Origin: Planoprotostelium fungivorum
Lineage: Eukaryota > Evosea > Variosea > Cavosteliida > Cavosteliaceae
Assembly: GCA_003024175.1 (NCBI GenBank)
Contig: MDYQ01000119.1
Coordinates: forward strand, 20,142 to 84,141
Length of the DNA stretch: 64,000 nt
Reading direction: 5' to 3'
How positions within the stretch are numbered: position 1 is the first letter of the stretch; every line of letters starts with the position of its first letter. The translations under genes and the position numbers were made by a program. The notes beneath the pieces were generated by a model. The model had not been told where the DNA came from and searched no databases. It saw only the letters and a list, made by a program, of their open reading frames with translations. Below are positions 1-64,000 of the stretch, piece after piece.

Positions 1-1
1 G

Positions 2-398
2 ATTGGAGACAGTGCACACCCGATCACCCCGAATATGGGTCAAGGTGGATCACATGCGGTCATACCAAACTGACCACGAGGCAGGTGCAAATCTTGCCGT
101 AGAGGATGCCTTCACACTGTGTGTCCTGTTGGGCTTGCATTATTGGAACCATCCACGAGATGGACATCAGGAAGCCTTCTATCAATACTACCACGCACGG
201 TCACCACACACTCGCCGAGTGGGTGCAGAGTCATACAAACAGAGCAAGATGGGACAGTGGACTTCTCCTCTCATGGTCAAATTGAGAGAGGCGATACTTC
301 GATATCTTCCTGCCTCTTTCCTACAAGCCCAACTGAAGAGGACAAATCTGTGGAGGGTTCAATCGTGGATCGATGACTTCAATATGATGCAGCATTAA
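2..398 (+). CDS. FAD-dependent monooxygenase, 3' fragment
   Basis: C-terminal part of a flavoprotein monooxygenase of the PHBH/UbiH/salicylate-hydroxylase fold; the gene runs off the left edge. Frame 2 reads IGDSAHPITPNMGQ and, after a 40-nt intron at 45-84 (GTGGAT...GGCAG), continues GANLAVEDA. Joined, this gives the family's second FAD-binding signature, GDsAHp-P--GQGAN-A-EDA, where the Asp contacts the ribityl/pyrophosphate of FAD. The remaining ~100 residues form the usual helical C-terminal segment and end MMQH-stop at 398. Both intron ends are canonical and the junction restores the motif exactly, so this intron is secure. The substrate cannot be deduced from this part. There is no sign of decay. 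Confidence 0.88.
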   Translation, partial: LETVHTRSPRIWVKVDHMRSYQTDHEAGANLAVEDAFTLCVLLGLHYWNHPRDGHQEAFYQYYHARSPHTRRVGAESYKQSKMGQWTSPLMVKLREAILRYLPASFLQAQLKRTNLWRVQSWIDDFNMMQH

Positions 399-1158
399 TC
401 ATGAATTATCATTCTGGCCCTAAATACACAGATTGCTGTTGTACGATAATAGTACGGGTAGTTTGATTGATGGTTGTCCTTATGTTCCTTAGTTGAAGAT
501 GATAAATGCGCTGCATGAAATTGTCGTGAATACGTATCTTCTGATTGCCTGCATTTGAACCAACACGCTACAAGAAACGAAACGTCTCTTGATAAGATCA
601 TCGCCAGCTGTGAGCCATTGACCGGTCGTCGATTCCTTCATCGATGTCGAGTACAAGGGCAAATACATCAGAGTACATCTGTTGATTGATCTATTCTATC
701 ATTATTTTTCAAAATCCGCCCGCATCTCAACGTGCAGATTCGACACACTGGAGTGCTCTGACTTCGATACAATGGCTCTAACGGCTCCATCCAACTCTGA
801 ATTGACCTTGTACGTGCATAAGGGATCCAGGGATCTGAGATCCACAAGAACGACATAACGTACAGCTGTCACTGTATTGGATGTCGAGCGGTTTACTGTC
901 ATGGAACTTCAACACCTGAGAATTGACAGTGATACTTGACCAGTTGTTGTATATACCATATGCATCTTACTTCCAGAGATAACTTCTTGACCTAGAAATA
1001 TGACGATCTTGGCATCGCTATAATTTCGGACCATTATTTTGGACGCAGATCCAAAATATCTGGGGGTCTAACGACACTCATCGAATCTTCGAAACGATCG
1101 TTGTTCTATTTTATCTTGTTCATATACCCAAAATGAATCGAATCAACTTCTACGCACT
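399..1158. other. Intergenic gap, possible small minus-strand ORF at 702-902
   Basis: This stretch separates the 3' ends of the FAD monooxygenase (+) and the first receptor kinase (-), so the two genes converge here. The only candidate coding segment is a 66-codon minus-strand ORF from ATG at 902 to a stop at 702. It encodes a hydrophilic peptide containing VLVDLRSLDPLCTYKV and SVSNLHVEMRADF and has plausible amino-acid composition. I recognise no family, and an in-frame TGA lies just upstream of the ATG. It could be a small gene, one exon of one, or chance. Confidence 0.25.
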
Positions 1159-4100
1159 TCAGAAGTCAAGTTCTTTTTCTCTGACTTTCTCTTCCTTCTC
1201 TCTCCTCTTCTCTTCCTCCATATGCTTCCTCTCTTGAAAGTCGATTCTGATAGCATCATATACAGGTTCGTCCACTCTATCTTCCACCAGTACTTCTGTC
1301 ACCGGTTGACTGTGAGGCATCTCCTCTTTCAACCATCGACAGATGCTTTTGAATGTGGGTCTCGCCTCAGATTTTGTCTCCCAACACACTGACAGCGTCA
1401 ACGATTGGCATTAGACGTGGTGACCCACTCTTCATGATGGACACCAGGCGGGGGGACGATTCAGACATCTCGATGGTGATCTCGGGTCTCTCCTCTCGTG
1501 TGGTCACCGCGATGGCGGCGTTTACTGGTGACATGTCCGGGTAGAGCTCCTCTCCTTCGGTCATGATCTCCCACCTGTCTTTGTCAGTTCAATCTCCCTC
1601 TCCCTCTCACATTGTCATGGCGAAAGAGAAGACGTCCGACTTGGAAGAGTATTCCTTCTTGATGATGGCTGAACGGTTTAGTTGAGGGGGATGAACGATC
1701 TTCACCTTCGGGTGCCATCCATTTGAGGGGCCCCACGTTGCTGGTCGTCTTCGATGCATCGTCGGCGGATTCTGTCTTCCTCGAGAGTCCGAAATCTGAA
1801 ATCTTCGGATCGAAATTGGCCGACAGCAGGACCTGTTGATGTCATCCGATTGATCGATGGGATCTCACTCACGTTTCTCGCGGCGAGATCGCGATGTACG
1901 ATGTTCTCCGTGTGGAGATGGTGCATTCCTGATGCGATACCCAAAATGAACTTCTTCTTCGTGGCGATGGAGATGTCCTTCTGTTCATCATCAGTGAAGG
2001 AGGAGAAGATGACATCACTTTGTGGTTGATGCAGAAATGGAGCAAGTTTCCACCCTCGCAGAATTCGGTGATGAGGGAGATGGGATCGGGTGTGACCGAG
2101 ATACCAATGAACATGACCACATTCTGTGTCATTCAGTTTCCGTCTTCAGCTGAGAGGAAAGAAGATCGCTCACAGGGTGATGCTTCAGGTTCTGCAACAG
2201 ACCCACTTCACCGGAGAACTCATCGAGTTGTTGCTGGGTGATGTGTTCCATGTCTAACAGCTGCTTCACCGCCACCGAGATCTCTCTCCATTCCGCCTGA
2301 TTTCATTCAATTTGTGATAAAACCTCCGAGGATCTATCACCCGAAACACGACACCGAACGCACCGCGGCCCACTTGAGTCTGTAAGGTGTCACTTCGATT
2401 TGAATGCCAAATGGACTAACCATGTTCCCCAGATCTTTGTACAAGATGACGTTGCTCCCAGAGATATTTGTCAATTGAATGTTTAGACTGCCACTCTTGT
2501 TGCTCTCTCGCTTTCCACCGTTTCTCCTTCTCAAGAGGAGGATGAGAGCCACCAGGATTCCCACTCCGACCACCACTCCGACCACCACTGCCACAGGTAC
2601 TACCCAACTGGGGGTACCACTGGCTGTCACCGTTCAGATGATGCAGACTCGATGTGATGATGTCGCGATGATATCGTGATGCAAGAAATTCACCTGTGGC
2701 AGAAGGAGAGGGAGAATTGTTGATCTGGATGGATATCGTAGAATTATCTGAAGGGCAGTAGATGATTCCGTTCTTGAATGCCATCTCTCCCTTCGTACAC
2801 GTGATGGTCACTCCATCCGCTACACAGAGTTATTCTCCATATCACTCTCTCCTCTTCACCTGAATCGGTCATGATGTATGTTCCATTGGACAGATAGAGA
2901 CTTCCTCCATTAAATTTGTTCGATTGCATCGTGGCAACACTGTCGCCTAGCAACGCGACGGAGGAGCCTGCATGAATAAACGAAGGAATTTCGATGAGAA
3001 CACACCGTACGGAGCCGTGGAGGTAGAGAAGGTGAGACCGATGAGTTCGGAAGAACCAAAGAGGGCGATGGCACCCCCCACGGAGGCCAAGCTGTTTGAG
3101 AATTGACTCTGTACGATGGATAGGATGATCTTCTTCGTCGAAACATCTCTCTTCTGTCCACCGAGGGGTGTCACGATCTCGTTCTGTCCCGCCAACAACT
3201 GTCTCTATCATCATCCACTGAGAGGTATAGATGACTCACCAGTAGTGCTCCACCGATCTTGGCTTGATTCTGATCGAAAGTGGATCCCCTGATGGACAAA
3301 GCCCTCTCAATAGTAACCGAAGCCGAACGAGCGTAGATGGCACCTCCCTGAGTCCCTCGGTTGCCCACGAAATTACTCTGCACGGTCAGGTTATTCACAC
3401 CAGCAGCACAGATGGATCCTCCCTGCAATTCCTCGTCAGTTCTCCTCCATTCTCTACTCTCACCAGAGTTGCCCCATTGTAGTTGAAAGATCCACCGGAG
3501 ACCTGCAGATTGAGGCTACCTTCAGTGTGGAGGACACCTCCACTCGTCCCGTTGTTGTGATCGAATCGACAAGAAGTGACTGAAAGTTCTCCAGCACCGC
3601 CGAAGACGTAGAAGGCTCCTCCCTGCGCACCCGAGTTGAAATTGAGATTCGCAGATGCGACTTGTAGGTTCACCACGGCTTGTGCCGAGATCTCAGAGAA
3701 ACCTCCGTTGGTGGAGGCCACGTTGTTCTGTCCGTTGGTATAGAGGATGGTCACTTGTCGGATGCTTCCTTGGGAGATGACACTCAAAGCTCCTCCACCG
3801 ATCCCGGCCGTGTTTCCATCGAACTTCATTCCAGTCGAAGTCACGTTCGTTACGTCTGTGGATTAAATTGAGACTTTGATTTCCATCCTATCTCACCTCC
3901 TGTCTTGGTCACCAAGGAGACGGCTCCACCACTACCGCTGGCCACATTGTTCGTCACGTAACCTCCGTCGAGGCTGATGCCACCGATGTTCGTGTAGCCC
4001 TGCAATCTGATCGCTCCACCGTTGACGGCGGCATTTCTCGTCAAATTTGTAGAGACGAAACGGAAACTTCCCAATGCTCCGTAGGTCGACGTGGCGAAGA

Positions 4101-7100
4101 CTGCTCCACCGTCGAATCCAGCAGAATTATTGTTCAGTGAGCAATCCGTGGCGGTCAAGTCCACGGATCCGCTCATTGAGGCTTCTAGATACATGGCTCC
4201 TCCCCTGCCTGTCGCGGTATTACCCTCCATTGTCGTTCCAGATAACGACAAGGAGATGGATCCGAGAGTGCTGATGCCGATGGCTCCTCCTCCAACACCC
4301 AGGGCTCCTCCACTCTGGGCCGAATTGTAGCTGATGACGTCATCCGATAATGAAATGGGCCCGATGGATGGGCAATCGATGTACACGGCTCCTCCCGCGG
4401 CGGCTTGGTTGCCGCTCATGGTGGTAGAAGAGACGTTGAGACTAACGATGGATCCACTCTTGATGTATAATGCTGCCCCATTGGGAGCAGCATTCATAGA
4501 GACATCCGAATCATTCAAGCGGAACCGTGATAAGCTGTTGGTTGTCACTCGAATGGCACCTGTTGTATTCAATTTCACGGCATCGATGTGGTTCGTCTGG
4601 TCACCGTTGAGATTACGCGTGGTGTTCAGTCCTTGGATATCGATGAGATCGATCGTTGGAGCATCGATGACTATGGCGGCAGTGTGACCGGTGATGGTGT
4701 TCCGTCCAATGGCGGAGAATCGATTCATAGAACTGACCGAGATTCTCACTCCAACTCCAGTGTTGTTGGTCAAGGTACATGAGTTCAACACCAAAGTGTC
4801 TAATTTCTTATCGACGTAGATGACATCTGACCGTGTTAACACGATCTTGAGATCTTTTCCGGTGGAAACTCACTGTCCATGGTATTATTGGTAGCCACCA
4901 GATCGAAGATATTTCCATTGATGAGATTGGGCAGATAGACTCCTTTACTCGCTCTGCTGTTGATCATGCTAACAGAAGAGATGTCGACAGACGTAGCTGT
5001 GGCGGACAGCAAACTGTCACCTCCTCGTGAGTTGACAAACTGCAAGGCACCATCGATCTTGAGACTCGTCACGTTGAAAGCGATGGAGCCCAGTATGGAT
5101 GCCACGCCCAATTGTGAAGATAGTGTCACATTGTTGAGGCCTGAGTTGTAAGTGGAGCCACCAGGATAGCTTCCATTTATGAAGTAGAGGGTGACGTTGG
5201 GAAAATTCTGCGCGGCAATTTTACCCAGATCTACCGTACGTCAGCATTTAAGGTTTAGCGATGTATCCTCACTGAAGTCGAATCCACCTGGTCCCAGGGG
5301 AGGGAACTGAGAGGGACCGCTGAGACAGTCGGTGGGTTGATGTCCACATCTTTGTATCAATAGATTTGGCACGGGGCAACGAATGTAATTGTTGGCGAAA
5401 GAGCACAACGTCCACGCGACTGTGTCGTTGTCTCTCAAATCGATACCTGGTGATGTCGGATGACAAACCGTGAAGTCACTGACCTCTTATCCACGTGTTG
5501 ACACCACTGACTATGGAAATCTTGGTGAGCCAGTGCGGAAGTATTCCACTGATTCGGTTGCCTGAAATTGATTCAATTTCGTTTGTATCGGAATGGAACT
5601 CACCGTCCCAGTAGAAATTGTTGAGAGACGTACAGCCTGATAAATCAGGTAACTCCCCAGTCAAACGATTGCCCTGTACCTGTCGACGCGTGAATGGTTG
5701 TCAACTTGAGATCGATCACTTGAAGTGTTGCCAACTGAGTGAGGTTGAGGAAGGGAATGGTGCCGGTGAACTGATTGTCGAACAAGTAAACATTGAATAA
5801 TGATTTCCACGAGTTCATGGGAGGTAACGGTCCTTCCAGTAGGTTGGTTTGTAGAGACAGAGTTCGAAGGTTCACCAATTGATCTGATTCTCCATCAGTT
5901 TGTGGAGAATCAACTCGAATTCTCACTGAGATTCGGTAAAACACCGCTGAATCTATTGTTACTCAAATTCAGTTCCGTAAGTGAGGTCAGTCTGGAGAGC
6001 CCATCGGGAAGCGTACCTGATGACGTCAGATGATGTCACAAGATATCATTGGATCGATGGATCTCACCATTCAACTGGTTTTCTTGTAAACCCAGGTAGG
6101 TCAGCTTGGTCAGTTGACCGATGCAAGACGGAATGGGTCCCTTCAATTGGGTATGGAAGCTGAATCCATCAGTCCAATCGATGGTTCTTATCTCACAGTG
6201 CCAGAGAAGTGAGCTGCGTCATAGAACAGATGGAGGCTGGTATCGTTCCGGTGATCACTAGCGACTATGAGAAGATGACTTCTCTTCCTTTCTCACTCAG
6301 GTTCCCCAGATTGAAGCTGGTCAATTGCGCCAAACCTCCAATGTTCTCTGGAATGGGTCCACTGAATTGGATGTTGGCAAAACTGAAACTAGTGAGAGAT
6401 CTCAGGTTTCCCAGTTTAGAGGGCAGGGGTCCAGACAACCTGCAGTTGTCGATGTTGATTCCAGTGCAGAGAGTCCAGTTGGATACCCCCTCCGGTAGAG
6501 GTCCCATCATCGGATTGTTGTGGATGTCGAGGATTTTCACCTGTTCAAATGAGATGACGATCGCACGGACAGAAATCACGTTAGAGAGACGGCCGAGACA
6601 CGATGGTAGGGGACCACTGAGTTGGTTGTCGAACATGTAGATGGTCCAAGCGTTTGTGTTACAGATACTGTCGGGGATAGGTCCAGACAGAGAATTGGAC
6701 TGTCGATGCGTCACACCTTCGCATCTTTCATCAACGGATGGACACACCTGAAATGCAATGTCTCGAAGAGCCGTCAGGTTATCGAACGAAGGTAGTGGAC
6801 CACTCAGATGATTACTCTGCAGATTCAAGAGCTATCTACGATCAGCTTTGGTACGTATGAACCCATACCGTCAGACCAGTCAAGTTCGAAATGGAAGAAG
6901 GGATGGCTCCTGTCATATAGTTGCCTGGTAGGGAAAGACCCTCTAGATATGGACCCAGAAGACCGATGTTCGAGGGCAGGGTTCCCGTCAAATTGTTGTC
7001 GCCCTGATTGGGTCATCACCAGAGCACTCTCGTGTTCTTACCAAGTCGAGATAATTGGCACCGTTCGAGCCGTAACATCTGACGCCAGCCCAGTCGCAGA

Positions 7101-7294
7101 TCGAAATGGAATCATTCAACCACCCCCCATTCAACTTCCAGTATTCACCTAATCACGTCATCCGATGGACCCTCTTCCATCTCACCTCCCGTGGATTGAT
7201 AGAGCGTGACGAGTGCTTCTTTGTGTCCTGCAGGTATTTGAGCCACAATCAGGAGCGCTGAGGACAAGAGGAAGATGCAGGTCCTCTTCATCAT
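1159..7294 (-). CDS. Receptor tyrosine-kinase-like protein: LRR + PMP-type beta-helix ectodomain, TM, kinase
   Basis: Multi-exon type I receptor. ATG at 7294 opens a signal peptide (MMKRTCIFLLSSALLIVAQ) followed by an LRR N-cap. About 7,150-5,240 holds plant-type LRRs (N-LSGPLPS, FSGPIP). About 4,840-2,880 holds GGA-rich repeats of chlamydial-PMP/parallel beta-helix type (SGGALGVGGGAIG, GRGGAMYL, DGGAVF). A TM helix follows near 2,600 (WVVPVAVVVGVVVGVGILVA) and then RRR. The kinase is complete: glycine loop GRGAFGVVFR, VAVKQ lysine, catalytic loop VHRDLAARN, DFGLSRK, and KWMAPE. HRDLAARN with KWMAPE is the tyrosine-kinase form. The C-terminal tail contains VYDAI and a charged E/K/R helix. Most introns are 35-50 nt. 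The ligand is unknown. An amoebozoan receptor tyrosine kinase is the best reading; a dual-specificity TKL enzyme is the alternative. Confidence 0.85.
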
Positions 7295-7669
7295 ATGTCT
7301 ATATTATACAACAACAAAGTGCTTGTCCTCGGTGTCCTCTCCGTTTGATCTCAGTCGCACGCGACACACTTCTCGTCGCCGCGCGACGACGTCTGAAAGG
7401 GTGGTGCCACAGCCTCGAGGGAGTGACATCCTCTGTCAGCCTCCGTACGGTTGGGTCTGGTGAGCACACACCACCGAGATTTCGACATCCATATCCCTAT
7501 CCAACGTTCTCATCCTGCCCTGCGGGGTAGAAACTGACCCTAGAAGCTCCCCACACACACGTGACGAATGTGGCTTTTACACGTCTCGAGAGTCGGTAAC
7601 CGCTGTCACACTGCTGATATCTTCACTAAAAGTTACATCTCACATCAATAAAAGGTCGAGCAATCTTCT
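7295..7669. promoter_or_regulatory. Upstream region of the LRR/beta-helix receptor gene
   Basis: Lies between the start of the receptor gene (7294) and the 3' end of the next minus-strand gene (7670). Just upstream of the ATG on the minus strand is an AT-rich TTGTATAATATAG stretch (about 7,299-7,312) that could serve as a TATA-like element. The rest is CG-rich, including gtcgccgcgcgacgacg. I see no convincing ORF. Confidence 0.3.
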
Positions 7670-9906
7670 TTATAGTGTCTCCCCCTCATCGTCCTCCACG
7701 TCGATCTCGGCTCTTCCATTCTGCAACCGCGATGCCGCCGAGGGTCCCTCCTCTTCGCTCTCACTCTCCGTGTCCTCCTCTTCCTCTCCCTTCTCTCTCT
7801 GTCTCTCCGTCATCACCCCTCCGATGAGCTGGACGACGTCTTTGAAGGTGGGTCTGTCTTCGGGTGCCTCTTGCCAGCATGAGGTCATCACTTCGTAGAG
7901 GTCATCGGCGCAGTCTGTGGGGCAGGACAGTCTGTCTCCTCGCAGGACCCACTCGGACACTTGGAAGTCGCTGCAGTCGGCCCACGGCTCTTTTCCCTTC
8001 TCGAAGATCTCCCACTGCATTTCGTTAGACGAGAAAGTTGAGAGGGTGTCTCACCATGCAGACACCAAACGACCACACGTCCGATTTCGAAGAGAAGACG
8101 TTGTCTCTCAGGACTTCCACCGCACTCCACTGTCTAGAGTCAGCATCTCCTGATGATGATGATAGTGATGACTCACTCTAACGGGCACGATGATATCGCT
8201 GGCGACGAAATCTCTCTTGTCCCCGGAGACTGTTGCACGTCACGATGACATCATCACAGTGGACACTCACCACACTTGGCGTTACCGAAATCTGAGACCT
8301 TGACGATGTAGTGACCGCTGTCATCGATGGAAACGAGAAGATTTCTGCAAGACAGGCTCCTGTGGACCACGTTCGACTCTTCGAGGTAAGACATACCCAG
8401 GGCAGCACCGAGAGACCTGCTCGTGTCAATGGATGGAGAGTAGAAGGACACTCACATCTCTACCATCTGTTCCTCCGAGATCTTTCCAGATAAGATCTGT
8501 AAGAGATCGACGAGTGAGCCAGATTTCATGTACTCTGTGGCCAAGTACATCTCGTGACGGTTATGATCCATAAAGACACCAAAGTATCTGACGATGTTGC
8601 TGTGCTGTAATTGTCTGCAGAGATGTCAGAGCTTGCGATCTTCTCTTCTTCTCACCTCAAGGTCACGTGCTCCTCGCGGAAGTTTTCGAATTTATCCGAT
8701 CGGTGCAGCTTCTTCAGAGCGATCTCGATGGAGGCGTATCCCTCTTCCTCTGGTTTCCTCCACAGGCCGTAGAACACCTGATCGAGTCAGCACTTGTCCA
8801 CACATCTCGGCCGGTCATAACAAATCACCTCTCCAAAGGTACCGGCACCGAGTGGCCTGCCGATCTCGACTTGGTCGATGTTCGTCGCTTGATTCTCCAA
8901 TTTGACTCGCTCGGCCGTCTGGGCCGTGTATGCCACGGCTCTACGCACTGCCAGAGGAGAATTTCTGGGTGAATTCTCCGCAACTGGAGTGAGCATCATG
9001 CGAGAGATACCGGGGAGGCCACCCGTGTTCGGAAGGTGAACGACGCCGGATGCACCATCATGCTCCATGTCCATCTTCTTCTGTTCAAGCATGAGATGTT
9101 TAGAGGCAGTAGAGACTCACCTCTTGGTTGAAGGACTGGATGGTTCTTCTCTTGCGAACGATGATGGCCAGGATGACGATGATGAGGAGTAAAATGAAGA
9201 CTCCGGCCGTGACGGAACCAGCGATGATGACTCCGACGGAGGAAGATGAGCCTGAATTGGAGTTGGGGCCCTGCTGGACGCTGTCGTCTTGTCCCTGAGG
9301 GCTCAACGAGCAGAGAGCTCCCTGTGAATTGTAACAAGTGCTGTTGCTGTTGGAACAACTGATTGCCAATCAGATGTGTGAAGATGGAATGGAGAGAACG
9401 ATGTGAAGAGATAAAGATACTCACGTGCAGCCCGGGCAAGGATTTCCAGAAGAAATACAAGTTCCCTTTCCGTCACAGACGTCGAAACCGTTGCAGTAGA
9501 GTCCATCGTCACATGATGTACCTTTGGGGGTAATGCAGCTGTTGGAATCTTCGTCACAGACGTTGCTACAAACAGCGCCGCGAGAACAGGGGTTGCCGAG
9601 GTGTTGGCATTGGCCATTCAGACATATATCTTTTCCATTGCACCACAGATTATCGTCGCAGGATGTACCATTGGTCACTACCGTGTTTGTACATACGTTG
9701 TTCGTGCAGATATCGGTGGTGCATGGGTTATCTGATCGAATAAGAGGGAGAAAAATTTCATGCGGACTCACTGTCATTACAGTCTGAATTCGTGGTACAT
9801 TGCTGGGTCTTCTCTCAGAAGTTGAATTAAAAGTTTGAGAGCTCACCTGTCCAATTGTAGCTACAAGGAGAAGGGCCACTATAAAAAAGGTCCTAACCGT
9901 CAACAT
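7670..9906 (-). CDS. Cysteine-rich transmembrane receptor with probable pseudokinase domain
   Basis: ATG at 9906 begins a signal peptide ([20 protein letters not shown]). The ectodomain is short and carries repeated Cys motifs of the form C-DD-L-CNG-D-C--G-C-----PC ([33 protein letters not shown]), a pattern also common in myxobacterial surface proteins. A TM helix near 9,200 ([20 protein letters not shown]) is followed by RKRR. The kinase-like domain keeps a glycine loop ([12 protein letters not shown]), the beta3 lysine (IALKK) and DFG (KVSDFGNAK). The catalytic loop, however, reads VHRSLSCRN: the catalytic Asp is Ser (codon at 8356-8358). The APE motif is AVE. The cytoplasmic tail is very acidic ([14 protein letters not shown]). 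At least two short introns interrupt the Cys-rich region. A signalling-dead scaffold receptor is the likely role; residual activity cannot be excluded. Confidence 0.8.
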
Positions 9907-10399
9907 GTCTGTCTATACACTAGCACTATGAAAAGTATGGTACAAAAGCTTCTTCTCAGAAGTCAAAGTTATTGTCTTACAAGCCTGTATCGAGTCAGTG
10001 ACGGAAGCAGAAGGTATCGGGTTCGTCTCATCATCATGGTAGCAGACGGAGACACATGCGAAAGAAAGCTTCACCTCGTTGGGCCGGGTGCTGTGCCTGT
10101 GCGGTTGGATAAAAAGTGTTGCCCCACAGCCCTCACAGTCACAGAATCCCCAGGTCTCAGAAAGGTATCCCCTGTCATTCCGTCAGATCGAAAGCCGAGA
10201 TTCTATCTTCCACGGTAAGGAAGGTGTGCATCTACGCTTATAATATTTCGTCTCGATATCTCTCGGAAAGTTCGATTCGAATCTTGTTTTCGTTGTGCTT
10301 CTGCCTCCCACGATGGACGATCGTTGATGATGATGTGTCGTCTCTGTTTAGACACATAAGATGGAACGACGAAAAGGAAGAAAGTTCGTATTCTCTCTT
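9907..10399. promoter_or_regulatory. Upstream region of the pseudokinase receptor gene
   Basis: About 490 nt between two minus-strand genes (start of one at 9906, end of the next at 10400). Short plus-strand frames exist but look random in composition and carry no recognisable motif. I see no RNA gene or clear regulatory element. Confidence 0.3.
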
Positions 10400-11542
10400 T
10401 TATTCTGCATCATCGAATGGGTTGTCCATGTTGACGGGTTGGTAGTGGACCGTTCCCCTCTTCCAGAATCCCCATCCCTTCTCGAAGACAAAGATGGCCA
10501 TGATGGCCAGAGGGAAGCTGATCCAGAACAAGATGAGTGCCGCCAGGGCCAACTTGGGCATGATGGCGGGCGCTCGCACGTGATCACTGCACTCGGCTTG
10601 GCACAATGATTCCGTCCACGTGGCTATGGGACATCTGTTCGAAGTAAATGACTTTTCTTTCATCAGATGAAGACATCTTCGAGGATCATGCGAGTGCACC
10701 TGAAATGATTTCCGGACAGATCACATTGCAACAAGTTCCCCTTCTTTACATCCGAAAAGAGCAGACCTGGACTTTCTTCATCCTCCATCACACCATGTGC
10801 CCTCTTCACCTGTCAGCTGATTGTTCGATAGATCGAGTGTCGTCAGGCTGGGCAGCAATTCAAAGGCGGAAGGCACGAGACCGAGAAATTCGTTGTGATT
10901 CAGGTTTACCGTCTGTAATTTCGTCCATGTTCCTTTACCGATCAGGTACGGCAGCACATCGGAGAGCTTGTTGTAAGCTGGATGAATCAGTCGCGTTCGA
11001 ATGGAGATGATGAACTCACAGAAGTCGAGATACGTGAGATCGTCCAAGTCTTCTATGCTCTTTGGGAAAGAACCTGTCATGTATCATGTTTCGAGCGAGA
11101 GCTAATCGATCACACCCGTCAGGTTGTTGTGAGAGAGATCCACATGGAGGAGACCCACTAGATCCTTCCATTCGTTATAAATCTTTCCGTTTAAATTGTT
11201 GTTCTGAGTAGGCGTAAGAGATTAGTCGAGAGAGAATGCTCACAGTAAGATTTAGGGTGATCATGGTATTCTTCTCGTCACATGTGATGCCATACCAAGA
11301 ACAATATTCTTCAGACTCTGGGTCCTCCCATCCAGTGCTATTAAACCACCCTACGCCTGCATTCATCAGCATCACATCTCCTTAGAAGGCGTGCTACTGT
11401 CAGCTCACTCACTGTTGGAGATTCTATATAAATTCAGTAGTCCCTGTCGAACTACGTCACGAGGATCTTCGCTGGATTGCCTCTTCCAAAATGACTCTGC
11501 CCCCAACAAGAAAAGGCAGAGAATTAAGATGATACACTTCAT
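10400..11542 (-). CDS. LRR membrane protein without kinase domain
   Basis: Small LRR receptor-like protein. ATG at 11542 gives a signal peptide (MKCIILILCLFLLGAE) and, after one intron, an LRR N-cap with Cys pair (GWEDPESEEYCSWYGITC), the same cap as in plant LRR receptors. A few LRRs follow (NLNHNEFLGLVPSAF, LDLSNNQLTG), then a Cys-containing stretch, then one TM helix (LALAALILFWISFPLAIMA) and a 30-residue cytoplasmic tail ending NMDNPFDDAE. The architecture resembles plant receptor-like proteins, which lack a kinase and pair with receptor kinases. It sits beside two receptor genes on the same strand, but no partner can be assigned from sequence. The start lies 102 nt from the divergent gene at 11645. 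Confidence 0.78.
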
Positions 11543-11644
11543 CGCCTCTCGTTGCTACGCATGTATGTCGCCTGCTTGTAATGATTTGAAATCAGAAATT
11601 CTCCGCTCCACATCAGATCGACAGGTTGACACATCGACCGCTCT
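11543..11644. promoter_or_regulatory. Short bidirectional promoter region
   Basis: Only 102 nt separate the ATG of the minus-strand LRR protein (11542) from the ATG of the plus-strand UIM protein (11645), so the two genes must share or overlap their promoters. No TATA box is obvious. Confidence 0.5.
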
Positions 11645-12605
11645 ATGCCTCCAAAGAAGAGAACAGAGGTAGAGATCATCAGGTCACAAGCATCTGACCC
11701 ATCTCGACAGGCTTATCATGTTCACTACGATGTAAAGGCCTCGAATCGGGTGTTGCACACGAAGAGACCTTCTCCCTCGCAGGTGGATGATTTCCTATTC
11801 ATCCGTCTTAGAACGATTCATGTCGTCGCAGATTGTCTTAATCGTTACGTTAGGTTGGTAGAAGTTTAAAATACTTCCAAAGCTTTATGGAGTCGTCCGA
11901 ACACTCTGGGACACACATCTTGAAGAGGAAGATCAGGTGAGATCGCATCTCATCGATTCTTTCGTCTCACATGATGGAAGATCCATCAGTGGAGAGGATT
12001 CATTATTTTTATTTCACTGCGTAGAAGTATTCGTAGATCTTCTATGCGGCAGTCGACCAGAGAGAGGTGATGATCACCTCACCTCCTTCCTCCACCCTCA
12101 CACAAACAGGTGGACAGCACAGCACCGAGATTGGGTGCAAAGACACATTAGATAGTATATTACGCACGGTACCACCAGACCTCTCCATTTGGGAAGAGAT
12201 CGAGTACCTCATCAACCGAGATCTCACCGTCCAAGCAGAGTACCTCTTCTATGAACTGTGGGCCGCGGCAAGATACAGGTGAGTCCATCACTCACTGAGA
12301 AATAAAATGAAATAAACGTCAGGCTCCACGGTGGACCCACCGTACAGTGGGGCAAGTGGTGGCTGATGGACTCACTCCCAAGAGAAAACTCGAATCCCCA
12401 CACGGTGACAAAAGTGGATGACAGTAAAGCGGTGGAATCAGAGTCAGACCCGGAAGAAGCTGAAGAATTGAGATTGGCACTGTACTTGTCACAGAAGGAA
12501 GCGGAGAAACAGAAAGAGTCTGGTAAGCGAGAGAGCGGCAGCAAGCACAAGGGAGACGAAGCCCACAAACGCATGAGAGTGAAGGGCTCAGACAATGGAT
12601 GGTAG
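11645..12605 (+). CDS. Hypothetical protein with ubiquitin-interacting motif
   Basis: Six-exon gene read from ATG 11645 (MPPKKRTE). Introns with canonical ends keep one frame through QSFMESSEHSGTHILKRK, LFLFHCVEVFVDLLCGSRPE and a longer segment, LSIWEEIEYLINRDLTVQAE. The C-terminal part contains PEEAEELRLALYLSQKEAE, a good match to the UIM consensus (acidic run, then AL--S--E), which binds mono- or polyubiquitin in other proteins. The tail is basic. Apart from the UIM I recognise no domain. A role as ubiquitin receptor or trafficking factor is inference from that motif alone. The stop is at 12605. Confidence 0.62.
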
Positions 12606-12759
12606 TTTGAATGAGATAAAATGGAAGAAATTGTTTCTCCTTGAATAATCCTCGATGCGACCTCTCTGCCTTCTAGTGGCAGTGCTCACATTGGACAGAC
12701 AACATATAAATAAAACATCTATAAAAAGACCTCTGCTCATTTTCGCGGCACGGGGGAAG

Positions 12760-14009
12760 ATGACAGGCCTGCCTGCACCTCATCATCATAACCCTAGATT
12801 GACTCTACCGGCTTTACCAAGTCGGATCCCGAAGCCTCCACCCTCGTTCCGGTCATTCAACACGAGTGATGTGGTGCCAGACAGCCCAAGCCGCATACCA
12901 AAACCACAGTCTTCCAGGAAACATTTCGAAAACCATACAAGAGGAAAAATAGGTCCGTTGGAGGGGTGAGTGACGTAGGAGGCGTCTGGTCTGAAGGCGA
13001 CAGCCAGCCATACAGCGTTATGATTGATGGAGGTGTGATTGCGGTCGGCGATGTTCACGGACAGACTAAGAAATTGAAGAGTCTGTGGCGTCAGCTCTGC
13101 AAGGTGACCACTGCACATCACTCCACCATTGACATGACATCAGCTGAGCGATTTCGACGAATACACCGTAGTGTTTCTGGGGGATTATGTGGACAGAGGG
13201 CCAGACTCCAAGGGCTCATTGGATTTCCTTCTTGAACTGCAAGAGACGAGGCCAAAGACATACTTCCTCTGTGGCAATCATGACCTGGCCTTCGCAGCTT
13301 TTCTCGGTCTATTAGTTGCACCAAGGAATCGAAGTTTCTTGGAAACGTGGGGAGAAGCGAAGACGAAAGGAGCGCTATATAGCGGGCCTGGTCACGAAGA
13401 CATGCACCTAATGGGTGATGTGATCGTTCTGCTCCAGAATCTGACCATCAGGTAGGAAGAAGGTGGGGAGGAATGGGCTACAATTCGAACACGACGTTCA
13501 CGAGTTATGGAGTCGAAGTGGGGGATCGGGAGGCTCTGATCAAGGCCGTGCCAGAATCTCATCAAAAATTTATCAAGAGCCTTCCGTGGGTGACGCTGAT
13601 ACGACCTCGACTCATCCACTGACACGACAGAAGGTGATAGAGCATCCAGACTATCTGTTCATCCACGCTGGACTGGAAGAGAATACGCACATGTCTGAAC
13701 AACTCCGACTGCTTCGACAGAGAGACGTCATGAGGCCAGTGCCTTGGCTCATCTCGAAGAAGCCCATGGTGGGACCGCCGGATCTGACCAAAAGTGAGGA
13801 CGAACGAGAGCGAGAGGTTGATCGTACACAGTTGTGGTGACTGGTCACGTGCACGTACAAGATGTAGTCATCACTGCGAAGAAGATTCAAGTGAGTTATC
13901 GAGGAGATTTGAAGTGTGATTCATGCAGGTGGACACTACGGGGGGGAGGGTAGGTCAGATGAGTGCGATCGTCTTACCGAGTTGTAAAGTGATAAAGAGT
14001 AATGTATGA
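12760..14009 (+). CDS. PPP-family metallophosphatase, RLPH2-like
   Basis: The N-terminal ~65 residues are Pro/Ser/Arg-rich with two similar SRIPKP motifs. The calcineurin-like catalytic core is complete: GDVHGQ, GDYVDRGPDSKG and GNHDLAFA, then RRWGG, LFIHAGLEE and finally TGHVHVQD, which supply the dinuclear-metal ligands. The order and the details (FLCGNHDLAFAAFLG, RRWGG, a YGV segment before an AVPE-H-KF helix, a late GHVH) resemble the plant Rhizobiales-like phosphatase 2 group more than canonical PP1/PP2A. RLPH2 of Arabidopsis has been reported to prefer phosphotyrosine; specificity here is inference. At least five introns; the last two exons carry the GHVH motif and the C-terminus. ATG 12760 is the first in frame, and the stop is at 14009. 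It follows the UIM gene on the same strand. Confidence 0.78.
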
Positions 14010-14078
14010 TGACATCTTCTCTTCTCTTTGTCGATGCGCGATGACAATATGGTAGATGGTTCATCATCTCGATCGTCA

Positions 14079-14854
14079 TCATCTTTTAGAATAAATCCAG
14101 ATGTTCGTCTGATGATCGTGAAACTTCAACTGTAGCTCAGAGGCGAAGAGCATGGGAAAACTGACTGCCAAGATGACGGCTCCTCTCTCGTAATGATCCA
14201 ACACCAGACTCTGTGTGGCCAGCGCGCCTGTTCTTCCGTTTCAAATTTGAATTTGAAGATCTCTACTCACCCTCGTGACACAGATAGACGATGACTGCCG
14301 TCACTTTTGGACTGCTGACCACAGGTTGAATACCTTCATCCATAATATCTCCTGTATAGAATAGTGTCACACCTGTCTCTCGTGATCAACGATCGATCCG
14401 CAACGATCACGATGATCACCTCTTTCCTCTTCCTCTGGTTCTTTATTCGTATAGGAAGGTACTCCACACTTTTGTGAGAGTTCAGCGGATTTATCTACCA
14501 GGTCTGCCTCTAATTCAACTCCAATGGCCCTCTTCACACCAAACTTTTGCACTGCGGCCACACAGAATCTCTTCAAAGTTAGACAAGGATGACATTTCAT
14601 GCTGTTTCCACACCTACCATCACCGGAACCAAGGTCTAGAATGACATCGTCTTTTCCAACGCTGAAGGATGTCAGCGATTGATGTGAGATCGCAATCAGA
14701 ATCACCCTAGATGGGTCAGTGACGAAATGACACGGCCAATTGAAGTGGGTATGAAGGGAGCGAATGCGGTGTCGATGCCATCAATCAGTAAAGGAAAGGG
14801 TGACTGCTCGAATGACTCGTGCTCGAAATCACGAAACACTTCTGTGACATCCAT
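14079..14854 (-). CDS. FAM173-like SAM-dependent methyltransferase
   Basis: Seven-beta-strand methyltransferase. The SAM-binding motif I is VILDLGSGDGR, followed across an intron by FCVAAVQKFG and the motif II acidic loop GVELEADLV. The entry segment APFIPTS before motif I and the late SFPMLF strand match the FAM173/ATPSC-KMT group, in which human members methylate lysines of mitochondrial ATP synthase subunit c or ANT. That substrate is known for the family, not shown here. Introns of 40-50 nt separate four or more exons. The start is taken at ATG 14854 (MDVTEVFRDFEHE), and the stop is at 14079, close to the convergent phosphatase gene. Confidence 0.7.
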
Positions 14855-15014
14855 CTCAGGTGATCGTTTGAGATGATCATTATCAACTAAAAAGAACAAT
14901 AAACTCCATAATTCCTGATTTCATTTAGGCCGGAAGATGTGCGTAGATCTAAGACGCATATGCGAATCGCATCTGGCTAGTGTGTCGGTCCCACAGAACA
15001 ACATCCGATACACA
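14855..15014. promoter_or_regulatory. Divergent promoter region between methyltransferase and DUF1399 gene
   Basis: 160 nt separate the two divergent start codons. An upstream ATG on the plus strand at 14938 would extend the DUF1399 protein in frame by 26 residues; the Lys/Glu/His-rich segment after 15015 looks like the more natural N-terminus, but the choice is open. Confidence 0.35.
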
Positions 15015-17274
15015 ATGCATGGTGAGCCCAAAGAACACAAAGAACACAAGGAACACAAAGAGTCTAAGCAATCGAATGATTCAAAGGCACATCGAGAGAT
15101 AACACCGCTCGAGATCGAGGATGCCGCAGACTTCGTCACGCCGGAGAATCTTCAACAACATCTTACTCTGTTGAGAAAGTTTCAACAAGTGCTGAGCCTG
15201 TGGTATGATGAGTCTAGAGGGGCTACTCCAAACACAGGACTGGACTATTTTTTGGTGGCAGCTGAAGCCAGGTGAGATTGAGTCTCATTTCGAGATGATG
15301 ATCTTCGACAGATATGTACAGTACCTCCTTCACATCGCAAAGAGAGAGAGAGGCATAGAGGATCTACCGCTTCCACCCTGGGATGTAGCTCTCATGTTTC
15401 ATACTCACTGTCTGTCTCCTCAGAGGTATTCACTGAAATGGACAGTGTTCACTCACACGCACAGATATTGGGACGATGTGATAGAACGCTACAAGATCCA
15501 ACTCGAATTCCCTTTGAAGAGGTGGATTCCACACGATCGATCACAGCTCATCAGATCGCCAGATTGGCTCAGCTGGCCGTCGAAGATATGGACGAGGGAA
15601 GCAGCGTGGAAGAGCTAACAAAGTTGTTTGGGTCTTACCACATCGACCCCGAAGTAGACATCACCTCCATCACTGTACCGTGGACGTCTCCTTGGTGAGT
15701 TTTATTTTATTTTATTTCTCTGATAGAGTCGCGCAGCTGCCAGAAAACCGATCGATATCTCATACAAACGATGCTTGATCTTCGCTTGGAACACAAGGGC
15801 GAGATCGGATGCATACGCTGCAAGACGTTTTACGAACACAGACAGGTGAGCATTGGCGCTCTTTTTAAAATTCAAATCGTTCAGATTGGCGCCGAGTGGT
15901 TGAGATACGATGTCGGCCGTTACAACGATGACCGAAGAGCGAATTCCTGGTGAGACCATTCACGGAAGATTCATCGAACGTTCATTGAATCTTCCAGCTG
16001 TCGAGGGATGAATCCGGCAGTCCATTGGAAGTATAGGACTGTTTGGGACAATTTTTCTCTCTTGTGGAACGGAATTGGGACTTCCATCGATGCCGTTCAT
16101 TCTGGTACTACACCCTTTGGTAAGATGATAGACAAAGCTGGACCCATCAATTGGTCAGACGTGAGAAATTCGATTGTTCGTTTCACAAGCATACAACGAT
16201 AGAAGAGCAGAACATTTCCTTCGAGGTGAAAAATGATATTTGTAGATGGAAGCGTCGCTGTGGAGCACAATGGAGCAGCTGAGGAAGGACTATCAGTCCA
16301 GAAATCTAGTAGGAACACCAGTCGTCAGAGTGGTAGACGATTACAAATCATCCGTCCACCCCATAGGTACGATCACAGATTCAAATGAAACGATAACGAT
16401 GAAATAGGTATCAATCTCGTCGATACTGTTAAGAGACAGATGAAATTCCAACAAAAGGTCTTGCCCTTATCTTCCGACGAAGACTCCAGGAAGAGTAGCA
16501 TCGACAGGTGTCCCACTACATCTCATCGTGACGTCTCATCGTTCATCAGGTATTACAAGTTCATGCTCCTCTTACCCTCTGAAGAACCGTTGGTGCCCAC
16601 GTTAGACATCGATCTCGCCTGGCACACACACCAGTTGTTTGCAAGGAAGTACAAGAATTGGACCGAAAAGCACTCTGGCTGCTGGATCGACCACGATGAC
16701 ACGCAGTCTGAGGGAGCGAAGAAACATCACAACGCTTTGAGAGACACTGCCATACGTTGGTATAAGGTGAGACGTTATGAGTGACGTGATAATTAGCTTA
16801 TGTTCGATCATGTGTCGATGGAAGTGTGAACTGATGAGTATCGCAGACATACAAGTGTAAATACACCGACGAAGATCTCATCACCGATTACACCCACGAG
16901 GCCTCTTCCATATCCATGGCCCTACCTTGGACCTCCGATCACCACACAAAGGACATCTTATCGAAAGCTGGTGAACATCACTCCCATCCTCCACCATCTC
17001 ATCCCACACAGGAGGTCTCCCCTCTAAGAAACACACTCCGAAGAGGGAGGAGCTATGTGTTGACGGTGAATCCTTCGTTTACAGCGAGCGACCACTGGCC
17101 AGCGGAGGATGTTCCACACCGAAGGCACCTGGTATGCGTCCATACGTCTCACCCCACGTACCTCCTGGTGGCTTTCCCGATAGTTCGAGCTACGTGGATC
17201 CACCACAGCCGGCATCTCACTCCATTGGATATAACAAGTATAGTGCCTACAGCGGTTATGATGGCTACGATTGA
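15015..17274 (+). CDS. DUF1399 / glycine-rich-domain-containing (GRDP-like) protein
   Basis: The N-terminus carries an HKE-rich tandem repeat (KEHKEHKEHKES). Two diagnostic DUF1399 motifs follow: PPWDVALMFHTHCLSPQRY and, near 16,600, PTLDIDLAWHTHQL, each with the W/F-H-T-H core typical of plant and fungal GRDP proteins. After the second comes CWIDHDDTQSEG, also typical. The C-terminus is disordered and Tyr/Gly/Pro-rich (PGGFPDSSSYVDPPQP, YSAYSGYDGYD-stop). Many short introns; some junctions (for example 15,524-15,562 and 15,695-15,736) were chosen because they alone keep an open frame. In plants GRDPs are linked to stress and ABA responses; biochemical function is unknown. No catalytic motif is seen. 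Confidence 0.72.
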
Positions 17275-17473
17275 TGAAACAAAATGACGTTCAATCGATT
17301 CATTCTCACCGCAGGATATGATAATCAAAGATCTTTTCTTTTGGAGGGACGGTTCTCAATGTCTCTTCCTGTAAACCGCGACTGATGATAAGGAGATGAG
17401 GGTGCTCTTTCATCCCATGCTTGTTGACTCATCCAATGTGATCATCGAGGACGATTCAGCGAGGAACAATTTA

Positions 17474-18175
17474 TTACTTCTCCCTGAAATGAGGGCGAGT
17501 GTATCTGGGGTTGGGACTGGTGAAAGATTGGATCTTCTTGGCAATTTGGGGGAACTCGGACATGTCCATAGTGAGAGCGTATCTTGACCATGCAGCTTCT
17601 CTCGGGGTGCGCTGTCATCATCAGAATCGCTCATACGATCATGATCATTCACCTCGAAAAGACCAGACAGAGAGCACAACTCTTGGATCCACTCAGATCT
17701 AACCTCTCTCTCGAAGGATTGTTTCAGTACACGACGTGCCTCCTTCTGTTGTTCTTTCTTTTGAAGTTGCAGTTTAGGGTTTCGCTTGGCCCATTCCTCT
17801 CTGTCGGCCTCTAATTGATCCCTGTGAACTTTAAACATGTGTTGCGATCTTTAGGAGATTGATTTCTCACTCTTTGGCTCTCTTGATCTTCCAGATGTCT
17901 TCCTTCTCCTCTTGGAGGATTTGGAGAGAGCAGAGTCTCTGATGCTCCTCATACAGAACTCGAATCTTCTTCCTCTCCTTCTTCTCTTCTTGCTCCAATA
18001 ATTTGACAGCCCTAGCCATAGTGAATCTTGGTCTGATGGCAGGCTTCAGAGGTTTATAGTTGGCGAGTTCCTCCTTCAAATCACATTTGGGTTTGGTGGA
18101 TGAGAACGATCTGTAAGAACCAAACGTCTCTCGGACCTTCGTGGGTGCCGTGACCAATCTCCAGCTCGTCTGCAT
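17474..18175 (-). CDS. Small basic protein, probably mitochondrial
   Basis: From ATG 18175 the N-terminus reads MQTSWRLVTAPTKVRETFGS, then YRSF: basic, poor in acidic residues and amphipathic, as expected of a mitochondrial presequence. A long charged coiled coil follows (LLEQEEKKERKKIRVLYEE, KKEQQKEARRVLKQSF), then the C-terminus MSEFPQIAKKIQSFTSP and RYTRPHFREK-stop at 17474. Two introns are inferred; the second removes a frame that would otherwise run on in an unlikely Ser-rich sequence. About 170 residues. Size, charge and coiled coil would suit a mitoribosomal or respiratory-assembly protein, but I do not recognise the family. Confidence 0.55.
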
Positions 18176-18590
18176 GATGCTCGCTGATTGATGCTCGGGT
18201 GTGATCTTGAGTAAAATCACAATAAATCAATTTTCATTTCCAATTTTTTCGTGTGTCTGAACTCGAGGCAGAAGAGAGCAACACAAGAGGACCATCCTCT
18301 CCATACTACTTGTAGCCAGAAGACGTGAGAACCCCACACTCTAAGTGCGGTACCCGCTTCTGAATATACAACGGGACGACGGGAGGAAAACATCAGAGCT
18401 GCCCCAACAGTCGACCATCTTCCGAGGGTATAAAGAACAGCTCTATCTTCTGATCTGTACAACCGACTCGAGTGTTCACTATAACGTTGCCGGCCTCGCG
18501 GCACCGATAGATACGGTAAGACTCGCCAACGGCGGTCGATCGGACTCACCTTCCTCGCACAGAAGGCTGATAGACATCAGATTAGAGGGT
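18176..18590. promoter_or_regulatory. Divergent intergenic region upstream of the PH-kinase-SH2 gene
   Basis: Lies between two divergent starts. A minus-strand open frame (549 down to 217 of this kilobase) has no homology I recognise and no codon signature, and I treat it as chance. Locally CG-rich around 18,490-18,545. No tRNA-like cloverleaf found. Confidence 0.3.
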
Positions 18591-21233
18591 ATGACTTCGA
18601 CGGTTCGAAAGCCAACCACAGAGAGAACACCATCGACAAATTTATCTCTCACAAAGTCCTCGTCTGCTCGGTGAGGAGAAGAATCTCAGAGACTCCACGA
18701 AGAAGTCGTCTTCAGTCGTTCTCCATTCCGATGGCCATATCTTCTCATATCTGACTTCCGATCAGACCGGGGAACGTTACTGCTTCTAGAGTGAATAGTG
18801 GAGTTAATCCCGTGAATCCACGGGGGGCACCGAAAGTGGAGGTGAGACCCGGAATCCATATCGTTCGCCCCATTTGTGTCCTTCGAATGCCCCCATCTCT
18901 TCTCCAGCGACGTCCTTTCTCTTCTTAAAGTCGATTCGTCTTCTTTCTATTGACATTGTCAATATACACACCGACAAATCCATTCACGATACGATGACCG
19001 ATACTTCATCAGGTCGCCACAGAAACGTTAAGAGGCAAGGCCATCAAGTCCGGCTGGTTGTATAAACGAGGAGGAGGAAGAAAGTCGAAAGCATGGAAGA
19101 GGAGATACTTCATGTTGGTGGCCGAGTCTCTACACTATTTCAAAACCGATAGAGTGAGTTCATCTTTCCTTGTCTCCCACTCAATATCGTCAGGAACGAA
19201 AACAGCAGGGCACCATCGAGCTGCGAGAGTACCAAGTGAGTCCATCCATCCCATCTCATCTGACGCGTTCAGATCACAGAGGCACCCGATGAGCTGACGA
19301 CATCGACACAATACCCCTTCATGCTGCGGAATAAGAAAGAGAACGAGAGGAGCTATGTTATGTTTGCCAGCACCGAGCAGGAGAGACTGCAGTGGACTGA
19401 GATTTTACGTTCAACTGCCTCGGGCAACGAGTCATCGAAGAGAGCCATCGTGGACATCGAGGAGAGGTTGGCCAAGAAGGGCTCGGCCATCCCCAGCTCT
19501 GATTTAGAATGGGAAGACACCGTCATCGGCGGAGGTGACGATTTTATTTCGTTTTATTGTTTCGGCTCAATTCGGCAGGGAGCTCGGGCTCGGTGAGAAA
19601 GGCGAAATGGCTCAATTCTGCTGAAGTGGCAGTGAAATATCTGAACGACCTCACGGTCTTTGATGAAGGAGAGCTCCTCAACTTTTACAAAGAGATCGAC
19701 GTGCTGTCCGAGCTGCGGCATCCGGAGATTGTAGAGATGGTGAGCGTCTTCATCAGGATGAGTCCTCGACTGACTGTGGCAGTTTGGATACTGCAAGAAG
19801 GAGGGAGTGCTGTGCCTCGTCACGACTTACGTGAAGGGAGGCAACTTGTCAGATTTGATTCACAACAAGGAGAGAAAACTCAGCGACATGTTGAGAATCG
19901 AATTGTGCATGTCACTCTGCAGGGGAATGGTTTTCCTTCACAAGAGAAAGATCATCCATCGTGATCTGAAGGTGATGATTCACCGATCGTTTCATTTCTG
20001 ACCCCAGCAGCCCGCGAACATTCTGATCGAAAACATTGAGAAGGGACTGGTGAAAGTCTGCGATTTTGGTCTGTCCATCATGTCCAGAGGTAACGATGCG
20101 AACGATGTCAGGTGTTATGGTACTCCGGCGTACGCCGCACCCGGTGAGATCGTTATTTATCGTATCTTCCGTCTGACTCGATCAGAACTTCCGGAGCAGC
20201 ACGACGAGAAGGTAGACGTTTATTCTTTTGCCGTAGTGTGAGTGTCACCCATCATCTCATCATGATCATCACGCATCATCCATCATCACCATCATCGTCT
20301 GACTCGATCAGTCTTTGGGAGCTGTGGATGCAAGAACAACCTTGGTCACAGTACAAGTACTCCTACCAGATCGCCGAGGCCATACAAAAAGACGAGAGAC
20401 CGGAGATCTCTCCAGATTGCCCGGCCAAAGATCTCATACAGCGATGCTGGGCGACCTCTCCCACCCTCCGCCCCACCTTCGAAGAGATATTCGACGAGCT
20501 CGGCATCCTGCAGAGGAAGATCTGGTCAGAGAACGAGCTGCTCGGCCGCTCTCAATCCACACTCCAACTCACAAAATCGGAAGAAGTGTACTCGAGTCAG
20601 TATCCGTCCGGGGAGGGTAACGGCCAGTCACCTCAGGAGCTCATCCTCTCTGCATTCAACGGTGCACCTCACTTGCCCTGGAACGATTTCTCTGCCGCCG
20701 TGTGTGCCGCTACGGGAGGCACGCCGGAACAGATGATGTGCATCCAGAAGTGGGTTTCAGATCGAGGCTTCGTTCAGCTGGAGAAGTGGAAGAAGTTCAT
20801 CCAGTGGTTCTCACCGTTGGTCTTCTGCCCCACCGTGGAGTATGCCAACGTCAGCGACAGCCGAGCGTTAGAAGGTCACACCATCGCGGAGGTGGTCTCT
20901 GTCGTTGGAAACCCTTGGTTCTTTGGAGAGATGACGGCACCGCAAGCGAAGATGCTTCTGGACAAGCAGGACGTTGGGTCGTGGCTCATACGCTTCTCTT
21001 CGAGCCCGGGGCTGTATGCACTGTCGGTCAACTACGGGCCGGTGGGGCATTGGAGGATTGCCGCAGAGAAGACAGCCGGAAAGCCGACGGAATACTTGAT
21101 CGAGAAGAGGAGGTACGCGAGTATTCAAGAGATCATTTACACGCACGAGAGAGAGCCACTGCAAACGAAGACCGACGCTACGTGTCTACTGAAGCAGCCG
21201 TACCAAGCTAACGTTACATACGAAATAAATTGA
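18591..21233 (+). CDS. PH - TKL kinase - SH2 protein (SHK-like)
   Basis: The N-terminus from ATG 18591 is Ser/Thr-rich and disordered. A PH domain starts near 19,040 (SGWLYKRGGGRKSKAWKRRY...) and spans two short introns. The kinase domain follows at about 19,520-20,530: degenerate glycine loop (GGGSSGSV), VAVKYL lysine, IIHRDLKPANIL, VCDFGLS, YAAPE, and RCWATSPTLRP. HRDLKPAN is the Ser/Thr or dual-specificity TKL form. A linker leads to an SH2 domain (about 20,910-21,200) with WFFGEMT and SWLIRFSSSPG, which carries the phosphotyrosine-binding Arg of the FLVR-type motif. The kinase-then-SH2 order is that of Dictyostelium SHK proteins; the added N-terminal PH domain suggests phosphoinositide recruitment. 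The 18,842-19,010 stretch is probably intron but could hide another small exon. The SH2 makes it a candidate reader for the receptor kinases of this window (inference). Confidence 0.88.
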
Positions 21234-21359
21234 ATGATCTGTTCGTCTTTCTTGTGGGACAGCGATAGGACTTGGACAGTTTGGTGTGTTCGATTTTCTC
21301 TTGAAAATACGGGGCTTCAATCCTCAAAATAGGCCCTGAGACAGTGAGACACCCGCATC

Positions 21360-24300
21360 ATGGAACGCACCCAGTCTCAACGGTGGGAGGCTAAAGTGAG
21401 AGAATACTGCTCGTTTGTCACTGACGAAGTCAGGCGCAGGCAGATGCGGCCAAACCATATGCGAGCCTGCAGTCAACGGCGGCGGCTAATCCTTACGATG
21501 CGGTGTCGTCTGCCTCTAAGAATGCCTTGCAACAGTCATCGTCACAGAGGTCTTTAAATGTCAGCACCGCTGGATCAGCCTCACCATACGATGTTCCATC
21601 TCATTCGCCGAGTGGAACTCTACAAGAGACACCGTCACAAAGGTTTCTGAGGTTGAGCGCCACAAATGCGAGGACACCTGCACAGAACTTGATCCGAGAG
21701 AGCACTCGGAGTTTAAATCCACAACCCACGTCGAATCTTATAAGTGTGGCTGCAACGAGCTCACCGACCTCATCCATCACGCCACAACCTCAATCACATA
21801 ATCCTCTCCTGCCAGGCTATGTCGCTAAAACCAGGACACCACCTCCGAGCTATTCGGTCAACAATACTCCTTCATCACAACCCTCATATCCGACTCAATC
21901 GTACCCGGTTCAACAACAACCGTCGCACACAGCGGTAGAGATGTCGGTGTTGGGCGGTAAACCCGAACCTCAGCACAGTCCCTTCAATCATTTGTTAGAT
22001 CGCTCGAGAGACGCTCGAGTCATCACAACTTTCTCGACGGGAAACAGAGTGAGTTCATCTGTGATTCTCGGAGGGAAGCATGACGATGTGCAGGTCAGAG
22101 TGAACACGGTGAGCGGCAGCAACGCTCCGAAGGCTCTCCTCGAGCGGGCAGAAGCATCAGCTGGCCCAGTTCCGACTCGAGCCGATGTCTTTGGAAGACA
22201 ATACGGTCGCGTGCCCATCGCATTGATGGTGGGAGAGAACTCACTCCCGACCCCAGACATCCCAACTTATGGAAAGGTGCAGAAGATGAATCAACGGTTG
22301 CCTGACGATCGTGATAGGTGCCCCTGGTATCTGATTCTGTCGATATGGGTAATTATGTGAGACGAATTCTTTCTGTCAATGAACCGACATTGATTCGAAT
22401 AGGGAGGTATCGTCGTTCCAGGCAACAAATCAGCAGCCTTGAGAGATGATCAGAAATCGGTGTCACAACTGTGGGGTCTATGATGGAGATGTTTCTCATG
22501 ATATACAGTGAGGCGGATATCTGGGAGGCACCATTGGATGAGGAATTTGTCAACGAGGAGGATGACGATACCAAGTTCTTCAGTCTCAATTTTATTAAGA
22601 GGCTGCCAACGAACGAAGAGAGGAGATTTTGGAACAAACCCGATCAGGTGTGTGATGACGACATCCACCCTGGTTGTTGAGACGTGCGATCTCAGGTCTG
22701 GGCTTTTCGAGGGGTGTGGAGTCTGTGGTTGATCATGCAGATCGTCAACCTCACGAAAACTTCGGATTTCATGCACACAGGTGATCACACATCTCATCTC
22801 ATGCTGAATCTGCAGGTATCGGGAGGATCTGTTTCCTGTTCGTGTCAGTCGTGATTCTCGGCCTCACTTTCAAGGTCAAAGCTTACATACGCCTCACCTT
22901 CTGTACTCTTATATGCGGTTGGGCCATCTACGAATTGATCGTCAAGGAAATCGCTTATTCGAATTTGGTGGCACAATCACTCCAGATCTTCGCAGGTAAG
23001 ATTCATTTGACAGAATTGAGGATGAACCTCACAGCCTCCTTCATGAGCGACAGTATAGAGCTCGCCATATTAGTTCCGTTTCTCATTGTACAATATGCCA
23101 GCTTTCTGGTCTCCATGATACTGGCAGGAGAGCAGAACATTCTCATCTTGAACTCTAGCGCGTGCTTCATCTATTTGGCCATGGGTGGCCTGTTAAGGAA
23201 TCGTTTCACGGAAGGCAGGAACAAATCTGTGAGTGAATCACCGTCTTCTGTCTGATCATTCGAAAGGCATTCCTGGGCAACTTAATGGCGCAGAGTAGAG
23301 CCGACGAGTTAGTCACGTTGAAGAATCGATCGGAGAGATTACTACTCAACATCTTTCCCCCCTCCGTCTCGAGAAATCTGAAGAAGATGGCTGGAATGGG
23401 TAGATTCATGGATGGTGCCTTCATCGCTTTGAATTATCCGTGAGTCTCATTCCTCATTCTTCAATCTCTCATCTCATTCAGAAATGTCACTGCCGTGTTC
23501 ATGGACATTGTTGGCTTCACGAATCTGTCTAGTCGCTTCAGCTCGGTGCAGATCGTCAACATGCTCAACCAGCTGTTCACACGCTTCGATGCTTTGTGTC
23601 AGAGGTGTGACTTGAAGTTTTATGGATCTCTCACCCTCGATAAGGTTTCGTGTTGAAAAGATCAAGACCATCGGAGATGCTTACGTAGCAGTCAGTGGAC
23701 TCCCTCACTCCGATCAGAATCATGCAAGAGCCGCCGTTGAACTCGCCTTGGAACTTGTCAGGGTTCCTCTGCTCAAACAGAACGATTTGGGAGTGAGTTT
23801 ATCTCTTGAAATCGGTCTCATCATCGCAGGAACAATTCAGCGTGAGAGTGGGTGTCGCTTCAGGAAACGTGACTGCTGGAGTGATTGGACTTCATCGTTG
23901 GTGCTATGATGTGTACGGAGATGCGCTCCACGAAGCTGAAGAGCTGGAGGCCAACTCGATGGCAGATCGAGTGCAGATCTCATCGGACACCATGGCCAAA
24001 TTGGCCGATATCGCCCATGAATTCCGATTCGAAAAGTCGGACAAGATGAAGGATGGATGGTTCGTGGAGAGAGTGTTTCCCACGGTGAGTTTTTCATCAT
24101 AGTATGATGACCTTTCATTGATGAGTGAAGACGTGGGAGAACCCTAAGGCGGAGAAGAAGGAGGAAGTAGTGGCGGGGCCGATCACCGAAAAATTGGATC
24201 AGCAAGAGAAAGACTTTTTAGAGAAATCGAAAATCAATGTATATACGGCCGAGTTTCGTAACAGCAAGATCAAGAGGATGTTCTGGGAGGGAGAGAGTGG

Positions 24301-25770
24301 ATTCTATCGATTCTACTTCTTGTATCATATCATTCTGGTGAGATCTCGACGATTTAAAAAGCTAAATCGATGCAGGCCGGTCTTCTATTGGAAGCCACAT
24401 CCATCATCTTGGATTTCATCTATGAATCAGATGCTCTGCTGCCTAAAGTGTACATCTACGCACCACCATTAGTCATCATCCTCTCTTATATCTTGCTTCG
24501 GAGGTGAGCTATGTGGAATCCTTGGTGTACTCACGTGCGAACCAGGTACATCCTCAGGGCTCAATTGTACTTCAGTATCTTTATGGTCATCGTCGGTATC
24601 AGTGCGATCAGCACGATGATCATGATCTGTATATACATCCCCGATGGTAAGTACATCCTCCTTTGGAGATTGGTCCTCTTGTTGTTCTGGTCTGTGTCGG
24701 CCCCTGGCATGCAGTTTTGGGCTTCCACCACCATCGGCCTCGCCACATTTGTTCAACTACTGATCGTTTCGTACCTCTCTCCCAGTATTCAAGTGAGGAT
24801 AGAGGTGATCTGAGCCGATAGCTCAATTTGCCAGGGATTCATATTCACCAAGTATACCGTGAACTCTGTTTTCTTTGTGATCCTCCTTTTGGGAGTTCAG
24901 TATCGTGGAGCCATCGTGGAGAGGAAAGCTTACAGTGCCGCGCGCAAGCTCAAATACAGAAACTCCGTGTTGAAGCGAGAAGAGGCGCGCTCGGAAGTCC
25001 TCCTGCTCAACATCCTTCCTAAGCACATCGCTGAACAACTCCAAGATAACACTGGAACGATCGCCAATTCATATGATCTGGTGAGTCTAACAAAGAATCA
25101 AAAGGATATCTGTCTAATATTTCCAGGCGAGCTGCATGTTTGTCAGGCTAATCGGCGCTGATTCTGTGCCACCGTTGAAGATGATTCCCATGTTGAACGA
25201 TCTCTTCAGTCAATTTGATCAGATACTTCTCAGCACAAATTTGGAGAAGATCAAGACTATTGGTACTGTTTACATGGTGGTCGGAGGTGATGGTGAAAAA
25301 TTGTTAATCGCTGATAATTGTGATAGGTCTGGATAAAAGTGCTGAACATTTGTCTTCCATGGTAGACTTCGCCAAAAAGTTGTTAGAATTGATGGGCAGT
25401 ATGTCAACCAAGTGAGTCCAAGTCCCAATCCCTATCGACACATCACTCACCGCCACAGATATTCCATCAAATTAGACCTGAGAATCGGCATGCACGTTGG
25501 GCCTTGTGTTGGTGGCGTCATCGGTACATCCAAGTTCTACTTCGACATGTGAGACGAAATTGTCATCATGAAAAGCTAACATCGATCAGGTGGGGAGACA
25601 GCATCAACACGGCATCGAGAATGGAAAGCAATGGGAAAGAAGGAAAGATCCACACGACAATAGCCGTGGCCGACGCCCTATCCGGTCGGTATAGGATGGA
25701 GCTCCGTGGTGAGATGGAAATCAAAGGAAAAGGCAAGATGACGACGTTTTGGGTTCACGGGAAGATATAA
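21360..25770 (+). CDS. Membrane adenylyl cyclase with two TM blocks and two catalytic domains
   Basis: A long Ser/Pro/Gln-rich disordered N-terminus (ATG 21360) leads to a first multi-TM block (~22,810-23,200), catalytic domain C1 (~23,300-24,090), a second TM block (~24,290-24,950) and C2 (~24,960-25,770): the 12-TM mammalian / Dictyostelium ACA topology. C1 keeps both metal aspartates (FMDIVGFT; KTIGDAYVAVSG). C2 has lost them (FVRLIGAD; KTIGTVYMVVGG) but keeps the adenine-specific Lys in EKIKTIG, the Asp in FDMWGD, and N/R in INTASRM. Metal residues in C1 with base-specific and transition-state residues in C2 is the mammalian adenylyl cyclase pattern. Guanylyl cyclases normally have Glu and Cys at those base-contact sites, so ATP is the predicted substrate. 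Many short introns. It starts 126 nt after the PH-kinase-SH2 gene. Confidence 0.85.
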
Positions 25771-25926
25771 AATAGACCGATTTTGAATGTTCCTCAATAC
25801 CCTCAAAAGCGATCAATTCATATCACCCATCATGACATCATCAAGTCTACATCAACCAAACCTTCGAATGAATTACAGTGGACAACTATCTTCGGACCGA
25901 CGAGAAGCTTTATGTTTATTTCTGTT

Positions 25927-28900
25927 TTACACATTCTCGAGACCCATCTTGCTCGAGTTGGCGTACATGGCACTTCCAGTCTCTGGTGTCTCTGACACGT
26001 TGGGTGGTCTGTAGCCCGACGTGGCTGGCACGCCCACAGAGTGGTATTGCTCTCCGGCCGCGCTGAAAGCCGAATAGTTGGACTGGGGTTGGGCGTCTTC
26101 TATGACTTCGACGTCATCGATCTCCTTCACTCCAAAGGCAGAGTTGAGATAGTCCGTGATCTGAAGGAAATCGGGTCTGTCCTCAGGCTGAGAGGACCAG
26201 CATTCTGTGGAGGGTCAGCTGGTGAACAAGTGAAGTGGGGGTGGACTCACGTTGCATGAGCTCGGAGAGGGCGGGGTGACAGTCCTTGGGGATGTCTAAT
26301 CTCTTTCCTTCGTTGATGACAGCGAAGGCGACCTCGATGGGCGTCATATCGCCCCAAGGTTCTTGGCAAGTCAAGATCTCCCAACTGAACAGAAGATCAG
26401 CGATCGAAACATACATTTTGGTCCTCACATGACCACACCGAAGGAGAACGAGTCCGACTTGACAGAGTACTCGCGATCGCGGATGGCCTCGGGGGACATC
26501 CACTTGATGGGACCGACGTTGGATTGAGTCTGTTGTGCACTGTCCTTGTCTACGGTCTCTCTGGACATACCGAAATCAGAGACCTTAGGTTCCATGTGCT
26601 CGCTCAGCAGAATCTTCGTTGAGGTCAGTCTGATACAGAATCTCTCGTGGAACTCACGTTACGTACGGCGAGATCTCTGTGGATGATCTTCTCCTCGTGA
26701 AGGTGAAGCATACCCAGCGCTGTTCAACGTCATTTCCCGCCTTTTTGTAGATTCGAATCTCAAAAACTCACCGATCTTCTGGATGAAGTAGAACTTTTGG
26801 CTCTCTGGTACAGCCTCGGATCTGTTGAGGTAACTGTGAAGACTGCCACCACCGCAGTACTCAGTCAGGAGAGACAGAGGCTGAGGAGGGAAGGTGATAC
26901 CCAAACTGATGACGTGTCATCACATAGTATGACGTCACAATCACTCACAAGAGCACGACGTTGGGGTGACCTCTCAAGTTCTGAACGATCTGTACCTCGT
27001 GAAGGAAATCTCGGACTTGGGCTTCTGTGACGTATTCGGCACGGATCTGCTTCAGCTAATGTACGTCTCAGTTTGATCTAAGAGATCTCGCGGAAAACTC
27101 ACCGCCACGGTCATGTTTCTCCATGTCGCCTTGTAGACGATACCGAAGGCTCCCTGTCCGATCATGACCTTGTCCTTCAGCTCCTATGAATAGAACGTCA
27201 GCCTCCCCTCCTCCCATCATCCACTCACGTCATAGTCCACGACCGATCGCTTGGCTGCACCGAGGTTGATGTTGCTCATATCGATGAGATCCAACTGATT
27301 CGTGATGGTTCTCGTTCTCAGTCTGGCCACGAAGAAGAGGGCCACTACCACCAGTGCCACGAAGATGATGACACCCACGGCGATACCACCGATCTGTCCC
27401 GAAGACAATTTCTTCTCCACGACTTGGCTGCTGCCGCTGGACGCGTCCGCTCCCACGGGTGTTCCGGCGCCAGTGATTCCGTAGGAAGCCAACTGAGTCG
27501 AGTTCAACGCGCGCAGGCTGTCGAAGGCTTGCTGTGCGGTCATCTCGTAGTTGACGAGGGCGGGAGAGATGACGAAGACGAGGTTGTAAGAGATGGCTCT
27601 CTTCTGGACGGGCGCGGTGGAGTTTTGCATGGCGATACGCTTGGGGTCGATCTTGAGGACGTCAGCGATGAGGTTGGTCACGGCAACGGAGGAGTAAGAG
27701 TCCATGTTGAGGGTGACCGTCCACTCGACGAGGACACCGACCGTCTCGGTCACTTGGCAGCGAGTGTTACAGTTGATGTAGACCCACTTGGAGATGGGGC
27801 AGACGAGGCTGTGAAGAGTCAGAGGGATGTGTGGAGAGCGTCGTTCACTTGTTGTTGCCGATGTCACAGAGAGAGAGGGAGGGCAGAGAATCGATATTGA
27901 CAGTGGTGAAGGCGTTGTCGTTCAGTCTGAGGGTAGACAAGTTCATGTTGGACAGAGAAGAGGGAATCGATCCACTCAACTGACATACGCGTCAGAGATT
28001 TGGATTCCGTTCGATCTCCGCGCTCACCTTGTTGTACGATAGATCCAAAGATCTAAGGGACTTGAGATCTGAGATGGAGCCGGTGAGTGAGCCAGAGATG
28101 GAATTATGACCGAGGGACAAGGTGGTCAGATTGTACAGGGTCACGAAATTGGAAACGTCGCTGGTGATCTGATTGTACGACAGGTCGAGCGTGGTCAGAG
28201 ACTGGAGTCCTACGGCATTGAAGTTGCTGAGTTGGTTGTTCGATGCGTAGATGGACTTGACGTTGATGTTCTGAATGGAATCGGGGAGCTTTCCTTGGAA
28301 CGTGTTGTTGTACAGTCTGATCGAGGTGAGAGCCTGGGAGGGTCAGGGGAGGAGTGGCGAGTTGTAGACGGATCACCTTGTTGTTACCGAACATGTCGGG
28401 GATCTGTCCCTCCAATTGGTTGCGAGAGACATCTGCAACGGTCAGTTCTCTAGAATAGATCATCATTCTATTCACCAAAGAAAGTGAGGCCATTCATGTT
28501 GGTCGTGAGAGCTGGCATGGTGGAGATAAAGTTGTTGTTGCTCAGATCGAGGTAGGTGATTTTGTTGAGAGAAGACACAGAGGAGGGAACAGGACCCTGG
28601 AACTGGTTCTGAGAGATGTCCAAGTAAGTCACACCGGGAATCTGTGACCACACGTCGGGGAGGCCGCCGGACAACTGGTTCTTCCTGGTTTCGCGTAAGT
28701 GATTCATTCGAATGCGAAATTGAAATAGAAGTGCGACTCACGCCAGATTGAGGTAAGTCAGTCGAGTCAGCTGAGACAGAGAAGAAGAGAGGGAGCCCGT
28801 GATGAGGTTGTTGGCCACGTTAAGATAAGTGAGGCCGGTGAGAGAGTAGTAACTCGGTCTCCAAGCATCAGCCAGACTGTTGTACGACAGATCTAGGTAA

Positions 28901-31900
28901 GTCAGGGGAAGCTGAGCGAGACTGTCCGTCAAGAAGGTGAGGCCGTTGTGAGACAGATCCAACCGAGTGATGCCCTTGACGTACTGCAGAGAGTCCAGGG
29001 CAGCTGAATTCGAGAAGAATTGATTGTGCGTGAGACCGAGGTAGGTCAGTCGATTTCCCGCTACAAACACGGGTGTCGAACTGAGGAACTGATTGTACGA
29101 CAGATCTGTATGCGTTTAGGGTTTAAGAGCTGGAGATGAGATATACCTAGGACTTGAAGGTTCGAGTTGCCCAGGCCGTTGGGAAGAGCGTCGACGTATT
29201 TGTTGTCACTGGAACTATGTGAGACAAAAGAAAGATCGCAGAGATATCACCTGACGTTGAGGAAGGTCAGAGTCGCTGCGGTACCTGCTGATCGTGAGAT
29301 CGTGAATCGATGAGATGAATAAAATGAAATAAATCACCGTAGACGGACAGGAGTGGACCGGCGAAACCGTTCGAAGAGAGATCTACGTGTTGGATGTTCT
29401 TCATCAAGCTGATGTCAGGTGTAGATCCCGACAGGTTGTTGTGGGACACGTCGATGAACTGCAATTTGGTGCAGAAGAAGATGTTGTACTGCATGGACTG
29501 CACGAACATGTTGTGAGACATATCGTAGTGGATCAAGTTGGACATGGCAATGGGGTCCTTCAAGACTAAATACATCAGTGACCGTTTGAAATGATAGCAT
29601 CACCGCTGAAGAGGTTGTGCGACAGATCGAGGTAGAGCATGGATGGTGTTCCAGTGTTCTCTCCAAAGCCAGGGATGGAACCGAGTAGAGTGTTGTACGA
29701 CGCGTTGAAGTACAAGACACTGGATAACAGACTGAAAGAGGGATCCAACTGTGTATACGTCAGCGAGAATGAGATGGATGTAGGATCTCACTCCGTAGTT
29801 GACACCCAGCTGATTGACGGACATGTCGATGTACCTCCAGTTCGAGTGCGGAGTCAAGGCGGGAACATCACTGGTCATGTTGTTGTTGGAGAAGTCTACC
29901 ATCGATCAGATGTCGATCTCGATGTTGTCCTCGACTCACCCAGATGAACGATGTTGTTGAGTGTCATCAACAGATGGAAGTTGCCAGAGACACCGTCGGC
30001 GGTGAAGTGGTTGTGTGACATATCGATGTACTGAACCTTAGCACCGAAGAGGGGGATGTTCGAAGTGATGTTGCAGTGAGAGATGTCACAGTGGATGAGA
30101 TTGATTCCGTTGCAAGCGGTCTCCAAGACAGTCGTGATGCGTTCGTTGTAGCTGAAATCGAGGTAGACCATGCTGGGTCCGTCGTACTTTGCGATGTAGT
30201 CGACGTTGTTGTGAGAAGCGTCCACGTAGGTCATGTTGGGTAGCAGGCACCAGTAGTAAGGCACGGAGATCAGAGTCTTTCCGACGGCGGGGTCATACTG
30301 GTAGGAAATGTCGACATAAGCGAGACTGACTTTAGCAAAATCGAGCGGGGGGTCTGGTACGGTCGAGAGACGGTTGTGAGAGATCTTGAGGGTGACCAAG
30401 TTGTACACTTTGCCCCAGCCGATGGTGCTGGCCCAGCCAGAGAGGAGGTTGTGGCTCAGATCGAGGTAGACGAGTCCGGTGATGGCCTCGATGTCAGGAA
30501 TGTCTCCGGATAAATTGTTGTGGGACATATCCAGGGTGACCAAGGAGACCATGTTTTGAACGTCGGGCATGGGGCCTGTCAGGAGGTTCTGAGAGAGGTT
30601 GAGGAAAGTGAGAGAAGTGCTCTGGAACAACTCGGCTGGGACAGCATCGATCACGTTGTTACCCAGATCGATCCTCGTCAGGGTGCTCAAGCCGGTGACG
30701 TTCACGAAGGAAGAAATGTTGTTGCTGTTGAACTCGATGGACTGGAGCTGTGGGTTGTTGATGGGTGGAATTGAATTGAAAGCGTTGTGAGAGCAGACAA
30801 AGTTGGAGAGGTGGGCGTTGCTGGGGAAACCGTCAGCCGGCCACTGGTTGAACTTGTTGTTGGCAATGTTGAGGGTAGTGAGGTTGGTCATCGAAGAGAT
30901 GTCAGGGAGAGCACCTCCGATCTGATTCCTGACCAAGTGTGAGATTCCGTGGAACGAAGAATAAAATAGAATAAAATCACCCGGAGATATCGAGGGTAAA
31001 GAGAGTCGAGGGAAAGAGGCTGGGATCGAACGTGGTCAACTGAGAAGAGTGAGAACCTCCATCTACAACGAGCCATCACCTTGTTTCGACTCAGATCGAG
31101 CGACCTGAGAGTGCTCATCGCACTGAGCGACTGGATGGACTGGATCTGATTTCCACTGAGAGAGAGAGTATCCACGGCGTTGAGAGCAGACAGATCGGGC
31201 AGCGACGTGATGTGGTTGTCGTCCAATAGAAGGTAAGTGATCTTGATGATGTTGTTGAGGTCTTCGGTGGGGATGCTCTGTATCAAGTTGTTCTTCATGT
31301 TGACCGTTCCACCGAAGATGAGACTCCAAGCGTTGACGAAATTGGGGAGGTAGCTCAGTCGGTTGCCCTCTAAATTGACGTACTTGAGGTTTGCGTTCTG
31401 CGATCCAATCATGGGCTGAACGTAACTGATGAGGTTGTAGCTGAAGTCGATGTATGTCAGGGCAGTCATCGAAGTGATGTCCTGAGGGGATTAGAAGTGG
31501 CTCGTTGTAGACGAGTGACTCACCCGAACGTCCGAGGTGAGGAAGTTGTGGGCGAGGCTGACCCAGGTGAGAGAGGTCGACTGGTAGAAGCCCGGGTAGA
31601 TGGCAGCACTGATGTTGTTGTAGCTCAAGTCCAATCGGCTCACGCCGAAGCCTCCGGGAAAGGAAGGCACGGCAGGGAAACTGTTGCCGGTGAGATTCAA
31701 GGCACCACCGATGTTTCCGTAGAGGGTGGCCGCGAAAGAAGTCAAGAGGGGGTTGTTCCTGATGTTGACGTCGGTGTTGATGTAGACTCCGCAGCCCGAT
31801 TTGACCGCTGTGTAGGAACACCAGTCGATGGACGTGAGGATGGGGTTGTTCTCGATGAAGATGGACTCCGCATTGAGGGCAGACTTTCCTGCATCGGGGG

Positions 31901-32604
31901 CGAGGGACAGTGATACGAGGTTGGGGCACTCCGAGATGACGACTTTGGTGTAGAATCCCGCACCTTCCTCTCCGAGGAGGGTGAATGAGGTGGACGTGAG
32001 GCCGATGAGCTCGAGGTCAGACACTGGTTGACGTGGGCCGTATTGGACCAGGGGGTTGTAGTTGAGGACCAAACTGTAGATAATACCCGGGGGTGTCTGG
32101 ATGTGTGTGATGAGGTTGTAGGACAGATCGATGTATTGCACGGCGCCTCCTTCGTTGAAGATGACGTTTGTGAGCTGGTTGCAGCAGGAATAGAGGGTCG
32201 TCATTCCGCTGGCCAGACTGAGATCGAGAGTTCCCGTCAGATGATTGGCCGTGAAGATGACGGTCTGTAACGTGGACGTGTTGGTCCAAGCGGTGGGGAC
32301 TTGTCCGACGAGGTTGTTGTTGATGAAAGAGACTTGTTGGAGTTGACCGTTGGCATCACAAGTGACTCCAGACCACCCGCAGAAGTTAGTGTTCGAAGCA
32401 TCGGACCAACCAGTCTTGACGTACCAGTTTGGACCTGCCTCGTCTCAGACTCTGTCGTCTTTCCACCATCGGGTTCATCTTCGGGACGACAAAAACATGA
32501 GACTCACCCCCGGTGGCAGTGTAGAGCTCTCTGAGATCCTCTACGGACCAGGCGGCGGCCAGGGCTATAAATACAGAGAGAAAGACGAGCGTGCCGCTTC
32601 TCAT
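25927..32604 (-). CDS. Giant LRR receptor tyrosine-kinase-like protein
   Basis: ATG 32604 begins a signal peptide (MRSGTLVFLSVFIALAAAW) and an LRR N-cap with a WSGVTC Cys. About 28,000-32,300 is filled with dozens of LRRs (LTYLDLSHN-type), interrupted by short introns. A membrane-proximal domain (~27,480-27,830) with CPISKWVYINC and a beta-alpha-beta-like stretch follows, then TM (GGIAVGVIIFVALVVVALFF) and RLRTRT. The juxtamembrane segment is MSNINLGAAKRSVVDYDEL. The kinase is intact: GQGAFGIVYK, ALKQ, IIHRDLAVRN, VSDFGMSRE, IKWMSPE. The C-terminal tail to the stop at 25927 has four tyrosines in short motifs (NYSAF, QYHSV, GYRPP, MYANS), possible autophosphorylation or SH2 sites. Close paralogue of the gene at 42012-47632. 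Ligand unknown. Confidence 0.87.
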
Positions 32605-32973
32605 GTTGTGGTTGGATTGAAAATGAAGCGCCCCTGCCACAACAGTCGAGGAGGGGAACTCCTTAGGATGCCGTCTCTTTGATACGCGAAGAGACGTTCT
32701 CAGCTCCGATGGAACGTCAATGCCTATTCCTTTTAGTAGTCATGGAAACGACCACTTGATAAACTCTCCGGAGGTGGAGCGGTCAACTCCTTTGGGGCAT
32801 CACAACACACCACAGAGACGACACAAGATGGTGGGGCTCATCACGACGGAAGTTGATTTGTCTCTGATGCACGTGGGGAAGAGGTCAGAAAGTCGTTGTC
32901 ACAACCGGGAACAAAGTGAATGATGGCGAGCCGATCGGTTCGTGTGATTATTATCTCTTTATTCAATGGCAGT
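32605..32973. promoter_or_regulatory. Upstream region of the giant LRR receptor gene
   Basis: Between the receptor start (32604) and the 3' end of NDUFA12 (32974), both on the minus strand. A TTTATTC/GAATAAA element at about 32,955-32,965 lies just upstream on the plus strand, i.e. immediately 3' of the NDUFA12 stop on the minus strand, and fits a polyadenylation signal. No ORF with supporting features. Confidence 0.35.
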
Positions 32974-33680
32974 CTAGGGAGAGCTGCTGCCTTCGCCGCT
33001 TTTAGTTCCCTTTGGTGTCCACACTTCAAATCCTTCGCTCTTCAGTCATGGACGCTAGACAATGAGCTCACCTCCTGCTACCGACTTCTTGAATTTATCG
33101 TTGAGGATGAAGTTGGGAGGAGAGTAGTAGTTCTCAGAGCCAGTGGCATTCTTCATTTTGCTCAAAGCGTAGAAGGGCTTGAAAGCTTTCTCCACCTGTT
33201 TCGACAAGGTCAACATCGTATCCTCATCATCGCATGCGTTATCATTATTTCTTCAAAGTGAGGAGAGAACAGAGACGTACCTGGTGTCCGGGTGCGTCGG
33301 ACATGTGGTGCATCCATGCGTGCCATTCGGGAGGGACAGCGCTGGCCTCGAATCTTCCCTTTCCTGTTCCTGCTGGGGGTACCATCCATCTGTGCTTTCC
33401 TATACGTCGGTGAGGAGGCGATGTCCAATCGTTCCACCCTTCTCACCCAAGACTTCATCACAATTTTCAAAGTATCTGTGTGTCAGTCAGAGATGAATCG
33501 ATGTCATTCACTCACTGGTTGCCCAAACGGTCCTTTCCGACCAAGGTGCCCACCTTGGCATCAGATAATCTGAACAGACTGCTCAGATAGCTCTTGACAC
33601 CGTTCTGTTTGATGTATTGAGTATACCTCGGGAGGGTATTCATCGAATTGGCCCAGTAGTTCTTCCACAGGCCGCTCATC
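32974..33680 (-). CDS. NDUFA12: NADH dehydrogenase 1 alpha subcomplex subunit 12 (complex I)
   Basis: Accessory subunit of mitochondrial complex I (B17.2 family). ATG 33680 gives MSGLWKNYWANSMNTLPRYT. The family signatures are in order: DAKVGTLVGKDRLGNQYFEN, HRWMVPP, VPPEWHAWMHHMSD (in animals PPEWH-WLH-M-D) and, near the end, EVWTPKG, which corresponds to the conserved -W-P- motif. Four introns; the last was placed with donor gtagca so that the frame reaches the EVWTPKG end. Stop at 32974, followed by AATAAA. Length fits the family. Nuclear-encoded, as is usual. Confidence 0.88.
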
Positions 33681-34224
33681 TTGCCGGTGTTCGAGATGAA
33701 GATGGGGTGATGTGGTCTGTTTGTAGACGGAGTTCAGAAGAATTGCGACTATTAATTCACATTTTAAATCTTTTCATCCCCGGAGGTTTGGATCCGCTCA
33801 GATCCGCGCGCGGGTTTATGTCTCTCACTCTGTGACAGTTCGCGTCGCTACGATAATCATGCCACCGCTTGACACCATCTGGTCATACTGCAGTCTAAGG
33901 TGAGACGTCAATGTCACGAGATGCTCAAATGCGAAAGCCCGTTCTGTTCACCGCAGACGAACTTCGTCGGTTCGCGGTGGATCGCGAAGGAGAGGAGCAC
34001 TCGAAATGGGCGGGTCAAGGCCTTTGCGAGCTCAACGGTCAGTGGATGATGTTCAGCGGTCGGGGTTGAGGCGTGGGATCGATTTCGATGTTTTAGTTCG
34101 GTTCCAATTTAACTTTTGGTGGAGCGCGGAGCGGAAAAGTGCGTGATCTTTTGTTGTTTCCTTTAAGATTTCAGATGAACGACTCCATAGGACCCAGCCC
34201 CTCACGCGGTTTATTCGAACCAGT
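33681..34224. other. Gap upstream of NDUFA12 with a possible unassigned plus-strand exon
   Basis: Upstream of NDUFA12 and downstream of aldose 1-epimerase on the minus strand. On the plus strand, ATG 33859 opens a short exon (MPPLDTIWSYCSL) with a good donor, and after a plausible acceptor (CACCGCAG) a frame reads DELRRFAVDREGEEHSKWAG. The two do not join in phase with canonical sites, so I cannot claim a gene. The rest is AT-rich or CG-rich without features. Confidence 0.25.
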
Positions 34225-35643
34225 TTACTGCAAGTCGAAAGAGAAGGAAGTCAAGTTGCGGTACTTCTGCCCGGGCGAGAGAACGGAGGACCGGGCGTAG
34301 TCCGTCCTGTTGATGGAATTGGGAGGCACTTGCGTCTCCAGACAGAAGGCCCCGTGGTGCGTGCAGTTCTTACCGAAAGACAGCATGGTCGACGTCAGAA
34401 AGTTTCCGGTGTAGAGCTGGATGCACGGCTGGTTCGTGTGGACTCTGAGTCGAATGCCCGTAGATGGATGAGAGGCCGTCGCGGCGAGGGACATACTTTC
34501 ACCTGTTCCCATCAGTCTTGACTTTGTATCGAAGTCGTCACCAGTGGTGGCTGTCTTTGGATCTTTTCCAGAGAGAAAAAAGTTGTGGTCGATGTCTCCA
34601 AAGGAAGAGAAGAGGTCAGAGAAGGCCTTGGGCTCGACGTTGACTCCCTTCAGGCCGGAATTTTCGATCGAAATTTCCTCGCCGGTGACGAGACAGTCGC
34701 CGTCGACGACGTCGTATCTACAACGAGTCACTCTCCCCTCGCTCCCAAGCTCTCACCTCTCCGCCTCCAATCGGATGAGGTTGTCGTCGATCTTGACGTC
34801 CGTGTCAACACCGGCCAAGTTGAAGTAAGAATGGTTCGTCAGGTTAACGATAGTCTCTTCTTTCGTCTCTGCAGTGAATTCGTAGGACACGTGTGAGTCT
34901 GAGACGTAATACTTGAGATTGACTTGAAGTTCACCGGGGTAACCTGCGAGAATCATTCGTGGAAAAAACAGGCGGGAACGGTACCTTCTTCACCGTCTGG
35001 ACTGATGAGGTGGAGTTCTAAGAGGGCGACGCGATCATCGTGACAGACATCCTTCAGTGATTGAGGGCGGTCGATGATCTCAAATTTGGCGACGGACCAG
35101 AATCTCTTGTCGTATCCAAATTTACCTTCGCGAGGTCATCAGACATGATCCATCGTGATGGAGTTGAAGATTAGATGTCCATGTTCACCTCCGTGAAGAG
35201 CGTTTGGACCATTGTTTTGGGCCAGCTGATGTTCTTTTCCGTTCAGGTTAAATCTTCCTCTGGCAATACGGTTGGCCACGCGACCCACAGAAGCGCCAAA
35301 GTAAGCTGTTCGAATGATGTGAGAAGAACATTGAAAAATCATTCTAAAAAGTGCACCTGGGTGATCGATGTAAGACTGAACGTCGTTTTGACCGTATACG
35401 ACGTCGACCATCTTTCCGCTCTTGTCTTTGATGCGAATATAGACAAGAATAGCTGTTACATTTTCTCATTCACCAGAGTTCGGTGCGATCCTTACCTCCA
35501 AAGTCAGTGAATGCTGCAGTGAAGCCAGAGCTAGGATCAGTGACTGTCAAGAGCTCAGCATGTGTCTTGGAAGTCGGTTCGTGAGAACTGAGAGAGGAAG
35601 GGGCAGGTGCCCATTCAGACTTGCGAGTGAGTTCGAGTGGCAT
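34225..35643 (-). CDS. galM: Aldose 1-epimerase (galactose mutarotase)
   Basis: Interconverts alpha and beta anomers of hexoses, the entry step of the Leloir pathway, in the cytosol. The N-terminus (MPLELTRKSEWAPAPSSLSS) is followed by FTAAFTDFG and the family block FGASVGRVANRIARGRF, containing the NRI arginine, then NALHGG. Downstream come VNLTNHSYFNLAG, with the catalytic His of the N-H-SYFNL motif, FGDIDHNFFLSG, and the C-terminal CLETQVPPNSIN, with the catalytic Glu. All catalytic residues known for GalM are present. Several introns of about 45 nt. ATG 35643 is the first in frame; stop at 34225. Confidence 0.9.
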
Positions 35644-35940
35644 GCTCTTCGGTGGTGATGAGGTGGAATGCGATCTGTCTGTCAGTTGTAATTTACAACC
35701 AAAAATACACCTGATCTATTTTTCTCAAGTAAATGAATGCTTATGCACAATGACCGTGCAGTCAGAGAATGTTCTATGATGTGAGATGTTTTATTCTTTC
35801 CATCGTGGTCTGAATCTTTAAATTGAAAATTAAAATCACGAACAGATTTTCTCCTGTTTTGCCGAAAATCACAAATCACCGCAAGAGTGACAGAGAGGGA
35901 AGAGAAACAACAGCCCTTCGTATTCCGAGGTGGACATCGA

Positions 35941-38900
35941 TGCACCCACTCATCCTTCTCCTTCTGGGAGTGCCTATGTTTATACAGGCGACTGCAGGGT
36001 GCATCATACAGCCCGATGGGTTAAAACTAAACATGTATCCGTTTCAGCGGGAGGGGTAATAACTGAGATGGTTAGATATCACACTGAACAATTCACAGTC
36101 TGGATCCCACAATCATTGAGACCTCTCTGCTCAATGGTCAGGGATCAAAACTGTATTTCTCTCCTTGCAAAGATTTTGGAGACTGGTTTGATTGTGAAGG
36201 AGCAAGCGTGTGTATACCTTTAGTCGCCGCAGCTTCTGACGTCTATCTTCAAGCGGGTGAGCCGCACCAACACAATCATCACATCAACATCTTGATGCAT
36301 CTTCTGACACTTAGAAGAAACGGTAGATGCAAATAATACAATTCTCACGTATAATGGATCTACTGCAGTGTTCCGATTGAGAGTGGCACGTGATTGGAAG
36401 GGCTCCAGTCACAGCTCGTGCTCTCAAAAACAGGTGACAGGCCATCAAACATTCTTATTCAAGTGAACAGTCTGAAACAACTCACATTGATTGTGACATC
36501 TTCCTCAATCCTGCTTCGTATCGCATCTTCCGAGATCACAATATCGTTCAAATACCAGGCCCCAGCAACACATGGAGAGAGGGTGACTTGAAAGAGAAGA
36601 CGTTATGAATTCAGACATCATCAGAACTCCTGAATATGTCGAGCGATGGGAGTGATCTCACATTATCTTTCGAAGAGAATACAGTCATTCATTGTAACGA
36701 ACACGAAACGAGTCCCTTCAACTTCATCACACAGAGAGATCAGATCACATTTCGAGTGGATGGAGGAGGGAAAGCAGAGATCAGAGGCTGCGACATCCAT
36801 TTATCTTCCCAAAATAATGTAATCTCCTCTCTCGGCCCATCCGTCTGACATGATGCAGATCACGATCGACTCCATTCATCTCAAAGATCTCCAATTTAAC
36901 ATCTCGAACTCGAACAAATCCCATCTATCCCTACGAGATTCACACTCTGAAGGCAGCGATCTCAGCCTCAGCAGAGTCATGCTCACCATCACCAACGCCA
37001 CCTTCCTCCACTCTTCACTCTACGTCATCGCCCCGGACGCTTCAGGAGATCACAATGTCTTCTGGGGTTATCATCAGATGCATCATTCCCATCTGATCAA
37101 CTCCGAGTTCGAAATCCAAGGCAGATATCACTCTATCCGTTCATTAGGCGGCACTGGCTTCATCGCCTCTTACAATCTCTTGACTCACTCGAGTCTCATC
37201 GCCGACAACATCTATCCCGTGCAGCTGTCTCACAATCGGTGAGATCGTCATCCAATTTGATGTCACTCACCTCTGCAGGATGAATGGTAGCTCTAGACCT
37301 ATCGTGTCGTACAATCTGGGGTCTGTGTCGAATCTCTCCATTTCTTCTGGCAGCTTCCGGTTGATAGAAAATACGATCGACATCGAGAATTTTCTACCAA
37401 AGAGTCTGTTCAGCATCACACTATCGAGACATCATCCCACTGAGATCCGTGGAAACGACATCAAGGTGAGATCGTGGTGTGATGAGATGTCTGATGGGAT
37501 CAGATCAAGGGTGACATCAACATCACTCTCTTCACTATCCACGGTGATGCGATGATCAGCGCAAACAATCGGTGGGTACATCATCTTCATATCGTCTCAT
37601 CTCTACAGCTTCCACGGATCACATCATGTCAGCGTCTATCAGTTCATCAATTATGCCCAGAGATCCAATAAGATATCGATCAAGAACGACAGGTGATCGA
37701 TGGATGACGTCATCAGTTGATGTGGTGCAGTTACATGAATTGCAATCAAATCTTAGACACGTCCGACATCACACTGGAAATCTACGATTCTTACTTCGAG
37801 GGAAATCACAACGCCATCAAGGTCCACCATGCCGACATCGAGATCACCAACTCTACCTTTACGAAGAACGACGTCTGCTTGCAGTACGCCAGCGTCGGAA
37901 AGGCTTCGATGCACAGGTGAACGGATGTGCGTCATCGAGACTCATCAGATCAGCTGCAAATTTGATGGAAATCGTGCCACACTTCAACCTTACACCGATA
38001 CAAAGTACACGGAGCGATCATCACTCATCCACGATCACATCAACATCTTGAACTGTGTCATCACCGGCTCGAACAAATCGTTCGACATCGTATCGAGTGA
38101 CATACGTATCTTCATCGGTGGCAGCAGGTGATACATCATCGATGCAGTCACGATGACATGATCTGATGCATTCCAAAGATTCGAGAATAACTTCAACGAG
38201 AACGGTGGAGGGGTTTCCATCACGTGTGACAATTGCAACGTCGTGGTGAAGAATACTTCCTTCTACGGTAACACGGCCTTAACCAAGGGTGGTGCGATGT
38301 TTCTGGCTGGAAATTTCGAGCAGATCCAACTAGTACGTATCGTCATCCATCGTTCGGTGGTTCACGCATCAATCTCACTTCTGCAGATGAACTTGACAGT
38401 GGATTCTAACGGAGCGTTAAACGAAGGGGGAGGCATACACATCGACGGCTCGTCCACTGATGTTTATATCCACAATGTAAGATTATCCCACAATTGGAGT
38501 GTCTTCTTGGGTGGGGGAATCATCATCAGCCGCGTCAGACATCAACTGTGGATGGAAGACATGATCGTGTTGAACAACACTGCGATGAACATGGGAGGAG
38601 GTCTCGTCATCACGGATCGCATTCAGCACATCATGCTCAAGCGGGGAGACCTTCGGAAGAATTATTCGAAAGTGAACGGAGGTGCCTTCGCTTATCTACC
38701 CTCCAGCATGTTTCAGGTGATTCATCATTTGAGAGAAATCATCGATTGATATACGACGCATCACATCGATGATAGAACGATCATCACATCGATGTGTACA
38801 TCCATAGCACGAGATCAACTCACGATACGATCAGACCTTGACCATCGATTCTTGTCGTTTCGAAGAGAACTGGTCCTCCAATGGTGCCGCCATCCACATG

Positions 38901-41816
38901 AGAATCTGGGACGTCACCTCACATCTTCCCCCCGGCTTCTCCATCAACACGTACGAGAAGTCCACCATCACCATACAGAACACCACACTGTACGCGAATC
39001 ACGCCTTCAATCAGGGAGGGGGTCTCTATCTCGTGCAACCTCTCGGTACGGAACTCGTCATCAAGGTGATTTGACGCATCGACGATGACATCGGGCTCAT
39101 CAGATGGTACAGAACAGTCGATTCATCGAGAATGTCGCGAGAGTCGGTGCAGCGTGCAAGATCGACACACCGAGAGATGTCAACATCACGTGAGACACAC
39201 ATCGATGTACCTCGTTGAATGTATTCAGTGATTCCGTCTTCGAGGGTGGATGGTCTGATCAGGGAGGCCACATCATGTTATCTGAGCCTACGGATGATGC
39301 TAGACGGACATTTCGTCTGAGAAATTGTTCGTTCGGGGGTGGGCTGGGATTTCAAGGGTCGGCCGTTTACATCGCAAACGCACCACCAAAGTATGCCGTC
39401 AAAATCGATTCGAGTCTCTTTCACAATAACACCGTGAGACTGTCGGAAAACTTTTCTAATGGTGGCGCTATCTATGCGGGTGAGACATTAAAACGATTCG
39501 ATTCACACATCACGATGAGAACGAAATTTATTTCATCGATGGGTCTCATCGAACGTTCAGGTCTGAACCATCACAACACGATAGACATCACCCGTTCCAC
39601 CTTCTTAGGGAACAAACCGGAGGCCGCAACTTCCATCTCCATGGCCGATGTCATCTACATCGAAACTTTTGGCTCTTCGAGAGCGCACATCAGCCACGCA
39701 CACATCTCTCCTCACTTGATGGATCACACGAAGAGGGAGATCGTTCCACTCGATGACATCGAATCGTACGAGATCGAAGAGCGGAGGACGGCTGTGACGT
39801 GCAGGGGAAATGGAGTGGAGATGAAAGACATTCACATGAGAGAGAGCAAATTGGAGGTGGATGATGGAATGCTGAGGATCGAGAGGTCTGTCATTGGAAC
39901 GATCGTGTTGAGTAACACGACGAAAATGGAAGGTGAGGAGTGTGTTCATCGTATGATATCATTCGTATGATCATCTTCTATTTCTGTACATCGGTTTTGA
40001 TTCTACAAACGTATATCATCTGAGACTGTTCGGTTGATGTATATCAGATGTGGACACGAACAGCACTGTGGAATGTACGTCTGCGAATCAGATCGCCGTA
40101 TTTCACAGCGATGCATGGTGAGAAGTTCCACCGAGGAGAGGTAATGAACGATGACAGGCAATGCACAAACAAGGAGATATCCTGGCTCGGTGAGGTGAAG
40201 AGTTCATCCGAGTTGACGATTTGCAGTGAGAGACATGTCCACGGCGATGATTGCCATCGTCAGTACCTTCGGTCTACTCTTCCTTCTCACTCTTGTGGCC
40301 ATCATATTGGTAGCCATGATGATGAACAAAGATTCATCGAAGAAGTACACCGTTGCGATGATTGAAGAGATCAATTTGGGTGCAGCGCAGAGGTTCGTCT
40401 CCTGTGTGACTTTGACTGAATTGAGACAGATCACTCATCGATTTCAACGACTTTGAAGACATGATGGAGGTGAGAGGATGGGAAGAGAAGAGACTGACGA
40501 GAAATAGATCGGAAGAGGTGGATTCGGCATCGTCAGCCGTGCCGAATGGAGACAAACATCCGTCGCTGTACGATCATTCGTTCTACTGTAGAGAGACTGA
40601 TGGAAAACAGGTGAAACAGATCAAGACTGAAGAAGTCACGGAAGAGCATGTGAAGGGGTTCCTGCAGGAGGTGGTCATACTGCAGAGATTGAGATCTCAC
40701 CCGGTAAGTCGAAGAGAGAGGGAGACGATTGATGTAGAGTAGAACGTGGTCATGTACATTGGATTCTGTTTTCCACCGCAACCTCTCTCCCTCGTCACGT
40801 GAGTTTGTAGATGAAGAGAAGAAGATTGAAGAGAGATAGAGAATACTGCGAGGGGGGCAGTCTGTACGGTGAGGATTTCGATCGATCGATAACAAACTCA
40901 TTCAGAGTAGAATATCTGAAGAAGAACGGGAGGAACATAACGGAGGAGCAACAGAAATTATTCGTAGAAGGCATCGGTGAGTTCACTTTCGTGGTTCACG
41001 GCTGAGAGATCGCAGCCCTTGGACTCCTGCACCTCCACTCAGAGAAGGTGAAGTCATCGTCTTAAAACTTTCGATCTGATGAATGCAGGTCATACACAGA
41101 GATATGGCCGCGAGAAACGTGAGAGAGAGAAAGGAAGAGAGAATGAATAGAGACAGGTACTTCTCAGTCGACATTTAGAACCGAAACTATCCGATTTTGG
41201 TGAGCGTGCGATATCGTGACACATCGTAACGAGTTCTCAGGAATGTCGAGGGAGCAGATGAGCACCGAATCAGCCGGGAGAACGTATTCAGAAGTGGGTC
41301 CTCTCAAGTGGATGGCACCAGAAGGTAAGATCACCGGCATCGTGAGACGTGATAGTGAATCGTCACAGCCATCAGCATGAGAGAGTACAGCACAAAGAGT
41401 GACGGTAAGTGAGGTGAAGATAAGGGAATTGACAGAGACAGTTTGGAGCTATGGCGTCGTTGTGTGGGAGATCGTGACGAGAGGTGGTACGCCATTTGCC
41501 GATCTGACTGCAGTCGAAGCTGCGATTGGAATCACGACCAAGGGTCTCAGATTGAAGGTGCCACCTGGAACGGATGCCAGCCTCTATAAACTCATGATCG
41601 GTGAGACATTCGCGTATATGGAGGAGTCTGATGAAGACAGAATGTTGGCATGCAGATCCGGCTGATCGACCCACCGTGGGAGAGATCTGCGGTTCGATGG
41701 GTCTCTCTACGAGAACGAGATCATCTGGTACGGAGGAGACAGAGGAGGAAGAGACGGACGAAGAGGAAGAATGGGACGAAGAGAAAGATATCAGGAGGCC
41801 GCTGAATAAGAAATAG
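35941..41816 (+). CDS. Receptor tyrosine-kinase-like protein with beta-helix (PMP-type) ectodomain
   Basis: ATG 35941 starts a signal peptide (MHPLILLLLGVPMFIQATA). The first exons give a Cys-containing segment (LYFSPCKDFGDWFDCEGASV) that faintly resembles MRH lectin domains. About 36,600-39,480 carries GG-rich beta-helix repeats (TKGGAMFL, NEGGGIHI, NMGGGLVI, NQGGGLYL), as in chlamydial PMPs. TM near 40,240-40,310 (MIAIVSTFGLLFLLTLVAII). The kinase is intact: GRGGFGIVSR, VAVKQ split by an intron, VIHRDMAARN, LSDFG plus MSRE across an intron, and LKWMAPE. The tail is strongly acidic (EETEEEETDEEEEWDEE). It shares EEINLGAAQR with the receptor at 25927 (NINLGAAKR), so the intracellular halves are paralogous although the ectodomains differ. 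Stop at 41816. Confidence 0.84.
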
Positions 41817-42011
41817 AAACGGATGTTTTCATTTGGTATCATGTGCTTAGTGTATATTATTCACGTCGAATCAAATCGAATGCATAATATTACCGTATTA
41901 TGATCGTATCCACTTTCAGCCAGGCTCGATCTACCACTCGATTTTAAACACTGATTTATTTCCGATATATTGTTAAACAACACTTAAAGCTGAGGCTTGA
42001 GGATTCATGAT

Positions 42012-45000
42012 CTACAGACCATCGTCTGAGTGGTTTGCGTCAGCATCAGCGTAGCCTGCATTGGCGTCTGCATAATGCGCCGTTGCAACTGGAGGAAGAT
42101 CCGCCTCCGCATAGTGATCTAGACCATCACCATATGGATCGGTGTCGTCCACAAAGAGGGGGACTTCCTTCCCATCTGATGCATCCACGCCCAAGAAATT
42201 ACAAATGTGAGCAAAGTTGGGTCTCTCGGTGGGATCCTTCTTCCAACATCCTGAGCTTGTCAGAGGTGATGAGAGCAGAGCGACTGACCGTGCATGAGTT
42301 TCTCTAATACGGGATCGGTATCGTCAGGGATCTCTGGACGTAGGTCGTTATTCATCACTGAGATGGCCACTTGCATCAGATCCATGTCTTCGTAGGGTTC
42401 ACGATTGGTAACGATCTCCCACACGAGAACACCAAATGAGTACACTGCATCGTGTGAGACACATCGTACGATGCAGACACACCATCAGTCTTGTGGGAAT
42501 ACTTCCTCTCCTTCATCGCCTCGGGAGCCATCCACCTGATCTGCGAACGTGAGCTGATATAAGCAGATGGTATTACTCACAGGTCCGATTGTACTGGCAG
42601 TCGTCTGTACGTCGTCCATCTGCTGTCTGGACATACCAAAATCCGCAACCTTGGCATCAAGATGGTTAGTCAGCAGGATCTGGTCTGTTCAGTGAACGAT
42701 CTCGCGGTGGGATGGACTCACATTACGAACGGCGAGATCTCTGTGGATGATCTTCTCCATGTGAAGATGTAACATACCTTGCGCTGTCTTTTATCAGCAA
42801 CGACGGCTGTTATTCCACCCTCACCGATCTGGGTGACGAATTTCATCTTCTCCTCCAAAGTCACTTTCTCTTCATTGTTTCTCAGATAGCTGATTTGTGG
42901 TCAGTAAACCCGGACACCATCATGAAAATTCACCTCAATAGACTTCCTCCACCGCAGTACTCCCTGATATGCGATTAGTATCGGTAGAATCGAGATGTGT
43001 ATATACGTGATGATAGACAGAGGAGAAGGTGGCACTGTGATGCCCATGAACAATACGACATTTGGATGAGGTCTGAGGTTCTGCATCACGCTGACCTTCT
43101 CTAGTTAGCTTTGCGTGATCAAAACATGTACCTCATGGAGAAATTCAGAAACTTGTTTCTCGTCGACGTATTCCGCCTTGACTTGTTTGACGGCCACTTT
43201 GATCCCTCTCCATTGAGCTGAGAACACGATTCCAAACCTGTGTGATGATGAGACAATCCCACGATTCTTCCTTGGATGCACTTACGCTCCTGAGCCAATC
43301 TGGACAAAGTGTCAGTTCGGTTTAACAGTCAAGTGAATACTCACCATGATCATGTTCTCTAATTCCTCGTAACAGAGAATGCTCTTCTCCACGGGACTCA
43401 TGTTCATGTTGGACATGTCCACCATCACTACCTGAGAGTGCATGACCCTTGCTCTTCTCCTATACATGATCACGGCCAGTATCACCACGGCGACCGTAAT
43501 GAGAACCGCTACTCCCACGATCACTCCGACAATAGTGCCTGTGTTGCTACTTTCTTTGCTATTGCTATTTACGATCGAATTGGTCCCTTGTATGACAGAA
43601 GTGGACGCAGTAGCAGACGCAGTCGGACTCGCAATATAAGATCCAATATTGAGGACAGTGTAGTTGGATGTGGCAAGAGACTCTTTGAACGCAGGAGACT
43701 GCATCTGGGAGATCAATGTGACTGCAGAGCCCTCGCCAGAACTGCATGAATGTATGAGTAATCAATGTGCCTCTTCACTCACGTGTTACCGGGGTTGGTG
43801 ATAGTCATGTCAACAATCACTGATCCATGTCTCAAATCGTTGATGACGAATCTTTTGGCACTGACGTTCAGAGAGGATGACATGACATCAATAAATCTGA
43901 CATGGATCAGTCGGAGACGAGAGTAATACGATTCACTTAGTCTGATTGAAGCTCTCAAAATCCCCCATCACTCTCACACTGATATTAGCCGTTCCCATCT
44001 CACTTGCAGCACAGATGGCATTGCATCTTTGCCTAGCAGAGAGACTGATCGGACACTCTAGGGTCATGCCAGACATCGAGCAGAATGTGATGTTCTCTGT
44101 TATTACAAATGCGGTGGCCCAGGTGAAGTTGTTGTTACTGACGTCGAAATACCTGAGACGTCAGCTCTTTTTCATATGTTCTACTCACTCGATTTTACTG
44201 TCTATGGGAAGAGAAGGGATTGTGTCATTGAAGCGGTTATAGCTCAAATCTAAACTGATGATGTTCTGTAGGTCAGAGAGGTATGGTACAGGTCCTTCGA
44301 AGCGATTTCGACTCAAATTGGCATAATTCAGATTTCCCAGATGGTTCAAACTGGGTAGCTATATGGTTCAGAAGGTGTTTCATGTGTTGAGACGTAGTCA
44401 CCTGTTGACTGAGCTGATTGAAGGACACATCGATATACTGGAGGGAGGGCATAGCTGTGAGGAAGGAAGCGTCTCCAGTGAATGAGTTATGGTCCAATCT
44501 GAGGCGGACGATATCACTCAAGAAAGGACATACAGGCCCGGATAAGAAGTTGCGGCTGACGCTGACGGAAGATCAGTCCAACTCCGGTGGTTAACTCACG
44601 AGAATTTGTTGAGGGATTTGAGAGAGCAGAAATCATTGAGGTTACCTAACATACGATTTCCAGACTGAAGGGAATCAGCAATTGTAATGCGGATACGAGA
44701 TGTGTACATACCACGTCCAAGGTCTTGAGAGACCTCAGGTTTCTTCCGGGGGGCAGTACAGCCAATAGATTCTCAGAGAGATCGAGGTATTGTAGATCTG
44801 TGAGGTCGCTGACCCAAGCCAAATCAGAATTAACCAGATTGTTGCGGTGCAGATCCAGCACCTGCAACACATCAATCTTGTCTCGCGAGATCTCTCACTT
44901 GTAATGATTTCAGTCTCTTGAGTGCATTTGGAGGACGTCCGCCCGCGTTGATACTACTTAGGTTAAGGAACTCCAAAGACGTTAAAGAGCCGAACGTGGC

Positions 45001-47632
45001 GGGTATGATGTCGTTGATTGGGTTGTTTGACAGATCCAACACCTGTTGTTGATCAGAAGAATTCTAGGGTGATGAGTACCTTGATGCTGGGGACAGAGGT
45101 GAAGGGTTGCAGTGTGCCAGAGCCCAAACGGTTGTTGCTATCAGATGTCAACAGATGAGATGTCGACCACTCACCCCAGTATGACAGTCTGCAGCTGAAT
45201 GTAGTACGATCGGTCAATCGGGTTCAATTTGGGCACACCATGGAATTGGTTATAAGATAAGTCGATATACTGCAAATTGGGTGGTAAGACCGATGACATG
45301 AACACGAGAGAAGAAAAGTTATTGTGAGACAGGTCCAAGTACAGCAGAGCTTTGAAATTATTGGATCTGAAGAGATGAATCAAGTTGTCTGCGGATGACT
45401 CACGTGAAGATCTCGGAAGGTGTTGCGTCCGTTGGATCCCTGTTGTCGAATGGTATTCCGTTGAACTGATTGTGTGAGAGATCTAGAGAGATCAGGCTAA
45501 CTAGGGACTTGTTGTAGATGAACGTCTGCAGCAGATCAGAACGGTCTCTCCAAGGTCACACCTCTATGCCCGACGTCAAACGGTTGTAGCTCAACGATAG
45601 AGCAGCTAATGGAGCTTTGATGAACGGAACCGGCAGAGCACCTCCGAATAAGTTGTTGTCTAAAGTGAGGATCTTGAGGTTGGGGTTGGAAAAGGTGGGG
45701 AGAGTTCCGGCTGAACGAGTCAGAAGCAGAAGCGTACGATGCACCCACTCAGCTGATTATGATCAAATCTTAGGACTCCAAAATTACATTGACAATAGCC
45801 TGTGGGGATACCACCCGTGAACTGATGGGTTCAGTCACGAAAATGTGATGGGATAATCTTTTTGGGCAACTGACCTGATTGTTTGAAACGTCAGCGTAAC
45901 CTGCCTCGTAATCTGAAAAGCACACGGCAACTGGTGGGAGAGCACCTGTGCACGTCAGTGTCACATGTCAGTGTTATCTCAGACACCTGCGAACTGGTTG
46001 TTGTTGATCGACAAGTGGATCAAACTGCTGAGGTTGGCAGCAGATGGAAACCTTCCTTCCAGTTGGTTGAACGACATGGAGAGTGTGCGGACAGAAGGTG
46101 GTAGAGAAGCGACGGTACCGGAAAAATTGTTGAAAGACAGATCCAGATATTTGAGACTCTGCAATTGGAACAAAGGTGGAATGCTTCCAGAGAGACTGTT
46201 CGAGGGTTGGCAAGATCGAACACCATTGACTCACGAATTGTCATTCAGTGAGATCGATTGGAGGCCAGATATGTTGAAGAGAGACGGTGGAATGCGACCA
46301 GATAACAGATTTGTACTCAGGTCTAAAGTGCTCAAGAGAGTGGTCCGTTGAAACATGTCTGGTATCTCTCCTGAATAGAATGATTTAACGTTTACACGAT
46401 ATCAATGAGATCACCATAAAACAGGTTTCCAGACAACGTAAGAGACGTGAGTTTCGTCATGAGAGTCACGTTAGGTAGAGGTCCAGCGATCTGGTTACCA
46501 GCCAGGTTCAACTCTTGTAGTGATGTACAGTTTGTAAAGTCGATCGAACCTGTCAGTGAATTGCCCGACAGATCCAGCGACTGCGAAGGTCAGAGAGTTT
46601 CGATCGGGTCTCGCACCTTCAAGTGGCAAGGGAACGACAACTCGAATTCTCCCTTGAAGTTGTTGCCATCCAGTCTGGCAAACTGAAGGTTGGTGCAGTT
46701 CTTGAAAGAGGGCATCGTATCTACACATCTCTCAGGGGATGTGGTGAAGGTCTACAACTCTCACCTTGTTGGAGAGCGTTGTCATTGAAGAGAAGGCGCT
46801 CGATGTTGCACACCTCTGGGATCACTAGTTTCATATTGTTGCCGTACAGGAATAGACTCTTGATTTTGAAAAATCCAGCCGGTGTGTCTCCCGTGAGGCC
46901 CAAATTACCGAGGTTGAGAAAATCGATCTTCGTGTACTGCGTGAGCAGATCGAAATCAATCAACAGGACGTTTGAGATGTCGAACAGAGCGAAGTACGTG
47001 AGATGCTTGACGGGCACCAAGGCTTCCGTGGCTCCGGTCAGATTGGTTCCGTAGCATGAGCTCATGTCGAGATATTCGAGGCTGGGTGGCAGAAGTTTCA
47101 AATACCAATTGGTAGACCCGTAAACGTAGGTGAGGTCCAGATGAGTCAGTTGAGTCATGCGGCTCAGATCGGGGAATCCATCATCGTCAAAGTTGAAGCC
47201 GTTGTAAGCCATGCTGATGAATTGGAGGGTCGTCAGGTTCGAGAAAGAATTGGGAATCCTCCCTGAAGACGTGTGAGACTGTAGACCACGGAGATGCACG
47301 ACTGTGAGGTCGGACGCGTGCAGATGTGAAGTCCTTACCGTAAAGGTTGAAGTAGTCCAACTCGAGATGAACGACGGTGCCGTTTGTATCACATCCGATA
47401 CCATCCCAACCATCCTCGCAGGGGTCGGTGGTCTGATCCCAGGGTACCGAAGCTCCGTAATCTGAGAGGTTCATTCAGAAATCTCCATCAATTGACGATG
47501 CTCACATGGCCCGGTGGCCGTCCAGAGGTCGAGGAGGATGGTTTTCACCTCAGCGGATGCGGCAGCTTGCACTCCCACAGACAAACAGCTCAAGAAGAGG
47601 ATGACGAGCAGACATTGTCGGCCGCGCACCAT
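42012..47632 (-). CDS. LRR receptor tyrosine-kinase-like protein with repeated YA(D/E)A tail
   Basis: ATG 47632 begins a signal peptide (MVRGRQCLLVILFLSCLSVG), then an LRR N-cap (DPCEDGWDGIGC) and LRRs from about 47,400 to 44,200. A membrane-proximal domain (~44,110-43,640) with CPISLSARQRC precedes TM (GTIVGVIVGVAVLITVAVVI) and YRRR. Juxtamembrane: MSNMNMSPVEKSILCYEEL. The kinase is intact: IGSGA/FGIVFS, VAVKQ, IIHRDLAVRN, VADFGMSRQ, IRWMAPE. The tail ends HYAEAD...HYADANAGYADADAN, three near-identical Y-A-[D/E]-A units that look like a phosphotyrosine array. Paralogue of the receptor at 25927-32604 in kinase, juxtamembrane and membrane-proximal regions. It converges with the gene ending at 41816, only 195 nt away. 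Confidence 0.86.
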
Positions 47633-48325
47633 GATGATCTTGAATCGGAATAGAAATGAAATGAATGAAACCGTTTGAGAGCGCAAGATAAGGGCACCCT
47701 AAACACGCGGGCCGGTGCTGACGAGGTGTTGAAATATACTCTGTAAAGGCAACCGCAAGAAGACAGAAAGGTGAAATCTGGAGCCGCCGGTAGTGGAGCT
47801 TGGTGGAACACTGCATGATTCTGAGCGTATTAATAGAATCGGCGTGTATTCACGAGCAGCGAGTGACGTGGGAGTGAAGGTCTACCACAAAAAGTTAGTT
47901 AGTGTCGACATCCACGGGAGATCAAGGCGCAGATCTTGGGAAGGAGAGCCGGACGATATTGACACCTTCCTGAGCAGGGAGTCTCGCTCTGATGTCAATC
48001 GTCCATCATGAGGCGAATCGGACGGACCTCCTCTGGTTATTTATGTATCTCAATAACCAGGTATTCTTCAGACGAACCAGGTGCAGGTGGATTTCCGATC
48101 ACTGTCAACATTCAACGGGAGGTGTATTGTGTATATCGGTAGTTTGAGGAGTGACATTTAAATCGTAGAATGGGTCAAAGTGACCCTCTTTGAATGAGAA
48201 TCATCGATGGTCGACCACTTGTTAATCCCACCTCTTGGACGTGGGCTTAATTGGTCGGATAATCTTGTTCAGTCAGTATGTGAATGTGAGTGATAGGCTC
48301 GTGTCATTGACATCGTTGAGTTGGC
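47633..48325. promoter_or_regulatory. Upstream region of the LRR receptor gene
   Basis: A frame on the plus strand (about 47,835-48,011) reads IGVYSRAASDVGVKVYHKK and ends NRPS-stop. It has fair composition but no suitable ATG and no recognised domain, so I leave it unassigned. Remainder without features. Confidence 0.25.
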
Positions 48326-49513
48326 TTGTTTTTCTGCACAAAATTGGTCGAAAATCGCACACCGAACAAAAAATCTAGATCTGATCATCTCCTCGACCCT
48401 TCCTACGGCCTGAAGATTAAGTTCGAACAGAACCTTCACCATCAGGCCCGAGATGAACTCCGCCGGAATCTGTATGGAGCTCATCCGTTCTACATCCAAG
48501 TAATAGATGGAAGGACTCATGGCGTTCCCTCCATATTCGAACGGTACAGACGTATTCCACGCCAATTAGTCGGATGAGTGAGCCATCAAAATGAATGCTC
48601 GAGGATTGGATGAGGGACGACGAAAATTTGATAACTTGGATAGACTGTCGTTCAGATTCATCGACGTCATCGATCTATACTATTAGCTGGACCCACCCCC
48701 AGAAGAGGTGAACATCATGCACGCCGCACCCACCATCGCGGCCGCTGACATAAAGCAGGTGGTGAGACAGTACATAGAGCTAGCTACTCTCCTTACTGAA
48801 GTCTCGGCTTCCATCAGTGCCGATGGGGCTATCAGGACTTCGAATATGTGACGATGGACGTCGAAGACCTGAAGTCAACGTTGAACAGGTGGAAGAAGAG
48901 ACGAATGGACACAGAGAGAACACACCACTCAGATGATCTGGATACGTCGTCACCACATTCACCGCTGATGTTTGTATACAAAAGAAAGAAGGTCACTATC
49001 CATACAATTCAGGGAGTGAGAGAGGTTTTTGAAGAATTCAAGGGTCAGCCCCTCTCTGGTAGCACCCCCGAAGACGTAAATTTCCTACGTTGTTGACACG
49101 ATCAAAAATTATACCGCTGCAAGATCGTTACGCTCATTTGGGTACCGGTAGAGTTGTGGTCAGACCCCTCTGATTTCCATTTCCATCGGACACCAACACT
49201 GTCGATCTGGATTGACTGGCTCTGGGTGAGTCACGAGCGTCGTTCCAAATGATGAAGGAAGACTGGAGGGAGATTTGTATACAAATATACTGAATGGTGA
49301 TTCATTCTATCTCATAGCGTTTGAATGTCTTGTGATGTAGAAACAGATGTAACACCGATCGATGGGAAGGATAACACGTTCTTGACTTACAGAGCGAGAT
49401 ACAATGAGATGGGAGGAGAGTTGAAATCTGTAGTGGAGAGGGACACGTACCGTGATGGAAATATCACCGTCTCGTCTTCCTTTCACTCGATGGAGTGGAA
49501 TCGATCACAATAG
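48326..49513 (+). CDS. Hypothetical gene, structure unresolved
   Basis: Several plus-strand segments look coding: 48,390-48,570 (YGLKIKFEQNLHHQARDELR); 48,820-49,090 with a good acceptor (CTTCCATCAG) into CRWGYQDFEYVTMDVEDLKS and later VFEEFKGQPLSGSTPEDVNF; and 49,327-49,513, from an ATG, with ARYNEMGGELKSVVERDTYR to a stop. I could not join them into one open frame, and an open minus-strand frame overlaps 48,269-48,565. One gene or two small genes are both possible. No family recognised; the last segment is beta-strand-like in pattern. Confidence 0.35.
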
Positions 49514-49950
49514 ATGAAATCACTCTCTTGTCGTCGTATCCTTCACACGCAATGGTCCTCGTTGTTTTATTTCGGTCCGTGGTGACATCATTGTGGGGAC
49601 CTCAACGAGGTCTATATACACCCATTTCTCGGGCTGGACGTGAACAGTCCAGGCCACCATGGTGATCGTAGTGATGATAGAGGTATGTTACGGTTCACCG
49701 TTGACGTGAAGTATAATGATGATCTGTTGTGATAGGCTGGACGGACACTTCTTGGCGGCAGCTTGTACCATGACACGGGCTCCATCTCCCGAGTTCTCTG
49801 CGATCACCGAATCGTTCATCGTCTCTCTGTCCATAAGAGATATCACTCCACATCGAGTGACGAAGGGCAATTATGTCGTGGTCCTTCACACGTATGTTCC
49901 AATTTTTTGAGCCCGACCTGATTGGCAACACATCGGTCCACAGTTTGAAA
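49514..49950. other. Ambiguous coding stretch upstream of the glutaredoxin-like gene
   Basis: On the plus strand, 49,738-49,900 reads LDGHFLAAACTMTRAPSPEF and then NYVVVLHT before a good donor. On the minus strand the same DNA reads SVIAENSGDGARVMVQAAAK. Both are plausible and neither connects cleanly to a start and a stop. A small gene is likely here, but strand and product are undecided. Confidence 0.25.
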
Positions 49951-50305
49951 ATGAGGGGTCTCACTGCCAAATTTTTCACCAAACCTGGCTGCACTTTGTG
50001 TGTTCCTGCTCTACAGGCCGTTGAGAGAGCGCAATTGAAGGTGATTTCGTTTGAATCTTCGTGATAATCACCCTTTAGATTCCTTTCGTATTAGAAAAGG
50101 TGGACATCTCTAAAGATCGTCAATCCTGGAACAAATACAAATTTGATATTCCTGTGTTGACCATCAATGACAAAGAGGTCACAGTCTAGATCCTTTGGTT
50201 CTCAACTGAAAGAACGACAGGTCGCCAGGCATCGGATGACAGAAGAACAGATCTTGAACTTTCTGAATCAGGAATCCACGATTGAAACCAATGAATTACA
50301 TTGAC
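49951..50305 (+). CDS. Glutaredoxin-like (DUF836) protein
   Basis: Three exons with canonical introns give a ~90-residue thioredoxin-fold protein. From ATG 49951 it reads MRGLTAKFFTKPGCTLC, with a CxxC redox pair, then a helix (PALQAVERAQLK). After an intron come VLEKVDISKDRQSWNKY and FDIPVLTIND, the vDI---W--KY--dIPV signature of the DUF836 glutaredoxin-like family (yeast YDR286C type), including the cis-Pro. The last exon is a helical tail (RMTEEQILNFLNQES) ending at 50305. The redox partner is unknown. Confidence 0.75.
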
Positions 50306-51283
50306 CTCCGATGAGTTCCTCTGTTCTTCGCTCGACCATCTCATCACAACAAACAACTTGGCATGGTTATACACACCATGATGAGAAGACCAGCCGCCAC
50401 CAGACGGCATGACACACCCTTAAATCCGCAGTATGACTACATATACTTCACTCGTACCATGTCGTAGACCTTGATCACTTCGCTTCAGAGGAAACTCATT
50501 CATGAATTGTTACCATCATTTATCACTTTTCACCACTCGCACGATCTCATCTTTTCGTCTTCATCGAGAGGTGAAGTGAAACGAGTGAAGTGATGAGACG
50601 TACTTCTGTGGTATATAGAACAGAACGGGTCAAGCTTGATCGTCTATCTATTCTGCATGTGTGATGTGATGACCTTGTTCAGTTGGATAATTTAATTACA
50701 GTGATGTGAACTCTGAATGATCTTCCCAAATCATCGTGAATATTGTGCGGAAATCTTATGATATAAGATAGACTCCAAACTCCTCCATTAGATCCATTGA
50801 TCGTTGTGTATTCATCCGATCAAGTGATCTGCAATCGTGATGGAGATCAATCGTGTAAGAGATCATCTTATCTCCTGTAATCCCTTACGAAAAGAAGAAG
50901 AAAGAGATGATGGCTGTGGATTGAGAGATTTAGTGTGATTCACACAATGTTCAACCAAAACATAAAATGAGTATCGACCTATAAAGAGAGAACTTCGAGT
51001 TCCAGTGTATTTTCCCACCACTAGTCCTCTCTCCTCGCATCTCCCTTCCTCGATCCATTCTTTTTTCCATCACATCACCTAAACTCTCATCTCTCTTCTC
51101 GTATCCACCTCCCCTCTTCCGACCTTCTCGTTGCCCTCTCCATTATCGTCTGTTGTGTCTCAAACGATTGCTCCGGGGGGTGGGAGGGAGAATTTTTACT
51201 GGATTTAAGGTTTAACGTTCTCGAGAGAAACACCAGATTCGAGCGGATCATCGAAAGAGGAGTGTCTGTGGAATCAAAACAAA
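50306..51283. promoter_or_regulatory. Long intergenic region upstream of RPL5
   Basis: Nearly 1 kb without a supported gene. AT-rich around 50,680-51,000. The part just before the RPL5 ATG is pyrimidine-rich on the plus strand (51,020-51,120: repeated CTCTCTTCT/CCTCCC), which could be the promoter or a 5' TOP-like leader of a ribosomal-protein gene. No RNA gene seen. Confidence 0.4.
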
Positions 51284-52465
51284 ATGGTGAGTTCATCCTC
51301 GGTAATTCATCCTCTAAAGAGGCCATCCGTTCGTTCGTCGAGTCTTTTTCGACTCGAGATGGATGGTCGATGGGAGATGATATGATTGGAATGGAGATCT
51401 GATGGATCGCACAGCCCTTCATCAAAGTACAGAAGAACAAGGCTTACTTCAAGCGCTTCCAGGTTAAGTACCGCAGGAGACGTTGTGAGTATCCATTCCA
51501 TCCATATCCACATCCACTCGTCCATATCCATCCACATCTCACTCCACACGCACCATCTCATCTTCTCATTCTAATCTCCATCTCCAGCCGGAAAGACCGA
51601 CTACCAGGCCAGAAAGGCCCTGGTCGCTCAGGACAAGAACAAGTACAACTCTCCTCGCTACCGTCTGGTCGTCCGTTTCACCAACTCCGACGTCATCTGC
51701 CAGGTCGTCTCTGCCAAGATCGTCGGAGATGTCGTCCACGTTGCTGCCTACTCCCACGAGCTCCCCCGTTACGGAGCCCCAGGAGGTCTGACCAACTACT
51801 CCGCTGCCTACGCTACCGGTCTGTTGGCTGCCAGACGTACCCTGACCAAGTTCAACTTGGCCGACAAGTACAAGGGTAACGAGACCATCAACGGAGAGGA
51901 CTACAACGTCGAGGAGATGGACGACGGACCCCGCCCCTTCTACGCTGTTCTCGACATTGGACTCAAGAGAACCACCACCGGTGCTAAGGTCTTCGCCGCC
52001 CTCAAGGGAGCCACCGACGGAGGACTCAACATCCCCCACACTGAGAAGAGATTCGTTGGTTACGATAACGAGGCCAAGAAGCTCGACGCTGAGGTGAGAT
52101 AGGTTCTATCCTCGTGCATGATGATGACAATGAGTGATGCTGATGGATGTGATCAGGTCCTGAAGAAGCACATCTTCGGAGGCCACGTTGCCGACTACAT
52201 GAAGAGCTTGAAGGAGGAGGACCCCGAGAGATTCCAGAGACAATTCAGCTCTTACATCAAGGCTGGAGTCAAGGCTGAGGACATTGAGGGAAGATGGGGC
52301 AAGACCTTTGCTGCCATCAGAGCGAACCCCGCTGCCGTCAAGAGCACCAAGGGCAAGCCCGCCGACATCAAGCACGCCAAGCAGGTCAGACTCACCTACG
52401 CCCAGAGAAAGGAGAGAGTTGCTGCCAAGCTGGCTGAGATCAAGGCCAAGAGATCTGAGGAGTAA
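51284..52465 (+). CDS. RPL5: 60S ribosomal protein L5 (uL18)
   Basis: Binds 5S rRNA and joins the large ribosomal subunit. The ATG at 51284 stands alone as exon 1, followed directly by a ~130-nt intron; exon 2 then reads [20 protein letters not shown]. Later exons carry [41 protein letters not shown]-type [26 protein letters not shown] and a basic tail ending AKRSEE. All are hallmark eukaryotic L5 segments, at full length. Codon use is far more biased than in neighbours (GCC, AAG, GTC, CTG almost exclusively), as expected for high expression. Introns are 50-130 nt. Confidence 0.95.
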
Positions 52466-52638
52466 ATGCTCCCCGTGTTCTATTCCACACTCTGATAAAG
52501 ACCTCCTCGAATTAATTGCATCAATTCAGACACAATTGAGCTCGATCGGTGTCTTAATGTGTCCCATGTGATGTCAATTTTGCGTGTTTCAATCGGTTGT
52601 GCCGAGCGGAAGTGTTGAGAGACTCTATTTCCGCATAG

Positions 52639-53201
52639 ACAGTAACATCCACATGTCGGTCGTATATCCTCACCTCCAGGCGTGATAAACCACTTCCGTT
52701 GGCCCTCTACGTCTTCAGCAAGAGCTCGGCGACGGCCGAGAGAGTCATCAACAAAACGAGAAGTGGAGCGGCCGTGCACAAAGACGTCATCGTTCAGTTT
52801 TTGAATCCTAAATTGCCATTTGGAGGTATGATGTTTTATTTCATTTGATGTCTGATGATGCTAGGTGTCGGTGAATCAGGATTGGGTGCCTACCACGGTG
52901 AGTCGTGATGGATGTGATGGGAGGAAGCTGATGAGATGACAGGCAGGCAGACATTCGAGACCTTCGTACACCGCAAACCCGTCATCAAATCGACAAAGTA
53001 CAACTCTCTCGACATCAAATTGAGGTGTCCTCCTTACAATGACAAGAGTGAGTCATTCACATCGTCGATTTGATTCGATGCGATCATCGATGTGATGTAC
53101 TGATGTGTGCAGACGTGGGTGGTGGACAAGGTGACCCGCAGTGGATTGTAGAGAATAAATCAAGTACAAACAATCTTTTATTTCACCTCCTTGATCAATG
53201 A
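52639..53201 (+). pseudogene. 5'-truncated ALDH3-type aldehyde dehydrogenase fragment
   Basis: From about 52,681 the frame reads RDKPLPLALYVFSKSS, then FLNPKLPFGGVGESGLGAYH and FETFVHRKPVIKS across three short introns: the C-terminal quarter of a class 3 (fatty) aldehyde dehydrogenase. The NAD-binding part, catalytic Cys and catalytic Glu are absent. An in-frame TAG lies at 52,636-52,638, no in-frame ATG precedes the homologous part, and RPL5 ends only ~215 nt upstream, leaving no room for the missing ~300 residues. The introns keep canonical ends and the frame is otherwise open, so truncation seems recent or the remnant is under selection. The end near 53,201 overlaps the convergent SH3 gene by about 24 nt. 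Confidence 0.72.
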
Positions 53202-54553
53202 ATTAGCCAGCTGCTCCATCACAGGCTTCACCTCTTCGTAACTGCGCCACGTCATCATTAAATCGACGATTTGATGATGCCTCACCTGACGAGAGAGATG
53301 TTCTCCATCAACTTCGTTATGGTACTCAGGTTCCCCTGTTGATTCGCCATGCTCCTTGCGAGTTTTCCCGCGTGATCCGTCAGCACCTGATGGTATCTCA
53401 ATCGTTCATTTCGATGTCACCCTTACCTGACGAGATTTCGCTTCCTTTTGTACAGCCTCAGCCAGAGTGAGCAACTTGTCGTGAAGTTCAGGTTGCAATG
53501 TGTTCAAGCTGCGGGCCGCTTGGATGAATTCTTCTACGGAGGATAAGAGTTGGATGGTGTTCAGAAGCATCAGTTTGTCGTCTAATACTTCGGCTCTCAT
53601 GTTTAATAGTTCCTGGAGTCATCATCAGAGTCGATGACGACAATGGATGGGGTTAATCCACGTAGATAGTTCATATGTATATGTTTATCAGATCCACACA
53701 TATCACATTCAAATCTAAATCTAGAGATGGATCTACGGAAATAGTTGGCCTCTCACTTCATTCCCTCGGATGATCTTATTACGCTTCTCAGATACTTCCT
53801 TCTCCAACAACTTCTTCATCTTGATCTTTCATCATGTGAGATGCATCATCTCGTCATCTCAGAAGTGATCTCACCTGATCGTCGGTCTGGTGTTGAATGT
53901 CTTTCATCTCAGCGATGAGATTCTTTCTCTGCTCTCTCCTCTTCGTTGAAGCCTCATCGGCTTCTTCTAGTTCCCCATCATCCGCGGCGCTCGGTGGTGG
54001 TGCATTCAAGTTTCTAAATGACTTGCGAGACGCTCCAGGCGAACTCGGTGTATCACTAAAAACATCAGTTGATCGATGGAATCGAGATCATTTGAATGAC
54101 ATACGCTGTCGAAGGATCTTCTTCTTCAGGTGGAAAATCGACCATGGCCAGAGGGAATACACCCAATTCTCCGTTTGCCAACTCGAATGGATGTGAGTCG
54201 AAGATGGAATCAACCGATGTGTGAATTCACCTGACCTCTGGCCCAACCTTCTCCCAAATCTTCTATGAAGCCAACGTAATCGTTCTCTTCGAAGTTCAAT
54301 TCTTTCTCTTCTTGTGCCTTCCATCGGTGTCAGAGATTTATATCATCTCATCGGTGCGACTCACGATATTTTGATACAACGCCTTTCCCCAACTCGTCAC
54401 TTGTGAGAAGTCGATCTCCCCTTCACCTTCCATCTCTTCATAACTCCTCTCCTCTTGCGCTGGCTCCTCTCCCTCATGGATGTCCTGGGGATCTTCATGT
54501 TCGTGATCTTCTTGGTACACTCCCTCCCCAGACTCCATCGCTTCCTCCGCCAT
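53178..54553 (-). CDS. SH3-domain protein with C-terminal coiled coil
   Basis: ATG 54553 begins a very acidic stretch (MAEEAMESGEGVYQEDHEHE). Across two introns an SH3 domain reads GKALYQNI, KELNFEENDYVGFIED, GEGWARG, ELGVFPLAMVDF: ALY, the acidic RT loop, the GW of the ligand groove and the FP--V end are all present. A Pro/Ser-rich linker (DTPSSPGASRKS) leads to long helices (KKLLEKEVSEKRNKIIRGNE, VLDDKLMLLNTIQLLSSVEE) ending IKEVK at 53178. The order acidic-SH3-coiled coil suggests a cytoskeletal or endocytic adaptor; the partner is unknown. Some 55-80 nt introns. Confidence 0.72.
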
Positions 54554-54749
54554 CTCTGATCTGGCTACCGACGACGGATATTTTCCCGTTGTAGATCATC
54601 GGACATTTTCGTCGGCCATACTTCATTCTGAACCAGAACGACATGTCATGACATCATCGATCGTGTCGAATAAAGAATACGGTCTGTGAATGACGACCTT
54701 CAGCTGCTCTCATCGTGCACAACACGAAGACGATGACAGTCTGTGTCGT

Positions 54750-57009
54750 TTATTTCGATGTGAATGGCAGGTGTCTCAGCAGTCCAACAGCAGATATGGC
54801 GTCTCCCAGCCCCACCGTCTTCAGAGGAACTTTACACACCAACACCGGTGCAAACGAGAAGGTCACTTGTCCCTCCTTCCACGAGTGAACCGCGTGACCT
54901 CCCTCTAATAAGATGTCCTCTGTCCCATACTCTCCCTTCTCAATCGACAGTGACACCTGCTCCCTTCAGTCAAATCCTCTCCTCTACCTCACCTGCAGCT
55001 CGGTGTCCTTCTGTTGGATGTTGTCGTTGTCACAGGCCTGTCGTGTGGCTGTGAGGCTTCCTGCGGTGACTGCGGCCGGTGAAGAGCCCCAAGAGTCCTT
55101 TGAATCGTTGGGAGTGAGTAAGATGTGATACTGCAGGCAGTGGAAGTGAATGCGGGTCACGTGACGGCCAGAGCGGGTGCGGGATACCACGTTGTAGATG
55201 AACTGGAGGGCGTCCAGGACCGTCCTGACCTGTTCTCATCTCAATTTATATTCACGCCGAAGATGATGATGATGATGCTGATGATGTTGCTGATGATGTT
55301 GCTGATCGTGATGATGTGATGCTGCTGATGATGATGTGTCGACGATCTCAGCCACAGTGCTGGAAGCTCACCTCTGGATGTGCAAACTGTTCCAGGGTGT
55401 ATCGCTTACCCCCCATGGCCAGATAGAAACTGCCGAGCTCCTGCTCGTTGAGCCCGATTGAATCCACTCTCGGCAGCAATTTCTCAGCGAGAGAACGGAT
55501 GAACTCGCCGTTCTTCATGGATGCCAGTTCAAAGTGAATGGGAACACTTCGGGGCAGTTGGTTGTCGTCGGTGAAATAACTGAGAGCGGCATCGATGGAT
55601 GACTTCTGCATCTCACTGGTCTGGACGTCTAATAGATGGAAGCCTGATATGACCACGACCTGTTTGACGTTCAGCGGATCGTTATTTCTCGTTGTAGATG
55701 GGAAATGAAGGAGGGAGTTTAGATACGTTGAGGAGGAGATAGAAATGGTGAATAGAGACCTGAGGGAATTGGCCTTGTGAGATCTTCTCGGTCAGTAGAG
55801 TGTGGAAGGGTTGCATCAACCTGTAAAGATGAGAAGGATGTCAAGAACGGACACACACTTGAGTTCTGCGTTGGTGGTGTCACTGTGGACGATGAAACGA
55901 TTGGCCCTCGGTGCCTTCAATCCATTGAAGTGAGCTCCTCTGGGGTATTCCATGATCAAATGGACCTGTCTCGTTTTATTCTTCGTCTACAACTCTTTCG
56001 TCCATTTTGATCCTTTATGATCGAATGATGTAGAAGATCGATGTGTAGGTAGAGGTGATATTGTGGAGGATATATCATTTGAGTTCATCATTCAATTACG
56101 TCACCTCATCTTCTGCTTGGTTTGATCTTGCAGTGGCTTTATCGTATTGAATGTCGGTTCTCTGAGGCACGACGACAGAAGGATGCAGTAACTCGCTCAA
56201 TTTCCCTCCCACAGCACCTCCCAGAATGACACTCTTGCATCCTTCCTATTCCTTATCAGTCGTCTATTATACTCCTCACGATGTCAGATATTCTAACGTA
56301 TATATCTCATCCATCCTCGCATTTAGACATCATCATCCTGATCACCTGTGCGAAGCGATTGGCGATGAGACCAGCATTGCCTCCGGTGAAATAGATCTTG
56401 TGTTCGAGCTGACTGGCTCGGGTCAAAATCTTGGACCACACATCAGCGTCGGCGAATCTGCATGTGACGTCACGAGGTGATGTTCCACGTCTCTCTCACC
56501 TCTCTGCGGCACTCCCTGTCTGGAAGAAATAACCAAAGACTTGACGGAAGTCGGTCAGATTGGACAATCGTTCTGCATCGATCCATGTTGCGGGTGGCTC
56601 GCTGTGTTGATGTCTCTTGTTCTCCTCATCGATTCCTTCCCTCTCTATTTCTGCAGAGACTTCTGCCGGATGTTTCGTGCTCTTACCTGTTAGGTAAAAT
56701 GAATCATCATTGAATGTAAATCCATGGGAAGGACTGACGCTCACCGTGATCAAAGTTGGGCTTAGCGAGACCCATGTTGCCCATCAGGTCCAACGCATTG
56801 ACGATCAGATCCAGATTCGAGTTGTACCCCACGGCTACTAAACCACATGGAACAACGGTGCTGATGTTCTCTACTGAGAGAAGAGCTCCGAGCACTTGTG
56901 ACTCTATCGAGGGAGATTGCACGGTGTCATGCAGGAAGAAAGAGGTCAACAAGGGATAGAATATCGCCAGAAGGACGAACAGAACAGACAAGGAGATGAT
57001 GGTCTTCAT
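54750..57009 (-). CDS. ADPGK: ADP-dependent glucokinase
   Basis: Phosphorylates glucose with ADP instead of ATP; animal ADPGK is ER-associated. ATG 57009 begins a hydrophobic anchor (ISLSVLFVLLAIFYPLLTSF), as in animals. The ribokinase-fold body shows VAVGYNSNLDLIV, an FF-TGSAAERF segment, FTGGNAGLIANRFA, VISGFHLLD, VPIHFELASM, GLNEQEL, HVTRIHFHCLQYHILL, VLVCKVPLKTVGLGDAIS with the catalytic Asp of the GxGD motif, and a short tail. These match human ADPGK block by block. One intron (55,205-55,370) is swollen by a trinucleotide repeat. It stands head to head with the phytochrome gene, 472 nt away. Confidence 0.9.
55255..55342. repeat. (GAT/CAT)n microsatellite inside an ADPGK intron
   Basis: Imperfect trinucleotide tract of GATGATGAT and GCTGATGATGTT units on the plus strand. 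It lies in an intron of the minus-strand ADPGK gene and makes that intron about three times the usual length. Interruptions (GTT, GCT, CGT) suggest an old tract. Confidence 0.8.
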
Positions 57010-57481
57010 CTGTGATGTTGTATCGAGATCTTCCGATCAAGCCATGAATAAAACAATAAACGGATGAATTTACATTCATTTTGAGCTTCAAAGATCTGAT
57101 CTCACGCTCGCTGGTGTATCTTCACGGTACACTAGCATGACTCCGACGCATCAACAATGATAGTATTCGAGTCAAGAATACAGCAACTATACAAGTCCTT
57201 AAATCCCTATCAGTACAACTACGGGCAAGTCCTGCGAACCATCTGAAGAATGACCGAGCCACACGCACACCCCACATTATCCTCTAAACTTCTGTTGGGA
57301 CTTGTGCACGGTTGTTGATAGGCAACTAGCGAACAGGGGTGAAGAAACGAGCCATTGTTCGACAGGTCGGAGTTCTATTGCAACGTGAGCGGAGTTCCTA
57401 TTGACAGATCCTCAGCAACAATTAAGAGGTTGAGTCGAATAAATTTGGATAAGTTAACTGTTCGCTCACAAGCGCTGGGAG
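57010..57481. promoter_or_regulatory. Divergent promoter region, ADPGK / phytochrome kinase
   Basis: 472 nt between two divergent starts. No ORF of note and no recognisable operator; a TTAAGAGG...AATAAATTTGG AT-rich patch lies at 57,420-57,450. Confidence 0.4.
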
Positions 57482-60400
57482 ATGGAGGAAGATAACTTTG
57501 ATGAGGTGAGAGCGATAGAACTGGAAATGGTTGGGAATGATTGACGGCATATCAGCTGAGCCCTGGACCCCCCACGAAGAGACAGAAGCAACTGCAGGCC
57601 ACACGGGCTGAGCACTATTTAAGCGACCCCAAGTCAGTCACGCTCAACAATTGTGACAAAGAGCCCATACACTTGATTGGTCAAGTGAGAGACACCATGA
57701 GAGGCCTCTTCTAACGTGGTATAGATTCAAGGGCACGGCTTTTTAATCATTACAGACAGCGAATTGAGCGTGCAGCATGTATCAATGAATGTGATCGAGT
57801 ATATGGGATGGCAGCCCAGAGAGATGATTGGAAAGCCTCTGGACAAATTCTTATCACCATTCCCTCTCACATACGACCAAGTTAAATCATACACCCAGAT
57901 TCAATTCAAAGAGTGCGATGCGGAGGTGAAGAATGGAGGATCTATCAGAGGATGACACACTACAGGTTCAACCCAAGACGAAGAAGCAATTTCCGGTCCA
58001 TTGTTGTGTCCACATCAACCGCGAAGGACTTCTCCTCATCGAATGCGAGATGATGATGGACGATGGCTTCGAATACGGACTTCACATCTCCCGCATATTC
58101 GACTCGTTCTCCGAGAATGGAGATCTGTACTCCGTGTTGGACACCGTGGCCGACCAGATCAAAACCACCACCGGTTACAATCGAGTCCTCATCTACGAAT
58201 TCGACGAAGAATACAACGGACGTGTCATCGTGAGCTCGCATGGACATCACATTGTCCACATGCTCATCCCACCCAGGTCGAAAAGGCGGATACAGACACA
58301 CGTTTCCTCAACTTACACTTCCCAACCACAGACATTCCCATCCAAGCGAGGGAGTTGTTTAGAAAGAATCGCTTTCGCATCATCCAGGACGCATTGAAAG
58401 CCACATCAGACATCACACCGAAGACGAGAGCTATCGACATCTCCATGTGCACTCTCAGAGCCGTGTCACAGGTGGACACATTTTAATTCCAGCGGAAATT
58501 CTGAAACGAGGGTAGATGCACGTGACCTACATGAAGAACATGGGCGTGAGAGCCTCGCTGACCATTTCGATTCTAGTGGGAGTGGAGAAGAGGGTGAGTT
58601 GTAGATGAGTAGACACTGTGCTGATGATGAGCAGCTGTGGGGTCTCATCACGTGTCACCACACTGGTGAGCCAAAGAACTTGAGTTATTCCAGGAGGAGA
58701 TACTGTGCCCTATTGGGATGCCTCCTCAGTTCACAAGTCGAAGCCATCTTACAGAGAAGAGAGGTGATGATGATCATCATCGCGATCATGTCTCACATGT
58801 CATCAGGTCCTGAAGAGGCTGAAGATGGAAACGGAAGTCTCCGCCGCGAAAGAATCACTCGTCATGTTAGACATGAAGTGTGCACCCTGGGACACCCTCT
58901 ACAAACTCTTCCCTGGTTGGGCCAAGATCATGAACTGTGAAGGTGATCATCCCACACGTTCCTCACACATCACTCAAACATCACAGGTGTCATGCTCTGT
59001 ACGGAAGATCGTAGTTATGCCTACGGATTGACCGGAAAATCTGTCAACCAGATCGTCTCGTGGGTTCGCACCCACGTCAAAGATGCAGACTCCTTTGTCT
59101 GCGGTGAGTCGAATTTTCCTGACCACATCTCATCGTCCTCCAGAATGCATCAAGGACATTGGTCTCACTTCAGAGGACGGACTGTGCTGCGGTTTCATGT
59201 ACATCAGACTGAAAGATGCCACTTACGCTGGTCTCTACTTCTTCCGTAACGAATACATCAAGAGCATCATCTGGGGTGGTGAACCGAAGACCCCCGACGC
59301 CCAGGGAAATCTGAATCCGAGGGTCTCGTTCAGTTCGTACAAGGAAGTGATGAGGGGTAGATCGTTACGCTGGGACTCCATCTTTGTCGAATACGCCATA
59401 CAGATCCAATCGATCATGACCAGGTGAGTTGTAGATGGAGGGAAAGACTGATTGGTGGAGGTACCTCTTCCGTTGGAAGGCAGAGAGACACAGAGTCGAT
59501 GCAGAGAGGGAGAGAGAAGAGGTGATGCATTGATGTCAGCGACACTGATTCGGACAGGTGGAACGATTGATGAGAGAGAACGAGATCACCCGACAGGCCG
59601 CCGTCATGCACAATAATTTCTTGTGAGTCATCGATCGTCGCATCTACAACGAGACACTTACCCCTCTAGGGCCACCGTATCTCACGAATTGAGGACACCC
59701 ATTCACTCTATTTTGGGTAACACCGAGAGATTGATCGACGCACAAAAGATGAACGGTGAAGCGAAACACGCTTGCTCCATGATCCGAAGGTACCTTGATT
59801 TAAACTCTAAATCCAGCGTACGATGACGACTCACCCGATCCAGTTCGAGCGAGCACCTCCTGGCCATCATCAGTGACATTCTCGATCTGTCAAAGTTAGA
59901 ATCGAGCCGTTTAGACATCCATCCTATCCCCTTCGATTTCTACAAGAAGATGGAGGGCATCAGCCAATCCTTATTTGCCGTGGCAAAGAACAAGGGCCTG
60001 TACATCAACTTACTCATTCCAATTGGAGTCCCTCTTCTCATGGCCGATGCCACTCGCGTGGGGCAGATCATCCTCAACTACATTTCGAACGCAGTCAAGG
60101 TGAGAAGCTAGACGATTCGATGCATTGAAGAGAGACAGTTCACCACGGAGGGTGGTATCACCATCAAAGTGGAGCAGATCGGAAGGACAAAATCGTCTAT
60201 CGATCTGAACTTCTCTGTGATGGATACTGGAATGGGCATCAACGAAGACGACAAGACGAAATTGTTCCAGAGGTTCTCCCAATTAGAGAACGGAAGGGCC
60301 AGGAAATACGATGGAACAGGATTGGGTCTATCCATCAAGTGAGACGTCGAATGACATCAACGATGTGATGGGACTGACATGAGACAGCAAACAATTAGCT

Positions 60401-61530
60401 GGGTTGATGGGAGGAGAAGTGAAGGTGGAATCAGAGCACGGTAAGGGATCGACCTTCAGTGTCAAGTTATCGATGGCATTCGTCAACGGCCAATCCAACA
60501 TGCACCCCCTATCCACCATCTCCCAAGTGAGAGATCCTCCATCTACAACCCGCCACCACCCTCTCTCATCATCCACTGACATCGACAGATCGAAAAACAA
60601 TCGAAGGTCATCCTCTTTGACTCGCGTCCGTTCGTCCGTGATTTCATCGATTGGTACAACCAACAGTGGAACGTAGACACCATCGTCGTCTCTTCACCAG
60701 AAGAAGCAGAGAGCAAATTCTCCTCAGACACCATGGCCTTCATCATGTCCATCGCAGAAGCAGACGCATCGACGTACAAGAGGCTCCACGAGAAGCTGGA
60801 GAAGGACTTCCCAGAAGCAACATCCATCGTCGTGGAATCAGCAGACATGCCATTAGTGGATGACCTGGGCACACACGTTCCCATCTTGATGCAGCCCATG
60901 AGCCCCACTGCCTACCACGCCATGCTGACGAAATCATCAAATCACATCACACCGGACGAGGTGAAGATTCATCGCATCATTTCTCGATTTGACTGCCTTG
61001 CGTCAGCCCGGGGAGCATGATAGACGCGCAGTTATTCGGACCGACGGGAGTGTAACCTTTGAGCAGGAGAGTACGGAGTCAGAAGACGTCGGTAAGCTTC
61101 AGCTCTTGATGGCAGAGGACAACAAGATCAACCAGATGATTGCACAGACTTTCCTCAAGAGTCTGGGACACGCGGTGAAGATCGTGGACAATGGAGACCT
61201 CGCGGTGCGAGCTGCGGCGGAGGAGAAGTTTGATGTCATCCTCATGGTGGGTTCATCGTCGATGAGATGGTGGCTGATGGGCTTCAGGACGTGATGATGC
61301 CAGTGATGGACGGTATCACGGCTACGGTCAACATCCGAGCGGCGGAGGCGGCCAAGGGAGATGGTGACTACACGCCTATCGTGGCCCTGACGGCTGCCGG
61401 GGAGTCTTCACTGAGAGAGGAATGCATTGGAAGTGGCATGGACGATTGTCTCTTCAAGCCGTTCCGGAAGATGGACCTACAGAAGATGCTCGTCAAGGTG
61501 GTCAAAGACTACAGAGCACAGAAGGGATAA
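57482..61530 (+). CDS. Phytochrome hybrid histidine kinase (PAS-GAF-PHY-HisKA-HATPase-pseudoREC-REC)
   Basis: Red/far-red photoreceptor of two-component type. N-terminus: LNNCDKEPIHLIGQ, then IQGHGF across an intron, the bacteriophytochrome-type N-terminal motif with the biliverdin-binding Cys. PAS (EYMGWQPREMIGKPLDKFL), GAF (FPTTDIPIQARELF; CTLRAVSQ then MHVTYMKNMGVRAS, with the chromophore-contacting His; LWGLITCHH) and PHY (IIWGGEP tongue; NPRVSFSSYKEVMRGRSLRW, PRxSF motif) follow. Output: SHELRTPIHSILG H-box, LNYISNAVK N-box, DTGMGI, GTGLGLSI. A degenerate receiver (~60,590-60,950) lacks the phosphoacceptor Asp, while the terminal receiver (61,090-61,530) has EDN, DVMMPVMDG and FKPF. About 15 short introns. 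ATG 57482 (MEEDNFDE). Phytochromes are known in Physarum; the spliced gene looks fully functional. Confidence 0.9.
59641..59653 (+). repeat. Copy of a recurrent intronic motif CATCTACAACGAG
   Basis: Representative copy inside a phytochrome-gene intron. Other copies, allowing A/G at position 2 and variation at the last three bases: 28358-28371, 31059-31072, 31501-31515, 34715-34727, 46750-46760, 54587-54596, 55688-55702, 55984-55995, 58596-58609, 59426-59440, 60539-60550. They occur in both orientations relative to transcription, in introns of five unrelated genes (the 54587 copy lies just upstream of the SH3 gene). Confidence 0.6.
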
Positions 61531-61637
61531 ATATAGAATGAAACGCTTTTGTATCGTCAAGAGACGTGAGTTGTCAATTAGGGAGACACTTTTACGAAGA
61601 AAGAGAGAGGAGGGATCGTGAATTCATCTATTCGTCA

Positions 61638-63386
61638 TCACATCATCAGGACCGTCATCATCACTATGATACATCCCCATCCCAAAACCGAGGCGGAATT
61701 GTAGGTCGTACCGCGAGTGACGTCTGCAGATGTACTTGGTAGAACGTGTTCAAAGGTGTAGACTTTCTTCTCCGATGACGCACCTGCGTCAGCACACATG
61801 CTGGTCAGCCACACTTGGACCTTGGTCTCTGAATCTTCCAGGTGGTAACCAACAAACCCAGGTTCGTTCACATTGGATGAGAGGATGCCTCGATCGATCT
61901 GTGTGGATGTGCCATTGGCCTCCATGATGACCACAGACAAGTTGGTGTTCTGTGGGACGACTGTGTTGGTGGCATAGTTGTATCTCTGATCGATGGGACT
62001 CGAGCCTGCGTCGATGCAATCAGGTCGAGAAGGTCCATTGTATTGTAGCTCGGCTGATGGATGTCAATGCAGAATGAGATGGTTGGACAGTGGCACACCA
62101 TGTGTAAAATATGCCGTGACAGTAAAGTTGTCTGGTGTTGATCTTGTGCCTGATATATAACAATAGTGGGCAGGTCCGCACGTCAGATTTGTCTGACACC
62201 AAGTGTCATCTTGGCAGATACTGCGGGCGGGATAGCGTGGTCCGTCAACCTTGACCATAAATCCTGGACCCATAGAAGGATACGATTCGTCGTAAGATCG
62301 GCTGATGATGATGCGGCTGCCGTTCTCATTAGACATGAGAGATGCACCAAACGTGTTGGTCACTCTGAGAAGAGTCAGGAGAGAGGATACAGATCCGTCA
62401 TCACGTGTCGCTGGGTAGATAAGCCCGGGTGAGGTCAGTGAGTAGAAACCTCTTTGTGTTTTTGGGTGTGGACACAAACAAGAACGTTCCGTCACCAGAG
62501 AATGCATATCTTGATCGGTCTGAGAGGTAGTAGAGTTCGCTAGCAATCCATTTCTGGGAGCTGCAAATGTCGTCAGACCACAAAAGTGTTGAGAATTGAT
62601 GCACACATGTTTCGGTACAGGATGGAGTTCCATACAAAAGCTGAACCATCCGTGTTGATAGTTATTTCACCTATAACGAAAGGCTGAACGAGGGTCTGTG
62701 GTCGATCGGTGAGATGATTGAAGGATGAGCTCACCGTTTGACTCAGTTTTTGGAGAGTCCAATCCACCTTGGCACTGCTCAGACTGTAATCCATGTTTTG
62801 CAGAAAGGCTGTCTTCAGATCTGGAGTCAACTGCAAGTATGAGCCGGTAAGATTCCAGAGCGAGCCAAAGACGGTGCTGTTAGACGGCCTTGAATACAGG
62901 TAAAAGGTGTTGTTTTGTCCAAAGAATCCCAATGCAATGTGAGAGCCCGAGAGGTCGACTAACAGTCTTGGAAGAGTAATTGATGAGGGCAGTTGGAAAG
63001 ATTCCTGACGAATTCAGCGACCGATGAGATGTGACCCAAATGCAAAGATCTCTAATACAGCTCGGGTGCAATCAGAGATCAGATTCTCCCCTCACCATAA
63101 AAACCCAAACACTATCTCTCTTTCGTATGTAGGTGGAGAACGTGCCATTTGTGTTGACTGTGATCAGCCACTGAGCGTCACCCGATAGGGCAGCACGCGT
63201 GACATTCTCAAGGGTTTGCGTGACCTCATCTTCGACAAAGATGTAAAGAGTGGAGTTTTGGACACCGCAGGAGATGCTACCATCGCTCGAGATGGAAAGA
63301 GGTGAAGTGAAGTTGTTGCCCAATGTGGTTGTAGTCGAGAGGGTGAGAGAGCCCACAGCCAATAGCAAAAGAAGGATGGCCCTCAT
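61638..63386 (-). CDS. Secreted, probably GPI-anchored protein, family unknown
   Basis: ATG 63386 opens a clear signal peptide (MRAILLLLLAVGSLTLS); an in-frame upstream ATG at 63440 would prefix 18 basic residues and is less likely. The body is extracellular in style: many N-x-S/T sites and repeated short strands with SDG/GDG turns (SISSDGSISCG, AALSGDAQWLITV, YAFSGDGTFLFVS), suggestive of a beta-propeller. A Cys-rich patch (CQDDTWCQTNLTCGPAHYC) follows. The protein ends in a hydrophobic segment without a cytoplasmic tail (ASVLGWGCIIVMMTVLMM), typical of a GPI-attachment signal. It is convergent with the phytochrome gene, 108 nt away. No family recognised. Confidence 0.65.
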
Positions 63387-63734
63387 CCTGTGTCTTCGTT
63401 GGGAGAACAGGTTTTGACCTGTTGAGTTGTGTCGCTTCATTTCGCGAACACCCCGACGCGTTTATGTCAATTCCCTTTGTTTCACAAAGCCTCCTATTAT
63501 CCGCTCAACACGGTCGAGCCACTGTATACAAATCACAAACGCCTCACTCTCAGCATCGCTTTCTTTTCTTTTATTATAAACAATTGAGGCCTCCATGTCC
63601 AGGGTTAATGTGACACCATGATTTTGTCCATTTGTTTCGATTTTTCCGGTTGGTGGCCAAGAAGGACTCCCGAATGTGCCATAAAATTTTCGCGCTACAC
63701 TGTTCTTTTTGAACTGATCACATCATCGCAACCC
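63387..63734. promoter_or_regulatory. Divergent intergenic region
   Basis: Lies between the divergent starts of the GPI-anchored protein gene and the gene that runs off the right edge. A short AT-rich patch (63,561-63,585, TTCTTTTCTTTTATTATAAAC) is the only notable element. Confidence 0.35.
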
Positions 63735-64000
63735 ATGCCTTCTACTGAGAAGAGATCTATCAACTCTGCCGTCAGAAGTCGTACACAAATTGTGTCGCGT
63801 CTCGATCAGAATGGTGATTGACCTTGATGTCATAATCGGTCCTGATTGAATCGATCAGCAGATACGAAACAGGTGACAGAGTGGAAGAAGTCGCACATAT
63901 TAATAAAAGAAAAGTTGTTTGCTGCCATCAAAAATCAGATCAACGATCTAGACGAGAAGGACAGAAACCGACAGATGTGGCTGTCATTGATATCACCCTA
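63735..64000 (+). CDS. Hypothetical protein, 5' fragment
   Basis: ATG 63735 reads MPSTEKRSINSAVRSRTQIV, then, across a canonical 46-nt intron, ADTKQVTEWKKSHILIKEKL and INDLDEKDRNRQMWLSLISP, still open at the window edge. Highly charged and helical. Too little remains to name a family. Confidence 0.5.

What the first reader, a model, noticed from the sequence alone, without database searches (positions are those of the whole stretch)
28358..60550. A 12-15 nt motif, C[A/G]TCTACAAC(GAG), recurs in short introns of unrelated genes
I count twelve copies of CRTCTACAAC or its complement between 28 and 61 kb: eleven within introns of about 40-100 nt (giant LRR receptor x3, aldose epimerase, LRR receptor at 46.7 kb, ADPGK x2, phytochrome x4) and one just upstream of the SH3 gene. 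I noticed none in the first 28 kb. A 10-mer is expected about once per megabase per strand, so this is far above chance. Copies sit in both orientations, at variable distances from donor or acceptor, and several share GAG/GG flanks. Possible explanations: remnants of introner-like elements that created introns, an intronic splicing or transcription-factor site, or a mobile-element footprint.
Basis: seen in the sequence. Interest (0 to 1): 0.8.

Follow-up and report, generated by a model that had tools for sequence, protein, structure and literature searches.

The report
Invariant two-way DNA word in introns
Many of the very short introns of this protist carry the same almost unvarying DNA word, readable in either direction and rare between genes, which looks like a binding site that lives inside genes; a few of these introns are also copies of one another.

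Summary
The recurrence is real and genome-wide. The window holds 11 exact CRTCTACAAC (0.16 expected). The genome holds 4664 copies of TCCATCTACAACGAGCCA with up to 3 mismatches (reversed control 36) and 287 perfect 18-bp palindromes (control 0). In 264 unselected kb the core TCTACAAC occurs 146 times per 100 kb of predicted intron, 21 in exon, 16 between genes; 53-54 of 841 introns carry the motif. The shared unit is only about 18 nt: beyond about 10 nt from the core, flanks are no more alike than unrelated introns, and motif introns are no longer than others. The core varies little (TCTACAACGAG: 37 exact, 1 core variant), works on either strand and can cross a 3' splice site into the exon. 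This fits a DNA-binding protein's site in gene bodies better than introner remnants. Yet two subsets are whole-intron copies in unrelated genes, one built on a second intron-enriched palindrome, TGACGTCA. Introns come from my own gene finder, without RNA data. Function, protein and species are unknown.

The parts
28361..28370 (-). Motif copy CGTCTACAAC in intron 28334-28376 of the giant LRR receptor gene (- strand), sense orientation
31060..31069 (+). Motif copy CATCTACAAC in intron 31040-31079 of the same gene (- strand), antisense orientation
31504..31513 (-). Motif copy CGTCTACAAC (followed by GAG) in intron 31482-31523 of the same gene, sense orientation
34715..34724 (+). Copy TATCTACAAC (one mismatch to CRTCTACAAC, followed by GAG) across the 3' splice site of the 39-nt intron 34718-34756 of the aldose epimerase gene (- strand): CTCGTTGTAG|AT
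   Evidence: whole intron repeated in other genes; ungapped exon junction
46749..46758 (+). Copy GGTCTACAAC (one mismatch) in intron 46721-46764 of another LRR receptor gene
54588..54597 (-). Copy GATCTACAAC (one mismatch) just upstream of the gene model 53178-54553; called intergenic
45511..45520 (-). Exact copy in predicted coding exon (reads ...FIYNKS...), probably codon-driven
55191..55200 (-). Exact copy in predicted coding exon (reads ...FIYNVVSRTRSGRH...), probably codon-driven
55691..55700 (-). Exact copy CATCTACAAC (followed by GAG) in a probable 67-nt intron (about 55660-55726) of the ADP-glucokinase gene
   Evidence: the later model reads it as exon; ADP_PFK_GK domain
55984..55993 (+). 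Exact copy CGTCTACAAC in intron 55966-56104 of the ADP-glucokinase gene (- strand)
58598..58607 (-). Exact copy in intron 58594-58634 of the phytochrome gene: GTGAGTTGTAGATG, motif touching the donor
59428..59437 (-). Exact copy in intron 59424-59460 of the phytochrome gene: GTGAGTTGTAGATGG
59641..59650 (+). Exact copy CATCTACAAC (followed by GAG) in intron 59623-59669 of the phytochrome gene; ungapped exon junction NNF|LATVSHELRTP
60540..60549 (+). Exact copy CATCTACAAC in intron 60527-60588 of the phytochrome gene
6017..6067 (-). Predicted intron with the second intron-enriched palindrome (...TGACGTCATCAG), an example of the TGACGTCA class in the window
   Evidence: table and sequence

Best explanation
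The motif is a recognition site for a sequence-specific DNA-binding protein, placed inside gene bodies, where the only non-coding room is in the roughly 40-nt introns. Consensus: TCC-A-TCTACAAC-G-AG-.CA. The 8-mer TCTACAAC varies little and the 4-7 nt on either side are preferred. The site works on either DNA strand. Two half-sites can sit head to head as ATCTACAACGTTGTAGAT, as expected of a protein that can bind as a dimer. Within an intron it sits where splicing signals leave room (mostly between donor and branch site), or it doubles as the 3' splice site (branch TGAC, then TCGTTGTAG|AT, last core base in the exon). A second such site, the bZIP-type palindrome TGACGTCA, behaves alike and is richest in the same domain of the one contig sampled. 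Copies are kept by selection on the core; in two subsets whole introns carrying them have also been copied into unrelated genes. Shown: enrichment in predicted introns, strand independence, discrete extent, low core variation, palindromes, copied subsets. Inferred: the protein, its binding to DNA rather than RNA, selection, and any effect on transcription or chromatin.
For: Density in W+C1: 61 cores in 41.7 kb intron, 34 in 160.6 kb exon, 10 in 61.7 kb intergenic; reversed core 1, 17, 3. Both strands with one extended consensus: 32 sense, 57 antisense among 89 sites. Information falls from about 1.8 bits per base in the core to near 0 about 5 nt to the left and 7-10 nt to the right. Flank identity in 95 single-site introns is near background 11 nt and more from the core: 0.19-0.28 against 0.25-0.26. 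TCTACAACGAG in introns: 37 exact, 1 variant within the 8 core positions, 18 in the last two. Genome-wide, changing the fifth core base (CRTCTADAACGAG) leaves 28 places, control 7, against 1733, control 4. In introns that end in GTTGTAG the next exon base is A in 36 of 38 whose picking did not fix it (24 of 24 in the sample, 12 of 14 fetched), against 33% in other introns. 287 perfect palindromes, control 0; 19 of 20 fetched lie in predicted introns. In a tandem paralogue pair a 24-nt block around the core is identical while the start of the intron differs.
Against: Intergenic DNA, which includes promoters, has few sites (3 cores in 22.3 kb against 84 in 26.3 kb of intron, in bins I chose as motif-rich), odd for an ordinary transcription factor. 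Motif introns lie further into genes (medians 1913 and 947 nt). Two subsets are plainly copied introns. With the other flank as anchor the core is less fixed: ATCTACAAC 70 exact, 30 single variants in the core positions where about 16 are expected; TCTACAAC alone has 60 single variants where 39 are expected. Low core variation could also mean youth: the fifth base is changed in about 1% of places. The 1733 places mix introns with exons: of 20 fetched, 10 sites lie in predicted introns, 6 in exons and 4 have no gene label on a 241-base fragment (one of these four, L102, looks to me like a missed intron). The conserved paralogue block could be gene conversion, as a neighbouring intron without the motif is also 90% identical, and my model misses the intron in one of the two paralogues. 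No protein, RNA or binding data.
Confidence: 0.45

Rival explanations
1. Introner-like elements: short (37-48 nt) mobile introns inserted into genes in both orientations, now diverged so that mainly the 18-nt cassette is recognisable.
For: A 39-nt intron 85-92% alike over its whole length in aldose epimerase, C312/C51 (one duplicated locus) and C244; C107 matches over 41 nt at 90%, read as an intron by eye but not called by my model. TGACGTCA introns: 59 exact copies of a 24-mer, control 0, and a 42-nt intron identical at L041 and L043. 45 end-to-end similar pairs at 30 bits or more, reversed control 0; by my count 7 of the 45 involve no locus fetched because of similarity. Opposite-orientation similarity, e.g. 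91% over 35 nt. Location mostly in genes.
Against: In motif introns picked by motif, flanks are near background identity. No terminal inverted repeats. No presence/absence seen in the second copy on C461. Paralogue comparisons not decisive: 2 shared, 1 near, 10 absent of 13 for motif introns; 82, 34, 238 of 354 for others. A decaying element should leave many core variants; few are seen with the GAG anchor. At 28 bits or more no end-to-end pair is in opposite orientation.
Confidence: 0.3
2. A very short mobile or copied cassette (18-22 nt, palindromic or half-palindromic) that enters gene bodies by some DNA repair or transposition process, leaving flanks unrelated.
For: Discrete unit with unrelated flanks, both orientations, palindromic forms, low core divergence compatible with youth.
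Against: Motif introns are not longer than others (medians 41.5 and 41), so a cassette was not simply added to existing introns. At the two junctions checked no coding sequence was lost. Few copies between genes.
Confidence: 0.12
3. An intronic splicing element acting at RNA level.
For: Enriched in introns; in the acceptor class the motif supplies the 3' splice site behind a TGAC branch site (20 of 47 have CTGACTC before GTTGTAG). Some motif classes differ in signals: branch word in 0.70 of sense and 0.33 of antisense-internal introns against 0.46 of others; GTGAG donor in 0.28 of palindromic introns against 0.47 (18-30 introns per class).
Against: Sense and antisense copies share the same extended consensus, which RNA recognition would not give. 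Offsets vary. No uniform weakening of splice signals. The core extends into the exon.
Confidence: 0.08

Closest known systems
Introners / introner-like elements (survey: Gozashti et al. 2022, PMC9860276; I saw passages, and section 5)
   Same: Similar introns in unrelated genes reaching both splice sites (two subsets here); mostly in genes
   Different: For most copies only an 18-nt cassette is shared; no terminal inverted repeats found; the motif core is more constant than the rest
Intronic enhancers and intron-mediated enhancement motifs (recalled; only a search listing seen)
   Same: Short motif in introns
   Different: Intron-mediated enhancement sits near the promoter (recalled); here motif introns lie further into genes and the site is rare between genes
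CRE/bZIP site TGACGTCA (recalled)
   Same: The second intron-enriched palindrome has exactly this sequence
   Different: Found in introns; two 10-mers built on it have 1 and 0 intergenic hits in 63 kb; in one family it forms 10-bp arrays inside introns (L047)

Membership tests
Introner / introner-like element | Introns of unrelated genes alike along their whole length up to both splice sites | tested here: inconclusive
   Met for the 39-nt family and the TGACGTCA family; not met for motif introns picked by motif, flanks near background
Introner / introner-like element | Terminal inverted repeats (in the DNA-transposon type) | tested here: not met
   Longest head-tail inverted repeat 4.18 observed, 4.39 shuffled, n=117 motif introns; 4.89 and 5.19 for 27 TGACGTCA introns
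Introner / introner-like element | Recent intron gain (intron present in one copy, absent in the other) | tested here: inconclusive
   No case in the C56/C461 second copy; 13 paralogue comparisons not decisive
Introner / introner-like element | Target-site duplications | not tested
   Only a few boundaries looked at by eye
Sequence-specific DNA-binding site | Same extended consensus on both strands | tested here: met
Sequence-specific DNA-binding site | Sharp core with weaker flanks | tested here: met
   core less fixed with the left anchor
Sequence-specific DNA-binding site | A protein that binds it | not testable with these tools
   No binding data
Intron-mediated enhancement motif | Concentrated in promoter-proximal introns | tested here: not met
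   Median distance from start codon 1913 nt for motif introns, 947 for others
RNA-level splicing enhancer | One strand only | tested here: not met
   32 sense and 57 antisense sites, one consensus

The most novel reading that the evidence does not exclude
Introns of this organism carry a DNA-level address system: two dyad-symmetric words (ATCTACAACG/CGTTGTAGAT and TGACGTCA) that are read in gene bodies by dedicated DNA-binding proteins, are scarce between genes, vary by chromosome domain, and spread partly by copying whole 40-nt introns. This would give tiny introns a function at DNA level and a reason to be gained and kept.
Probability: 0.22. Interest if true: 0.87.

Novelty: new variant of a known kind. 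Interest (0 to 1): 0.62.

Why it matters
A site with an almost fixed eight-base core, used on both strands, found in several per cent of the introns sampled (53-54 of 841) and seldom between genes is not what promoter elements, splicing enhancers or classic introners look like. If it is bound by a protein, the introns of this protist are a store of gene-body regulatory DNA. If the copied subsets are the source, they are very short introners and show intron gain with a selected cargo. Either way, why a genome keeps perhaps a hundred thousand 40-nt introns (my extrapolation from 841 predicted in 264 kb) becomes testable.

Tried and rejected
Neutral remnants of introners as the general explanation: judged unlikely because flanks of motif-picked introns are near background identity and, with the GAG anchor, core variants are rare. 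Against this, other anchors show a modest excess of core variants. A first mismatch count used a background that contained the motif itself; it was redone with copies masked.

Terminal inverted repeats or hairpin introns: head and tail of the same intron are, if anything, less complementary than shuffled pairs. I had first taken 'donor = reverse complement of branch site' for a mechanism; it holds only at consensus level.

Insertion of the cassette into existing introns: judged unlikely because motif introns are not longer. Cassette in an exon with an intron made around it: argued against by ungapped junctions, two cases only.

Presence/absence: the window from 51.7 kb to at least 60.6 kb has a second copy on C461, 98-99% identical over most of it and 94% at one end. 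It shows a 21-nt repeat difference in an intron without the motif and a 46-nt gap in a repeat labelled exon, but no intron gain; 7 of 8 core sites keep their context there. The sense intron 28334-28376 found no other copy by DNA search. Exonic copies: many read as I-Y-N, S-T-T or V-V-D codons. Codon bias and GC3 of motif genes are slightly higher, unexplained.

Corrected on rereading: a locus counted if any motif intron was called in it; by the picked site itself it is 19 of 20 palindromes, 16 of 20 CTGACTCGTTGTAG and 10 (not 11) of 20 CRTCTACAACGAG. The exon-base count 45 of 47 included 9 loci whose picking fixed the base or rested on similarity; without them it is 36 of 38. One search counts each palindrome twice.

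Dropped rows: introns over 120 nt, over 200 nt (995 of 1000 kept) or outside 34-60 nt; pairs within one gene, the C1 gene pair 54/88, the C4 tandem paralogues and the L034/L035 duplicate. C4, C7 and C11 pieces were chosen because they hold motif copies; fetched sites were chosen by me from the first 100 listed, not at random. Papers: passages and section 5 of PMC9860276; all others as listings. Searches for 'introner' with 'Amoebozoa' and for CREB, TGACGTCA, intron and amoeba gave nothing on this; that does not show that it is not in print. Organism not identified; an amoebozoan such as Protostelium/Planoprotostelium was my guess from recall, untested.
Full report
Observation. One search finds 11 exact CRTCTACAAC in the window, all from 28361 on, with 0.16 expected. 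The excess is genome-wide (G000, 36.86 Mb in 471 contigs): CRTCTACAACGAG 1733 against 4 for the reversed word, CTGACTCGTTGTAG 409 against 1, the 18-bp palindrome ATCTACAACGTTGTAGAT 287 sites against 0, TCCATCTACAACGAGCCA with up to 3 mismatches 4664 against 36.

Where it sits. No annotation was available, so I wrote a small gene-finding HMM and applied it to the window, to contig C1:1-200000 and to three smaller pieces chosen because they hold motif copies (C4:1-30000, C7:90001-100000, C11:116501-119500). It gives 1000 predicted introns, mostly 36-45 nt, with a CTNAY branch-like word near the 3' end in 470 against 139 after shuffling. On the unselected 264 kb (window + C1) the 8-mer TCTACAAC occurs 61 times in 41.7 kb of intron, 34 times in 160.6 kb of exon and 10 times in 61.7 kb of intergenic DNA; the reversed word gives 1, 17 and 3. 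Of places that I picked from the first 100 listed and fetched as 241-base pieces (one of 207), 19 of 20 palindromes, 16 of 20 CTGACTCGTTGTAG and 10 of 20 CRTCTACAACGAG fall in predicted introns; the other ten of the last group are 6 in exon and 4 without a gene label. One of those four, L102, reads by eye as an intron that the model missed. Many exonic copies in the larger sample read as codons, such as I-Y-N in one receptor and S-T-T in a Ser/Thr-rich receptor. So the genome-wide CRTCTACAACGAG count mixes introns and exons, while the palindrome is mostly intronic. Two window introns are backed by protein alignment with no gap at the junction: aldose epimerase 34718-34756 and phytochrome 59623-59669.

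Anatomy. An expectation-maximisation search on both strands of 995 introns of at most 200 nt gives TCC-A-TCTACAAC-G-AG-.CA: about 91 introns, with 32 sense and 57 antisense sites at posterior above 0.5. The core columns are 93-98% one base, the neighbours 53-79% with one weaker column at 41%, and beyond them little or nothing. Single sites that do not touch the acceptor lie mostly in the donor-side half of the intron (51 of 63), and 31 antisense sites lie exactly on the acceptor: (C)TGAC-TCGTTGTAG|AT. In introns ending in GTTGTAG the first exon base is A in 36 of 38 cases whose picking did not fix that base (24 of 24 in the sample, 12 of 14 fetched by CTGACTCGTTGTAG), against 33% elsewhere. 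So the eighth core base is kept even though it lies in the exon. Motif introns have the same length as others (medians 41.5, n=54; others 41, n=764). Their splice signals are not uniformly weaker, but classes differ: a branch word in 0.70 of sense and 0.33 of antisense-internal introns against 0.46 of others, and GTGAG donors in 0.28 of palindromic ones against 0.47 (small classes).

One unit, about 18 nt. For introns with a single site (29 sense, 31 acceptor, 35 antisense-internal; sample plus fetched by motif), identity between different genes is 0.47-0.73 right beside the core, 0.27-0.31 at 5-10 nt, and 0.19-0.28 further out, against a background of 0.25-0.26. Among TCTACAACGAG-like words in introns, 37 are exact, 1 has a change in the eight core positions, and 18 have a change in the last two positions. 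Genome-wide, changing the fifth base of TCTACAAC (CRTCTADAACGAG) leaves 28 places (7 for the reversed control) against 1733. With the left-hand anchor the picture is less extreme: ATCTACAAC has 70 exact copies, 22 variants at its first base and 30 in the eight core positions, where a Markov model expects about 16; TCTACAAC alone has 60 single variants where 39 are expected, with a reversed-word control of 119. Low variation at one base, about 1%, could also mean youth, so I do not claim that selection is proven. In the second copy of the window region on C461, 7 of 8 sites keep their context.

Whole-intron copies do exist. DNA search found the aldose epimerase intron at five places including itself: 39 nt, GT to AG, 85-92% alike end to end between the window, C312/C51 and C244, in genes with unrelated exons. 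C312 and C51 are identical over the 300 bases compared; C107 matches over 41 nt at 90% and looks like the same intron, though my model did not call it. A second intron class is built on the palindrome TGACGTCA. The word ATGACGTCAT has 15 sites in intron, 3 in exon and none between genes in W+C1 (which counts each palindrome on both strands). A 24-mer of its arrays occurs 59 times genome-wide, control 0. Two loci share an identical 42-nt intron (L041, L043), and L049/L050 share 37 nt of a composite intron with both motifs. These subsets meet the main test for introners. They do not explain most TCTACAAC introns.

Distribution. The motif and TGACGTCA are both scarce in C1:0-100 kb (2 and 2 of 260 introns) and frequent in C1:140-200 kb (36 and 20 of 217; Fisher 2e-11 and 8e-6; I chose these bins after seeing the counts). 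A 20-kb dispersion test over window and C1 gave 85.8 against a permutation maximum of 35.4 for the motif; for TGACGTCA 36.5, just below the permutation maximum of 37.1. Within bins, genes add no significant clustering (p 0.21). The motif-poor part of C1 contains a gene-poor, AT-richer stretch. Motif introns lie further from the start codon (medians 1913 and 947 nt).

Interpretation. Strand independence with one consensus, dyad forms, a short and little-varying core, discrete extent and constraint across a splice site are what a DNA-binding site gives. Scarcity between genes says that the function, or the process that makes it, is tied to gene bodies. I therefore favour a gene-body DNA-binding site (0.45) over introner relics (0.30), a tiny mobile cassette (0.12) and an RNA splicing element (0.08).

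Limits. Intron calls are computational, without transcripts; the HMM was trained on its own test sequence and missed or shifted some introns, for example the one holding 55691. Only about 0.3 Mb of the genome was read. Relatives were not available, so intron age and conservation outside this genome are untested.

Noticed in passing
window 51716-60620 and C461:4059-14608 (L054, L056): The window region has a second copy on another contig, 98-99% identical over most of it and 94% at one end, with about 1.7 kb of extra DNA at C461:11984-13681. The copy of the gene at 51284-52465, which I took for ribosomal protein L5 from recall, carries 11- and 8-nt gaps in its coding part.
   Followed up: partly
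window intron 58764-58806 against C461: A 21-nt length difference made of ATG/ATC repeats between the two copies; many introns here are rich in ATCATC/ATGATG.
   Followed up: no
C1:1-100000 against C1:140000-200000 (L009-L028): Motif-poor and motif-rich domains of one contig; the poor part includes a gene-poor, AT-richer stretch at about 50-70 kb.
   Followed up: partly
L047 (C43:133900-134250): A predicted intron read as an array of about nine 10-bp units ACGTCATCAC, about one DNA turn each, from the TGACGTCA family.
   Followed up: no
introns with ATGACGTCA-like words: Single-base variants of the TGACGTCA palindrome are enriched at its CpG (C to T and G to A), as if the CpG were methylated and decaying.
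   Followed up: no
starts of contigs C2, C4, C5, C23, C52: Five of the 100 listed CTGACTCGTTGTAG copies lie within 500 bases of a contig start, as if repeated introns had broken the assembly.
   Followed up: no
W 30929 and C1 180346 introns: A possible third shared intron word, TGATTTTATTCTATTTTATTCTT, 23 nt identical in two genes.
   Followed up: no
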